From an uncultured bacterium (GTDB lineage Bacteria; Acidobacteriota; Aminicenantia; Aminicenantales; Saccharicenantaceae), in NCBI GenBank assembly GCA_937920515.1, contig CALEUG010000002.1, positions 1 through 49,578 of the forward strand: a stretch of DNA of 49,578 nucleotides. Direction: 5' to 3'. The position numbers and the translations under genes are program-made. Below the pieces are notes generated by a model that made no database searches, had not been told where the DNA came from, and was given only the letters and a program-made list of their open reading frames with translations. Below, piece after piece: positions 1 through 49,578 of the stretch. Each line of letters opens with the position of its first letter. The stretch's first letter is position 1.

Positions 1-72
1 GGGTCAGGCAGGAACGTCCCCATCCCCTCAGCCTGATGGGTTTGTTGTGTTATATGGAATGGCAGCAAGCAT

Positions 73-109
73 AAAAAAAAGGGACAGCCGACCGCGTCAG
101 CTGCCCCTT
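73..109 (-). terminator. Rho-independent terminator of the secreted orphan gene
   Basis: On the minus strand an eight-pair stem (GGGGCAGC with GCTGTCCC, one G-U pair) closes an 11-base loop and is followed by a run of eight T. It lies about 27 bases past the stop codon of the gene at 136-1188, so it most likely ends that transcript. Confidence 0.8.
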
Positions 110-135
110 GATGATCAACCGGGTTTTTCTATTGA

Positions 136-1188
136 TTACTCAACAATCAGTTCAAAGGGGACTCTTTTTTCCAGGGTGGTCCCGCCGATTTTATCCTTAA
201 TGCTGATGACCAGTTCGTAACCGCCGGCTTCCAGCGGACGGCTTTCGATTCTCTCTCCCTTGTCGTCTGTTATTTTAACCTGCTTGGCGGCCGGGATGGG
301 GATGGGCTGCTCGATGAAAGGCGAATCATAAGTCATCGGGGTGAAGGCCACAATCTTGGTTTCTCCCTGGCGGATGTCGAAGTTGATTTCCAGCGAAGCC
401 TTCTGGCTCTCGTCGAACCTGGTTCCGTAAACCATGAACATCAGGGTGGGCTGCTCGTTCGGCCTGAACCGCATTTCGGTGTAAGGGTAGGCCTTAAGGA
501 TCATCCAGCCAAAGTAATCCTTGTGGAAGTTGGGATAGTTTTCGGCGGTGTCCAGTTGCTCGTAATTCTTCAGCAGCAACAGGCTGGTGGTTTCCATCTG
601 GCCGTTCTTGTGGATGTCCTCGTAGCGGGGGATTTCGAATTCATAATAGGTCGTTCCCATCTTCTTGGTTTTCCTGTGGCCAAGGGCCGCGGCCAGAATA
701 TATTTGCCAGCCGGAAGCGGATAACCGAGGTAGTAGTGGCTCTCGCCTTCGGGGCTGTATTCAGCGGCCGGTATAGAAAACTGGCTGTAAGCTTTATTTT
801 CGGTTACCAGCTTGGGCGTGGCCCCATCGTTCTGATAGATCTGGAAGAAGATATCAGCTTCTGTCTGGTAGCTATCACCGGCGCTGATGGACTGGGCCGG
901 AACGTATTCCAGGTCGGCGTTCTTAATTCTGGTTACAAAAATAGCTATATAGGTTCCTCTGGCTGGAAGAATATAATGGCCGTCAAAATTGAACGGCAGG
1001 TCCGGCTTAACCCGTCTGGTGGCCAGTCCCTGTTCCAGCAGTGCCTTGACGTCGGTGGGCAGGGTGGTTCTGGCTTTCTGTTCTTTCTTCTGGTCTTTCT
1101 TCTGAGGCTCAGCCTGAGCCAGGTTAAAAGCTAAGGTCAGGGTCAGAATCAGAACCAGTGAAAGGGCGAAAAATTTCTTGAGACTCAT
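136..1188 (-). CDS. Secreted protein of unknown function
   Basis: This 350-residue protein has a clear Sec signal peptide: basic start (KK at 4-5), a leucine-rich core to about residue 22, and a likely cut after AQA near residue 26. A short K/E/Q-rich linker follows (about 27-40). The rest is a soluble, beta-rich-looking chain without membrane segments, and I recognise no domain in it. The start is fixed by an AGGAGG site seven bases upstream. It stands alone, with its own terminator and a perfect sigma-54 type promoter about 40 bases upstream, so expression probably depends on an enhancer-binding activator. It probably works in the periplasm or outside the cell. The function is unknown to me. 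Confidence 0.85.
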   Translation of the reverse strand: MSLKKFFALSLVLILTLTLAFNLAQAEPQKKDQKKEQKARTTLPTDVKALLEQGLATRRVKPDLPFNFDGHYILPARGTYIAIFVTRIKNADLEYVPAQSISAGDSYQTEADIFFQIYQNDGATPKLVTENKAYSQFSIPAAEYSPEGESHYYLGYPLPAGKYILAAALGHRKTKKMGTTYYEFEIPRYEDIHKNGQMETTSLLLLKNYEQLDTAENYPNFHKDYFGWMILKAYPYTEMRFRPNEQPTLMFMVYGTRFDESQKASLEINFDIRQGETKIVAFTPMTYDSPFIEQPIPIPAAKQVKITDDKGERIESRPLEAGGYELVISIKDKIGGTTLEKRVPFELIVE

Positions 1189-1225
1189 CTTTCCTCCTGT
1201 TTATTCTTTTCACCTGCTTCTTAAC

Positions 1226-1241
1226 TGCAATAATTGTGCCA
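1226..1241 (-). promoter_or_regulatory. Sigma-54 (RpoN) promoter of the secreted orphan gene
   Basis: The minus strand reads TGGCAC-AATTA-TTGCA, matching the -24/-12 consensus (TGGCAC, five bases, TTGCA) at every conserved position. The predicted start of transcription is near 1214, giving a leader of about 25 bases that contains the AGGAGG site. The spacing to the gene at 136-1188 fits a working promoter. No activator gene is visible in the window. Confidence 0.7.
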
Positions 1242-1345
1242 GCTAAGAAGGGGGATTTTTTCTTATCGTTCGCCTGGTTTTCTCTCTTTTATGTAAATTT
1301 ATTTTACAGGATAAAATAAATAATAAATTAAATGCCTCATTTATT

Positions 1346-2374
1346 TTACCTTAAATTCCTGCTATTTTTCAACTGGTATCTTGAAACTGCTCTCAGGTGC
1401 TCCTGGTAAGAGCGATTGAAGACATGACTGCCGTCGTTTCTGGATACAAAATACAGATAATCAACCGGAGCCGGGTAGAGGGCGGCCTGAAGCGAGCTCC
1501 GGCCAGGATTGCAGATGGGGCCGGGCGGCAACCCGCGATAGAGGTATGTGTTGTAGGGTGAAGCCAGGCTCTTGTCCTTGAGCCGCAGGTTTCCGTCGAA
1601 ACGGCCTTCAAGCTTCAGGGCATAAATGATGGTCGGGTCGCAATCGAGTTTCATCCCCAGGCGCAGCCGGTTATGAAAAACCGCCGAGATGAGAGGCTTT
1701 TCTTCTTCCCTTGCAGTTTCCTTTTCGATCAGGGAGGCCAGGGTCACTATTTCCCTGACCGTCAGTTTTAACCGGTTGGCCCGGGCCAGTTCTTCTGGTC
1801 CGAAATTCTTCCTGAACTGCCCCACCATGGCCCTGACCATTTCAGAAGCTTCTACGCCGCGAGGGAAGTGGTAGGTCTCGGGGAAAAGATAGCCTTCAAG
1901 GTTAGCCGCTTTGGGGTCGAGGTCTGATATTAGCTCTGTCTTCAGGCAGGCCTCCGGGAAAGAACCCTCGAAGGGGTAGGCCTTTTCTTCCAGCAACCTG
2001 GCAATTTCTTTAAGGGTGAGGCCTTCGGGTATGGTTACGGGATGAAGCAGAATTTTTCCGGCAATCATCTGCAACATTATTTTTTTGGGATTGACCGGCG
2101 GCTCAAACCTGTATTCCCCCGCTCTTAAAAAACGGGGTGAATAATAAAAAGAATAAGCCAGGCGGAAAGCGATTCTCCCCTTTAAGAAGCCTTTTGTTTG
2201 CAGGAGCCGGGCGATGCCGGCCGGGCTCTGTCCCTTCTCAATGATAAGGCCGGTGCCGGCCTGGGCCGGGGTCGGTGAATTCATGACCCGGGACAGGTAG
2301 TAAGCCAGCCCGAGATTGGCTGCCGTTAGGATTATCAACAGAATTTCAATTATCTTCTTTGGTGTTATCGGCAT
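1346..2374 (-). CDS. mltG: Endolytic murein transglycosylase MltG
   Basis: This 342-residue protein of the YceG/MltG family cuts nascent glycan strands during peptidoglycan synthesis and is thought to end glycan chain growth. An N-terminal membrane anchor (about residues 8-25) is followed by a LysM-like region and the catalytic domain. Visible hallmarks are SLIEKETAREEEKP with the catalytic Glu, the FHNRL-LGMKLDCDPTI segment, and the C-terminal YNTYLYRGLPPGPICNPG block. Length is normal. Its start overlaps the end of ruvX by 29 bases, so it is translated as the last gene of a ddl-ruvX-mltG operon. It acts at the outer face of the inner membrane. Confidence 0.96.
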   Translation of the reverse strand: MPITPKKIIEILLIILTAANLGLAYYLSRVMNSPTPAQAGTGLIIEKGQSPAGIARLLQTKGFLKGRIAFRLAYSFYYSPRFLRAGEYRFEPPVNPKKIMLQMIAGKILLHPVTIPEGLTLKEIARLLEEKAYPFEGSFPEACLKTELISDLDPKAANLEGYLFPETYHFPRGVEASEMVRAMVGQFRKNFGPEELARANRLKLTVREIVTLASLIEKETAREEEKPLISAVFHNRLRLGMKLDCDPTIIYALKLEGRFDGNLRLKDKSLASPYNTYLYRGLPPGPICNPGRSSLQAALYPAPVDYLYFVSRNDGSHVFNRSYQEHLRAVSRYQLKNSRNLR

Positions 2375-2792
2375 GGTGACGTTTCTTTTCCAGATAGGCT
2401 TCCAGGATGATTACTGCGGCCAGCTGGTCCTCCTTCCGCTTCTTATCCCTAAAGTCCCCTTTGAATCCTTCCAGTTTTCTCTGGGCCTGTTGAGTCGTCA
2501 GCCGCTCATCCCAGAAAATAACTTTCCTTCCGGTGACCTTTTCCAGCCAGGCGGCAAATTCCCGGGTGACCCCGGCCCGGCGGCCCTCGCTGCCGTCCAT
2601 CCGCAGCGGCCAGCCCAGCACTATTTCTTCGACCTTTTTCTCTTCAACCAGTTTCTGGAAAAAAACCCGGTTTTCTGCCTCGTTTTCTTTAAGGATATAG
2701 GTGCCGTAGGGCTGGGCGGTAAACTGCAGCGGGTCGCTCAGGGCCAGGCCGAGGTGGCGGTCGCCGAAGTCTATGGCCAGGATTCTACCCAT
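2346..2792 (-). CDS. ruvX: Putative pre-16S rRNA nuclease / Holliday junction resolvase YqgF
   Basis: This 148-residue protein has the RNase H-like fold of the YqgF/RuvX family. The first strand ILAIDFGDRHLGLALSD carries the first catalytic Asp. WDERLTTQQAQ carries the second acidic residue, and KRKEDQLAAVIIL near the C terminus carries the third. The family is linked to 5' end processing of 16S rRNA in E. coli and to branched DNA cleavage in others. The start lies 3 bases after the ddl stop codon, which indicates coupling within the operon. Length matches the family. Confidence 0.95.
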   Translation of the reverse strand: MGRILAIDFGDRHLGLALSDPLQFTAQPYGTYILKENEAENRVFFQKLVEEKKVEEIVLGWPLRMDGSEGRRAGVTREFAAWLEKVTGRKVIFWDERLTTQQAQRKLEGFKGDFRDKKRKEDQLAAVIILEAYLEKKRHHADNTKEDN

Positions 2793-2795
2793 ATC

Positions 2796-3857
2796 TCAGG
2801 TTCTTTCCAGACAACGTTTTTTCAGGTGGTGCCGGCAAAGGGCCAGTTCGATCAAGCAGTCCAGGAGCCGGGAGAAACTGACCCCGCTGACTTCCCACAG
2901 TCTGGGGTACATACTTATTTCGGTAAAACCGGGAATGGTATTTATTTCATTTATGTAGATATTCTGGGTTCCCTGCTCCAGGAAGAAATCAACCCTGGCC
3001 ATCCCGCAGCCATCTATGGCCTGGAAGGAAGCCACGGCCAGCTCCTGGAACCGCTTATTCAGGTCGGGCGGCAGTTCGGCCGGGATTAAGAACCTGGTCT
3101 TGCCTTCCAGATACTTGTCGGCATAGTCGTAAAACTCCCGGTGGGGGATGACCTCGCCCGGAAGGGAGGCCCGGGGCCGCTCGTTACCCAGTACGCTGCA
3201 TTCTATTTCACGCCCTTTTATAGCTTTTTCTACCAGGATCTTCTGGCCGTAGCGAAAAGCCAGCTTGACCGCCGGGCTCAGCTCTTTTCTGTTTTTGACT
3301 TTGGAAATGCCAACCGAGGAACCCAGGTTGGCCGGCTTGACAAACAGCGGCAGTCCAAGCTCCTGGATTATTTTTTTCTCGAGGTGTTGCCGATTTTTCT
3401 TCCAGTCTTTTTCATAGAGCACAAGGTAAGGCACTACCGGCAGCCCCAGCCGGCTCAGCAGGTGCTTGAAAATTGCCTTGTCCATGCCGATGGCTGAAGC
3501 CAGGACCGGGGCCCCGACGTAAGGTACATCGGCCATTTCCAGCAGGCCCTGGATGGTTCCGTCTTCTCCGTAGGGCCCGTGTAGAACGGGGAAATAAACG
3601 TCGGCTTTTATGGCCGGTCTTGTCCTGCGGCCGTCCCAGGGCAGAAAGGAGAAGCTGCGGCCCGCCCTGAGCTGGTTGGCCGGAACCTGGGGAGAGGGGA
3701 CCAGCTTCCAGTTTCCCCTTTTGCTAACGTAGAGGCAGAGGACCCGGTACTTTTTCCGGTCAAGATTCTTGTATATGGCCCGGGCTGAAATTATTGAGAT
3801 CTCGTGTTCGGCCGAGCGGCCGCCGAAGATCAGGGCCACGGTCAGCATGTCTTTCAT
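2796..3857 (-). CDS. ddl: D-alanine--D-alanine ligase
   Basis: This 353-residue ATP-grasp enzyme makes D-Ala-D-Ala for the peptidoglycan stem peptide. The N-terminal domain begins with LIFGGRSAEHEIS, followed by the GPYGEDGTIQG loop. The metal and phosphate binding region is EINTIPGFTEISMYPRLW at the C-terminal end of the ATP-grasp domain. It is first in the ddl-ruvX-mltG operon, a sensible grouping with a murein enzyme. ATG at 3857 was kept, but an in-frame ATG at 3848 (LTVALIFGG follows) is equally possible because neither has a strong ribosome binding site. Confidence 0.96.
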   Translation of the reverse strand: MKDMLTVALIFGGRSAEHEISIISARAIYKNLDRKKYRVLCLYVSKRGNWKLVPSPQVPANQLRAGRSFSFLPWDGRRTRPAIKADVYFPVLHGPYGEDGTIQGLLEMADVPYVGAPVLASAIGMDKAIFKHLLSRLGLPVVPYLVLYEKDWKKNRQHLEKKIIQELGLPLFVKPANLGSSVGISKVKNRKELSPAVKLAFRYGQKILVEKAIKGREIECSVLGNERPRASLPGEVIPHREFYDYADKYLEGKTRFLIPAELPPDLNKRFQELAVASFQAIDGCGMARVDFFLEQGTQNIYINEINTIPGFTEISMYPRLWEVSGVSFSRLLDCLIELALCRHHLKKRCLERT

Positions 3858-3940
3858 TCGTCAGAATTTTAGCCCATTTTTAGGTAAAAAAAAAGCCGGT
3901 ATAACTCCAATTAATAAAATCAGCCCCGACTAAATTTATG

Positions 3941-3970
3941 TTGACAGGCAGGAAGAAGCAAAATTATAAT
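3941..3970 (+). promoter_or_regulatory. Sigma-70 type promoter of the exported protein gene
   Basis: TTGACA (3941-3946) and TATAAT (3965-3970), both perfect, are separated by 18 bases. Transcription should begin near 3977. This rules out a longer reading frame that would start at TTG 3938, and supports the ATG at 4010. Confidence 0.8.
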
Positions 3971-4009
3971 ACCCGCAGGGTGGAAGAAATAACGCCAAGA
4001 GGTGCCAAG

Positions 4010-4771
4010 ATGAAGAAAAGCCTTTTTATACCCATCTATCTTTTTGCCGTACTCGTTTTCGGCCTGCTGGCCCAGGAAAGCCAGGTGCAGAAAGCCAGGG
4101 TCTTTGCCGAGGAATATCCTCTGCTGACAGATACCGACCTTTACTGCTCGGTCCTTATCTGGGATAGGGGCCTGCCCGAAGTTCAGATTATCGGTTCCGA
4201 GCGGGAAGAGGAACGGGCCATGATGGTGGATTCTGACACGTTTTATATAAATAAAGGTAAAGAAGACGGAATGGAAATCGGTCAGATGTTTCTGGCTGTT
4301 GACATCGGCCGGCCCATTCCCAGGCTGGGATTCATCGCCCAGAAGAAGGGCAAGGTCAGGATTATTCGCCTGGAAGACCGGATCAGCGTGGCCAGGGTGG
4401 AAAAAGGCTGCGGCGATATCAGGGTCGGGAATTACCTGATTCCCTTTGAAGAAAGGCCGACGGTTATCGGCAAGGACCGGGGCTATGACAACAGCCTGAA
4501 GCCGGGAGAAAGCCTGGAAGGACAGATAATATACCTTGACACCGATTTTAACATAGTTGCCTCCGGTCACTGGGCGCTCATCAACCTGGGAGCGGCCCAG
4601 GGGCTCAAGCCGGGGCAGCAGTTGACGGTTTTCCGCCAGAAAAAAGCCAGCCTGCCCCGCGAAGCCATAGCCAATGTCGTGGTGATAGATACGCAGGTTA
4701 ATACTTCCACTGTCAGGATTCTTTCAGCCCGGGAAGCGGTGGAAAAGGGAGATACCGTCCAGGTCAAGTAA
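4010..4771 (+). CDS. Exported protein of unknown function
   Basis: This 253-residue protein begins at ATG 4010, chosen because a perfect promoter lies just upstream and an AGAGG site precedes it. The N terminus (KKSLFIPIYLFAVLVFGLLA) is a signal peptide with cleavage near AQE or later at VFAEE. The mature part contains two similar beta-rich stretches. Each has a D-x-F/D-x-x-x-N/A...G-x-E/K-x-G-Q pattern: EDGMEIGQMFLAVD (about 84-97) and AQGLKPGQQLTVFR (about 202-215). This layout is seen in proteins with repeated flagellar-assembly-T or LysM-neighbouring C-terminal beta modules. I cannot name a function. It precedes two tRNA genes and appears monocistronic. Confidence 0.85.
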   Translation: MKKSLFIPIYLFAVLVFGLLAQESQVQKARVFAEEYPLLTDTDLYCSVLIWDRGLPEVQIIGSEREEERAMMVDSDTFYINKGKEDGMEIGQMFLAVDIGRPIPRLGFIAQKKGKVRIIRLEDRISVARVEKGCGDIRVGNYLIPFEERPTVIGKDRGYDNSLKPGESLEGQIIYLDTDFNIVASGHWALINLGAAQGLKPGQQLTVFRQKKASLPREAIANVVVIDTQVNTSTVRILSAREAVEKGDTVQVK

Positions 4772-4857
4772 AAGTCTGTTTTTTAGTCTGCGGTCAGCCA
4801 GTCAGTTGACAGAAGCCTGTAATTTTGTTAGTTTTTCTATACCTGTTGAAGGCCTGA

Positions 4858-4932
4858 GCGGGCGTAGTTCAGTGGTAGAACGTCTGCTTGCCAAGCAGAA
4901 GGCCGTGGGTTCAAGTCCCATCGCCCGCTCCA
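4858..4932 (+). tRNA. tRNA-Gly (anticodon GCC)
   Basis: A full cloverleaf is present. The acceptor stem GCGGGCG pairs with CGCCCGC, the anticodon arm CTGCT-TGCCA-AGCAG shows anticodon GCC, and the T loop contains GTTCAAG. The discriminator base is T and CCA is encoded. It is the first gene of a two-tRNA cluster. Confidence 0.97.
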
Positions 4933-4969
4933 GTACTTTCTCCGGGATAATGGCAGTTATGAAAATAAG

Positions 4970-5045
4970 GGCGCGGTACCCAAGCGGCTAAGGGAGAGGT
5001 CTGCAAAACCTCGATTCGTCGGTTCGAGTCCGACCCGCGCCTCCA
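4970..5045 (+). tRNA. tRNA-Cys (anticodon GCA)
   Basis: The acceptor stem GGCGCGG pairs with CCGCGCC, the anticodon stem is GAGGT with ACCTC, and the loop CTGCAAA gives anticodon GCA. The T loop contains GTTCGAG. The discriminator T is the identity base expected for tRNA-Cys, and CCA is encoded. It lies 37 bases after tRNA-Gly and is probably cotranscribed with it. Confidence 0.97.
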
Positions 5046-5231
5046 TTTCCTTTGACCATTTCCTCAGCGGCCATATCAGTGTTCAAGCTTTTTTTAAAAT
5101 CCGAAATCGGGCAAGGCTAACACCGGAAAAAAGAAATTAAGCCTGATTATCTGTTCGGCCAGGGGCCAGCTGATTTATTCAAGTAAAATAACGGATTTTA
5201 AGAACAGCCCGGGCGATCCCTGGAAACCACC

Positions 5232-5255
5232 ATATATGAACGATAATTCATATAT
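5232..5255. promoter_or_regulatory. Perfect palindrome, copy 1 (operator-like)
   Basis: ATATATGAA, six bases CGATAA, then TTCATATAT form a perfect 9-base inverted repeat. The same arms with the same 6-base spacing recur at 34642-34665. The form resembles operators of dimeric repressors such as the TetR family. No T run follows, so a terminator is unlikely. It lies about 165 bases upstream of the promoter for the YIP1 gene. Confidence 0.5.
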
Positions 5256-5420
5256 TAATTGCTGATTTGCAAGCCTTGAAGCCTGTATCTGATTTTACGA
5301 AATATAACAGGCGGCTGCAGGCTTCGCCCTGCCCGGAAATATCCTGGCCTGGATAACCGGCCTGAAAGTCGGAACCTATTCCCCGGTTTTGTCTGGGGTT
5401 TTACCTTAAAAAAAATTAAT

Positions 5421-5450
5421 TTGACTGTGATTTCTTATTTTTTATATACT
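5421..5450 (+). promoter_or_regulatory. Promoter of the first YIP1 gene
   Basis: TTGACT (5421-5426) and TATACT (5445-5450) are separated by 18 bases in an AT-rich setting. The predicted transcription start near 5457 leaves a 24-base leader containing AAGGAGG. It lies inside an upstream extension of the reading frame, which argues for the ATG at 5481. Confidence 0.7.
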
Positions 5451-5480
5451 CCGTTTATCCGCTTGAAAGAAGGAGGAAAA

Positions 5481-6077
5481 ATGAACCTGGTTCCGAGAGT
5501 TCAGGGTCTTATTCTTAAGCCCGGAGAAGAATGGGACAAAATAAAGGGCGAACCGGCCACCGTGGCCGATATCTTCAAGTCCTACCTAATGATTATGGCG
5601 GCCATCCCGGCCGTGGCCCAGTTCCTCGGTTACTGGTTGATCGGGCTCTCCTTGCCCCTGCGGGGTCCGGTCAGGTTAGGTGTGGGGGCATCGCTGGGCC
5701 GGGCTGTCGTGTCTTACATCCTGAGCCTGGCCGCAGTCTTCATCCTGGCCCTGATCATCAACGCCCTGGCCCCGACTTTTTCATCCAGGCCCGACCAGAT
5801 TCAATCGCTCAAGCTGGCCGCTTACAGCCTGGCTCCGTATTATGTGGCCGGGGTTTTCTATCTGGTTCCGGTGCTGTCCATCCTGACCATTCTGGCCGGT
5901 ATTTACAGCCTGTATGTCCTGTACCTGGGGTTCAAGGCGGGTTTGATGGAAACGCCGCCGGATAAGGTCATGGGCTATTTTGTGGTAACGGTGGTTGTGG
6001 GCATCGTCTTGATGCTGGTGGTCGGCCTGGTGGTCGGGGCGATTTTTTCCTTAAGCACCTTCTACAGCGGCCTGTAA
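5481..6077 (+). CDS. YIP1-family integral membrane protein
   Basis: This 198-residue protein begins with the family pattern RVQGLILKPGEEWDKIKGE. It then shows about five hydrophobic segments (about residues 35-55, 70-92, 115-135, 135-155 and 165-195). YIP1-domain proteins in bacteria are multi-span inner-membrane proteins without a settled role. The start is set by AAGGAGG five bases upstream of ATG. It is transcribed alone after the tRNA pair. Its last 27 bases overlap the end of pyrF on the other strand. A second, longer family member lies at 23621-24355. Confidence 0.88.
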   Translation: MNLVPRVQGLILKPGEEWDKIKGEPATVADIFKSYLMIMAAIPAVAQFLGYWLIGLSLPLRGPVRLGVGASLGRAVVSYILSLAAVFILALIINALAPTFSSRPDQIQSLKLAAYSLAPYYVAGVFYLVPVLSILTILAGIYSLYVLYLGFKAGLMETPPDKVMGYFVVTVVVGIVLMLVVGLVVGAIFSLSTFYSGL

Positions 6078-6791
6078 TTCTTTCAGGACCCGGCTGAAAG
6101 CCTCCCGGGGCACCGGGGCCCGGGTAATCGGCCGTCCGATGACCAGGAAATCGGCCCCCTTTTTTATAGCCTCTTCCGGAGTCATGATTCTCTTCTGGTC
6201 CTGAGCCTCGGCCCAGGCCGGGCGGATACCCGGGGTGATTATCCTGACTCCTGAACCCAGCTCAGCCCTCAGCGGGTCCAGCTCCTGGGGCGAGCAGACA
6301 ATTCCTTCTATCCCTGATTCAACTGCCAGCCTGGCCAGCCGCAGTACCTGGTTCCTGGAACTGTCGCTGAAACCGATTTCTTGCAGGTCGTTGTCTTTCA
6401 AACTGGTCAGGACGGTGACTCCCAGGATCAAGGGCAATGGCTTATTTTCTTTTTCCGCGGTCTCCCGGGCCGCCTCCACCGCCTTTTTCATCATCTCACG
6501 GCCTCCGGCAGCATGCAGGGTCAGCATGGCTACGCTGTGGCGGACCGCTGACTTTACAGCCCCGGCTACCGTGTTGGGAATGTCGTGAAGCTTTAAGTCC
6601 AGGAAGACCTCTTTCCCGAAACTCTTAACCAGGTCAATCATGGCCGGGCCTTCGGCCGTAAACAGTTCCAGCCCGACCTTGAAAATCCGGGCTTCGGGCA
6701 GCGATTCCAGCACCGACCGGGCTTCTTCCCGGTTCTTAACGTCCAGGGCAATTATTATTTTTCTGGCGATTTCTGATTTAGTTTCTCTCAT
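6051..6791 (-). CDS. pyrF: Orotidine 5'-phosphate decarboxylase
   Basis: This 246-residue enzyme makes UMP from OMP, the last step of pyrimidine synthesis. Hallmarks are IIALDVKNREEA at the first strand, DLKLHDIPNTV with the catalytic Lys/Asp set, and VIGRPITRAPVP at the phosphate-binding end. Length is normal for the short bacterial class. It lies downstream of pyrK-pyrD on the same strand after a gap of 274 bases, so it may be cotranscribed or have its own promoter. The 3' end overlaps the YIP1 gene tail to tail. Confidence 0.97.
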   Translation of the reverse strand: MRETKSEIARKIIIALDVKNREEARSVLESLPEARIFKVGLELFTAEGPAMIDLVKSFGKEVFLDLKLHDIPNTVAGAVKSAVRHSVAMLTLHAAGGREMMKKAVEAARETAEKENKPLPLILGVTVLTSLKDNDLQEIGFSDSSRNQVLRLARLAVESGIEGIVCSPQELDPLRAELGSGVRIITPGIRPAWAEAQDQKRIMTPEEAIKKGADFLVIGRPITRAPVPREAFSRVLKELQAAVEGA

Positions 6792-7065
6792 CTCAACACC
6801 TTTCTAAAAATTGATTGGTATTTTATATCTGTTAGCGTCTGATGGCAAATCGTGACCCCCGGGCGGCCGGAAGATGCGGGCAGCGGCACTACCGGGGTGG
6901 TCTGCCCTCCCGGCTGCAGGAAAGGGCTTAAAGTCAGGGCTGGCCAGTATTGTTGGTGTCGGGTAAGTCGTGGAAAGGGGGGAGAAAATACAGGTTTTTC
7001 GCGCCTCATTTTTTTACAGACAGGGCCGACCTGTAAAATTCCGCCCTGACATCATAAAAGCTGGC

Positions 7066-7977
7066 TCAGGCCATAAGGCTTCCAGTTACTTCTCTTATTT
7101 TTTTAAGACCATGAGCTTCTGCCCAGGTTGTCAGTCCCCCGATGATTTTCAGACAGGCATCGGGGTCGACAAAATTGGCCGTGCCCACCTGGACCGCAGC
7201 TGCCCCGGCCATCATGAATTCCAGGGCGTCTTCGGCGCTGAAGATGCCACCCATGCCGATTACCGGCACCTTAACGGACCGGGCTACCTGGAAGACCATC
7301 CTCACTGCGATGGGCTTGATGGCCGGTCCGCTCAGCCCTCCCATAACATTTCCCAGCTTTGGCTTTCTGGTTTTCAGGTCAACGGCCATGGCCAGCAAGG
7401 TGTTGATAAGCGATATGGCCTCGGTTCCGGCTTCTTCGGCCGCCAGGGCCACGGCGGTAATGTCGGTGACGTTGGGCGAGAGCTTGGTGATGAGGGGCAG
7501 GGAAGTTACCCGCTTTACTTTTTTTACCGTGCGATAGGTGGCCTCCGGGCTCTGGGCCGGGCAGCGACCCCCTTCCCGGACGTTAGGGCAGGAAATGTTG
7601 AGTTCCAGGGCCGCTATACCCTGGTGCCGGCCAAGATATTCAGCCACCCGGGCGTATTCGTCTTCTTCTTCGCCGCAGACATTGACGATGACCGCGGTCT
7701 TCAATCCGGCCAGCTCTGGCAGAATTTCACGGCAGAAGGCTTCGACTCCTATACCCTGAAGCCCTATTGAGTTGATTAATCCGCCGGGTGTTTCCACCAG
7801 GCGGGGCGGCCTGTTGCCTTCCCTTGGTTTAAAATACAGCCCTTTGACCACGAAACCGCCCAGGAGATCCAGGTCATAGAACGGCTTGAATTCCAGGCCG
7901 TAGCCGAAAGTCCCGCTGGCGGCTATGACCGGGTTTTTGAGCTTCAGGAAACCCAGGTCGACTGACAGGTCAACCAT
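7066..7977 (-). CDS. pyrD: Dihydroorotate dehydrogenase B, catalytic subunit
   Basis: This 303-residue FMN enzyme oxidises dihydroorotate to orotate. It has the class 1B signature: NPVIAASGTFGYG at the N terminus, the NISCPNVREGG segment, and VPVIGMGGIFSAED near the FMN phosphate site. NCPN/C residues place the active-site Cys in the 1B style. It is paired with the electron-transfer subunit pyrK, whose stop overlaps the pyrD start by 8 bases. The pair therefore should form the NAD-dependent heterotetramer typical of anaerobes and Gram-positive bacteria. Confidence 0.97.
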   Translation of the reverse strand: MVDLSVDLGFLKLKNPVIAASGTFGYGLEFKPFYDLDLLGGFVVKGLYFKPREGNRPPRLVETPGGLINSIGLQGIGVEAFCREILPELAGLKTAVIVNVCGEEEDEYARVAEYLGRHQGIAALELNISCPNVREGGRCPAQSPEATYRTVKKVKRVTSLPLITKLSPNVTDITAVALAAEEAGTEAISLINTLLAMAVDLKTRKPKLGNVMGGLSGPAIKPIAVRMVFQVARSVKVPVIGMGGIFSAEDALEFMMAGAAAVQVGTANFVDPDACLKIIGGLTTWAEAHGLKKIREVTGSLMA

Positions 7978-8770
7978 CGTTGCTCTCCTGCCAGACTATT
8001 TCTTCAAGTGGAAAGACCGGTCCATCCTGGCAGACCTTCAGGTATTTTTCCTGGCCGTTCCTCCGGATTTTCCTGACACATCCCCAGCAGGCGCCGAAAC
8101 CGCAGCCCATGATTGATTCCAGTGAAAACTGGGCCTCCAGGTTTTTCCGGCGGCAGATTTCAGCCAGCTTTTCCATCATCGGGTCCGGTCCGCAGGCATA
8201 GAGATAGGCGGGCTGCCTTTTCTTCAATTCCGCTTCGACCAGCGAGGTGACAAGACCAGGAAAACCGTCGCTGCCGTCATCGGTGGAAACCAGGACTTCA
8301 AAGCCGGTCGTTTGCAGCCTGTTCTTTAGCGGGAGGTCAGTCCGGCTCCGGCCCCCGTAAAAAATAACCGGCCGGGCCCCGCTGGATCGAAGCTTCCTGG
8401 CCAGGTAGTAAAGGGGGGCGATACCCCGGCCACCGCCGACGCAGAAAATCTCCCTGCCGCTTAATTCGGGCTGAAGGCTAAAACCCTTTCCGAGCGGCCC
8501 GAGCAGGTCTATGGATTCTCCAGGCTTTTTCATCGACAGCAACCTGGTGCCCGTCCCGGCTACCTGGAAGAAAATCTGTAATTGGTTCTCTTCGGCATTG
8601 TGCAAACTTATGGGCCGCCGGAGCAGCGGTTGGGTGTTCTCGGAAACCTTTATCATCAAGAACTGCCCGGGCTGGGCCTGACGGGCGATTTCAGGCGAAT
8701 AAAAGGTGAAAAGAAAGTAATCGCCCCAGCTTTCAACCTCAACCAGCCTGGCCTGTCTGTCTATAACCAT
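7970..8770 (-). CDS. pyrK: Dihydroorotate dehydrogenase B, electron transfer subunit
   Basis: This 266-residue protein carries FAD and a [2Fe-2S] cluster and passes electrons from PyrD to NAD+. The FAD domain is N-terminal with the RRPISLHNAEE motif. The nucleotide-binding domain has GGGRGIAPLYYLA. The C-terminal cluster motif is C-G-F-G-A-C-W-G-C with a fourth Cys in KVCQDGPVF. It is the first gene of the pyrK-pyrD pair (8-base overlap). Length and domain order are normal. Confidence 0.96.
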   Translation of the reverse strand: MVIDRQARLVEVESWGDYFLFTFYSPEIARQAQPGQFLMIKVSENTQPLLRRPISLHNAEENQLQIFFQVAGTGTRLLSMKKPGESIDLLGPLGKGFSLQPELSGREIFCVGGGRGIAPLYYLARKLRSSGARPVIFYGGRSRTDLPLKNRLQTTGFEVLVSTDDGSDGFPGLVTSLVEAELKKRQPAYLYACGPDPMMEKLAEICRRKNLEAQFSLESIMGCGFGACWGCVRKIRRNGQEKYLKVCQDGPVFPLEEIVWQESNDG

Positions 8771-8972
8771 TCTTGCCTGGTCCTGGAAAATATTCGCGGT
8801 GCCGGCATTCCTGAATTAAATACCAGAAAAATGGTCTGATAGCAAATTTTCTGCTTTTTAGGACTGGCCGGCGATAACCACCCGGGTGAGGCAAGTTAAT
8901 TTTAGAAAATGAGAGTGGAAAGAATGAAGCCCGGGTGAGCTGTCAGCAAGGGGCATTGCGAAGAATAAAAAG

Positions 8973-9001
8973 TTGTTTTAGCCGGGCCGATTTTTTATAA
9001 T
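8973..9001 (+). promoter_or_regulatory. Promoter of the class I aminotransferase gene
   Basis: TTGTTT (8973-8978) and a perfect TATAAT (8996-9001) are spaced by 17 bases. They lie 34 bases upstream of the ATG at 9036 with AGGAGG between. Confidence 0.7.
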
Positions 9002-9035
9002 TAAAACTAATAATAACTTCCAGGAGGACTCATCC

Positions 9036-10232
9036 ATGTTTATATCCCGCCGGGCTAAAGAAATACAGGCTTCGCCCATCCGCAAGCTTAAACCCTTTGC
9101 CGACCAGGCCAGAAAAAGAGGCATTCACATTTTCCACCTGAACATCGGCGACCCCGACATCCCGACCCCCGAGCCGATAATCAAGGCCTTTCACCAGTAC
9201 AACGGGCCCATCCTGAGTTACGGACCGTCCCAGGGCTTTGAGGAGCTGCGGCAGGCTATAGCCGATTACTTTGGCGGATATGGGATAAAGCTGTCGGCCG
9301 ATAACGTTCTGATAACCATCGGCGGTTCGGAAGCCATCCATTTTTCCTTTTCGGTTGTGGCCGACCCGGGAGACGAGATCATCATCCCCGAACCCTTCTA
9401 CACCAACTACAATGGCTATGCCACTTTTGCCGACGTCAGAATAGTGCCCCTGCCGCTTAAAGTTGAAGATGGTTTCAGGCTGCCCGCTTCCGAGCAGGTC
9501 GAAGCCCTGATTACGCCCCGTACCAGGGCTATTCTCCTGTGTTCGCCCAATAACCCCACCGGCACAGTTTATACCGGGGAAGAGCTCCGGCGGATGGTAG
9601 AACTGGTAAAGAAGTACGACCTGTTCCTGATAGGCGACGAAGTCTATAAAGAATTTGTCTATGACGGGTTGAGCCACAAAAGCATCCTGGAATTCGGAGA
9701 AATTGAGGACCGGGTGATCGTGGTCGATAGCATCTCCAAGCGCTTCAGCTGCTGCGGGGCCCGGATCGGGGCGGTGGTCACCAGGAACCAGGAAATTTAC
9801 CAGGCCATCCTGAAATTTGCCCAGGCCCGCCTCTGTCCGCCCTCGGTTGAACAGTATGCCGCCCTGACCGCCTACCGCATGGGCCTGGACTACTTTGGTC
9901 CTGTTCGGGAGGAATACCAGAGGCGTCGCAACATTCTTTACGATGGCCTGGCTTCCATCCCGGGGGTTTTCCTCAGAAAGCCCCAGGGCGCTTTCTACGT
10001 AATCTGCCGGCTTCCGGTTAAAGACTCCGAGCATTTTGCGGAGTGGATGCTGACCGATTTTTCACTCAATAATAAGACGGTCATGGTGGCTCCGGGGCCG
10101 GGTTTCTACGCCACTCCCGGACGCGGCCTGGACGAGGTGAGAATCGCCTACGTCCTTAAAGAAGCGGACCTGGTGGAGGCCATTGAAATCCTGCGCCAGG
10201 GACTGGAGAAATACCAGAAATTATTTGGCTGA
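9036..10232 (+). CDS. PLP-dependent class I aminotransferase (AspC-like)
   Basis: This 398-residue fold-type I enzyme has HLNIGDPDIPTPEP near the start, YGPSQGFEELRQAIADY in the substrate region, CSPNNPTGTVY, GDEVYKEF, and the PLP lysine in DSISKRFSCCGARIG (about residues 231-245). The final Arg-containing GLDEVRIAYV binds the carboxylate. The family transfers amino groups between amino acids and 2-oxo acids. The exact substrate cannot be read from the sequence. AGGAGG lies eight bases upstream of the start. The rhodanese gene follows after six bases, so the three genes up to 11175 may form one operon. Confidence 0.92.
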   Translation: MFISRRAKEIQASPIRKLKPFADQARKRGIHIFHLNIGDPDIPTPEPIIKAFHQYNGPILSYGPSQGFEELRQAIADYFGGYGIKLSADNVLITIGGSEAIHFSFSVVADPGDEIIIPEPFYTNYNGYATFADVRIVPLPLKVEDGFRLPASEQVEALITPRTRAILLCSPNNPTGTVYTGEELRRMVELVKKYDLFLIGDEVYKEFVYDGLSHKSILEFGEIEDRVIVVDSISKRFSCCGARIGAVVTRNQEIYQAILKFAQARLCPPSVEQYAALTAYRMGLDYFGPVREEYQRRRNILYDGLASIPGVFLRKPQGAFYVICRLPVKDSEHFAEWMLTDFSLNNKTVMVAPGPGFYATPGRGLDEVRIAYVLKEADLVEAIEILRQGLEKYQKLFG

Positions 10233-10238
10233 TTCCGG

Positions 10239-10751
10239 ATGAAACTTCAACAGATTCTCAGGGACAGGGAAACCTGGAAAGGTATATTAATAATTCTTGC
10301 TCTTTCTCTGTTTATCGGGACAGTCAGCAATTCAGGTCTTATAAGGAAATTCCTTCGGGGTGAATACCGACAGGCCTTCTTCTCAAGGGAAGACTATCCC
10401 GGGCTGGTGTTTATAACTCTTCCCGAGATGGAAGAACTCTGGCATAATCAAGCAGCCCTGATTGTGGACAGTCGCTCAGTTCCAGAGTTCAGGTCAGGAC
10501 ACATCCCGGGCTCGATTTCGGTTCCCCTGGAAGAAGTAAAGGGCGGTAATTCCTCACTCCTGGACCGTCTCAAACCTGGCCAACCGCTTATAATCTATTG
10601 CGAGGGCAGGGACTGCCTGACCAGCCTTAACCTGGCCCGACTTCTTCACGAGCGGGGATTCCGCGACCTCAGGGTTTTCAGCGGCGGCTGGGAAGAATGG
10701 GTGGCGGCCGGGCTGCCTGTGGAAAAAGAAGATGACGCTATTCAGGAATAA
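10239..10751 (+). CDS. Membrane-anchored rhodanese-like protein
   Basis: This 170-residue protein has one N-terminal membrane segment (about 14-31) and a rhodanese domain. The domain shows DSRSVPEFRSGHIPGS (77-92) and the active-site loop beginning CEGRDC (Cys121 and Cys126). SGGWEEWVAAGLPVE closes the domain. Rhodanese domains carry persulfide sulfur on the active Cys. The domain should face the periplasm. The gene overlaps the following DoxX/MauE gene by 20 bases. That pairing of a rhodanese with a MauE-type protein is common in bacteria and suggests thiol or sulfur chemistry at the membrane. Confidence 0.88.
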   Translation: MKLQQILRDRETWKGILIILALSLFIGTVSNSGLIRKFLRGEYRQAFFSREDYPGLVFITLPEMEELWHNQAALIVDSRSVPEFRSGHIPGSISVPLEEVKGGNSSLLDRLKPGQPLIIYCEGRDCLTSLNLARLLHERGFRDLRVFSGGWEEWVAAGLPVEKEDDAIQE

Positions 10752-11175
10752 ATATTTTCTCATGCTCCTCCGGCTTATTGTTGGCGGGGTGTTTATCTGG
10801 GCGGCAGTGACCAAGATTGCCGACCCGCTGGCCTTCGCCCAGGATGTCAGGAATTACCGCCTGGTGGGCCAGTCCCTGAGCTTTCTGACGGCCATCGTCC
10901 TGCCCTGGGTGGAGCTTATAGCCGGAGTCTGCCTTATAATCGGCGTCTTCCCCCGCTCCAGCGCCCTGCTCATAAGCGGTCTCCTGGTCTTTTTTATCGT
11001 GCTGGTGGCAATAACCATGGTCAGGGGCATTGACGTGGACTGCGGCTGTTTCGGCACCTTCAGCCGAAAGGCCAATCTCTGGTTGATTCTGGAAGACTCA
11101 ATCTGGCTGGCCATGTCACTTGTTCTGCTTTTTTCTCCGGCCAATGATTTCTGCCTGCTTAAGAAAACCTCTTAG
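10732..11175 (+). CDS. DoxX/MauE-type membrane protein
   Basis: This 147-residue protein has four hydrophobic helices (about 10-30, 48-68, 75-97 and 110-132) typical of the DoxX/MauE group. The first helix ends with FIWAAVTKIADPLAFA, a family hallmark. A CGCF motif lies between helices 3 and 4 (about residue 103) and could be redox active. It is translationally linked to the rhodanese gene by a 20-base overlap. A role in thiol redox transfer with the rhodanese partner is likely, but it is inferred from context. Confidence 0.87.
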   Translation: MTLFRNKYFLMLLRLIVGGVFIWAAVTKIADPLAFAQDVRNYRLVGQSLSFLTAIVLPWVELIAGVCLIIGVFPRSSALLISGLLVFFIVLVAITMVRGIDVDCGCFGTFSRKANLWLILEDSIWLAMSLVLLFSPANDFCLLKKTS

Positions 11176-11213
11176 ATTAATCTGATATTTTACATATCTG
11201 GCAGTCATCGTCC

Positions 11214-11242
11214 TTGAAATTTTTCCTCTGAAAGTGTATATT
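11214..11242 (+). promoter_or_regulatory. Promoter of ppdK
   Basis: TTGAAA (11214-11219) and TATATT (11237-11242) are spaced by 17 bases. The predicted start near 11249 gives a leader of about 32 bases holding the GGAAGGAG site. Confidence 0.65.
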
Positions 11243-11280
11243 TTCTTGAATTTACTAAGCTGTTGGAAGGAGTAAGTATT

Positions 11281-14091
11281 ATGGCAAAAAAATTCGTTTA
11301 TTTCTTCGGACCCGGTGTGGCTGAAGGCAACAAGGACATGAAGGACATCCTCGGCGGCAAGGGCGCTAACCTGGCCGAGATGGCCGGCATCGGATTGCCC
11401 GTTCCACCCGGTTTTACAATTTCCACCGAAGTCTGCAACCTGTTTTTTAAGGCAGGAAACAAGCTCCCGAAGGACGTGGAAAAGCAGGTGATGACCGCCC
11501 TGAAAAGGCTGGAAAAAGCCGCCGGGCTGAAATTTGGCGACCCGGTTAACCCCCTCCTGGTTTCGGTCAGGTCGGGAGCCAAGTTCAGCATGCCCGGAAT
11601 GATGGACACAATCCTGAATCTGGGCCTGAACGACCGGACGGTTGAGGGTCTGGCCCGGAAAACCGGGAACCGGCGCTTTGCCCTCGATTGCTACCGCCGC
11701 CTGATCCACATGTTCGGCGACGTGGTTCTGGATATTCCCAAGAAGAAATTTGAAGAAATTCTCAGGGCCAGGAAGGAAGCCGGCCAGGTCCAGTATGACC
11801 ATGAGCTTACTGACAGCATGCTGGAAGAGGTGATAGCCGGTTACAAAAAACTGGTGGTGGCCGAGACCGGCCGGGAATTTCCCCAGGATGTCCTGGAACA
11901 GCTGAAGCTGGCTATCGCTGCTGTCTTCAAGTCCTGGCACAATCCCCGGGCCATTACCTATCGCCGCAAGTACCACATCCCCGACTATCTCGGAACAGCT
12001 GTCAACGTCCAGCAGATGGTCTTCGGCAATTACGGCCCGACCTCGGCCACCGGGGTCGGCTTTACCCGCAACCCGGCTACCGGAGAGAAGGAACTCTACG
12101 GCGAATACCTGGTTAATGCCCAGGGCGAGGACGTGGTGGCCGGAATCAGGACGCCCGCCCCGCTGAAGAACCTGGAAAAAGAAATGCCGGCGGTTTTCAA
12201 ACAACTGGTGACCGTGGTCAAGAGGCTGGAAAAGCACTACGGTGATGTCCAGGATTTTGAGTTTACCATCCAGGAAGGCAAGCTTTACATGCTCCAGACC
12301 AGAAACGGCAAGAGGACCGGCATGGCTGCGGTCAAGATTGCGGTGGACCTGGTGGAAGAAGGGCTGATCAACAGGGAGCAGGCCCTGCTCAAAGTCGAAC
12401 CGGAAGCCCTGAACCAGCTGCTCCACCCGATTTTTGACCTCCAGGAGAAAGCCAAGCATCCCGTCCTGGCCAGGGGCCTGGCTGCTTCGCCTGGCGCCGC
12501 TACCGGGCAGATCGTTTTTACTGCCAACGAGGCCGTGGCCTGGTCCAGAGAAGGCAAGAAGGTTATTCTGGTCAGGGAGGAAACTTCCCCCGATGATATC
12601 CACGGCATGAGCGCTTCCCAGGGCATTCTGACCGCTACCGGCGGCATGACCTCCCATGCGGCCGTGGTCGGTCGCCAGATGGGCAAGCCGGCTGTGGTCG
12701 GTTGCGGCAGTATCAAGGTTCACGAGGAAGAGAAGGCCTTCTACATCGGCGATCGCAAGTTCAGCGAAGGCCAGTGGATATCGATTGACGGCTCAACCGG
12801 CGAGGTGCTGGAAGGTGAAATTCCCACCAGGCCCTCGGAGATTCTGCAGGTGGTTAAAGGAAGCCTGAAACCGGAAGAATCCAGCCTTTACCAGTATTTT
12901 TTTAGGCTGCTCTCCTGGGCCGATAAATCCCGGCGGCTTGGAGTCAGGGCTAACTCCGATACCCCGGAGGATGCCAGGGTGGCCTTCGCTTTCGGAGCTG
13001 AAGGCATCGGCCTGGCCAGGACCGAACACATGTTCTTCGGTCCGGAGCGCCTGCCGATAGTCAAAGAAATGATCATGGCCGAAACCGAAGAAGCCAGACG
13101 CCAGGCGCTGGCCAGACTGCTGCCCTTCCAGAAGCAGGATTTCTACGAGTTTTTCAAGGAAATGAAAGGCCATCCGGTGACCATCAGGACCATTGACCCG
13201 CCTCTCCATGAATTCCTGCCGAGAAAGGAAGACCTGATGGTCGAACTGGCTGTGCTTAAAGCGACCAGCGGTTCCTCCGAAAAGATCGCCGAGCTGGAGA
13301 AACTCCTGGCCCGGGTTAAAGCCCTGTCCGAATTCAATCCCATGCTCGGCCACCGCGGCTGCCGCCTTGGCATCACTTACCCGGAGATAACCGAAATGCA
13401 GGCCCAGGCCATTTTCGAGGCAGCCTGCGAGTTGATCAAAGAGGGACATAAGGTCTTTCCGGAAATTATGATTCCTCTGGTGGGCGATGTCCTGGAGCTG
13501 GCCAACCAGAAAGCCATCGTTAACCGGGTGGCCGACGAGGTAATGAAGAAACATGGTGTAAAGTTCAAGTACACCGTGGGCACCATGGTGGAGATCCCGC
13601 GGGCCGCTTTGACCGCTGAAGAGGTGGCCAGAGAAGCTGAGTTCTTCTCCTTCGGCACCAACGACCTGACCCAGACCACCTACGGCATCTCCCGCGACGA
13701 CAGCGCCAAGTTCCTGAACTATTACCTCAACCACGGTCTCTGGCCTGACGATCCTTTCGAGACTCTGGACCAGAAAGGGGTTGGCCTGCTGATGAAGTGG
13801 GCGGTGGAAAAAGGCCGGTCTACCAGGCCTGACCTTAAAGTCGGTATCTGCGGCGTGCACGGTGGTGACCCCAGGTCAATTGTCTTCTGCCACCAGGTCG
13901 GGCTCAATTATGTCAGCTGCTCTGCCTATCAGATACCGATAGCCCGCCTGGCAGCCGCCCAGATAGCCCTCCAGGAAAAGATGGCCGGAGTAAAAACCGC
14001 GGCCGGAAAAGAGCCGGTCAAAAAACCGCTGGCCGGGAAAGAAAAAAAGGTTTCCAGAACTGGCGGTAAGAGCCGGAAGGCCCGTAAATAA
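11281..14091 (+). CDS. ppdK: Pyruvate, phosphate dikinase
   Basis: This 936-residue enzyme interconverts pyruvate, ATP and phosphate with PEP, AMP and PPi. Anaerobes use it for PPi-linked glycolysis or gluconeogenesis. The ATP-grasp domain covers about 1-340 (GGKGANLAEM, RSGAKFSMPGMMDT). The swivelling domain has the phosphohistidine TGGMTSHAAVVGRQMG (about residues 455-470). The C-terminal PEP/pyruvate barrel has FGTNDLTQTTYG and the catalytic Cys in VGICGVHGGDP. The last 35 residues are a Lys-rich tail beyond the usual end, not part of the fold. ATG 11281 was chosen over an upstream in-frame TTG because GGAAGGAG lies 7 bases before it. It has its own promoter and terminator. Confidence 0.98.
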   Translation: MAKKFVYFFGPGVAEGNKDMKDILGGKGANLAEMAGIGLPVPPGFTISTEVCNLFFKAGNKLPKDVEKQVMTALKRLEKAAGLKFGDPVNPLLVSVRSGAKFSMPGMMDTILNLGLNDRTVEGLARKTGNRRFALDCYRRLIHMFGDVVLDIPKKKFEEILRARKEAGQVQYDHELTDSMLEEVIAGYKKLVVAETGREFPQDVLEQLKLAIAAVFKSWHNPRAITYRRKYHIPDYLGTAVNVQQMVFGNYGPTSATGVGFTRNPATGEKELYGEYLVNAQGEDVVAGIRTPAPLKNLEKEMPAVFKQLVTVVKRLEKHYGDVQDFEFTIQEGKLYMLQTRNGKRTGMAAVKIAVDLVEEGLINREQALLKVEPEALNQLLHPIFDLQEKAKHPVLARGLAASPGAATGQIVFTANEAVAWSREGKKVILVREETSPDDIHGMSASQGILTATGGMTSHAAVVGRQMGKPAVVGCGSIKVHEEEKAFYIGDRKFSEGQWISIDGSTGEVLEGEIPTRPSEILQVVKGSLKPEESSLYQYFFRLLSWADKSRRLGVRANSDTPEDARVAFAFGAEGIGLARTEHMFFGPERLPIVKEMIMAETEEARRQALARLLPFQKQDFYEFFKEMKGHPVTIRTIDPPLHEFLPRKEDLMVELAVLKATSGSSEKIAELEKLLARVKALSEFNPMLGHRGCRLGITYPEITEMQAQAIFEAACELIKEGHKVFPEIMIPLVGDVLELANQKAIVNRVADEVMKKHGVKFKYTVGTMVEIPRAALTAEEVAREAEFFSFGTNDLTQTTYGISRDDSAKFLNYYLNHGLWPDDPFETLDQKGVGLLMKWAVEKGRSTRPDLKVGICGVHGGDPRSIVFCHQVGLNYVSCSAYQIPIARLAAAQIALQEKMAGVKTAAGKEPVKKPLAGKEKKVSRTGGKSRKARK

Positions 14092-14109
14092 CTGAACTGA
14101 CCGCTCCTT

Positions 14110-14146
14110 GGCCCCGGACTACCACCAGTCCGGGGCCTTTTTTTTT
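14110..14146 (+). terminator. Rho-independent terminator of ppdK
   Basis: A perfect 11-base stem (GGCCCCGGACT with AGTCCGGGGCC) closes a 6-base loop and is followed by nine T. It begins 18 bases past the ppdK stop codon. Confidence 0.95.
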
Positions 14147-14252
14147 GCATTCAGCCTGCCTGAGCACAGGCAGTCTTTCGAAGATCGGGTGGAGTGGGCA
14201 GCCTGAATTAAATCCTTTTAAGAGATGCTGTTTTCTGGTATCTTAATTAAAA

Positions 14253-15242
14253 ATGCCAGATTTTTTCGATTCGGTGCTATCTCTATTGGGCTGGAAGCTA
14301 CCCTTCAAGTTCGTCTTCAGCAATGAATACTGGATGGCTGACCTTGGACAGCATATCTTTCCCGTCAAGAAGTACCGCCTTCTGTACGAGCGGGTGATTG
14401 CTCTCGGGGCCGAACCCGGTGATTTCATCCAGGCCAGTCCGGCCAGCGAGGAGGACCTGCTCCTCGTCCATACTCCGAAGTACGTAAAAAAGGTCATGAG
14501 CTGTAGCCTGTCTTCACTCGAGCTGCAGGCACTGGAATTGCCCTTTTCGCTGGACCTGGTCAGGTTTTTCCTGCTGATGACCGGCGGCACCATCCAGACC
14601 GTGGAGGAGGCCCTGAAGACCGGGCTGGCCGTGCATCTGGGAGGCGGCTTCCATCATGCTTTCCCCGACCATGGCGAGGGGTTTTGCCTGTTCAATGACA
14701 TCGCCGTGGCCATAGAAAAAATGAAAAAGACCGGCAGGATAAGCCGGGCCCTGGTGGTCGATTGCGACCTGCACCAGGGCAACGGCACGGCCTACATTTT
14801 TGCCAGGAAAGATTACGTCTTCACTTTTTCCATCCACCAGATGGACATCTACCCCTCGGAAAAACCGCCCAGCAGCCTGGATGTTGGGCTGTGGTCCGGA
14901 GATGACGACCTGGACTATCTTCAGGCCCTCGGGCCCCATTTTCCCGGGATCTACCAGGAATTCAGGCCTGACCTGGTTGTCTACCTGGCCGGGGCCGACC
15001 CCTACCGGGGGGATATGCTGAGCGGACTGGACGTTTCAGCTGAGGCCCTGAAAAAGCGAGACCGAATCGTGATAGAAAATGCCAGGAAGTTGAATATACC
15101 GGTGGCCATTGTCCTGGGCGGCGGCTACACAGCGGAGGTTGAGGAAACGGTCAGCATTAACCTCAACACCATCCGGGTAGCCATCAGGGCTTCAAGGCGC
15201 AGTTCTTATTCCCCGGTTACCTCTTTGACCCAGTCCGAATAG
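14253..15242 (+). CDS. Histone deacetylase-family amidohydrolase
   Basis: This 329-residue protein belongs to the zinc-dependent HDAC/AcuC/AphA superfamily. HLGGGFHHAFPDHGEGFC holds the tandem catalytic His pair. FNDIAVAI follows, and VVDCDLHQGNGTA carries the zinc-binding Asp and His. The second zinc Asp is in YLAGADPYRGD, and the C-terminal VLGGGYT loop completes the site. Bacterial members remove acetyl groups from small molecules or proteins, and the substrate is unknown here. There is no strong ribosome binding site before the ATG. Its end overlaps cutA on the opposite strand by 37 bases. Confidence 0.93.
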   Translation: MPDFFDSVLSLLGWKLPFKFVFSNEYWMADLGQHIFPVKKYRLLYERVIALGAEPGDFIQASPASEEDLLLVHTPKYVKKVMSCSLSSLELQALELPFSLDLVRFFLLMTGGTIQTVEEALKTGLAVHLGGGFHHAFPDHGEGFCLFNDIAVAIEKMKKTGRISRALVVDCDLHQGNGTAYIFARKDYVFTFSIHQMDIYPSEKPPSSLDVGLWSGDDDLDYLQALGPHFPGIYQEFRPDLVVYLAGADPYRGDMLSGLDVSAEALKKRDRIVIENARKLNIPVAIVLGGGYTAEVEETVSINLNTIRVAIRASRRSSYSPVTSLTQSE

Positions 15243-15544
15243 TCCTCGCTGGCTGCGACTACCGGTAGAGCGATGATTTCGGGCACCCGGTAGGGGTGGA
15301 TTTCTTTGATTTTTTTCTCCAGCCCGGCATACAACGAGGCCCTGGTCTTGATCAGCATCATAACTTCGGCTTCTTCACAGGTTTGTTGCTGCCAGGTATA
15401 GAGTGATTTTCCCGGAATGATGGTACAGCAGGCGACCAGTTTGTTTTCAAGCAGAATCCGGGCGGCTTCTCTGGCCTTTTCGGCTTCGGGAAAAGTGGTC
15501 AGAACCAGAATCAGCGAAGCTCCCTCTGTCATCCTCCGCCTCAC
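15206..15544 (-). CDS. cutA: CutA-family divalent-cation tolerance protein
   Basis: This 112-residue protein belongs to the small trimeric CutA1 family. It shows VLTTFPEAEKAREAARILLENKLVACC in segments typical of the family, then SLYTWQ with the conserved Trp, EAEVMMLIKT, and HPYRVPEIIALPV. Proposed roles in copper tolerance are not firmly established. Its start overlaps the M20 peptidase stop by 4 bases, so the two genes form a coupled pair with the peptidase downstream. The tail overlaps the HDAC-like gene on the other strand. Confidence 0.94.
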   Translation of the reverse strand: MRRRMTEGASLILVLTTFPEAEKAREAARILLENKLVACCTIIPGKSLYTWQQQTCEEAEVMMLIKTRASLYAGLEKKIKEIHPYRVPEIIALPVVAASEDYSDWVKEVTGE

Positions 15545-16779
15545 TCCTGGACGAAAATGTGGGCAAACACCTTGGCATCGCCCACCATATTGTCAATTAT
15601 GCAATACTCATTGGGCATGTGAGCCGTTTCATCCAGCCTGGACCAGCAGGCGGCCGGGAACCCGGCCCGGCGGAAAAGGGCGGCCACTGTTCCGCCACCG
15701 ATCCCCATGGCCCGGGCTTCTCTGTGGTAAACATCCCGGACCGCTTTCTTCAGGGCCTGGACCACGGGAGCCCGGGGAGAGGTCGGGGGAGCGGCCGGAG
15801 CTTTCTGTACGATGTCTATTTCAATTTTGACCCTGAATTTCTTTTCAACGCCGGAGGCAATTTTTCCAGCCCTCTTCAGGACTTCTTCAACACTGTACAC
15901 GGGCAGGACCCGGCAGTCCATGTAAAACACGTCTTCTCCGGGAATGGTGTTGATGTTGGGCACGTTAGCCTCTTTTTTGGTAGGCTCGAAGGTGGAAATG
16001 GGCGGATTGAACAACCGCTCCTTTTTATCAAATATCCGGTAGAGTCTCTGCAGTTCGGTTATCAGGAAGCTGGCTGCCTTGAAGCTGTTGATTCCCTTTT
16101 CCGGCGTTGAGCCGTGAGCCTGGCGGCCGAGGGTTCTGACCTTCAGCCAGAGGATGGATTTTTCAGCCACCTCAATCATCGTACCCTGGCTGTTGCCGGC
16201 GTCCGGGACGATAATCAGGTCATTATTACGAAAGACTTCGGTATTGTTCAGCACGTACTCAATGCCTTTTTTACTCCCGGTCTCCTCGTCGGCTACCAGG
16301 GCCAGGCCGACGTCGTACGAAGGCTTCAGGTTTTCGGTAATCAGGGCTTTAACCGCAAAGATGGAAGCCACCAGGTCCTGCTGGTTATCTTCCACGCCGC
16401 GTCCGTAAATGCGGCCTTTTTCCACCCAGGCTTTAAAAGGGTCTCCGCGCCACTGGGATAGCTCTCCCGGCGGGACCACGTCCAGGTGAGACATAACCCA
16501 GATGGTCCGGCTGGAGTTGCGTCCGCGGTAGAAAGCCAGGATGTTCGGGCGGTAGCCGGAGGGAGCTTCAACGTCCGGGGCCCTGATGACTTTGAGGTCA
16601 GTAATACCCATCTCCCGCAGGTAGGATTCAAGGAATTCCGCCTTCCGGGCTTCTCCCTCTCCGCCGCTGGCCGGAGCTATGGCCGGAATGGCGCAGAGCT
16701 TCATCTGGAGTTCGACCATCTGGTCGCGAAAACTTTCAAGCCTCCTGGCCAGGCGATTAAAAACTTTCCTGTCGGGCAT
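15541..16779 (-). CDS. M20-family metallopeptidase (ArgE/DapE-like)
   Basis: This 412-residue protein shows the co-catalytic zinc pattern of M20: SHLDVVPPGE (metal His and Asp), GRGVEDNQQDLVAS (bridging Asp), ADEETGSKKGIEYV (catalytic and metal Glu), PDAGNSQG, and a C-terminal ETAHMPNEY His. It hydrolyses an N-acyl or peptide bond, and the substrate is not evident. ATG 16779 is preferred because AAGGAG lies nine bases upstream, whereas the 15-codon longer form lacks a site. The stop overlaps the ATG of cutA by four bases; on this strand the peptidase is first and cutA second. Confidence 0.92.
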   Translation of the reverse strand: MPDRKVFNRLARRLESFRDQMVELQMKLCAIPAIAPASGGEGEARKAEFLESYLREMGITDLKVIRAPDVEAPSGYRPNILAFYRGRNSSRTIWVMSHLDVVPPGELSQWRGDPFKAWVEKGRIYGRGVEDNQQDLVASIFAVKALITENLKPSYDVGLALVADEETGSKKGIEYVLNNTEVFRNNDLIIVPDAGNSQGTMIEVAEKSILWLKVRTLGRQAHGSTPEKGINSFKAASFLITELQRLYRIFDKKERLFNPPISTFEPTKKEANVPNINTIPGEDVFYMDCRVLPVYSVEEVLKRAGKIASGVEKKFRVKIEIDIVQKAPAAPPTSPRAPVVQALKKAVRDVYHREARAMGIGGGTVAALFRRAGFPAACWSRLDETAHMPNEYCIIDNMVGDAKVFAHIFVQE

Positions 16780-16814
16780 CGATAACTCCTTCTTGTTATT
16801 CTTTTTACTGAACG

Positions 16815-16844
16815 ATGATAACACCGGCCGCGGCTTTAATTCAA
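16815..16844 (-). promoter_or_regulatory. Promoter of the M20 peptidase-cutA operon
   Basis: On the minus strand TTGAAT and TATCAT are spaced by 18 bases, placing the transcription start near 16808, about 29 bases before the ATG at 16779. Confidence 0.55.
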
Positions 16845-17010
16845 TAAAAAATTGAAACAGTTATCGCCTGATTTTATTTCCAGCTCCCGGTCTGTACCGG
16901 GCGGAAAATTTTAATGGACATTTCAGCCTTCGTTCCGGAAGCGAAAAAGCGCAATCTCAGTCTGGCCGCTCTTCAGCCACAAGTGTGGTTGATATGAGTG
17001 GATGGATGGC

Positions 17011-17038
17011 TTGACTTAATATCACAGGAGAATAAAAT
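17011..17038 (+). promoter_or_regulatory. Promoter of the glycosyltransferase gene
   Basis: TTGACT (17011-17016) and TAAAAT (17033-17038) are spaced by 16 bases. The start of transcription near 17045 gives a leader of about 42 bases that holds AGGAGG. Confidence 0.55.
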
Positions 17039-17086
17039 CTTGGTGTAACTTTACTGCCCCTGCTGGCCGGAGGCCAGGAGGTATTT

Positions 17087-18271
17087 TTGAACCTGGAAAA
17101 AAAGCCCGAGGTCTTATTTGTTGCCGGCTCGGGGGAGTTCGGCAGCGGCGAATGCCAGATGCTCGATTATCTCAGAACCCCGGGTGACAAGCCTTTTTCC
17201 GCCGGGCTGATTTTTCCGGCCGATGGCCGGCTGGTGGCCCTGGCCACTGCAGCGGGGGTGCCTGCCAGTGTCATCAAGAGCCATAATTACCTGACTGATT
17301 TCAGTGAATTATGGCGGCAGCCTCTGGCCTGGGTTTATAATCTCGGCAGTTTCGTCCGGATTTCGGCTGTTATCAGAAAAAAGAAGGTGCAACTGGTGGT
17401 CAGCCTGTCCTTTATCAACTGGACCGGGGCCCTGGCCGCCCGACAGGAAGGGGTAAGTCATATCTGGATGATAAGGGAAGTGCTCGCCGGCCGGACCAAC
17501 TGGTTGAATTTCTTCTGGGGCCGGTGGCTGGCCAGCCGCCTGGCCAACGACCTGTCGCTGAAAGTTCTGCTGGAATCTTCCCTGGCCGCCGAAATGTTCC
17601 GGCGGAAAAGGACCAGGGAAAAATCAATGGTTTTGCCTCCAGCCATAGATGCCGGGCGGTTTGAGAGCGGGTTAACAGCTGAAGGCTCAGTCTCTCCGCC
17701 TGCAGCCGTGGCCATGTTTTTCAGCGGGCCCGACCTGAAAAGAGTAAGAGAAGCGGTTCGCTCCCTGAGTGAAGTCCAGTCCAGCATCAGCAACGGCTGC
17801 TGGCCTTTCCAGACGGTTTCCATATTTTTCCCCGGTCTGAGCGAGACCAGCCGGCGGAAGCTTGAAGACGGCCTGCGCCTGGAATTTGCCGGACATGGTC
17901 TGGAACTGGAATTCCCCGATTTTTCCGCGCTCCAGTCTAAGTGGAGAAGCTATCGGGCGGCGGTGATCTTCCCGGGCTTTGACCCGCTGAGCCGGGTGGT
18001 GCTGGAGGCCGGGCTGGCCCGGGTCCCGGTTGTGGTGGAAAGAGGTGCGGCTTCCGAGCTGGTCATAGCCGGCCGCACCGGTTTTGTTTTTGATTACCGG
18101 GATTATGCCCAGCTTGGTGCTTTCCTGGGAATCCTTATAAAAAATCCGGAAAGGGGCAGCCAGATGGGCCTGTCAGCCAGCGAGCACGTTAAGAGGCATT
18201 ATGACCTCGCCCCCTGGAAAGCACGGTTTGAAGGGATAATAACTGAAATTTTATCTTCTTCTGAGCGCTGA
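17087..18271 (+). CDS. Glycosyltransferase, GT4-like (GT-B fold)
   Basis: This 394-residue protein begins at a TTG codon, supported by AGGAGG (17076-17081) five bases upstream. The N-terminal half has VLFVAGSGEFGSGECQMLDYL, a donor-domain opening of the GT-B type. The C-terminal half has FPGFDPLSRVVLEAGLARVP, then ERGAASELVIAGRTGFVFDY, which matches the E-x7-E region that binds the nucleotide sugar in GT4 enzymes. The middle is divergent from well-known members. It stands alone, and its end overlaps pgsA on the other strand by 21 bases. The sugar and acceptor cannot be told. Confidence 0.85.
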   Translation: MNLEKKPEVLFVAGSGEFGSGECQMLDYLRTPGDKPFSAGLIFPADGRLVALATAAGVPASVIKSHNYLTDFSELWRQPLAWVYNLGSFVRISAVIRKKKVQLVVSLSFINWTGALAARQEGVSHIWMIREVLAGRTNWLNFFWGRWLASRLANDLSLKVLLESSLAAEMFRRKRTREKSMVLPPAIDAGRFESGLTAEGSVSPPAAVAMFFSGPDLKRVREAVRSLSEVQSSISNGCWPFQTVSIFFPGLSETSRRKLEDGLRLEFAGHGLELEFPDFSALQSKWRSYRAAVIFPGFDPLSRVVLEAGLARVPVVVERGAASELVIAGRTGFVFDYRDYAQLGAFLGILIKNPERGSQMGLSASEHVKRHYDLAPWKARFEGIITEILSSSER

Positions 18272-18862
18272 AAAGCCTACCCGGATATACTGAAGACCCG
18301 AGAGCACGGTGGCCAGGACCGTCAGGTCATACAGCCAGCCCAGCAGGCCGGTTTCCCTTTGCAGAAAGTTAAAGAACAAAACGCTCAGGACGGTCAAGAC
18401 CTGGCAGACAGTGCTGGTTTTTCCCAGGAGCGTGGGCGGGAAACTCTGCCTGACCTTCAGGAAGTAAAGAACGGCGGCCCCGATGACAATTAACAGGTCC
18501 CGGCCAAAGACCACCCAGAAGACCCGCCAGGGCATGGTATTGGGATGGGCAAATTCGGGGATGCTCAGCAGGAAAAAGCTGCTGAAGATGAGCAGCTTGT
18601 CGGCCAGCGGGTCGAGCCAGAGACCGGCTACCGAATGCTGATGCCAGATGCGGGCGGCCAGACCGTCCAGCACGTCGGTCAGCCCGGCGGCCAGGAAGAC
18701 CAGGAAGGCTTCGGTCTGCTTGTTTTTAAGCAGGAACATCACGAAGACCGGAACCAGCAAGATCCGGACCAGCGTCAGGTAATTGGGAATGGTTCCGAAA
18801 CCTGATTTCAGCTCGACCGTCTGTCTGGCGGTTTCGTCCATCGGTTCTGCCGTCTTTGTCAT
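18251..18862 (-). CDS. pgsA: CDP-alcohol phosphatidyltransferase, probably PgsA
   Basis: This 203-residue inner-membrane enzyme has the full CDP-alcohol motif D-G-x2-A-R-x8-G-x3-D-x3-D at about residues 63-84 (DGLAARIWHQHSVAGLWLDP, then LADK). Length and about five membrane segments fit CDP-diacylglycerol--glycerol-3-phosphate 3-phosphatidyltransferase, which makes PG phosphate. Another CDP-alcohol substrate is possible. ATG at 18862 overlaps the stop of the TPR gene by 4 bases. It is the last gene of the long operon. Confidence 0.9.
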   Translation of the reverse strand: MTKTAEPMDETARQTVELKSGFGTIPNYLTLVRILLVPVFVMFLLKNKQTEAFLVFLAAGLTDVLDGLAARIWHQHSVAGLWLDPLADKLLIFSSFFLLSIPEFAHPNTMPWRVFWVVFGRDLLIVIGAAVLYFLKVRQSFPPTLLGKTSTVCQVLTVLSVLFFNFLQRETGLLGWLYDLTVLATVLSGLQYIRVGFSALRRR

Positions 18863-20202
18863 TTAGCCAAGTTTAGCAGAATATCGGCAATTCTTAAAGC
18901 CTCAATTCCGGAAACGGGCTGGTCGGGGTTGAATCGCTTCTGGCCGGCCAGTTCCATCAACTGGTAGGCAATCATGTTTATTGCCGGCTGGTAGTAATAG
19001 TTATCGGCCGGAATGTCGTTGATCTGGACTTTTTCTGGCGGGACTATCGGGACCAGTTTTTTGCCCTTGCCTTTCAGGTAACTGATCAGCCGGGAAAAGG
19101 CGTCAGCCAGCTCGGCCCTGGTAACTGGCCGGGTCGGTTCGAAGGTATGGTTGTCATATTTATCCATCAACCTGACGGCAACGACCCTGATGATAAACCG
19201 GGCCGCCCAGCTGGTGGAAATGTCAACGATGATCGGCGGGGTGGCCGGCTGGGGCAGAAACTGGTTGAACTTAACGGCCAGGATGGCGGCCAGGTCCTGC
19301 CTGGTAATGGCCTGGGAACCGGTTATCTCGTTATACATGCTCGGCAACTCGATTATTCCCAGGGAATTTTTAAGAAATTCGACTTTTTCCTGTACCTTCT
19401 TGTCTCCGGGGTCCAGTTCTTTCAATCTCTCATAGATGTCGAGGCTCTTGCTCAAATCGTCGCTGGCTTCCAGGGTCTCGGCATATTCTTTAAGGACCTG
19501 CCTGTCCCTGGGGAGCAGGTTGTATAAAGCCTGGTAATGGGTCAGGGCCTGCGCGAATTTCTTTTCGCTGCGGTAGAGGCGGGCCAGCTGCAGGTGAGCC
19601 TCAGCCAGCTCCGGCGAATAGAAGAGGGCTTTAAGCAGGGCTTCACGGGCCAGGTCCGGCCGTTTCTTTTCCAGCCAGCTCCGGGCCTCCTGCATCAGGG
19701 CCCCGGTCATCCGGGAACGCAGGTCTTCAAACCTGGGTTTGGCCCAGTTGTGGTCCGGTTCTTTTTTAAGGATTTCGCGCAGTTGCAGGAATTCTTTCTC
19801 CTGGTTATCAAGCTGCTCGTAGACGATGGCCAGTCCTATTCGGGCTGAAATCAGGTCGGGGTTGAGCTCCAGGGCTTTTTGAAAAAAGGCTTCGGAGTCG
19901 GAGAGCTGCTGCTCGTAAAGACGGCAGTAACCTTCGCCCAGGTTGAAAAAGGCATTCTGGCGGTCGAGCTTGCCGAACTCTTTTCTGGCCCGGTCGATGT
20001 TTCCCTGTTTCAGGCTTTTCCATCCCTCTTCAAAGGCCAGCCTTTCGTTCAGGCTGAGCTGGGCCAGAACAACCGGCTGGGGATTTTCCAGGTGAAAGGC
20101 TGGCGGCGCATACTCGGTTTTGAGCGGCAGGTTGAGGCAGGCATTCAGGAGAAAGACCAGCCCGGCCAGGGCCAGGATTGCTACCATTCGGGTCTTGTTC
20201 AT
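18859..20202 (-). CDS. TPR-repeat lipoprotein with C-terminal SLH-like domains
   Basis: This 447-residue protein has a lipoprotein signal (LLNA-C, Cys22). A helical TPR region follows from about residue 50 to 290, with repeat cores such as [15 protein letters not shown] and [20 protein letters not shown]. The last 150 residues look like S-layer homology units: [31 protein letters not shown] and [16 protein letters not shown] follow the usual F-x-P-x-x-x-V-T-R-A-E-x-A pattern. It is probably anchored in the envelope with a protein-binding scaffold role. It sits between hflX (4-base overlap) and pgsA (4-base overlap). Confidence 0.85.
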
Positions 20203-21464
20203 GGCGACTCTCCTTTCTGGAGGTAGGGGAGATAGGGAAACACCCGGCTGCGGTCAGCCGCCACCTGGTATTCCCAGCCTTCCTGGGTTTCAGTCCGGGT
20301 GAGGATGATGGCCTGCCGGGCCAGGGAGCTGGCCAGCTCGGCCCTGGTCCTGGGAATGCGCAGCCTGAAGGTCTCGTAATTTTCAAACAGCATTCGCCGC
20401 AGGCGGCCTTTGAGCCGTTCCAGCCCCTCCCCGCTCAGGGCCGAAACGTAAAGGGGTGAATTGCCGGATTCTCTGTTGGCTGCCAGCAGTTCTTTCTTTT
20501 CATTTTCCGGGAGCAGGTCTATTTTGTTGAATATTTTTATGACCGGGAGCCCGGAAATCTCCAGCTCCTCCAGGATGCGTTCGACCGCGGCGGCCTGGTC
20601 CAGGGCCTCGGCCGAGGTGGTATCCACCACGTGCAGCAGGCAGTCGGCTTCTCTGATTTCCTCCAGGGTGGCTCTGAAGGCCGAAATCAGTTCCACCGGC
20701 AGCTTCTTGATGAATCCTACGGTGTCCGAAAGGAAAAAGTAAAATCCGTCGGAAAAGGTCACCCGCCTGACCATCGGGTCCAGGGTGGCGAAGAGATGGG
20801 GCGAGGTGTAACGGCTCTCCCTGGTCAGCTGGTTGAACAGGGTTGATTTCCCGGCGCTGGTATATCCGACCAGCGAAACGGTGGGCACGGGGGATTTGCG
20901 GCGGCCTTCTCTCTGCCGGGACCGCCTTTTCTGAAGGCTATCGATTTCCTTTTTTATTCTGGTAATCCGGTCAGTGATTCGACGCCGGTCTTCTTCCAGC
21001 TTCTTTTCGCCCGGACCCCTGGTCCCTATGCCGCCGCCCGGCCTGGACATGGCCTGGCCTCGCCCTTTCAGTCTGGGCAGCAGGTAAGTTAACTGGGCCA
21101 GTTCTACCTGCAGCTTGCCTTCGTTGCTGCGGGCTCTCTGGGCGAAGATGTCCAGGATAACCTGGGTCCGGTCCAGCACCTTGACCTTGAGGACTTCTTC
21201 CAGGCTTCGCTGCTGAACCGGGGTCAGGTTGGCGTCGAAAATCACCAGGTCGGCCCCGGTTTTTTCCACCAGGGAGGCCAGCTCTTCCACCTTGCCCTCG
21301 CCTATGAAAAACCTGGAACTGATGGCATTCCGGGTTTGATAAATTTTCTCCACCACCGTGGCTCCGGCCGAAACAGCCAGCCCGGCCAGTTCGGCCAGGG
21401 ATTCGGCCGCTGCCTCCCTGTCTTTCCTGGAAACGGCCAGGTTAACCAGAATTGCTTTTTCCAT
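20199..21464 (-). CDS. hflX: GTPase HflX
   Basis: This 421-residue ribosome-associated GTPase helps split or rescue stalled ribosomes under stress. The HflX N domain has [27 protein letters not shown]-type sequence. A Gly-rich linker follows ([21 protein letters not shown]), then the G domain with G1 [10 protein letters not shown]3 [10 protein letters not shown] and G4 NKIDLL. It lies 4 bases after the miaA stop; miaA-hfq-hflX is the well-known order in other bacteria, and here hfq is absent. Confidence 0.96.
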
Positions 21465-21468
21465 ACTT

Positions 21469-22401
21469 TTATAAGCCCAGGTTCGTTTCCACGAATTTTT
21501 TCAGCCCGGGTCGGTCCTGGGCTTCAAACCAGGTTATCCCGGGCGACTTTTTGAACCAGGTCAGCTGTCTCTTGGCGAAGTGCCTGGTTTCCAGCTTGGT
21601 CTTTTCAATCGCTTCTTCCAGCGTTATTTCCTGTCGCAGGTATTGCAGAACCTGCCGGTAGCCGAGGCCTTTGAAGGGAGTGGCTGATTCTGGCACTCCC
21701 CGGGCCAGCAGGTTCCTGACCTCTTCCACCAGGCCCAGGGCGAACATTCGCTCCACCCGGGCTTCTATTCTACTGTAAAGTTCTTTCCTTTCTAATTTTA
21801 AACCAATCTGGACAAGATTGAAACCCCTTTCTCTGGCCGGCGACCTGGTCTGGAGGAATTGCCTGGATAGAGGCACACCTGTCAGGTAATAGACCTCAAG
21901 AGCCCTGATAATCCTGATGCTGTCAGATGGGGTAATCCGGGCGGCATAGTCCGGGTCCACTTCTTTTAATTGCTCATAAAGAGACAGCAGTCCGACCCTC
22001 TCGGCTTCCTGGCGTAGCTTTTTCCTCAGTTCCGGGTCCCGGCCCGGTCCGGGAAACAGCCCTTCCACCAGGGCCCTGTGGTAAAGACCGGTTCCCCCGA
22101 CCACCATCGGCAGTCGTCCCCGGGCAACTATTTGTTCCGCGGTCTCTACCGCCAGGCGGGCAAAGTCGGCGGCCGAGAACTGTTCTTCGGGCTCGATGAT
22201 ATCGATCAGGTGGTGGGGCACTGCTTTTCTGGCTTCGGGTCCAGGCTTATCCGTGCCCAGGTCGAACCCCCGGTAGACCTGCATCGAATCGCAGCTTATA
22301 ACCTCGCCGCAAAACTTCCCGGCCAGGTAGAGGGCGGTCTCGCTTTTTCCGACGGCAGTAGGTCCAACAATAATCAGAAGGTTACGGGATTTAACGTCCA
22401 A
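21469..22401 (-). CDS. miaA: tRNA dimethylallyltransferase MiaA
   Basis: This 310-residue enzyme adds the isopentenyl group to A37 of tRNAs that read UNN codons. The P-loop is GPTAVGKSE, followed by [19 protein letters not shown] and [15 protein letters not shown]. The middle has the substrate-binding [15 protein letters not shown]. The C terminus ends in the typical YAKRQxTWF-like [17 protein letters not shown]. It starts at TTG 22401, and the first codons overlap the end of the 28-residue membrane protein gene, so translation is probably coupled. It is followed by hflX. Confidence 0.96.
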
Positions 22402-22477
22402 GGCTCGCCCTGAGAAACAGATATATGAATATCAGGCTCAGGATAACCAGAAGTCCCAGCAACTGCTTTCGCTTCAT
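22391..22477 (-). CDS. 28-residue single-pass membrane micro-protein
   Basis: This reading frame encodes KRK at the start, then a 19-residue hydrophobic stretch (LLGLLVILSLIFIYLFL), then RASLGR. Its ATG overlaps the stop codon of the DUF4388-like gene (ATGA), and its TAA lies inside the first codons of miaA. That double overlap is typical of a translationally coupled real gene. Positive residues before the helix suggest the N terminus stays inside. No homologue is known to me, and a leader-peptide role for miaA is possible. The call rests on position and composition only. Confidence 0.5.
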   Translation of the reverse strand: MKRKQLLGLLVILSLIFIYLFLRASLGR

Positions 22478-23574
22478 GCCAGCTCCCCGCTTCTGGCCAG
22501 GTACCTGGCCACGGTTTCCTCGTGCTGGCTGCCGAGGTTTTTCTTTACCAGCAGCAGCTCGGCGGCCAAAATCTCGTCAAAACCACGAAGCAGGTTTTTC
22601 TTGTCTTCCGGGCTCAGGTCGTTCAGGCTCATCTTGAGCATGGCCCGGGGCTCGAAACTTCCATCCGGCCTGATTTCCAGGTTGCGGAAGATGGGGTCCA
22701 GGTATTCCTGAGCTTCCCTGTAACATTTCTCTATCAGGCTAAAGGCCACAGGGCCCAGCTGCTTGGCCACGTAGCGATAGATAAAGGCACTCTTTTCGTT
22801 GAAGGCCAGCAGGCTTTTTTCGAGGTCAGGCAGGCAGGTACGACTGTTATTTTCCAGGGAGGCCTGGTTGACGTTAAAATCCACCAGCTTCAGGCAGGCC
22901 AGGGCCAGGAGGGTTTTCCTGGTCTCGGTCGGTCCCAGCCAGGATTTCTGCAGCAGCTGGCCGAAACTCTGCGGTATCTGGAGCTGGTTCCAGAGATAGA
23001 GCTCAGGACTTTTCAGGTCAAGTTTTCGGGTGTAAGCCGGCGTCTGGCGCATGATGGTTTCTCTTTCTGCGGGCAACCACCTAAAGAGGTGTTCCGGACG
23101 GGAAATCTGCCGGAAGCCTCGAAGGATCAGATCGGGGGTGAACAGGCCCCTGACGATAATTTCCTCTCCGGGAATTTCTTCTTCCTCGAACAGCAGCCGG
23201 ACCGGGGGCAGGTTAAAATAATCAAGCAGCTTGGCGGCCAGGAACTCGGCGGTCAGGTCCAGGGCTTCCCGGGCCGGCAGGAAGCCATGCTCGATAAGCA
23301 CCGCCAGAATCGAGCTGATGTTATCGGCCCCGATGAGCTGGCGGTTCAGCCTCAGCGGGGGCTCTATTCTCCCGGTTTCCTGAAGCCAGTCCAGAAAATC
23401 CTTTTCCGGGAAATATTTTTTAACCGGGGTTAGCTCTCCCCTGACCAGGCAGAACTGTTTTGCGTAAGGACCGGGGTTGATCAACAACCGGCCGGTCTTC
23501 TGGTTTTCCCAGAGATGGAACAGGTAAAAAGGGAGATAGCTATTCTGGTTGTTTTTTTCTGAAGGCTCAGCCAT
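22474..23574 (-). CDS. DUF4388-like protein, function unknown
   Basis: This 366-residue soluble protein starts with a small domain (about residues 15-75) whose pattern is YLFHLWENQKTGRLLI, then CLVRGELTPV. It resembles the DUF4388/PATAN beginning, where a short glycine-ligand-like strand pair reads as a gene-regulatory or signalling module. The rest is mostly helical with many Leu, Glu and Lys residues (ISSILAVLIEHGFL, RKTLLALACLKLVDF, FEPRAMLKMSLNDLSPED). No catalytic motif is seen. It lies 46 bases after the YIP1 gene and is coupled by overlap to the micro-protein gene. The domain assignment is tentative. Confidence 0.75.
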   Translation of the reverse strand: MAEPSEKNNQNSYLPFYLFHLWENQKTGRLLINPGPYAKQFCLVRGELTPVKKYFPEKDFLDWLQETGRIEPPLRLNRQLIGADNISSILAVLIEHGFLPAREALDLTAEFLAAKLLDYFNLPPVRLLFEEEEIPGEEIIVRGLFTPDLILRGFRQISRPEHLFRWLPAERETIMRQTPAYTRKLDLKSPELYLWNQLQIPQSFGQLLQKSWLGPTETRKTLLALACLKLVDFNVNQASLENNSRTCLPDLEKSLLAFNEKSAFIYRYVAKQLGPVAFSLIEKCYREAQEYLDPIFRNLEIRPDGSFEPRAMLKMSLNDLSPEDKKNLLRGFDEILAAELLLVKKNLGSQHEETVARYLARSGELA

Positions 23575-23620
23575 AGCCTTAATTTATAGAGGCCTGGCCG
23601 GGTTGTCAACCATTGTCGCC

Positions 23621-24355
23621 TTACTGGTAGCGACCCATCCCCCAGATGTTCAGGGCTATATTGACGGCGGCCTTAAGCGCCCAGAAAAGGTAGGAAATGA
23701 ACAGGGATTTTTTCAGGTCAACCTTGAATATGGCCGACAGGGCATAGCCCAGGATACCGAATACCCACAGCTGGAACAGGTCTATATTGTTAAGGATGAT
23801 AAAGGGGGTGGAATTGAATTCCAGTTTCGGGAAGAACACCGCCAGGCCGGTGGAAATCTTGTATACCGACTGCTTGGCGGTTATCAGGAAAAAGCGCAGG
23901 GCATTCCCCAGGACAGCATTAATGAAACTGGCATGAAACATGGCACTGAGCAGCTGGCGGTAGTTGCCCTGGACCGAGCCGGAGACCAGGCGTCCCAGGA
24001 CCAGGAGCAGTATGGACTGAAGAAAGAGGGAAATCAGGGTCATTATTCCGACGCTCAACCCGCTCTGGATCCTGGAACGCAGAGAGGGAGATTCGGCTTC
24101 TTTGTGCAGATTGTCCAGGTACCTGGCAAAACCTTCTTCTCCCATAGTCTTTCTCAGGGTTTCTTTCATTTTGGGGCTGTTATCTGTGAGCTCGGCCGTA
24201 TCGCGGGTGGCGTAAGGAGCTATCAGAAAGCCGAAAATAAAGCTGGCCAGAAGAACTATGACCATGGCGTCCAGCCAGACCGGCTTTTCGGCCAGTCCGC
24301 TGAAGGTCTCTCTGGGCCCGGTAAAAACCCCGATGAATCTTTGCCCTAAGTTCAT
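23621..24355 (-). CDS. YIP1-family integral membrane protein (second copy)
   Basis: This 244-residue protein begins [21 protein letters not shown], the YIP1-domain opening, and has five hydrophobic segments (about residues 30-50, 105-128, 135-160, 175-195 and 210-240). A charged loop of about 55 residues separates the first two. Its ATG overlaps the stop of the ABC ATPase gene by 4 bases. Since no FtsX/MacB permease lies in this operon, it is a candidate membrane partner of the ATPase. That link is inference, because YIP1 proteins have no known transport role with ABC ATPases. Confidence 0.85.
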
Positions 24356-25065
24356 ATCCAGTCTCCTTTCTTTTCTTCTTTTTCTATCATTCCGTCCCTG
24401 ATATGGATTATTCTCTGAGCATGGCTGGCCACCTCGCGGTCGTGGGTGACCATGATGATGGTATTGCCGCTGTCGTGAATCTTGTGAAAGAGCCTTAGAA
24501 TTTCCTGGCCGGTCCGGCTGTCCAGGTTGCCGGTGGGCTCGTCGGCCAGCAGCAGGGACGGCTCGTTGACCAGGGCCCGGGCGATGGCCACCCTCTGTCT
24601 TTCACCTCCCGATAGTTCGGCCGGCAGGTGATGCATCCGGTCTTTCATTTCCACCATTTCCAGCGCCCGGCGGGCCTTTTCCCGGCGCTCTTCCTTGCTG
24701 GCCCCGGCATAGATCAGCGGCAGTTCCACATTCTTGAAAGCATCGGCCCTGGCCAGGAGGTTAAAAACCTGGAAGACAAAGCCGATTTCTTTATTCCTGA
24801 TGTAGGCCAGCTCGTCCTCGGTCAGGGTGCTGACCGGCTGCCCGTTGAGGTAATACTCGCCTGAAGTGGGTGTATCCAGGCAACCGAGAATGTTCATCAG
24901 GGTGGACTTACCGGAGCCGCTTGGGCCCATGATAGCCACAAATTCGTTCTTCTTTATGGTAAGGCTGACCCCGCGCAGGGCTTCCACCTGCTGCTTGTCC
25001 AGCTGGTAGATTTTCTTGAGGTCCCTGGCCAGTATAAACTCGTCATCGGCAGGCAGAACAGGCAT
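24352..25065 (-). CDS. ABC transporter ATP-binding protein, MacB/LolD type
   Basis: This 237-residue ATPase belongs to the class that drives export or lipoprotein release with FtsX-like permeases. The Walker A is GPSGSGKST, the Q loop is [20 protein letters not shown], the signature is [15 protein letters not shown], and the Walker B is [13 protein letters not shown], with the switch His in MVTHDREVA. It lies 3 bases after the adaptor gene and overlaps the YIP1 gene by 4 bases. No permease domain is fused and none is found in the neighbourhood, which is unusual for this type. Confidence 0.95.
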
Positions 25066-25068
25066 CGC

Positions 25069-26307
25069 TCATTTCCTTTCCATCTTCAGCAGGTTCCCGT
25101 CCTTCAGGTCGCGCAGGGCTGAATAGGGCCCGGTCACGATTTCCTGTCCTTCTTCCAGGCCGGAAATTATTTCCACCATCATCCCTCCCATTATTCCTTT
25201 CTTAACCGGCTGGAACCTGGCCCGGTTGTTTTCTAACCTGAACACGCCTTCTACTTCCTTAGCTTTCTCTGCGGCCGGCGAGCTGGTTTTATCTTTTCCC
25301 TCGTTTTTCCCGGTTTCCCTGATAACCAGGGCGGCAATGGGTATTGCCAGGACTTCCTTCTTTTCAGCCACTATGATGTCGGCCGAGGCCGACAGCCCCG
25401 GTTTGAGCTGATGCCCGGTATCTTCCAGGGTGATGACCACCTTGAAATTCCTGGATTCCTGTGAGCCCCGGGTGGTTCTGTCCATGGCCGAGCTGCCGAT
25501 TTCAGTGACCTGGCCATTAAAAACCTGTTCGGGAAAGGCGTCAACTTTCACCCTGGCAGCCTGGCCTATCCGGACGTTGACCACATCGGTCTCATCCACT
25601 TCGACTTCCACCTCCATAATTGACAGGTCGGCTATGGTCAAAAGGATGGTGCCGGGGTTGTTCATGGTGCCGACGATAGCCACCTCGCCCTCTTCCACCC
25701 TCAGGCTGGTCACCATGCCGTCGATGGGCGAGGTGTAGGTTGTTTTTTTTAAATCATCCAGTGTGCTCTTCAGATTGGCTTCGGCCTGTTTGATCTGGTA
25801 CCTGAGAGCCTGGAGAGTAGCAGAGGAAACCTCATACTGGACGCGAGCCACTTCCAGCTGGTCCCTGGAAATCAGAGCGCTGTCATAAAGCTGTTTCTGG
25901 CGTTCATAAAAGCTCTTGTCGCGGCGGTACTGGGCTTCGGCTCTGATCAGCTCTGCCTTGAACTGGTTGATGTTGGCCCGGATGCGGTCCACCTGGGCCT
26001 CGAAGTAGGCCGGGTCAATTTGCAGCAGGAAATCACCGGCCTTCACTTCCTGACCTTCTTTTACCCCTATTTTTACAATCCGTCCGGCTACCAGGGCGCT
26101 GATGTTAATGTTTTTCTTGGGTTTAACCTCGCCCGAAGCCGAAATTATGGAAGTAATGTCCTGTTTCTTGACCTTATCCACGGTGACCTTTATGGCCTTT
26201 TCGCGGGAAGCCTGAAGGTTCAGGAATATGACTGCCGCTATTATCAGGATAATCACGGTAAACAGGATCAATCTTTTCTTCTTCCTGGAGCCTTTTTTTT
26301 CACCCAT
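25069..26307 (-). CDS. MacA-like periplasmic adaptor subunit (HlyD/RND-type membrane fusion protein)
   Basis: This 412-residue protein bridges an inner-membrane transporter to the outer membrane. A membrane anchor lies at about residues 9-32. A lipoyl/barrel-sandwich half follows (VSALVAGRIVKIGVKEGQEVKAGDFLLQID in segments), then a coiled-coil hairpin (about 90-170). The second lipoyl half and a beta barrel complete the body (DLSIMEVEVEVDETDV). ATG 26307 is preferred over longer forms: it has a GAAGGA site, and a TATAAT -10 box covers the first codons of the longer form, which begins at ATG 26352. It is first in the operon, followed by the ATPase. Confidence 0.92.
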   Translation of the reverse strand: MGEKKGSRKKKRLILFTVIILIIAAVIFLNLQASREKAIKVTVDKVKKQDITSIISASGEVKPKKNINISALVAGRIVKIGVKEGQEVKAGDFLLQIDPAYFEAQVDRIRANINQFKAELIRAEAQYRRDKSFYERQKQLYDSALISRDQLEVARVQYEVSSATLQALRYQIKQAEANLKSTLDDLKKTTYTSPIDGMVTSLRVEEGEVAIVGTMNNPGTILLTIADLSIMEVEVEVDETDVVNVRIGQAARVKVDAFPEQVFNGQVTEIGSSAMDRTTRGSQESRNFKVVITLEDTGHQLKPGLSASADIIVAEKKEVLAIPIAALVIRETGKNEGKDKTSSPAAEKAKEVEGVFRLENNRARFQPVKKGIMGGMMVEIISGLEEGQEIVTGPYSALRDLKDGNLLKMERK

Positions 26308-26340
26308 TTCTGTGTCCTTCAAGGAAGTCATTTTTTCATA

Positions 26341-26371
26341 ATTATACTTCATTTTACGAAGTTTTGCCCAA
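26341..26371 (-). promoter_or_regulatory. Promoter of the adaptor-ATPase-YIP1-...-pgsA operon
   Basis: The -10 box TATAAT (26341-26346) is perfect. A weak -35 box TTGGGC (26366-26371) lies 19 bases upstream. Transcription should begin near 26334, so the longer adaptor start at 26352 would not be transcribed. Confidence 0.55.
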
Positions 26372-26419
26372 AAGGTTTAATTTATTGCCTGGAGCTGGCC
26401 AAGCTGGTAAGATTCTCTC

Positions 26420-27211
26420 ATGGACAACCCGAGAATATTTCTGCCCGTGGCTCGCCGGGCAGCCCTGGAAGCCGGCCGCTACCTGCTCCAGGGATTGAAC
26501 CAGAAAAAAAGGGTGGCCTTCAAAGGACAGGTTGACCTGGTCACGTCCTTCGACCGGAAGTCAGAAGAGATGATATACAGCCGGCTGGGCCAGGCCTTCC
26601 CCGACCATAGTTTCCTGGCCGAGGAAGAAATACACCAGGAACGGGCTTCTGATTACCTCTGGCTGGTTGACCCTCTCGACGGAACCACCAATTATGCCCA
26701 CGGCCTCCCGGTTTTCTGTGTATCAATCGCTCTGGCCTTCAGGAATGAAATCATCCTGGGCCTGGTCTACGACCCCAGCCGGGAAGAACTTTACACGGCG
26801 ACCAGGGGTCAGGGTGCTTATCTTAACGGAAAACCCATCAGGGTTTCGAAGACCAGGAAACTTGGCAGGAGCCTTCTGGCCACGGGCTTCCCTTACGATG
26901 TCAGGACAAGTCAGGATAATAACCTTGACCATTTTGCCAGTTTTGCCGTCAGGGCCCAGGCCATCCGGCGGCTGGGGTCGGCCGCTCTTGACCTCTGCTA
27001 TGTAGCCTGCGGCCGCTTTGACGGCTACTGGGAAAAAAAGCTTAAACCCTGGGACCTGGCCGCCGGAGCCCTGCTGGTTGAAGAGGCCGGGGGCAGGGTC
27101 AGCAATTTAGAGGGTGAAAAATTCAACCTGTCCAGTCCTCATATCGTGGCCAGCAACGGTTACATTCACCGGTCGATGCTGGATATTTTAAGCCCGGGTT
27201 TAGTAAAATAG
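26420..27211 (+). CDS. suhB: Inositol monophosphatase-family protein (SuhB-like)
   Basis: This 263-residue Mg2+/Li+-sensitive phosphatase has EEEIHQ (metal Glu), DPLDGTTNYAHGLPVFCVSIAL with the DPLDGTTN metal loop, and WDLAAGALLVEEAGG with the last metal Asp. SuhB proteins dephosphorylate inositol phosphates and related sugar phosphates; E. coli SuhB also acts in rRNA transcription. ATG 26420 has no strong upstream site. It is followed after 19 bases by the PA-IL-like gene, so the two may be cotranscribed. Confidence 0.95.
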   Translation: MDNPRIFLPVARRAALEAGRYLLQGLNQKKRVAFKGQVDLVTSFDRKSEEMIYSRLGQAFPDHSFLAEEEIHQERASDYLWLVDPLDGTTNYAHGLPVFCVSIALAFRNEIILGLVYDPSREELYTATRGQGAYLNGKPIRVSKTRKLGRSLLATGFPYDVRTSQDNNLDHFASFAVRAQAIRRLGSAALDLCYVACGRFDGYWEKKLKPWDLAAGALLVEEAGGRVSNLEGEKFNLSSPHIVASNGYIHRSMLDILSPGLVK

Positions 27212-27230
27212 TGGCGAGAGAGAAGGGAAG

Positions 27231-27767
27231 ATGAAGCCCGGCAGATTTTCAATATTTATGACCGCCATCCTGGTTTCTTTATCTTTATTATCGGCCCGAG
27301 CCCGGGAAATTAGACCAGCAGCCTGCCAGGAACAGGATGAGAACCTGGTGCTGGTCAAGCATATGGAGGTAAAAGCCGCCCTGGGCTGGGTGGACACCGG
27401 CCTGGATGTTAAAGAAGGCGAAAAATTGGTCTTCCGGGTTTCTGGCTCCATTTCGCTCCAGAAAGGTAATCCCGTTGCCAGCTGCGGTCCGGAAGGACTG
27501 GACCTGCAAACGCCGCAACAACCCCTGCCCGACCGTAACCTGGGAGCGGCCGTGGGCCGGGTGGTCAAGGTTCTGAGCATTAACAGGGATGAAGAGACCG
27601 GAGAGGAAATCAGGGAAGAGGTGAGCACTGTCTTTTATATCGGCTCGGCGGCCGAAGTGGAGATAACCCTGGAAGGGCGACTACATCTCGGGGTAAACGA
27701 CAACGTCTATGCCGATAACGACGGTCAGTTTACGGTGGGCATTTTCAGGAAGAAAAATATAGAATAG
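27231..27767 (+). CDS. Exported PA-IL (LecA)-like jelly-roll protein
   Basis: This 178-residue protein has a signal peptide (hydrophobic residues 7-20, cut near ARA-RE). Its body follows the PA-IL-type pattern: GWVDTGLDVKEGEKLVFRVSG (about 53-73), CGPEGLD, a YIGSAAEVEITLEGRL block, then GVNDNVYADNDGQFTVGIF at the end. In LecA the ND and D residues bind calcium and galactose. Many family members are secreted and uncharacterised. A sugar-binding role outside the cell is therefore plausible but not shown. GAAGGGAAG precedes the start. Confidence 0.72.
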   Translation: MKPGRFSIFMTAILVSLSLLSARAREIRPAACQEQDENLVLVKHMEVKAALGWVDTGLDVKEGEKLVFRVSGSISLQKGNPVASCGPEGLDLQTPQQPLPDRNLGAAVGRVVKVLSINRDEETGEEIREEVSTVFYIGSAAEVEITLEGRLHLGVNDNVYADNDGQFTVGIFRKKNIE

Positions 27768-27787
27768 ACATTCCGCCCTGGTGATTT

Positions 27788-29146
27788 TCAGCCTCCGGGG
27801 TTCGCTTCTTTCTGGCTCAGGAAATATTCCATAAACTGGGTGTTGTAGTTTCCCTTGACAAAGTCGTCGCTGGAAAGAATGTTAAGCAACAGGGGGATGT
27901 TGGTCTTGATACCCACGATGGTGGTGGTTTCCAGAGCCGCCTTCATCTTGGCGATGGCCAGTGGCCTGGTGGGAGCGTAGGCGATAATCTTGGCCAGCAG
28001 GGAGTCGTAGTGGGGCGGTATCTCCCAGCCGGCGTAGGCGGCTGAATCCACCCGGATGCCCTCGCCGCCGGGGAATACCAGGAAGTCTATTTTCCCTGGA
28101 GAGGGGATGAAAGTATTCGGGTCCTCGGCGTTGATGCGGCATTCAATGGCATGGCCGCGCATTTCCAGTTCCATCGGGAAATTGATCTTTTCCCCGGCGG
28201 CCACCCTGATCTGGGCCTTGATCAGGTTTATGCCGTAGACCATCTCGGTGATGGGGTGCTCCACCTGGACCCGGGTGTTGGCTTCCATGAAATAGAAGCG
28301 CTTCCTGTCGTCAACCAGGAATTCAAAAGTACCCAGGCTGCGGTAACCGATTTTTTCGGCCGCATCCCGGGTCTCCTTAATCATCCTGGCCCTGGTGCGC
28401 TCATCTATAAAGGGTGAGGGCGTTTCTTCTATTATTTTCTGGTACTTTCTCTGGACGCTGCATTCTCTCTCGCCAAAAGCGATGACTTTTCCTTTGTGGT
28501 CGCCGATGACCTGGATTTCGATGTGCCTGGCCCCGGTGATGTATTTTTCCAGGTAGAGGGAGGGGTCGCCGAAGGCGGACTTGGCTTCATTCTGGGCCAT
28601 GGGGAATTGTTCTTCCAGGTGAGCGGCGTTACGGCAGATTCTCATGCCCTTGCCACCGCCACCGGCGGCCGCCTTGATTATGACCGGATAGCCGATCTTC
28701 TGGGCAACTTTCTTGGCCTCGGCCACGTCTTCCAGGATGATGTCGCTTCCGGGAATAACCGGCAGGCCGGCTTTCTTCATGGCCTGACGAGCCCGGTTCT
28801 TGTCGCCCATCAGCTTGATGATATCCGGCGGCGGGCCGATGAAAACAAAGCCGGAGTTCTGGCAGATTTCGGCAAACCTGGCGTTTTCAGCCAGGAAACC
28901 ATAGCCAGGATGGATGGCTTCGGCCCCGGTAATCTCGGCCGCGCTCAGTATATTTGGTATGTTGAGGTAACTGTCCGAGGCTTTGGCCGGCCCTATGCAA
29001 ATGCTCTCGTCAGCCAGCATGGCGTGGAGCGAGTTGCGGTCGGCTTCAGAGAAGACGGCCACGGTCTTGATCCCGAGCTCTTTGCAGGACCGGATGATTC
29101 TGAGGGCGATTTCGCCCCGGTTGGCTATCAGAATTTTGGAAAACAT
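27788..29146 (-). CDS. accC: Acetyl-CoA carboxylase, biotin carboxylase subunit
   Basis: This 452-residue ATP-grasp enzyme carboxylates biotin on BCCP with bicarbonate and ATP. It opens KILIANRGEIALRIIRSCKE. The ATP-grasp domain has KAAAGGGGKGMRICRNA and FGERECSVQRKYQKIIEE, followed by EANTRVQVEHPITE. ATG 29146 is the correct start: a 47-codon longer form is antisense to the BCCP biotin region and has no sense. It lies 5 bases after accB, and the two are cotranscribed. AccA/AccD, the transferase subunits, are not in this window. Confidence 0.97.
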   Translation of the reverse strand: MFSKILIANRGEIALRIIRSCKELGIKTVAVFSEADRNSLHAMLADESICIGPAKASDSYLNIPNILSAAEITGAEAIHPGYGFLAENARFAEICQNSGFVFIGPPPDIIKLMGDKNRARQAMKKAGLPVIPGSDIILEDVAEAKKVAQKIGYPVIIKAAAGGGGKGMRICRNAAHLEEQFPMAQNEAKSAFGDPSLYLEKYITGARHIEIQVIGDHKGKVIAFGERECSVQRKYQKIIEETPSPFIDERTRARMIKETRDAAEKIGYRSLGTFEFLVDDRKRFYFMEANTRVQVEHPITEMVYGINLIKAQIRVAAGEKINFPMELEMRGHAIECRINAEDPNTFIPSPGKIDFLVFPGGEGIRVDSAAYAGWEIPPHYDSLLAKIIAYAPTRPLAIAKMKAALETTTIVGIKTNIPLLLNILSSDDFVKGNYNTQFMEYFLSQKEANPGG

Positions 29147-29151
29147 GTTAC

Positions 29152-29679
29152 TCAGGCGCTCACTTTGATGGCAAAAAGTCTCTGCCCGTATTCTACCGGT
29201 TTGCCGTTTTCCACCAGGATGTCCACCACCAGGCCGTTGACGTCGCACTCGATTTCGTTCATCAGCTTCATGGCTTCCACGATGCACAGGGTCTGGCCTT
29301 TCCTGACCGAGTCGCCTATGTCCACGAAGGGCGGCGAGGTGGGAGAAGGCGCCCGGTAAAAGGTTCCGACCATGGGTGAAGTTACGTAGTGTATGTTCTT
29401 GTCTTCGGCCGGGGCCGGGGTGGGAATTTCGCCCTTGGTTGCCATCATCCTGGCCGCAGATTCGGATACGGCCGGGGTGAACACCACCTGGGCCGGGCCT
29501 GCAGCATTGCCCGGGCTGCGACTGAGCCTTATCTTGAAACCTTCCACTTCCAGCTCGAACTGGGTGAGGTTTTTCTCTTCGAGGAGCGCTATCAGCTTGC
29601 GTAGCTCTTCGTAGTCAATTTTCGAGCTGAAGGGGCTTTCCTGGCCTGAAGCGTCAGGCTTACCGTTTTTTTGTGCCAT
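29152..29679 (-). CDS. accB: Biotin carboxyl carrier protein
   Basis: This 175-residue protein carries the biotin of acetyl-CoA carboxylase. The N-terminal helical part ([19 protein letters not shown]) and a linker with Pro and Ala (about 75-95) precede the C-terminal biotinyl domain. The biotin Lys lies in [13 protein letters not shown], the expected MKL/M motif. AGGAAGGTG lies upstream of the ATG. It is the first gene of the accB-accC pair and has a good promoter at 29706-29734. Confidence 0.97.
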
Positions 29680-29705
29680 TATTCACCTTCCTCAAAATTA
29701 GTAAA

Positions 29706-29734
29706 ACTTTACCCAGAACGGGCAGGATTGTCAA
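29706..29734 (-). promoter_or_regulatory. Promoter of accB-accC
   Basis: Minus-strand TTGACA (29729-29734) and TAAAGT (29706-29711) are spaced by 17 bases, giving a transcription start near 29700 and a leader of about 20 bases. Confidence 0.75.
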
Positions 29735-30093
29735 GATGGAAGCGGGGTCCGGACTGATATTATTTTTAATCAATTGGTTAACTTAATGAACCCGCCTTTT
29801 CGACCGGATTCCCGTTTGACTCCCGGGTTGGCAGATGGCCCTCAGGGCGGCTCCAGGCCAGGGTCAGGTCTGGCCCGGGGCGGCGTGCAAATTGGATGGA
29901 GTTGGAAAACGGGTCCCGGGCAGACTTCCGGGTGCCGGGGATTTATAATCATTCCAGTTCCGGATGATAGTCGGCCGGGGTTGCTGCAGCCTGCACCCCG
30001 GCATGAGCCAGCCTGAACAGACCATATCCTGGAGCGCCCTGAATTATCATAATCTTATTTTCTCTTGGTTTGCCCGGAATTCAATCAAGTTAT

Positions 30094-30115
30094 GGAGTCA
30101 ATACATATGTGACAC
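30094..30115 (-). repeat. Dispersed repeat, copy R1 (IS-end-like)
   Basis: The minus strand reads GTGTCACATATGTATTGACT. It matches copies R3 and, more weakly, R2 and R4, in the order GTGT-CA-C-ATAT-G/A-T. It faces away from R2. Confidence 0.35.
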
Positions 30116-30258
30116 TTTTACTCTGGAGTTTTGAGAAAAAAGATTTTTTTTACCGGGGATACGGACTGATCGGGAAATAAGACAGCCATAACCGGTAAAT
30201 CGCATATTCTTTTAGGATAATAGATATCCAGAACTATGGCTTTTACAGAGATCCCCAG

Positions 30259-30290
30259 GTGTTACCCATATATCTGACCCGGCACATCCG
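30259..30290 (+). repeat. Dispersed repeat, copy R2 (IS-end-like)
   Basis: It reads GTGTTACCCATATATCTGAC then CCGGCACATCCG. Aligned to R4 (37401-37431), it is identical across a 12-base core, TCTGACCCGGCA, and agrees at most flanking bases. Confidence 0.5.
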
Positions 30291-30415
30291 GTTAACAGGA
30301 AAATAGTTAATACTCAACCACCACCGCTTATCTCCGGAGGGGATTAGTCCCTTTTCCGGTTTGATTGACCTCGCGGGCAGGCTGGCGTAAGATTTAAGGC
30401 GCTAAGGTGGAATGA

Positions 30416-31735
30416 ATGTTTGAACAGCTTACTGAGAAAATCCAGAAAACTCTCAAGTACATCCGGGGCGAAGGCAAAATTACCGAGAAGAATATAGCCG
30501 AAGCCCTGAAGATGCTGCGCCTGGCCTTTCTCGAGGCCGACGTTAACTATAAGGTCGTTAAGGAGTTTGAAACCCGGGTCAAGGCCAGGGCTCTCAACCA
30601 GGAAGTCATGATGAGCCTGACCCCGGCCCAGCATTTCATCAAGATAGTCCGGGATGAGCTGACCGAAATCCTTGGCCGGGAAGCCAGGCCCCTGGTCTTT
30701 GCCAGCCACCCGCCATCGGTTTTCATGCTGGTCGGGTTGCAGGGAAGCGGCAAGACCACCACCGCCGGCAAGCTGGCCAGGCACCTTAAGAGTCTCGGCC
30801 GGAACCCGCTGCTGGTGTCCTTTGACCTCAAAAGGCTGGCCGCCCAGGACCAGCTGCGGATAATCTCCAGATCACTCAACCTGCCTTTTTATGAGATGAC
30901 GGCCGAGAAGATGAAGAACCCGGCCGAGGCCCTGAAAGAGCTGATGACCTTCACCAGGAATCGCGGTTACGACCCGCTGCTGGTGGACACGGCCGGCCGC
31001 CTGCACATAGACGAAGAGCTGATGGAAGAGCTGAGGCTGGTCCGGGAAATCCTGGAACCCACCGAGGTCATCTATGTCGGCGACGCCATGACCGGCCAGG
31101 ATGCCGTCCGCAGCGCCCGGGGTTTTGAGGAAAAAATAGGCCTGACCTCCATCATCCTGACCAAGCTGGACGGCGACGCCCGGGGCGGAGCCGCCCTGTC
31201 CATTGTCTACGTAACCAATAAGCCCATAAAGTTCATCGGCGTGGGCGAAAAGTTCGACAAGCTGGAGGTTTTCCACCCCGACCGGATGGCTTCGAGGATT
31301 CTGGGTATGGGGGATATCCTCAGCCTGATCGAAAAAGCGGAGCAGGCGGCCGACCTGAAGGAGGCCGAGGAAATCGCCAGGAAAATAAAGAAGCAGCAGT
31401 TTACCCTGGAGGATTTCCGCAAGCAGCTTCAGCAGCTAAAAAAGATGGGCAGCCTGTCCGGGCTGCTGGACCTTCTGCCCAGAGCCGGGCCCTTCAAGAA
31501 AATGGGCAACCTGGACCTTGATGACAAAAAGCTCATTTATTTCGAAGCCATCATCAACTCCATGACCCCGGCCGAGAGGGAAAACCCGCGGATTATCGAC
31601 GGCCGGAGGCGGAGCAGGATAGCCCGGGGCAGCGGCCGCCCGGTCCAGGAAGTAAACCAGCTTCTCAAGCAGTTCTTCGAAATGGAAAAGCTGCTGAAAA
31701 AGAGCGATTTCCAGAAGCTGATGAAGAGCATCTGA
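30416..31735 (+). CDS. ffh: Signal recognition particle protein Ffh
   Basis: This 439-residue SRP GTPase targets nascent membrane proteins to the translocon. The N domain (about 1-85) is helical. The G domain has [31 protein letters not shown] and [14 protein letters not shown]. The C-terminal M domain (about 325-439) carries the helices that bind SRP RNA ([20 protein letters not shown]). The M domain is poor in Met compared with the usual family. AAGGTGG lies before the ATG, and an ATG four bases earlier is out of frame. It stands alone. Confidence 0.97.
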
Positions 31736-31916
31736 GATTTTCTCCTTCAGCCATAGCTTAAGCCCGGGTCGCCGTAAATGGTTGTCATTTGACCTTGTCA
31801 GACGTGGGGAAGGGTGTTTTACTAAGCCAGATTTAGCCGAATTCTTCCGGACTTATTCCAGAAAGTTGTCTTCTGCCAAAAAGTCCTGCCGGTCGTGCCA
31901 TTTCGTGGTAATGATA

Positions 31917-31950
31917 TGCCATGAATGGCAACAAATTATCCTGGATAATT
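31917..31950. promoter_or_regulatory. Two adjacent inverted repeats after ffh
   Basis: TGCCAT-GA-ATGGCA (31917-31930) is followed by AATTATCC-T-GGATAATT (31934-31950), both perfect. They lie between the convergent ffh and DUF1624 genes. No T run follows, so a simple terminator is unlikely; a protein-binding site or bidirectional end is possible. Confidence 0.3.
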
Positions 31951-31968
31951 ATTACTGGACTTTCTGCT

Positions 31969-32697
31969 TTATATTTTCAGGTAACCGAGCAGATACAGGA
32001 CGCCCAGGATTAGCGGCTGGTGCAGGAGGTAAATCCAGAGGGAGTGCCGACCGCACCAGTTAAAGATGTTCGGAGGCAGTGGCCGGGCCAGAAGACTTTT
32101 TCGGGATGAATAAAGCCAGCGGCCAAGAGCCGCGCCGATTAAAAAAACGCCCAGCCACGGGATAAGCGGGAAATAATCGAAAGAGGCAAAGTCCGGGCGG
32201 TGGAAGCCGAGAGGCAGCAGCCAGTTGGAGTTTATGGCCAGGGCCTTATGGGCTGCCGGCAGCAGAAAACTCAGGCCAGTTATAACTGTTCCGGAGACCA
32301 GGCAGGCAGCGGCCTTAGATTTCTTGAAGAGCAGACCGTAAATCAGCGCTGAAACACCCAGGCAGTGGATGATGCCGAACAGGATGACCGAGGCCGGGTC
32401 AAAAACATAGCTGGCCGCGGTTATCAGCAGGGCCACGGCCAGGTATTTCAGGCTTCGCCGTAAATTGTTCTGGCTGAAGTTGGAGCTGATCCCGGACAGG
32501 ATAACGAACAGGCCGGCAAAAAAATGCTGGGCCACCAGCCAGGCCGGCGTGGTCAGGTCGGTGGAAAAGCCCAGGAATTTTTTCAGGCCGACAAAATCGC
32601 CCAGGTCGTAGAGCAGGTGGTAGCCGACCATCAGGATGATGGCCAGGCCGCGCAGAAAATCTATTTCCCAGATGCGGGCTGGAGTTTCCCTGGTCAC
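31969..32697 (-). CDS. DUF1624/HGSNAT-type membrane acyltransferase-like protein
   Basis: This 242-residue protein opens with WEIDFLRGLAIILMVGYHLLYDL, the hallmark of the heparan-alpha-glucosaminide acetyltransferase catalytic-like group, with the conserved His at about residue 29. It has about seven membrane segments and ends SLWIYLLHQPLILGVLYLLGYL. Members are thought to move acyl groups across or within the membrane, and the substrate is unknown. It begins with GTG 32697, and its promoter puts transcription at about the same base, so the mRNA may be leaderless. Confidence 0.82.
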   Translation of the reverse strand: MTRETPARIWEIDFLRGLAIILMVGYHLLYDLGDFVGLKKFLGFSTDLTTPAWLVAQHFFAGLFVILSGISSNFSQNNLRRSLKYLAVALLITAASYVFDPASVILFGIIHCLGVSALIYGLLFKKSKAAACLVSGTVITGLSFLLPAAHKALAINSNWLLPLGFHRPDFASFDYFPLIPWLGVFLIGAALGRWLYSSRKSLLARPLPPNIFNWCGRHSLWIYLLHQPLILGVLYLLGYLKI

Positions 32698-32704
32698 GAC
32701 CGTG

Positions 32705-32734
32705 AGTATATTATGGCGACTTTATCTCAGTCAA
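32705..32734 (-). promoter_or_regulatory. Promoter of the DUF1624 gene
   Basis: Minus-strand TTGACT (32729-32734) and TATACT (32705-32710) are spaced by 18 bases. The start of transcription is expected within a few bases of the GTG at 32697. Confidence 0.55.
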
Positions 32735-33098
32735 GGTGAGAAACGGCGGCCTGGCTGGGGTTCAGGTTTTCGGAGTGGTGAGCAATACCATCTGGCAATA
32801 ACGGGAGTTGAGGGCCCGGATTGAGTATGTGTTTTTTTCTGGCGGGTGATAATCAAAGTCATTTAATTCTGGTCAGGGAACGATCGTCGGGCCCGGTTTA
32901 TGACCGGGTGCGACCGGGCTTTTGACAGTCGTCTGTCTGATGGGATAAAGTCAGATAATAGAAGCGACAATGTCATGAACCACCTGCCTTTCAAGAAATT
33001 ACAAGAGAAGAGGAATGGACAAGCACGTTCTCCAGGAACGGGAAAATAAAGCTCGATGAGCGAAAGACTGCGAAATAAAACTGTAAACAGGAGGCAAC
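32735..33098. other. Non-coding region upstream of the serine hydrolase gene
   Basis: No gene is seen. A short inverted GCCCGGTTTATGACCGGG motif occurs near 32890-32907, just before the promoter at 32922-32951. Confidence 0.45.
32922..32951 (+). promoter_or_regulatory. Possible promoter of the serine hydrolase gene
   Basis: TTGACA (32922-32927) and TAAAGT (32946-32951) are spaced by 18 bases. The leader to the ATG at 33099 would be about 140 bases, which is long, so this is tentative. Confidence 0.4.
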
Positions 33099-34496
33099 AT
33101 GAACTTGAGATTACCATTCTTTTTTCTCAGAGAAGCAACCGGGAAAGAAAGGCCTGCCGGCAGAAAAAGAAAAGTCCCGGGTCAGGTTCCGGGAGTTAAG
33201 TTCCGGGTTTTTACCCGCTTTCCCGGTCTTTCTTTGCTGGCTCTGGCTTTCAGCCTCTCAGCCTGGTCAGCCAGCCTGCCAGCCGCCCGACCAAGCGAGG
33301 TCGGGCTGTCAGCCAGCCGGCTGGAACGGCTGGGACAGGTGCTTCAGGATTATTGCGACCAGAAAGGGGCGCCGGGCATGGTGGTTCTCGTTGCCCGGAA
33401 CGGGCGCGTTGTCTATCACCGGGCTTTTGGAAAATTCAGGCTCGACAGGCAGGACCCGATGCCCCTGAACGCCATTTTCCGCATAGCTTCCCAGTCCAAG
33501 GCGGTGACTTCGGTGGCGGTCATGATGTTGATGGAGGAAGGAAAGCTGCTTCTGGATGACCCGGTTTCTAAGTACATTCCTGAATTCAAAGAGACCTTTG
33601 TGGCTGTCAGGGCCGAAAATAAGGAGGCCAGGGGCTACAGCCTGGTGCCGGCCAGGCGACAGATTACCATCCGCGACCTGCTGACCCACACCGCCGGCAT
33701 CTCTTACGGCGACGGCCCGGCCAGAGAAGAATACCTTAAAGCCGGAATTCACGGCTGGTTTTTGAGCGATAAAGATATGACCATCGGCGAGCTGGTCAGG
33801 AAACTGGCCAGACTGCCGTTTGATGCCCAGCCGGGCGAGCAATTTATATATGGCTACAACACCGACATTCTGGGTTACCTGGTGGAAGTGGTTTCCGGGA
33901 TGACCCTAACCGAGTTCGTGGAAAAGCGGATAGCGGGGCCGCTGGGAATGAAGGATACCCATTTCTTCCTGCCGGAGAGCAAGGTTTCCAGGTTTACCCC
34001 GTCCTACGGCTCAGATGAAAACGGGCAGCTCAGGATGACCGAAGACCCGGCCAAAAGCCCTTACGTTTATGGACCGGGGAAGTGTTACTCGGGCGGGGCC
34101 GGACTGGTCTCAACGGCCGAGGATTACGCGCGGTTTCTGCTCATGCTCCAGAATGGGGGCGAGCTGGGCGGGTCTCGGCTTCTGAGTCCGAAGTCAGTTG
34201 AGTTGATGACTGCCGACCAGGCCGGGCAGCTTTATTCGGGCGGAAAGACCGGCTTTGGCCTCGGTTTCTGGGTGACAAAGAGCCTGGGAGTTTCAGGTCT
34301 CCCGGGAAGTGTGGGCTCTTTCGGCTGGGGCGGGGCCTATTTCACCACCTACTGGGTTGACCCGGCAGAAAAACTGGTGGCGGTGTTTATGACCCAGGTC
34401 TTGCCGGTGCCGGCCGGTCTTGCCGACCTGCAGAACAAGTTCCGGACCCTGGTTTACCAGGCCATAGAGAGGTCTTATTCCCAGAAAGGCAATTGA
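33099..34496 (+). CDS. Class C beta-lactamase-like serine hydrolase
   Basis: This 465-residue protein belongs to the beta-lactamase/D-aminopeptidase (S12) group. The catalytic Ser-Lys pair is in IASQSKAVTSV (S-x-x-K), the second motif is Y-G-Y-N-T-D-I (about residue 253), and the third is GWGGAYFTTYW instead of the usual K-T-G or H-x-G. A basic N-terminal tail of about 40 residues precedes a hydrophobic segment (about 46-66) that is a signal peptide or anchor. AGGAGG is five bases before the ATG. The substrate is unknown; esterases and peptidases of this group use small esters or D-peptides. Confidence 0.92.
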   Translation: MNLRLPFFFLREATGKERPAGRKRKVPGQVPGVKFRVFTRFPGLSLLALAFSLSAWSASLPAARPSEVGLSASRLERLGQVLQDYCDQKGAPGMVVLVARNGRVVYHRAFGKFRLDRQDPMPLNAIFRIASQSKAVTSVAVMMLMEEGKLLLDDPVSKYIPEFKETFVAVRAENKEARGYSLVPARRQITIRDLLTHTAGISYGDGPAREEYLKAGIHGWFLSDKDMTIGELVRKLARLPFDAQPGEQFIYGYNTDILGYLVEVVSGMTLTEFVEKRIAGPLGMKDTHFFLPESKVSRFTPSYGSDENGQLRMTEDPAKSPYVYGPGKCYSGGAGLVSTAEDYARFLLMLQNGGELGGSRLLSPKSVELMTADQAGQLYSGGKTGFGLGFWVTKSLGVSGLPGSVGSFGWGGAYFTTYWVDPAEKLVAVFMTQVLPVPAGLADLQNKFRTLVYQAIERSYSQKGN

Positions 34497-34935
34497 ATCC
34501 GGGGCAGGGCTGAAACGACCGGCTGTTAAAATTTAATTGAAAAGGACAGCAGCCAGCAGACGGAGAGACTGCTGAGAGAGAAAAATTGTACCCGGGCTGA
34601 ATAAGCAAGCTGAATTAACAATATGGTAAAGGTGGCTGATGATATATGAATGAATGTTCATATATATCGAAATTTTCTCTGCCCGTGATGCCCGATCCCG
34701 TTAAATCAAAGACCGGCAAATGAAATCTGCCCCTGGCTTCGGGAAGCAGGCTTTAACTGTCGGAAAGAATAAGCTAAACTTATTGGCTCCAGAAGGGGCC
34801 AGGAGCCCGGGAGCGGTGTGGTCCGCCGGTACTCTGTGATGGAGGCCGATGGCTGCCGGAAAATCCGGCCCGGGCCGCCTGTCGGTTTCGGGTTGTTCCG
34901 GGAGATTTTTGATAATTACTACCCGGGAGGAGAAA
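34497..34935. other. Intergenic region with palindrome and weak promoter
   Basis: No gene is seen before the class V aminotransferase start at 34936. It holds the palindrome at 34642-34665. A weak promoter-like pair, TTAACT (34753-34758) and TAAACT (34775-34780), is spaced by 16 bases. GGGAGG precedes the start codon. Confidence 0.5.
34642..34665. promoter_or_regulatory. Perfect palindrome, copy 2 (operator-like)
   Basis: ATATATGAA, six bases TGAATG, then TTCATATAT. The arms and the 6-base spacing are identical to the copy at 5232-5255; only the central bases differ. The central TGAATGAATGTTCA resembles sites of TetR-family dimers. It lies about 110 bases upstream of the possible promoter of the class V aminotransferase gene. 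Confidence 0.5.
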
Positions 34936-36117
34936 ATGTTAGAGCAGGTAACGCAGGAAAAAGAATTCTGGGAGAAAGTCAGAGCAGAATTTCTGCTCGA
35001 CCCCGGCCAGGTCTTTTTCAACACCGGCACCCTGGGAGCCATGCCCCGCCGGGTGCTGAAGCGCGTCGTAGACCACCTGCGGCTGACGGCCGAAAGGATT
35101 GCCGAGTGGGACTATTACGGGGCTGACTGGATTTCCGGTTACCAGCCCTGGACCGAAATAAGGGAAAAGATTGCCCGGCTGCTCAATTGCGAGACCAGAG
35201 AAATCGCCCTGACCGAGAATGCCACGGCCGGAATGAACTACATCTCAAACGGTCTTGACCTCAAACCCGGCGATGAAATCCTGGGCACCGACCAGGAACA
35301 TCCAGGCGGAGAGTCCGGCTGGCTGCTCAAGGCCAAACGCTGTGGCCTGGTTTACCGCCAGTTGCCGCTCGGAAAACCGATAAAATCGCCCCGGGAAGTC
35401 ATAGAAACTTTTGTTCGGGCGATGGGTCCGAAAACCAGGGTCCTGGCTGTGCCACACCTCATCACCGGAAGCGGAGCCATCCTGCCTGTTAAAGAACTCT
35501 GCGCTGAGGCCAGAAAGCGCGGCTTGTTTACGGTCATAGACGGGGCCCAGACTGCTGGTCAGGTCCGGGTTGACCTGAAAGAGCTCGGCTGTGACGCTTA
35601 CTACGGCAGCTTTCACAAGTGGCTCTGCGCCCCGGCCGGGAACGGCTTTCTCTATCTCCGGCAGGACAGGGCCGGCGAAGTCTGGACCACCCTGGCCAGC
35701 ACTCAGTGGGATAACCGGGAAGACCACGGCTTTCGCCTGGGCCAGCGGGGCACGGGCAATCTTTCGCTTCTCTTCGGCCTGGATGAAGCCCTCGATTTTC
35801 ATTTTGAGCTGGGCCCGGAGCGGGTTTATGCCCGGATTAAAGCCCTCGGGGATTACCTGAGAACCAGGCTGCAGGAAATTCCCGGAATAAAGATATTCAC
35901 CCCGCTCCACCCGGAAATGGCCGCCGGCATCACGGTTTACAACATAGAAGGTCTGACCGGAAATTTTATCCAGGACGAGCTCTGGAAGCGGGGGCGACTG
36001 CGGCCGCGGTCAATGGGCGAGGTGTACGGAGTTCGCCAGTCCACCCACATTTACAATTCCTTTGAAGAGATCGACCGGACCATAGAAATCCTGAAAGACC
36101 TGGCTGCCGGTCGCTGA
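34936..36117 (+). CDS. PLP-dependent class V aminotransferase (cysteine desulfurase / isopenicillin-N epimerase type)
   Basis: This 393-residue fold-type I enzyme starts at ATG 34936, supported by GGAGGAG just upstream. It has FFNTGTLGAMPRRVL, then ALTENATAGMNYISNGL for the cofactor phosphate, the Asp in DGAQTAGQVRVDL, and the PLP Lys in YYGSFHKWLCAPAG. The end VRQSTHIYNSFEEIDRTIEI is typical. The group includes cysteine desulfurases, kynureninases and epimerases, and the exact reaction cannot be assigned. It stands alone. Confidence 0.9.
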   Translation: MLEQVTQEKEFWEKVRAEFLLDPGQVFFNTGTLGAMPRRVLKRVVDHLRLTAERIAEWDYYGADWISGYQPWTEIREKIARLLNCETREIALTENATAGMNYISNGLDLKPGDEILGTDQEHPGGESGWLLKAKRCGLVYRQLPLGKPIKSPREVIETFVRAMGPKTRVLAVPHLITGSGAILPVKELCAEARKRGLFTVIDGAQTAGQVRVDLKELGCDAYYGSFHKWLCAPAGNGFLYLRQDRAGEVWTTLASTQWDNREDHGFRLGQRGTGNLSLLFGLDEALDFHFELGPERVYARIKALGDYLRTRLQEIPGIKIFTPLHPEMAAGITVYNIEGLTGNFIQDELWKRGRLRPRSMGEVYGVRQSTHIYNSFEEIDRTIEILKDLAAGR

Positions 36118-36447
36118 CAGAAAAGGATAATATCCCGGTGTTACGAATCAAGGGAATCCAGGACTTCATAAAATATTAAATATCAGGTCCTTTTTGATGC
36201 TTCCTTCTTTTTGCGGTGCCCCGGATGTATTGTCCGCCTGGCCTTTTGATATGACTTGGCAGTTGCGGCTTGAGATTCGAAAAACTCAAGACCCGGGGAC
36301 TGTGATTACCTCTTCTTATCCTGCATTCTGCCTGCGAAGATTCAGATTCCCCTTTACCTGTTTTCTGCGGGGCCGGCCCCGGGAAACAAAAAACACCCGG
36401 GCCTCAGTAATAATACAGGCCTACTTTTAAGGCTGGTATTTCTGGCC
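36118..36447. other. Non-coding stretch between convergent genes
   Basis: No gene is seen. A GC-rich hairpin GGCCCCGGG with CCCGGGCC (36375-36404) occurs near the end of the MaoC gene, but no T run follows it. I see nothing else. Confidence 0.45.
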
Positions 36448-36948
36448 TCAGAAAATCACGAAGACCAGGAGCTCGGCCACCAGGGCCGGCCTGGGGTTGC
36501 CCTCGATTTCCAGGGTGTTTTCGATCTTGACCAGCCAGCGGCGGAAACCTTTCCTTTTAATTTCTTTCAGCACCGCCCTGTTTCTGATGCGGTCTCCCGG
36601 CCTGACCGGCTGGACAAACCTGATGCGGTCGAGACCGTAATTAAAAATCATCCGGACCTTGACCCTGGCCAGCGGCGACTGGGCCAGAAAGTGGGGCAGC
36701 AGGGAAAGCAGCAGGAAACCATGAGCAATGGTGCTCTGGAGGGGGCTCCTGCTTGCCCTCTCCACGTCAACGTGAATCCACTGGTGGTCCTCGGTGCAAT
36801 CGGCAAAGGCGTTGATCCTGTCCTGGGTCATGGTCAGCCAGTCGGAGAGGCAGAACTCCTGGCCGAGCATTTTCTTGAGCAGGCGGGGCTTTATGTTTTT
36901 TTCGCCCACTGCCTGTCTGTCGTTTCCATTTACCTTCTCATCCGTCAT
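36448..36948 (-). CDS. MaoC-family (R)-hydratase/dehydratase-like protein
   Basis: This 166-residue hot-dog protein carries the hydratase 2 motif: DHQWIHVDVERASRSPLQST, followed by IAHGFLLLSLLP, with the catalytic Asp/His pair. The group hydrates enoyl-CoA or enoyl-ACP or binds related thioesters. The substrate is not evident here. GGGAGG lies seven bases before the ATG. A promoter candidate (37072-37100) lies about 120 bases upstream. Confidence 0.9.
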   Translation of the reverse strand: MTDEKVNGNDRQAVGEKNIKPRLLKKMLGQEFCLSDWLTMTQDRINAFADCTEDHQWIHVDVERASRSPLQSTIAHGFLLLSLLPHFLAQSPLARVKVRMIFNYGLDRIRFVQPVRPGDRIRNRAVLKEIKRKGFRRWLVKIENTLEIEGNPRPALVAELLVFVIF

Positions 36949-37071
36949 TTTAACCTCCCCGGGCCCTGGTTCCGGCCCTGCCCGGTCAGGCTGTCCCGGC
37001 TTCCCCGGACCATCTGACCATTCTTTCTGGCTGTCTTCTTCCGGAACCTTCTCTGGTTTTAAGGCATTATA

Positions 37072-37100
37072 TATCTATTTAATTTTTGGCTTTACTTCAA
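37072..37100 (-). promoter_or_regulatory. Promoter candidate for the MaoC-like gene
   Basis: Minus-strand TTGAAG (37095-37100) and TAGATA (37072-37077) are spaced by 17 bases. The leader of about 117 bases is long. Treat as tentative. Confidence 0.35.
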
Positions 37101-37360
37101 CCCTTTTTATTGTATGAAGATTCATTCACATGTATCCTGGACTCTGGCGTACTGAGACACGAATGGAATCCGGGTTGGCCAGATTCAGAGAGCCTGGCCG
37201 GAGGCTGATAGCACCAGCTCTGGCCAACATGGCCACAGGCAGCATAAAAGCCAGACCGCTTCAGCCTTTTGGCCGCCTGTTAAGAGATTGTCCCCTGGCC
37301 AACCGGAGACCTGATAAGCCCGAAGCCCGGAATGACATAAACTGGACCCGTGTTGAATGT

Positions 37361-37377
37361 GGATATATGATGACACC
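37361..37377 (-). repeat. Dispersed repeat, copy R3 (IS-end-like)
   Basis: The minus strand reads GGTGTCATCATATATCC. It agrees with R1 and R2 over GGTGT-A-C-ATATATC with one indel. It faces away from R4, 23 bases further on. Confidence 0.4.
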
Positions 37378-37400
37378 TATTCCTGCCTTCTTAGCCTGAT

Positions 37401-37431
37401 GTGTCACCGATTTGTCTGACCCGGCATACCG
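37401..37431 (+). repeat. Dispersed repeat, copy R4 (IS-end-like)
   Basis: It reads GTGTCACCGATTTGTCTGAC then CCGGCATACCG. It shares the 12-base TCTGACCCGGCA core with R2 (30259-30290). Confidence 0.5.
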
Positions 37432-37476
37432 CAAGGTGAAGGCTGGCCTTTCATTACTGCAAGCGGGAAAATGCCC

Positions 37477-40400
37477 TTAACTCTGTTCCAGGAGCGCTTC
37501 TATCTCTTTCATCCTGGCCGCCAGGCGCTTGGCGCTGACCGGAAAAGCGGTCTTGATTTCGGGGGCAAAGAGCGAAATCTTGAATTCTTCAATCATCCAG
37601 CGCAGCTCAAAGAGCAATTTTTCTTTTTCGGGTCCTGGCTTCCTGCGAACCAGCCGGCTCAGGCGCTCGTATTCGGCCAGGAAAGGTTCAACCCTGGCAA
37701 CCTTGGTCCGGTCCTTTTCGGCCGACAGCCTGGCCCTTTCGGCCCTCAGGCCCAGGGCCTGCACCATCCGTGGCAGGCGGACCAGGAAGTCCAAAGGATA
37801 AACAGACAGAAAGTCTGGCGGCACCAGGTGTCCCAGCTCCTCTTTCAACAACTCCGGCAGGGAGGAGCTCACCCCCAGTTTTCTCCGGGCTTCTTCCATC
37901 TCCTGGATGAGGGCTCTTGTTTTCTGATACTCCTGGAGAATTTCCCGGGTGGCAGCGAAGACCCGGTGGCCTGTTTCAAAAAGCTGTTTCAGGGCATTTT
38001 CCGTAGCGAAATATTGAAGCTCTTCCCGCCGCCTGAAATTTTTCCGGAAAACTTCAGCCTTTATCCTCTGCAGGATGCGGCTTTTCAGGACGGCCTCGCC
38101 GCCAAAGAATAGCATCACCGGCCGCAGTTCTTCTGGAAAGGCATAGCTTCGCTTGATGAAATCCAGGTCTTTCTGAAATTGCCGGCTCAGAATTTCTTCC
38201 ACGGCCTGAAGGTGAGACTGGCGGGCCTCGTCCGCGCTCTGGAAGAGCCGGAGGCTGAACTCCGTGCCGCTTATGGAAAGGGCTGGATAGCCTTTCAGGA
38301 AATCATCAATGGCCACTTCTTCCGGAATCTCCGGAATGGTTTCTTCCCAGCCGCCAAGACCGCTCTTTTCCCACCGGGCCCTGGCTTCCCGCCAGCCCGG
38401 TGACTCTTCGGCCGCTGGCTGCCCGGCCTGGCTGCTGAGCATTTTCTTCAGGAAATTCAGGTCGCGACCGCTGAGAACTTCCTGGCCGGCTTCATTGACC
38501 ACGGAGATTCTCATTTTCAGGTAGCGCGGTATTTCCAGCTTTTCCCAGATATCACGGGGAATATCCATTTTGTAGCGCTCCTTGAGGAGGGTGGCCAGGG
38601 CTGAGAAAAAAGAAACCGGGGCCGGCTTCAGCTCCCGGGCCACCTGCCCGGCTCTTTCTCCCAGGGGGTGCAGGAGCCGGCGATATTCCTTGGGCAAAGC
38701 TTTGAGGCAGGCTTCAACCTTTTCCTGGAGCATACCCGGAACCGGCCAGGTGAGCAGCGCCTCCGGTATTTGCTCTATGAGTTTTCGGGGAACAACCACG
38801 GTCACCCCGTCGTCGTCCTCGCCCGGAGCAAACCGGTACCGAAGCTGATAGGTATGGCCGAGAATTTTCAGGCTGTCGGGATATTTTTCCACCAGCTCTT
38901 TTTCCGGCCGGGTCAGGTAGAGGTTTTCTTCCTGGAGCCTGAGGAATTCGTCGCTGCCGGCATTTTTAATCCTCTGTTCCAGCCCTTCCAGGCTGTAAAC
39001 TCCCTGAAGGCGCCCCGAATAGAAATCAAAGAGATATTGCTCGGGAATCATGATATTCCGCTGGCGGAGTTTATCCTCCAGCAGGCGCACCCGGCTGACC
39101 AGGCGGTGGTTGTGTTCCAGAAAAGGCAGCGAGCGATTAACCTGGTTTTTGACCAGGGCCTGGTCCACGAAGATTTCGTGGGCCAGGGCCGGGTTCTGCC
39201 GGCCGAAGGGAACTTCCCGCCCGCTGATTATGTTCAGGTTAAAAATGGTGACTCTCTCCCTGGCCCGGACCTGGCCACGTTCCCGGTCCCAATAAGGGTC
39301 TTCGTAAGAATAGTGGCAAAGGTGTGGAGCCAGTTCTTCCACCCAGGCCGGCGAGATGCGGGCCACCGTCCGCAGGTATAACCGGTTGGTTTTGATGAGC
39401 TCGGCCGCCACCACCCAGGCCGGTGGTTTCCGGAACAGGGCTGAACCGGGCCAGAGCATGGCCTCCTGGCCGCGGGCCGCCTCAAAGATGTTCTTTTCCT
39501 TGTGGGCCGCCAGGTGGGAGATAAAACCGCTCAGGATGGACTTGTGGATGGCCGAGTAGCGGTCTTTTTCCGCTTCGGGCAACCGGGCCGGCCTGGCCAC
39601 CTTAATTTTCTGTTCTTCCAGAATTTCTAAAATCTGGTTGTGGACGAAGACCCATTCCCGCAGCCGGTTGTAGGAAAGAAAATAATCGCGGGCAAATTTC
39701 TTGAGGCCGGAGCTCGCTGGTTGGCCCTGGCTGGCGTTGTGGAGCGCCTGCCACAGGTTGAAGAAGGTCAGGAAATCCGATTCCGGATGCTGGAAGACTG
39801 ACTGGACCCGGTCAGCGTCGGCCGCTTTTTCCAGGGGCCGCAGGCGGGGGTCCTGGATGCTCAGGGCGGCGGCGATGACGGCCACTTCTTCCAGGCAGCC
39901 GCGTCTTTCGGCTTCGAGCAGCATCCGCGACAGCCGCGGGTCAAGCGGCAGGCGGGCCATCTTCCGGCCCAGGTCGGTCAGCTTGTGGCCGGATTCCGAG
40001 CTCTCAATGGCAGCCAGCTCGACCAGGGTTCGGTAGCCGTCGCGGACCGCCCGGGCTGCCGGCGGGTCAAGGAACGGAAACTTGAGAGGGTCGCCCAGTT
40101 CCAGGTCAAGCATCCGCAGGATGACCTCGGCCAGGTTGCTGCGCAGGATTTCGGGCGGGGTGTGTTCGGGCCGGGACCTGAAATCTTCTTCTGAATAGAG
40201 CCTCAGGCACAGACCGGCGCTAACCCGGCCGCAGCGTCCCTTGCGCTGCTCGGCGCTGGCCCTGGAAATGGGCAGGACTGGCAGGCTGTGAATTCCGGAG
40301 GAAGTATGGTACTGCGAGATGCGGGCCAGGCCGGTATCAACCACGTAACGTATTCCGGGAATGGTTAGAGAAGTTTCGGCCACGTTGGTGGCCACCACGA

Positions 40401-41493
40401 TTTTGCCTTCCCTGACCTGGTAAATCTGCTTCTGCTGGTGGGCCGGCATCCGGGCAAAAAGCGGCAGAATGACCGTACCCGGGTAATGCTTGCCCTGCAG
40501 GCGCTGGCAGGTTTCCAGGATGTCCTGCTCGGTGGGCATGAAGATTAAGATATCTCCGGGCGGCTTTTCCCGCTTGATGAAGGCGACGGCTTCCACCGCC
40601 AGGTCCAGGTAATCGGGCTCTTCTTTTTTCTGGTGGGCAGGCTCCGGTTCATAATAAATCACTTCCACCGGGTACATCCGCCCGCTGACCTTGAAGAGCG
40701 GCGGCTGGCCGAAAGCCTTTGCGAATTTTTCAACCTCCAGGGTGGCCGAGGTGATGACGAGTTTAAGCTCTGGTCTTTTTTCCAGCAGGCGGCGGCAGAG
40801 GCCGAGGAGAAAGTCAATGTTCAGGCTGCGCTCGTGGGCCTCGTCGATGATGATGGTGTCATACTCGGTCAGCAGGCGGTCGCCCCGGGTTTCAGCCAGC
40901 AGCATGCCGTCGGTCAGGATTTTAATGTAAGAATCGGGCGAGGTGCGGTCCTGGAAGCGAATCTTGTAGCCGACGGCCTTTCCCGGGGGCTGGCCGAGCT
41001 CTTCAGAGATGCGCTGGGCGATGGTCATGGCCGCAATTCGCCGGGGCTGGGTGCAGGCAATTTTCCCGGCCAGGCCGCCGCCGGCTTCCAGGCACATCTT
41101 GGGAAGCTGGGTGCTCTTGCCGCAGCCCGTCTCGCCTGAAACTATGATGACCCGGTTATCCCTTATGGCCCGGACGATTTCCTGGCGGTGCCTGGTTATC
41201 GGCAGTTCCCGCGGGTAGAACAGGCGGGGCTTTTTCCGGTGGCGGGCTCTTTTCTCCTCGGCTGATTTTAAGAGTCGCTGCTTCAACCGAAGCAGGACCT
41301 CGGCCGCCTTAGCCGGGTTCTTTCGGGGCAGGCTGGACGAAAGAAGCTCAACCAGGCTTTCCCGCACCTGGTAGGAATCCCGGAGCATGGCTTCGGCGAG
41401 AAGGCCGGTGATTTCATCTCTCAGGGCCAGCAGCCGGCTTCGCTCCTGGGTAGCCGGCTCTTTTCGGGTCTCCCCGGTCCGCTCTTTGCCCAT
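37477..41493 (-). CDS. hrpA: ATP-dependent RNA helicase HrpA
   Basis: This 1338-residue DEAH helicase belongs to the HrpA group, close to the usual bacterial length of 1300. Motif I is SGETGCGKSTQLPKM, Ia is TQPRRIAAMTIAQRI, the DEAH box is IIIDEAHERSLNIDFL, SAT is in VITSATLEVEKF, and motif VI is QRKGRCGRVSAGLCLRLYS. The C-terminal region includes the OB-like and DUF3418 parts. HrpA resolves collided ribosomes in E. coli and processes mRNA. ATG 41493 is preferred over a TTG eight codons earlier that lacks support. It appears monocistronic. Confidence 0.96.
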   Translation of the reverse strand: MGKERTGETRKEPATQERSRLLALRDEITGLLAEAMLRDSYQVRESLVELLSSSLPRKNPAKAAEVLLRLKQRLLKSAEEKRARHRKKPRLFYPRELPITRHRQEIVRAIRDNRVIIVSGETGCGKSTQLPKMCLEAGGGLAGKIACTQPRRIAAMTIAQRISEELGQPPGKAVGYKIRFQDRTSPDSYIKILTDGMLLAETRGDRLLTEYDTIIIDEAHERSLNIDFLLGLCRRLLEKRPELKLVITSATLEVEKFAKAFGQPPLFKVSGRMYPVEVIYYEPEPAHQKKEEPDYLDLAVEAVAFIKREKPPGDILIFMPTEQDILETCQRLQGKHYPGTVILPLFARMPAHQQKQIYQVREGKIVVATNVAETSLTIPGIRYVVDTGLARISQYHTSSGIHSLPVLPISRASAEQRKGRCGRVSAGLCLRLYSEEDFRSRPEHTPPEILRSNLAEVILRMLDLELGDPLKFPFLDPPAARAVRDGYRTLVELAAIESSESGHKLTDLGRKMARLPLDPRLSRMLLEAERRGCLEEVAVIAAALSIQDPRLRPLEKAADADRVQSVFQHPESDFLTFFNLWQALHNASQGQPASSGLKKFARDYFLSYNRLREWVFVHNQILEILEEQKIKVARPARLPEAEKDRYSAIHKSILSGFISHLAAHKEKNIFEAARGQEAMLWPGSALFRKPPAWVVAAELIKTNRLYLRTVARISPAWVEELAPHLCHYSYEDPYWDRERGQVRARERVTIFNLNIISGREVPFGRQNPALAHEIFVDQALVKNQVNRSLPFLEHNHRLVSRVRLLEDKLRQRNIMIPEQYLFDFYSGRLQGVYSLEGLEQRIKNAGSDEFLRLQEENLYLTRPEKELVEKYPDSLKILGHTYQLRYRFAPGEDDDGVTVVVPRKLIEQIPEALLTWPVPGMLQEKVEACLKALPKEYRRLLHPLGERAGQVARELKPAPVSFFSALATLLKERYKMDIPRDIWEKLEIPRYLKMRISVVNEAGQEVLSGRDLNFLKKMLSSQAGQPAAEESPGWREARARWEKSGLGGWEETIPEIPEEVAIDDFLKGYPALSISGTEFSLRLFQSADEARQSHLQAVEEILSRQFQKDLDFIKRSYAFPEELRPVMLFFGGEAVLKSRILQRIKAEVFRKNFRRREELQYFATENALKQLFETGHRVFAATREILQEYQKTRALIQEMEEARRKLGVSSSLPELLKEELGHLVPPDFLSVYPLDFLVRLPRMVQALGLRAERARLSAEKDRTKVARVEPFLAEYERLSRLVRRKPGPEKEKLLFELRWMIEEFKISLFAPEIKTAFPVSAKRLAARMKEIEALLEQS

Positions 41494-41890
41494 TTTAATA
41501 TCTCTTTCAGTACTCAAATTTTATCCTATTTTTGCCCTGACTGATATAGAGAACGAGCTCGAATCTTCATCAGGGGCCAGAAATCGCCGCCATTTTCGAC
41601 AGCTTATTCATAAAGTCAATCAAAATGAGGCTCTGCAGGTTAAGGTCATACAGTTAGGGGAGTTTAACAGCAATTCCCTCTCGCGCCGGAAATAAGATCC
41701 TTCGCCTTTTCTCTTATTCCAGCAAAAATCCCGCCTCTGGCCTGTCCGACTTAAATAGTTTGACATTTTCATTCTTACCGGTCGGAAGCAGATTTGCTAA
41801 CCGAAAGACTTCCCCGGGCCTGAAAAATCCTGTTCATCTTAAGGGTTTATTGCCTTCGATCAGGGCAGGATAAAGACCGGTCGTTGCCCG
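41494..41890. other. Non-coding region between TspO-like and hrpA genes
   Basis: No gene and no clear structured RNA is seen. The region is between two minus-strand genes, hrpA with its start at 41493 and the TspO-like gene with its stop at 41891, and presumably holds the hrpA promoter, which I could not pin down. Confidence 0.45.
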
Positions 41891-42730
41891 TCAGACGGTT
41901 CTTCTCGAAGGGCGGGCAAATGTCCTGACAACCAGGGCCACAAGGATTATCAACAGGGCGGCCACGACCGCGGTTTCTACAGCCCGGTCGGCCGAGGCCG
42001 TATCCTGCACTCTCTTATACAGTATCCCTGAAAGGGCCCAGACGGCTGTCAGCCCGAACAGGAGGTCTTTTTTCTTAAGAACGAAAACCAGGGCTAAAAT
42101 CGTGATCAGGGTGAGGACAGTCACCGTCCAGAATTGCGGACTCAATCCGAATCCAGTCCAGCCGTAGCCAACCAGGACCGCGGAAGTGTTGGCCACCGTG
42201 GCCACGCTTATCCAGGCCAGGTAGAGGCTGAAGGGCAGCCGGGCCGGGAACCGGTCGTGCTGTTTTTCTTCGTAAGGACGGCTGGTCAGGCGCTGGTAAA
42301 TTATTATGAGCAGAACCAGGAGGGTCAACATCAGCAGGAGCGACAGGAAAAGCTGCTCGTAGTGCCAGGCGAAAATCCAGCCGGTGTTGGCCAGGCAGGT
42401 CAGAAAAAACAGCAGGCCTGTGGTCTTGAAAGCCGGAAAAACCTGGCGCCCGGTGATGGCCTGCTTCAGCGAGAAAAAAACAAAGGCGGCCAGCAACAGG
42501 TAGATGAGTCCCCAGATGGAGAAAGTGAAACCGGCCGGGACGAACAGGTTGGGGTACCTGTCGGAAAGCTGCCCGGTATCCAGGTTGTTGATGGGCAGGG
42601 CGTTGGCCAGGTAGTTAACCACAACCATCAGCAGGAATCCGGCCAGGTTTAGCCAGGCCAGCCAGTTGCCGGTTGTTTGCTTCTTGATTTCAGGTTTTTG
42701 GCCCCTGAGGAAAGCCTGATTTTCTTCCAT
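41891..42730 (-). CDS. TspO/MBR-like membrane protein
   Basis: This 279-residue protein has about seven hydrophobic segments. The signature is FVPAGFTFSIWGLIYLLLAA (about 66-85), the TspO-type start of helix 2. TGWIFAWHYEQLFLS and PFSLYLAWISVATVANTSA match conserved Trp-rich and Trp/Asn parts. It is longer than classical TspO (about 160 residues), which is the usual look of proteins labelled tryptophan-rich sensory protein. The ligand (porphyrin or sterol in known TspO) is not evident here. It stands alone. Confidence 0.82.
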   Translation of the reverse strand: MEENQAFLRGQKPEIKKQTTGNWLAWLNLAGFLLMVVVNYLANALPINNLDTGQLSDRYPNLFVPAGFTFSIWGLIYLLLAAFVFFSLKQAITGRQVFPAFKTTGLLFFLTCLANTGWIFAWHYEQLFLSLLLMLTLLVLLIIIYQRLTSRPYEEKQHDRFPARLPFSLYLAWISVATVANTSAVLVGYGWTGFGLSPQFWTVTVLTLITILALVFVLKKKDLLFGLTAVWALSGILYKRVQDTASADRAVETAVVAALLIILVALVVRTFARPSRRTV

Positions 42731-43360
42731 GTTTTTCTCCCTTTTTGCCCGGTGCTATCCGGTTTTTCCGTTAACTCGCTTTTATCTTAATCTATTTTCC
42801 GGTTCATTTTCCAGCCCGGAGCCGGTCCGCGCTTTTTTCATAAGCAAACAGGGGAGCGGATAATTAAAGAACAATCATCCGTTTTCCCGTTGTTTCAACT
42901 GATTCATATGGGGCTTATATTCCACTCTTTCTGGCAGGTCCTGTGGCCGGCGCAGGTAAATGCCCGGAAGAAATTAAGCAGTCTTATTTTCATAGGGCGG
43001 GCCGCCCGCTTTTCGTAGAGATTTCGCCCCCGATCCCGCTGATTATTTTTTTAGCTGCACCAGGCCGATTCTTTTAGCTTCGGCCCTGATTAAAGCAATC
43101 CCCAGAATTTCTTCCAGCAGGGCCTCGGAGATGAGCGACCAGACGTCAGAAGGAGACATGGTGTCAATTAACGCCGGTCCAGGCAGGCCTTAAAATAGAT
43201 GTCAGGGAAAATCTGGAGTTGCTCCTGGTGGGCCAGAACGCATCACAAGCCGCAGATAGACTCAAAAACGCTTAAAATCAGCCGGCCTTCTCCTCCCGGT
43301 CAAGGGGTAAAGATTATGAGAAATAATCGGCCGAAGCCCCGGAGTCCATCAAGTAGTTAA
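42731..43360. other. Non-coding stretch with a possible gene scrap
   Basis: This region leads into the AT-rich graveyard. Besides the scrap at 43043-43159 I see no gene. The sequence is GC-rich to about 43030 and AT-rich after 43360. Confidence 0.45.
43043..43159 (-). pseudogene. Possible remnant frame, 38 codons
   Basis: The minus strand encodes SPSDVWSLISEALLEEIL, then GIALIRAEAKRIGLVQLKK, and stays open for ten codons upstream (PGPALIDT) before a stop. The residue make-up looks like real protein, but there is no ribosome binding site and I recognise no family. It may be the tail of a lost gene. Confidence 0.25.
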
Positions 43361-43422
43361 TTTTTCTCCATGTTTCTTTGTGTTCGCAGTGGTTTTTATT
43401 TTTTCACCACAGAGGGCACAAT
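43361..43422 (-). repeat. Dispersed CACAGAGG-type repeat
   Basis: The minus strand reads GTGCCCTCTGTGGTGAAAAA, then AAACCACTGCGAACACAAAG, then AAACATGGAGAAAA. This wording (GTGCC..CTGTGGTGAA, GAACACAAAGAAACA, GGAGAAA) is found widely in unrelated bacterial genomes as a small repeat of unknown origin. Here it supplies the last codons of the truncated helicase frame. Recognition rests on memory of this pattern. Confidence 0.55.
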
Positions 43423-43695
43423 AAAAACATTATTGTTTTCTTTATTTGATAAATCTCCACTCTGGTCATCTGAATCAGCATATTCTATTAATTGATTATT
43501 AAGTTTATCTACATTAAGTCCAACCAGAACTTTTAAAATAACATTAGGGTTTTTTGTTAAGGAGATATAGAGTTCTTTTAAGCCGGAGAAATAAAAAAAG
43601 CCAACCAGAAATTTTAATTCTTCACTACTTATTATAAGGTCTGATAAACGGTTTTTAAGATTTATTGCGTTGCTATTTGTTATAAAGTTTTTCAT
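43396..43695 (-). pseudogene. N-terminal fragment of a PLD-type helicase
   Basis: The 99-codon frame encodes KNFITNSNAINLKNRL, then ISSEELKFLVGFFYFSGLKE, then LKVLVGLNVDKLNNQL. This is the beginning of restriction-linked helicases that carry an N-terminal phospholipase D-like domain; those are usually 900 residues or more. The last codons (PSVVKK-stop) lie inside the dispersed repeat, so the helicase body was lost when the repeat came in. It is AT-rich and lacks a ribosome binding site. It lies just after the methyltransferase-like scrap, as in type III-like systems. Confidence 0.6.
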
Positions 43696-43724
43696 GATAT
43701 TTTGTTTATTATTGCTTTATCCCT

Positions 43725-43793
43725 TTAGAACGAGTTCTTTAAAAGTTCATCTTTTTGTGGCAATGCCTTTAAATTATCCAATAAAGTTTCCAT
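43725..43793 (-). pseudogene. Start of a methyltransferase-like gene, truncated
   Basis: A GAGGT site precedes an ATG and the frame METLLDNLKALPQKDELLKN, which ends after 22 codons. This resembles the N termini of type III or ISP-type DNA methyltransferases, which begin with a short helix of the kind N-L-K-x-L-L-x-x-D-E-x-L-x-x-x-x-G-x-L-L-K-N. Internal deletion would explain the immediate stop. It precedes the helicase fragment in the expected order. Confidence 0.35.
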
Positions 43794-43825
43794 AGTTTTA
43801 CCTCATTAAATCATCTTTTAATGAA

Positions 43826-43988
43826 TTAGAAGTTTCGTAAAGCATAATTTAGAAAATAATTTTCATTACTTTCAAGTATAGGAATTTGCTTTTCAGCTGC
43901 GGTAGTCGGGAGGACGTCATAAAGGGCATCACAATTGCAATGTTCCCCTTCAACCATCTCGTTGAAATATAAATCACAACAAAATAGA
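43826..43988 (-). pseudogene. C-terminal scrap of an unknown gene
   Basis: The open frame encodes FNEMVEGEHCNCDALYDVL, then PTTAAEKQIPILESNENYF and NYALRNF before the stop at 43826. It begins inside or next to the left end of the transposon remnant, so the N-terminal part was probably removed by that insertion. I do not recognise the protein. Codons and AT-richness match the neighbouring fragments. Confidence 0.35.
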
Positions 43989-44003
43989 TGTCAAGGACAC
44001 GAA

Positions 44004-44457
44004 TTGCCTCACTTAAAATCTACTTGAAAATGATTCGTTGCCTCACGAGAAAATCTACGCCAAAAGGAGTTGTCTTCTGGCCGGACTGAGGAATAGATAT
44101 CAGGATGAGATTAGCCAGGGGGCAAGGCTATGGGGTTAGATGCTCGAGTTAAGAGAGCGATCTTATATGGGCTGGCTCAGAGGTATCTGAGGAGTCAGTG
44201 CAGTGAAAAAACGATGTGATAGCGCCAGGGCTCCCTTTTAAAAACTATTGGAATTGCCAGCCATCCCCTTAAAGCAGAAGGATTGGCCGGGGAGGACCTG
44301 ACTGGAACTCAACGTGGGGAAGTTAAAGGCAGAGATATACAGGCTCAAGGGAAGGCTGTGGCGGCTGCCAGAAGCTAAGAAAAACCGCCCAAATTTTCGT
44401 ATGGATTCTTACATGAGGCAATGATTATGCTTTCATATAGATTTTCTCGTGAGGCGA
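44004..44457. mobile_element. Internally deleted transposon remnant with paired end repeats
   Basis: Left end: TTGCCTCACTTAAAATCTAC (44004-44023) and TTGCCTCACGAGAAAATCTA (44038-44057), direct copies. Right end, on the minus strand: TCGCCTCACGAGAAAATCTA (44438-44457) and TTGCCTCATGTAAGAATCCA (44402-44421). The inner left and outer right copies agree at 19 of 20 bases. Two repeats per end with about 35-base spacing are the style of IS21-like and related integrase-core elements. Between them lie two short transposase-like frames. Confidence 0.65.
44130..44424 (+). pseudogene. Broken transposase: start and end fragments
   Basis: An ATG at 44130 opens GLDARVKRAILYGLAQRYLR, then SQCSEKTM and stop; this looks like the N-terminal helix-turn-helix of an integrase-core transposase. 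A second frame from 44308 encodes LNVGKLKAEIYRLKGRLWRL, then PEAKKNRPNFRMDSYMRQ and stop at 44424, a typical C-terminal tail with a short helix; its last codons run into the inner right repeat. About 90 bases of unrelated sequence stand where the catalytic core should be. The gene is therefore not functional. Confidence 0.5.
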
Positions 44458-44649
44458 CAGGATTGTCAGGAGTCCCGGGAAACTGCTAATTTCTTTTTTA
44501 TCAATTAATTAAATTGCATCTGTCAAAATGATTTTTTCGTAAAAAATCAGCTAAATCCCGTATTTTTACAGGGTTTGATTTCACATAATTCCTTCGGTAT
44601 CCCAGAAGAATTTGTTGATACCCGCTGAGCCGATAATGTGTCTTTTCGC
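44458..44649. other. AT-rich spacer before the isomerase stop
   Basis: No gene is seen. A weak hairpin AAATCCCGT with ACAGGGTTT at 44551-44574 is not followed by a T run. Confidence 0.4.
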
Positions 44650-46221
44650 TCAGACCCGGACAAATTTCAAACCCATTATGGCGGCCAGTTTCTGGATCTT
44701 GGAGGCAATATGGCCGACTCCAACCGCGCAGTGATGAGCCGGGCCTTCCTTGCTCCAGGCTTCTATGAACCCTTTTACCCCGAGCGGGAATTTATAGCGG
44801 CTGTTGGTATTGCCTATCTCAAGAATAGGGCCGGGAACCGATTCTCCTTCAGCCACCAGCAGCTTGAGTTCCCCGTCCCTGGTTTGCACCACGGATAGCA
44901 GTGTCACCGGTCCGTTTTTTACTTTCATTTCGATGCTCAGACCCCGACCGGGTTTGCCGTGGAAAACGCCGAGCGGCTTGAGCAGTGGCTGGCCTTCGGC
45001 TATACCCACATGTCCAGGCCCGTCGTGACCCATCAGCACCACGTCCTGGTTGAAGTCCATGGCATAGAACTCGGTAAAGGAACCGCCGGCGCCGAAAGCA
45101 TCCATTATTTTCATGGCCACGGCATTCTTGACCTCGCACTCCCCGGCCATCGGCACGTGGCGGGCAGTCAGCAGGGAATTTCCGGCAATCATCGAGGTCA
45201 CGATATCTTCTTCTTCGCTTCCCGGAGTGCCTTCGTAATAGTAGGCCACGCAGCCCAGCTTTTTTTCAGCTACCAGCCGGTCGAGGGCGCAGGCCGTTCG
45301 GGCCGCTCTTTCAATTTCGGCCGGGGAACATTCTGGCAGGATCTGGAAGACGCTTTTCATTTCCCGGATTTTGGCTTCAATTTCTTTCCTGGTTACTCTT
45401 TGACGGATGGCTTTCAGTTCAGCCATTTCCAGAAACTCTATGTGAAGACCGAGCCCGGCCGCCAGCCCGGTCGGGTCAGAATAGACATCGAGCATACCGT
45501 TGTAATAATGCCCGAGAATGCCGAGGGTGGTCTGGCTGAGAATTCTGGCCACCCGGGCGGCTTCCACCCATTCGCTTATTTCTTTCCAGGCCTGGGAATC
45601 ATCAAGGGTTCCGGTTACCAGATGAAAGTCAATTCCGGCACGGTTAAAAACACTGGCTATTTCCGGAACCGCGCAGGCCTGGCAAAAGGCCAGCCATTCG
45701 CCGGTCATCCGGCCCCGGTCGCCGAGGGAGTTAAACCATTTATAATCAATGGCGGCAGCCGGTTGAAGGTTGAGGACAATAACCGGAACTTTAACTTCCT
45801 GAACCACGGGCAGAACGGTTGAGGACAGGGCATAGGTGGAAACATAGAGAAAGATTATTCTTGCGTCCCGGGCCTTAAACAGCCTGGCCGCATCCCGGGC
45901 CTTCTCGACCGAGTCCACCAGGCCGGCCGAGATAACCTCCACCTCCCGGTTTGAAGAGAGCCTGGTTTCAATCGTTTTAAGATAGCCTTCGAGCCTCGAC
46001 CGCAGGCCCTCAAACTGACCCCAGTAGGTGTTGAGCCCGATGCCAAACAAACCTATTTTCACCGGCGCAGGATTAACTTCGGCCTGAGAGACCTGAATAG
46101 CTGGCGGGACGGCGTGGCTGGTCAGGGCCAGGCCCGGTAACATAACAATCAGTGTGGCTGTTAACAGTATTGATAATGATGATGATAAGAACCAGTTACG
46201 GATTCTTGTTCTGAGCTTCAT
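44650..46221 (-). CDS. Exported L-fucose/L-arabinose isomerase-family protein
   Basis: This 523-residue protein has a sugar isomerase fold of the fucose/arabinose isomerase group. The N-terminal part shows KIGLFGIGLNTYWGQFEGL. The C-terminal part has VLMGHDGPGHVGIAEGQPLL and ILEIGNTNSRYKFP, then HHCAVGVGHIASKIQKLA. Such enzymes interconvert aldose and ketose sugars in the cytoplasm. Here a Sec signal precedes them: RTRIRNW, a 20-residue hydrophobic stretch (about 16-38) and SHA-VPP. AAAGGAGG stands seven bases before the ATG. Export of an isomerase is unusual. It diverges from the GH106-type gene. Confidence 0.85.
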   Translation of the reverse strand: MKLRTRIRNWFLSSSLSILLTATLIVMLPGLALTSHAVPPAIQVSQAEVNPAPVKIGLFGIGLNTYWGQFEGLRSRLEGYLKTIETRLSSNREVEVISAGLVDSVEKARDAARLFKARDARIIFLYVSTYALSSTVLPVVQEVKVPVIVLNLQPAAAIDYKWFNSLGDRGRMTGEWLAFCQACAVPEIASVFNRAGIDFHLVTGTLDDSQAWKEISEWVEAARVARILSQTTLGILGHYYNGMLDVYSDPTGLAAGLGLHIEFLEMAELKAIRQRVTRKEIEAKIREMKSVFQILPECSPAEIERAARTACALDRLVAEKKLGCVAYYYEGTPGSEEEDIVTSMIAGNSLLTARHVPMAGECEVKNAVAMKIMDAFGAGGSFTEFYAMDFNQDVVLMGHDGPGHVGIAEGQPLLKPLGVFHGKPGRGLSIEMKVKNGPVTLLSVVQTRDGELKLLVAEGESVPGPILEIGNTNSRYKFPLGVKGFIEAWSKEGPAHHCAVGVGHIASKIQKLAAIMGLKFVRV

Positions 46222-46318
46222 TCTTGCCTCCTTTACCGCCAGTTTGTGCGCCCGGCTTTTCTTCTTCCCGTGAATTCAACCGATGAATGTTTTCGGGTCG
46301 AGGAGTCATCGCCGTTTA

Positions 46319-46600
46319 TCAAGGCAACATTCCGAAGCAGTTTGGATAAAGCCGGCCAGGATGTTCCAGCCGTAAGTTGCAGGTCGGGATTCCCTGTTGA
46401 GCAGGACCTTTCCAGCTGAAGAGCAGAACGGTATCATCAGGAAACCTTACCTCAAGCCGGTCCTCGGATTTTACAGCCGGATTATAAGTTTTGACATTGG
46501 CCGCTGTCAAACCGCCGGGATATTGAGTTTCCCGCCAAGGACTTTCTTGACACAGGTTCTTCAGGGGTTTTATTCTGGTCAGGTCAGATTCTTAAACGGA
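46319..46600 (-). pseudogene. Start-less open frame between the sugar genes
   Basis: On the minus strand an open frame of about 94 codons without ATG encodes LTRIKPLKNLCQESPWRETQ, then YPGGLTAANVKTYNPAV, KSEDRLEVRFPDDTVLLFSW and ends GRLYPNCFGMLP before a stop. The residue make-up looks protein-like. A TTG near 46510 could serve as start. It may be the remnant of a neighbouring carbohydrate gene, but I recognise no family. It sits within a region that must also hold divergent promoters. Confidence 0.25.
46547..46576 (+). promoter_or_regulatory. Promoter of the GH106-type gene
   Basis: TTGACA (46547-46552) and TATTCT (46571-46576) are spaced by 18 bases. Transcription should begin near 46583, leaving about 48 bases before the ATG at 46631. 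Confidence 0.6.
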
Positions 46601-46630
46601 GAATAAGATTCAAAAGTTAAGGTGAGTAAT

Positions 46631-49578
46631 ATGATAAAGAAAATGAAAAGATTGATTTTAACCATCAGCCGCATGACATCGATTGCATTAATCTGGGGCG
46701 GAGTTGCAACCATTCTTCTGCTCGGCCTGGCCTGCTCTCCTTCAGGAGAGTCTACCCTGAAAAAAGGTTTCCTGAACCCGCCTGATGATTACTGGCCCGG
46801 CGTCTACTGGTATTTTATGGATGGCAACCTGAGCAGGGAGAAAATGACTGCCGACCTGGAAGCCATGAAAGAAGCCGGTATCAGGTGGGCCCTTTTCCTT
46901 GAAGTCAATGTGGGTGTGCCCAGGGGAAAGGTTGATTTCCTGAGTGAGGAGTGGCAGGAGCTTTTCACCCATGCGGTTAGAGAAGCGGAAAGACTGGGAA
47001 TAAGGCTCATCCTGGGTTCCGGTCCGGGCTGGGCTGGAAGCGGCGGTCCATGGGTTAAACCGGAACAGTCTATGCAGCACCTGGTGGCCTCGGAAACCAG
47101 GGTTAAAGGTCCCGGAAGGATGACCGTTAAACTCCCGCTTCCAGAGCCCAAAAAGCCATTCTTTGGCGAAGAAAGTCTCACTCCAGAACTCAAGAAACTG
47201 CGCGATGAATGGTACCGGGATGTGGCCGTTCTGGCCTTTCCGACGCCAGAAGAAGATTCCAGAATTTCGCTGATTGAGGAAAAAGCGCTTTATTACCGGG
47301 CTCCCTTCACTTCGCAGCCGGGAGTCTGGCCCTATCTTCCGCCACCGGCTGATAATGGGGGAGATAAGGAGGCCACCGGCGGGGCAAAAAGGCTGGCCAG
47401 GGCAGTCATATCACCAGAGCGCATCGTAGACCTGACTGACCGCCTTGAGCCAGACGGAAGCCTCGTCTGGGAAGTGCCGCCGGGCCACTGGACGCTGATG
47501 AGGTTTGTGGCCAGGAATAACGGGGCGGTCACCCGTCCTGCTCCAGTTCCGGGTCTGGGCTTTGAGTGCGATAAGTTCAGCCGGGAAGCCTTCAAGGCTC
47601 ACTTCGAAGCTTATGCCGGCAGGCTCATCGACCGGGCCCGACCGCAGAAATCGCCGACCGGCGGCGGCTGGGTCATGATTCATATCGACAGCTGGGAGAT
47701 GGGTGCCCAGAACTGGACCCCGGGATTCAGAGAAGAATTCCGGCATCGCCGGGGCTATGACCCTCTGCCCTTTTACCCGGTTTATGCCGGCCGGATTGTG
47801 AGAAGCCTGGAAGAAAGCGAGCGCTTTCTCTGGGACCTCAGGAGAACCTCGAGCGAACTGATCGTGGAAAATCATGCTGAATTTTTCAAAGAGCTCGGTC
47901 GCAAATACGGTTTTACCCTGTCCATTGAGCCCTACGATATGAACCCGGCCTCGGATTTTGACCTGGGGGCGGTGGCTGATGTGCCCATGGGCGAGTTCTG
48001 GAGCGATGGCTTCGGTTTTAATTCGGCCTTCAGCGTGATTGAAGCGACTTCAACAGGGCATGTCCTGGGACGGCCGGTAATAGCGGCCGAATCGTTTACG
48101 GCCATGCCGCAGGAAGCCTGGAAAAAATATCCGGGAAACATGAAAGACCAGACCGACTGGGCTTTCTGCCAGGGACTGAACCGGCTGATTTTTCATACCT
48201 TTGTCCATAATCCGCTTGACGAGCGGCTGAAACCGGGCATGACAATGGGGCCATTCGGGGTGCACTGGGACCGGAGCCAGACCTGGTGGTCGATGGTCAG
48301 GCCCTACCACGAATACATCGCCAGGTGCCAGTTTGTGCTGAGCCAGGGGAAGCCGGTGGCGGATATTCTCTACCTTACGCCTGAAGGGGCGCCTCAGGTT
48401 TTCAGACCGGCGGCCGGTGCTACTGATGGCACTGAGTTTCTCCCTGATAAGCGCGGGTATGCTTTTGATGGCTGCTCCCCGGCGGCCCTGATGAAGCTGG
48501 CCGTGGTTAAAGACGGGAAAATTGTTTTTCCGGGTGGTGCTTCATACCGGGTCCTGGTTCTTCCGGCCCTGGAAACCATGACACCCGAACTCCTGGCCAG
48601 AATTGAAGAGCTCGTAAGAGAAGGAGCAATGGTGGTCGGCAGCCCACCCCGAAGGTCGCCATCGCTCGAAAATTATCCTGATTGCGACCGACGGGTTAAG
48701 GAAGTGGCGGGAAAGGTCTGGGGAAGCCTTGATTGGCCCGGTGAAACCGTAACGCGTGCTTATGGAAAAGGAAAAATATTCTGGGGCGGCAGCCTGAGTC
48801 CGGCACCGGTAAAAAGTGATTCCAACCCGCTTGAAGCTCGCCTTTATCCTGATTATGAAGACACGGTGGCGGTGCTCGGAGAGATGGGTGTCGAGCCCGA
48901 TTTTGCCTGCGCTACCGGGAAGATTCGCTACACCCATCGTTCGCTTCCTGAGGAAGGGCGCGAAATCTATTTTATTTCCAACAGAACGGACGAACTGGTT
49001 GAAGACACCTGCCTGTTTCGAGACGGCTCTTTGCGGGCCGAACGATGGGACCCGGTTACCGGAGAAATCCGGGCGATGGGCGGGGTTGGTCAGGTCCCGG
49101 CAGGCTTTGAACTTAAAGTCAGGCTTGAACCGCACCAGAGTTTCTTCATAATTTTTGAGAAGGGCCAGAGGCCGTTCAGGGCCCCTGAAGAATCTGAAAA
49201 TTTCCCCCGGCCGGAAACCCTGATGGAAATTACCGGACCGTGGAAAGTGAGGTTTGACCCCGAATGGGGCGGACCGGGTGAGGTCACGTTTGAAAAATTA
49301 ATTGACTGGTCCAGGCATCCGGCTGAGGGAATAAGGTATTTTTCAGGCACCGCTTTATACAGCCTGAATTTTGACCTGCCGGATGGTTTAAAAATTTCCC
49401 GGAAGGACCGTCTTTACCTTGATCCTGGTGAGGTGCACTGTCTGGCCCGCATAAAGTTAAACGGAAAGGAACAGGGCATCGTCTGGACTCCACCTTTCCG
49501 GGTGGCTATCAGAAAAGGTCTTAAAGAAAAGGGAAACCGCCTGGAAATTGAAGTGGCCAACCTCTGGGTCAACCGGCT
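46631..49578 (+). CDS. GH106-type alpha-L-rhamnosidase-like lipoprotein (3' end outside the window)
   Basis: The frame runs without a stop to the end of the window: at least 982 residues. The signal ends in LLLGLA-C (Cys35), a lipobox, so the enzyme is anchored in the envelope. The catalytic part opens PPDDYWPGVYWYFMDGNLSR, then EKMTADLEAMKEAGI, which is the GH106 opening. Further hallmarks are MIHIDSWEMGAQNWTPGF, VIAAESFTAMP and a C-terminal galactose-binding-like region (IEVANLWVNR at the very end). GH106 enzymes remove terminal L-rhamnose from plant glycans such as rhamnogalacturonan. AAGGTGAG precedes the ATG. The frame was read through by hand without a shift. Confidence 0.9.
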   Translation, partial: MIKKMKRLILTISRMTSIALIWGGVATILLLGLACSPSGESTLKKGFLNPPDDYWPGVYWYFMDGNLSREKMTADLEAMKEAGIRWALFLEVNVGVPRGKVDFLSEEWQELFTHAVREAERLGIRLILGSGPGWAGSGGPWVKPEQSMQHLVASETRVKGPGRMTVKLPLPEPKKPFFGEESLTPELKKLRDEWYRDVAVLAFPTPEEDSRISLIEEKALYYRAPFTSQPGVWPYLPPPADNGGDKEATGGAKRLARAVISPERIVDLTDRLEPDGSLVWEVPPGHWTLMRFVARNNGAVTRPAPVPGLGFECDKFSREAFKAHFEAYAGRLIDRARPQKSPTGGGWVMIHIDSWEMGAQNWTPGFREEFRHRRGYDPLPFYPVYAGRIVRSLEESERFLWDLRRTSSELIVENHAEFFKELGRKYGFTLSIEPYDMNPASDFDLGAVADVPMGEFWSDGFGFNSAFSVIEATSTGHVLGRPVIAAESFTAMPQEAWKKYPGNMKDQTDWAFCQGLNRLIFHTFVHNPLDERLKPGMTMGPFGVHWDRSQTWWSMVRPYHEYIARCQFVLSQGKPVADILYLTPEGAPQVFRPAAGATDGTEFLPDKRGYAFDGCSPAALMKLAVVKDGKIVFPGGASYRVLVLPALETMTPELLARIEELVREGAMVVGSPPRRSPSLENYPDCDRRVKEVAGKVWGSLDWPGETVTRAYGKGKIFWGGSLSPAPVKSDSNPLEARLYPDYEDTVAVLGEMGVEPDFACATGKIRYTHRSLPEEGREIYFISNRTDELVEDTCLFRDGSLRAERWDPVTGEIRAMGGVGQVPAGFELKVRLEPHQSFFIIFEKGQRPFRAPEESENFPRPETLMEITGPWKVRFDPEWGGPGEVTFEKLIDWSRHPAEGIRYFSGTALYSLNFDLPDGLKISRKDRLYLDPGEVHCLARIKLNGKEQGIVWTPPFRVAIRKGLKEKGNRLEIEVANLWVNR

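Follow-up and report, generated by a model that had tools for sequence, protein, structure and literature searches.

The question raised by this locus is why one perfect palindrome should stand ahead of two different genes, and which protein would recognize it. The window, which is the whole 49,578-nucleotide stretch analyzed here from the genome G000 (genus Candidatus Saccharicenans), carries ATATATGAA-N6-TTCATATAT at 5232–5255 and again at 34642–34665, with 0 mismatches each (exact match). Dinucleotide shuffles gave an expectation of 0.01 matches in the window, and at least two matches appeared in 0 of 100 shuffles, in line with the original prediction that a chance recurrence would be very unlikely. 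Both copies are intergenic: site 1 lies about 225 bp 5' of a YIP1-domain gene and site 2 about 270 bp 5' of a class V aminotransferase gene. The surrounding features are as follows.

4970–5045, + strand: tRNA-Cys(GCA), left neighbor of site 1
5231–5256, no strand: site 1, 12-2-12 palindrome around ATATATGAA-CGATAA-TTCATATAT (exact match)
5421–5450, + strand: promoter-like TTGACT-N18-TATACT before the YIP1 gene (read by eye, unscored)
5481–6077, + strand: YIP1-domain protein gene, right neighbor of site 1 (PF04893, 73.4 bits vs. a cut-off of 28.6)
33099–34496, + strand: Pfam Beta-lactamase family gene (PF00144), left neighbor of site 2; our own caller puts its start at 33234
34641–34666, no strand: site 2, 12-2-12 palindrome around ATATATGAA-TGAATG-TTCATATAT (exact match)
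34936–36117, + strand: class V aminotransferase gene (PF00266), right neighbor of site 2

The promoter-like element of the YIP1 gene follows site 1 at a distance of about 165 bp and therefore does not overlap it.

Genome-wide, the two window copies belong to a recurrent set. At three mismatches or fewer, G000 contains 45 matches (19 perfect, 10 with one mismatch, 11 with two, and 5 with three) and 0 matches to the reversed control pattern; the palindrome is very probably a protein–DNA site, as had been proposed. The matches at the ends of contigs C29 and C39 have reverse-complementary flanks and represent one site on overlapping contig ends, leaving 44 distinct sites. Two observations had been named in advance as grounds for abandoning the idea, random copies inside genes and membership of a larger repeated element, and we found neither: only 3 of 128 strong sites are genic compared to 84% of the DNA, and the flanks share just 1–2 bases per side beyond the palindrome, which is therefore not part of a larger repeat. 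With unshared flanks and differing spacers, a mobile element was ruled out as well. Xer/tyrosine-recombinase core sites, considered in view of the palindrome's 6-bp spacer, were set aside. Among the 19 genomes of the genus, 13 carry sites (9–52 exact core copies each) and the other six have none, whereas 21 genomes outside the genus contain 0–1 site each. In the six site-free genomes, no convincing decayed remnants were detected (7 matches at three mismatches or fewer vs. 4 in the reversed control).

The regulator was expected to be encoded outside the window, and the candidate is indeed located on a different contig (G000:C30:14188-14601, 138 aa), with a perfect palindrome copy 17 bases before the start of its gene. 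Its ArsR-type HTH domain scores above curated cut-offs (PF01022: 46 bits vs. 22; NF033788: 81.8 vs. 55), and its closest solved structure is SmtB (1r1t, E 1.2e-10). The logo of sites with two mismatches or fewer, compared with a published repeat, shows the 12-2-12 layout of SmtB/ArsR operators, i.e., a 12-2-12 inverted repeat with TGAA-N6-TTCA. Every one of the 13 site-bearing genomes of the genus has an orthologue (E 1.6e-35 or better), and the six site-free genomes yielded no match at 1e-8 (Fisher ~4e-5 by our own arithmetic, ancestry ignored); five of these six form one clade, so the co-occurrence does not represent 19 independent points. An exact site precedes the orthologue start in 10 of the 13 genomes and a one-mismatch site in two (G012 and G013); the remaining one, G006, is truncated, and its protein is too short for the cysteine reading given below. 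Among 96 motif loci whose titles name neither Aminicenantes nor Saccharicenans, an ArsR-family ORF lies within 500 bp of the site in 56, with the site on its upstream side in 54, and 34 loci have no ArsR ORF in the stretch examined (9 of them near the stretch end). Based on these comparisons of sequence, this ArsR-family protein is very probably the binder of the palindromes.

Classical alpha-3 arsenic-sensing ArsR proteins contain two close cysteines (LCVC). In our alignment, the alpha-3 position reads ELCVR in the G000 protein and ELCVG in eight relatives, and LCVC is retained in G003, G012, G013, and all six outgroup proteins aligned. As it lacks the LCVC pair, we do not class the candidate among the classical alpha-3 arsenic sensors, although its other cysteines could serve for sensing. 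Lineages without the pair contain 21–52 exact sites, compared to 9–21 where it is kept. A basic C-terminal tail was rejected as a genus trait of this ArsR because some outgroup proteins have it too.

The geometry of a few genus sites indicates what the protein would do there. At arsR (G000, G011, and G014), acr3 (G000), and the ars operon (G011 and G014), the palindrome covers the -10 box with a TTGACA-like -35 box 17 bp upstream; the G009 arsR site falls below 5/6 in the -35 test. A -35 match of at least 5/6 at 16–18 bp was found at 8 of the 128 strong sites (3.0 expected), and 6 of the 8 are located at arsR, acr3, or the ars operon. These ars-promoter sites are very likely repressor operators. 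We infer that the palindromes are operators of a dimeric winged-helix ArsR/SmtB protein encoded elsewhere in the genome and that its binding would cause ordinary repression and autorepression wherever the site overlies the -10 box 17 bp after TTGACA or TTGACC, as it does before the regulator gene itself and before ars genes (acr3 and, in relatives, an arsP-like/acr3 operon).

As described in PMC8790569, published ArsR/SmtB operators (SmtB, ZiaR, and AzuR) consist of a single repeat or a pair, placed on or close to the start site of the regulated gene. The sites reported here share with them the 12-2-12 inverted repeat, TGAA/TTCA in the same register, an autoregulatory copy at the regulator gene, and promoter overlap at ars genes, but differ in having 9–52 exact core copies per genome, most of them away from such promoters (compared to the operators covered there, PMC8790569). 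An ArsR with genome-wide reach, which would be the case here, has a parallel in the Agrobacterium arsenic stimulon, where the reach is transcriptional and motifs of differing degeneracy lie upstream of repressed genes (PMC7965956); unlike those motifs, the present palindromes are near-invariant and often lie between convergent genes. A literature search, largely of papers outside subscription, listed no work dealing with these motifs or with an ArsR from Saccharicenans.

For the set as a whole, promoter overlap is the exception: 120 of the 128 strong sites have no -35 match of at least 5/6, and only two non-ars sites reach that level. By gap type, 75 strong sites are tandem, 31 convergent, 16 divergent, 3 at an edge, and 3 genic. 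Using our own hexamer caller for genes and 400 kb of one relative (G009) as background, we found convergent gaps enriched and divergent gaps depleted (p 9e-8 per site; 0.0066 per orthologous group). The original statement that the copies precede gene starts holds for the two window copies but not for the set, with 7 of 27 strong G000 matches between convergent genes. The proposed regulon is partly supported, at arsR, acr3, and the ars operon, which have promoter-type operators, but most sites lie off such promoters and the neighbors scanned share no function. Most non-ars sites therefore look different from classical operators, and their placement makes it probable that they act off-promoter.

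A broad conventional regulon, in which all sites repress or activate their neighbors, some remotely or by way of small RNAs or promoters missing from the annotation, is the strongest competitor and, in our assessment, unlikely. Both window sites precede genes, broadly acting ArsR proteins have been described (PMC7965956, PMC12821715), and a subset of tandem-gap sites clusters 12–36 bp before start codons, a distance kept at L-fucose-isomerase-like, moaA, and hycI genes; these may be ordinary operators. The orientation bias and the scarcity of -35 boxes speak against such a regulon, and the position of sites in tandem gaps does not differ discernibly from a uniform distribution (30 groups, KS p 0.34). 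Nor was a functional theme found among the 50 scanned proteins that flank 26 of the 45 G000 matches (E up to 1e-5) or among 10 further neighboring proteins scanned.

Our preferred reading, which we consider likely overall, is that the palindromes are ArsR/SmtB operators lying mostly off-promoter with a structural or boundary role. The same ArsR would occupy roughly 10–50 further high-grade intergenic sites per Candidatus Saccharicenans genome, the majority lacking such a promoter, many of them in convergent gaps, and kept in orthologous places; the bound dimers would be points of chromosome structure or boundaries, either bridging or acting as roadblocks at gene ends. This suggests that a local arsenic-type switch gained a second, chromosome-wide job in one genus. 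The alternative that extra operators are decoys, titrating the repressor to sharpen or delay arsenic induction irrespective of position, appears improbable. Operator-grade, mostly off-promoter sites are what it predicts, and intergenic placement would merely spare genes from damage. Turnover also fits: in G003, G012, and G013, a flanking gene is common with other species' site groups in only 2 of 15 loci (8 of the 15 have poor gene calls), and the site set therefore turns over with time. However, single sites are kept in the same gaps across several species, and a pool serving titration alone would have no need of this. When both flanking genes had to match, 21 of 27 strong G000 matches, including 6 of 7 convergent ones, have a same-gap site in at least one of three species, the gapped flanks being 67–68% identical in pairs with G000; 3 of the 27 lack a partner even when a single matching flank suffices. 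In the window, the gap orthologous to that of site 1 carries a site in G014 and in neither G009 nor G011, and in that of site 2, G011 and G014 each have a strong site and G009 a weaker one. A structural or boundary role in place of mere titration is nonetheless held tentatively, at slightly less than an even call.

That the sites form RNA hairpins or serve as bidirectional terminators where genes end, with the protein irrelevant, is very improbable. As RNA, both window palindromes fold (-5.5 and -6.9 kcal/mol), and in 29 of 47 groups a stop codon is the closest gene boundary, compared to 38% of random intergenic positions, but the stems are weak and A/U-rich, and sites are absent exactly where ArsR is absent. 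In tandem sites, stem-breaking C-A occurs 9 times and wobble T-G 17 times, counts that do not settle the matter. A TetR-family operator, the original proposal, is hardly credible: TGAA-N6-TTCA is a generic dimer-type palindrome, but no TetR-family member occurs among the 50 flanking proteins scanned around 26 of the 45 G000 matches, and ArsR/SmtB (PF01022, NF033788) fits the co-occurrence, neighborhood, and 12-2-12 operator layout. As a separate observation, two genes that look TetR-like by eye lie in the vicinity of G003 sites (L410 and L411), at a distance of about 2 kb and not adjacent to them.

From one site through about a dozen to fifty, with the regulator present or absent and likewise the sensor cysteine pair, the genomes form a natural series in which one can trace how the operator of a local repressor spreads across the chromosome. 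The series allows tests of how a metal-type repressor with a local role turns into a global DNA-binding protein, and its convergent gaps provide a set of conserved candidate binding sites away from promoters.

The sites known as parS, matS, and Noc sites are sparse, near-perfect palindromes that organize chromosomes largely independently of promoters. The palindromes described here resemble them in being near-perfect, few per genome, and largely promoter-independent, whereas the proteins that bind those sites are unrelated to ArsR. Tandem arrays (2–3 sites at 44–45 bp) occur only in the gap that separates the genes for bactofilin and CTP synthase, at 2.1 kb from the single parS, and bound sites may be tied to this centromere; the proximity was noticed post hoc, with a chance of ~0.04–0.07 for one genome alone (own arithmetic). 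A separate parS and a ParB-family protein exist beside the system of these sites. It is possible, and in our view doubtful, that an arsenic-operon repressor was taken over as a chromosome organizer, with its operator multiplied ~10- to 50-fold into promoter-free gaps and arrayed at the parAB-parS-bactofilin centromere, and with the canonical arsenic cysteine pair lost in the lineages with most sites. In G009, site spacing is uneven, without a clear domain and with one 416-kb gap. The GC skew of contig C10 (20 sampled stretches) turns near 1.03–1.08 Mb, where the terminus would lie, and dnaA is on C11; restriction of the sites to origin or terminus was rejected, as they occur on both contigs.

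The original prediction of two identical-arm palindromes at 5232–5255 and 34642–34665 of the window holds as described (chance expectation 0.01), and the finding proved to be stronger than first stated. The genome that contains the window (G000, genus Candidatus Saccharicenans; 2.56 Mb, 47 contigs) has 45 matches to the motif at up to three mismatches, and the reversed pattern, used as a control over the whole genome at the same threshold, has none. Two matches at contig ends (L049 and L054) have flanks that are identical in reverse complement, therefore the number of distinct sites is 44, not 45; the two contigs (ends of C29 and C39) overlap there, between the NiFe-hydrogenase large subunit gene and hycI. 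A logo built from the sites at no more than two mismatches reads R-AYATATGAA-T-R on each side with two freer bases in the center, and beyond this extended motif the flanks are nearly information-free.

To describe the distribution of the set, the exact core ATATGAA-N6-TTCATAT was searched in 40 genomes. Of 19 genomes of the genus, 13 contain 9–52 sites and six contain none, whereas outside the genus (21 genomes) a single exact site was found in eight and none in 13; the reversed control gave zero in all 40. Seven of the eight single outside sites were inspected, and six proved to be located immediately ahead of an arsR gene or a radical-SAM/arsR pair. The set is genus-wide where one ArsR protein is present. 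In G000, a gap of 17 bases separates a perfect site (C30:14619–14642) from the start of a 138-aa ORF (C30:14188–14601) that belongs to the ArsR family by both Pfam and NCBIfam; the candidate binder is thus of the ArsR type rather than the TetR type that had been proposed. Within the genus, all 13 genomes that have sites encode an orthologue of it (E of 1.6e-35 or better), and the six site-free ones have no match at 1e-8. Weaker ArsR-family relatives are present in only six of the 13 and therefore none of them can explain all site-bearing genomes. The site ahead of the orthologue is exact in 10 of the 13 and has one mismatch in G012 and G013 (G006 is truncated). In both G000 and G023, arsR has a radical-SAM gene as its neighbour (best match TIGR04317, below cut-off), which supports the orthology of arsR. 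In an SRP54 tree (one protein, two rows partial), five of the six site-free genomes fall in one clade and hence do not represent six independent losses; the sixth, G005, is unplaced within the genus.

An exact-motif scan over a collection of 84,980 genomes returned at least 116 loci, 80 of them titled; among the matches listed, 20 of the 80 are Candidatus Saccharicenans (13) or Aminicenantes (7). Of the other 96 listed loci (60 titled otherwise and 36 with no title shown, some of which may belong to the genus), 56 have an ArsR-family ORF no more than 500 bp away (site upstream of the ORF in 54) and six have one farther off; none was found in 34, nine of which are near a stretch end. The SmtB/ArsR operators described in PMC8790569 are 12-2-12 repeats, and a listed one has TGAA in the same register as the G000 set.

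Sites at arsR, acr3, and the arsP-like/acr3 operon have, by their sequence, the layout of textbook operators. The left arm provides a TATGAA -10 box at arsR (G000, G011, G014), acr3 (G000), and the arsP-like/acr3 operon (G011, G014), preceded by a TTGACA- or TTGACC-like sequence; the spacing is 17 bp in the three promoters that were spelled out. In G000 and G003, acr3 exceeds the TIGR00832 cut-off, whereas the arsP-like gene and G014 acr3 were assigned by eye. An acr3 gene with an upstream site also occurs in G003, and G013 has one whose ORF is partial and scores below cut-off. In G003 (C27:157085–167403), three of 12 exact sites and one mismatched site lie within ~10 kb around arsR and acr3, a tighter grouping that perhaps represents an earlier state.

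Most sites, however, are not at the positions expected for a repressor. The stricter pattern AYATATGAA-N6-TTCATATRT matched 27 times in G000, 24 in G009, 40 in G014, and 37 in G011 (five two-mismatch places in the latter three were left out, none of which fits this pattern). Only eight of these 128 strong sites have a -35 match of at least 5/6 (3.0 expected); six are ars sites, and the others are L017, ahead of an isomerase gene, and L255, which is convergent. The G009 arsR site fell below 5/6. Based on a purpose-made hexamer-based gene caller, cruder than standard tools, the strong sites occupy 75 tandem, 31 convergent, and 16 divergent gaps, with three at contig edges and three within called genes. 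The intergenic background, from 400 kb of G009 C10 sampled at even steps (84% genic), comprises 29.9 kb tandem, 21.2 kb divergent, and 8.2 kb convergent sequence. Site classes depart from it (p = 9e-8 per site; p = 0.0066 counting 47 orthologous groups once each), as does the convergent versus divergent contrast (p = 0.003). Position within tandem gaps fits a uniform distribution, and a stop codon is the nearest boundary in 29 of 47 groups, compared with 38% when intergenic positions are drawn at random (p = 0.0014). No common theme was found among 50 proteins, ArsR included, that flank 26 of the 45 G000 matches: these include peptidases, CTP synthase, UvrC, FeoB, hydrogenase, Mo-cofactor, and sugar genes, and aminotransferases, with arsR and acr3 as the arsenic genes. 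Nitroreductase-family genes adjoin two different sites (L051:3655–4353; L052:3024–3767), and one (SagB-type, NCBIfam) is beside arsR. An ORF at 3938–4771 of the window has a FlgT C-terminal-like match (26.5; Pfam cut-off 27).

With both flanking genes matched, 21 of the 27 G000 strong matches have a counterpart site (up to two mismatches) in the corresponding gap of one or more of the species G009, G011, and G014, and 12 are common to all three; among convergent sites, six of seven are shared with at least one. When one matching flank suffices, the count is 24 of 27, or 23 of 26 with the doubled contig-end site merged. Gapped flanks are 67–68% identical in three pairs with G000, a level at which all 16 core positions would be intact in ~0.2% of cases; the 100% core identity was not counted because it arises from how sites were picked. 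Window site 2 is common to all three species, and site 1 to G014 only. In G003, G012, and G013, only two of 15 loci have a flanking gene in common with these groups (gene calls are poor in eight of the 15), which argues against long-term fixity of sites. An additional G003 site (L412, transporter/ROK kinase) resembles the L044 group by annotation.

Sites <300 bp apart occur only as arrays, with two copies in G009 and three in G011 and G014, at 44–45 bp spacing and all at one orthologous place between the bactofilin and CTP synthase genes, where G000 has a single site. The gene order in G009 is:

L418:6933–13187 (G009:C11): mnmG, parA with parS at its start, parB, bactofilin, the array of sites, and CTP synthase

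A parS-like sequence, matched to the consensus TGTTCCACGTGGAACA at up to one mismatch, has a single copy in each of the five genomes tested; in G000, G009, and G014 that copy lies at a distance of ~2.1 kb from the sites between bactofilin and CTP synthase. In G009, parA, parB, and bactofilin (identified by Pfam in G000) are in between. The chance of some site lying this close to parS is ~0.04–0.07 for one genome; for it to be the array group in particular is rarer, but this was spotted after the fact. The two site-free genomes among those tested have parS as well, so parS does not require the sites.

The preferred reading, at moderate confidence, is that ArsR binds off-promoter and plays a structural role or acts at boundaries. 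The two main rivals are a conventional regulon and a repressor sponge. ArsR proteins with broad effects are already known from PMC7965956 and PMC12821715; in the search listings of the literature, no dispersed off-promoter ArsR operator set turned up.

The LCVC cysteine pair is kept in six outgroup proteins and in G003, G012, and G013, whereas the G000 protein has ELCVR and eight relatives have ELCVG (G006 truncated). In the genus, exact-site counts are 12, 9, and 21 with the pair and 21–52 without it, ranges that touch; allowing one mismatch, G003 has 16, G012 17, and G013 26 sites. The association of cysteine loss with higher counts reflects one or few tree events and is no proof of cause. 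A basic C-terminal tail (40 residues, net +6 to +13) was dropped as a genus trait because some outgroup proteins are also basic (0 to +10). The spacers TAACCA and CAACCA (either strand) repeat in 11 and 8 of the 128 strong sites, 18 of these 19 in G011 and G014, and G000 spacers are richer in A/T. The residue following HQL in the likely recognition helix of ArsR varies among Q, R, and K.
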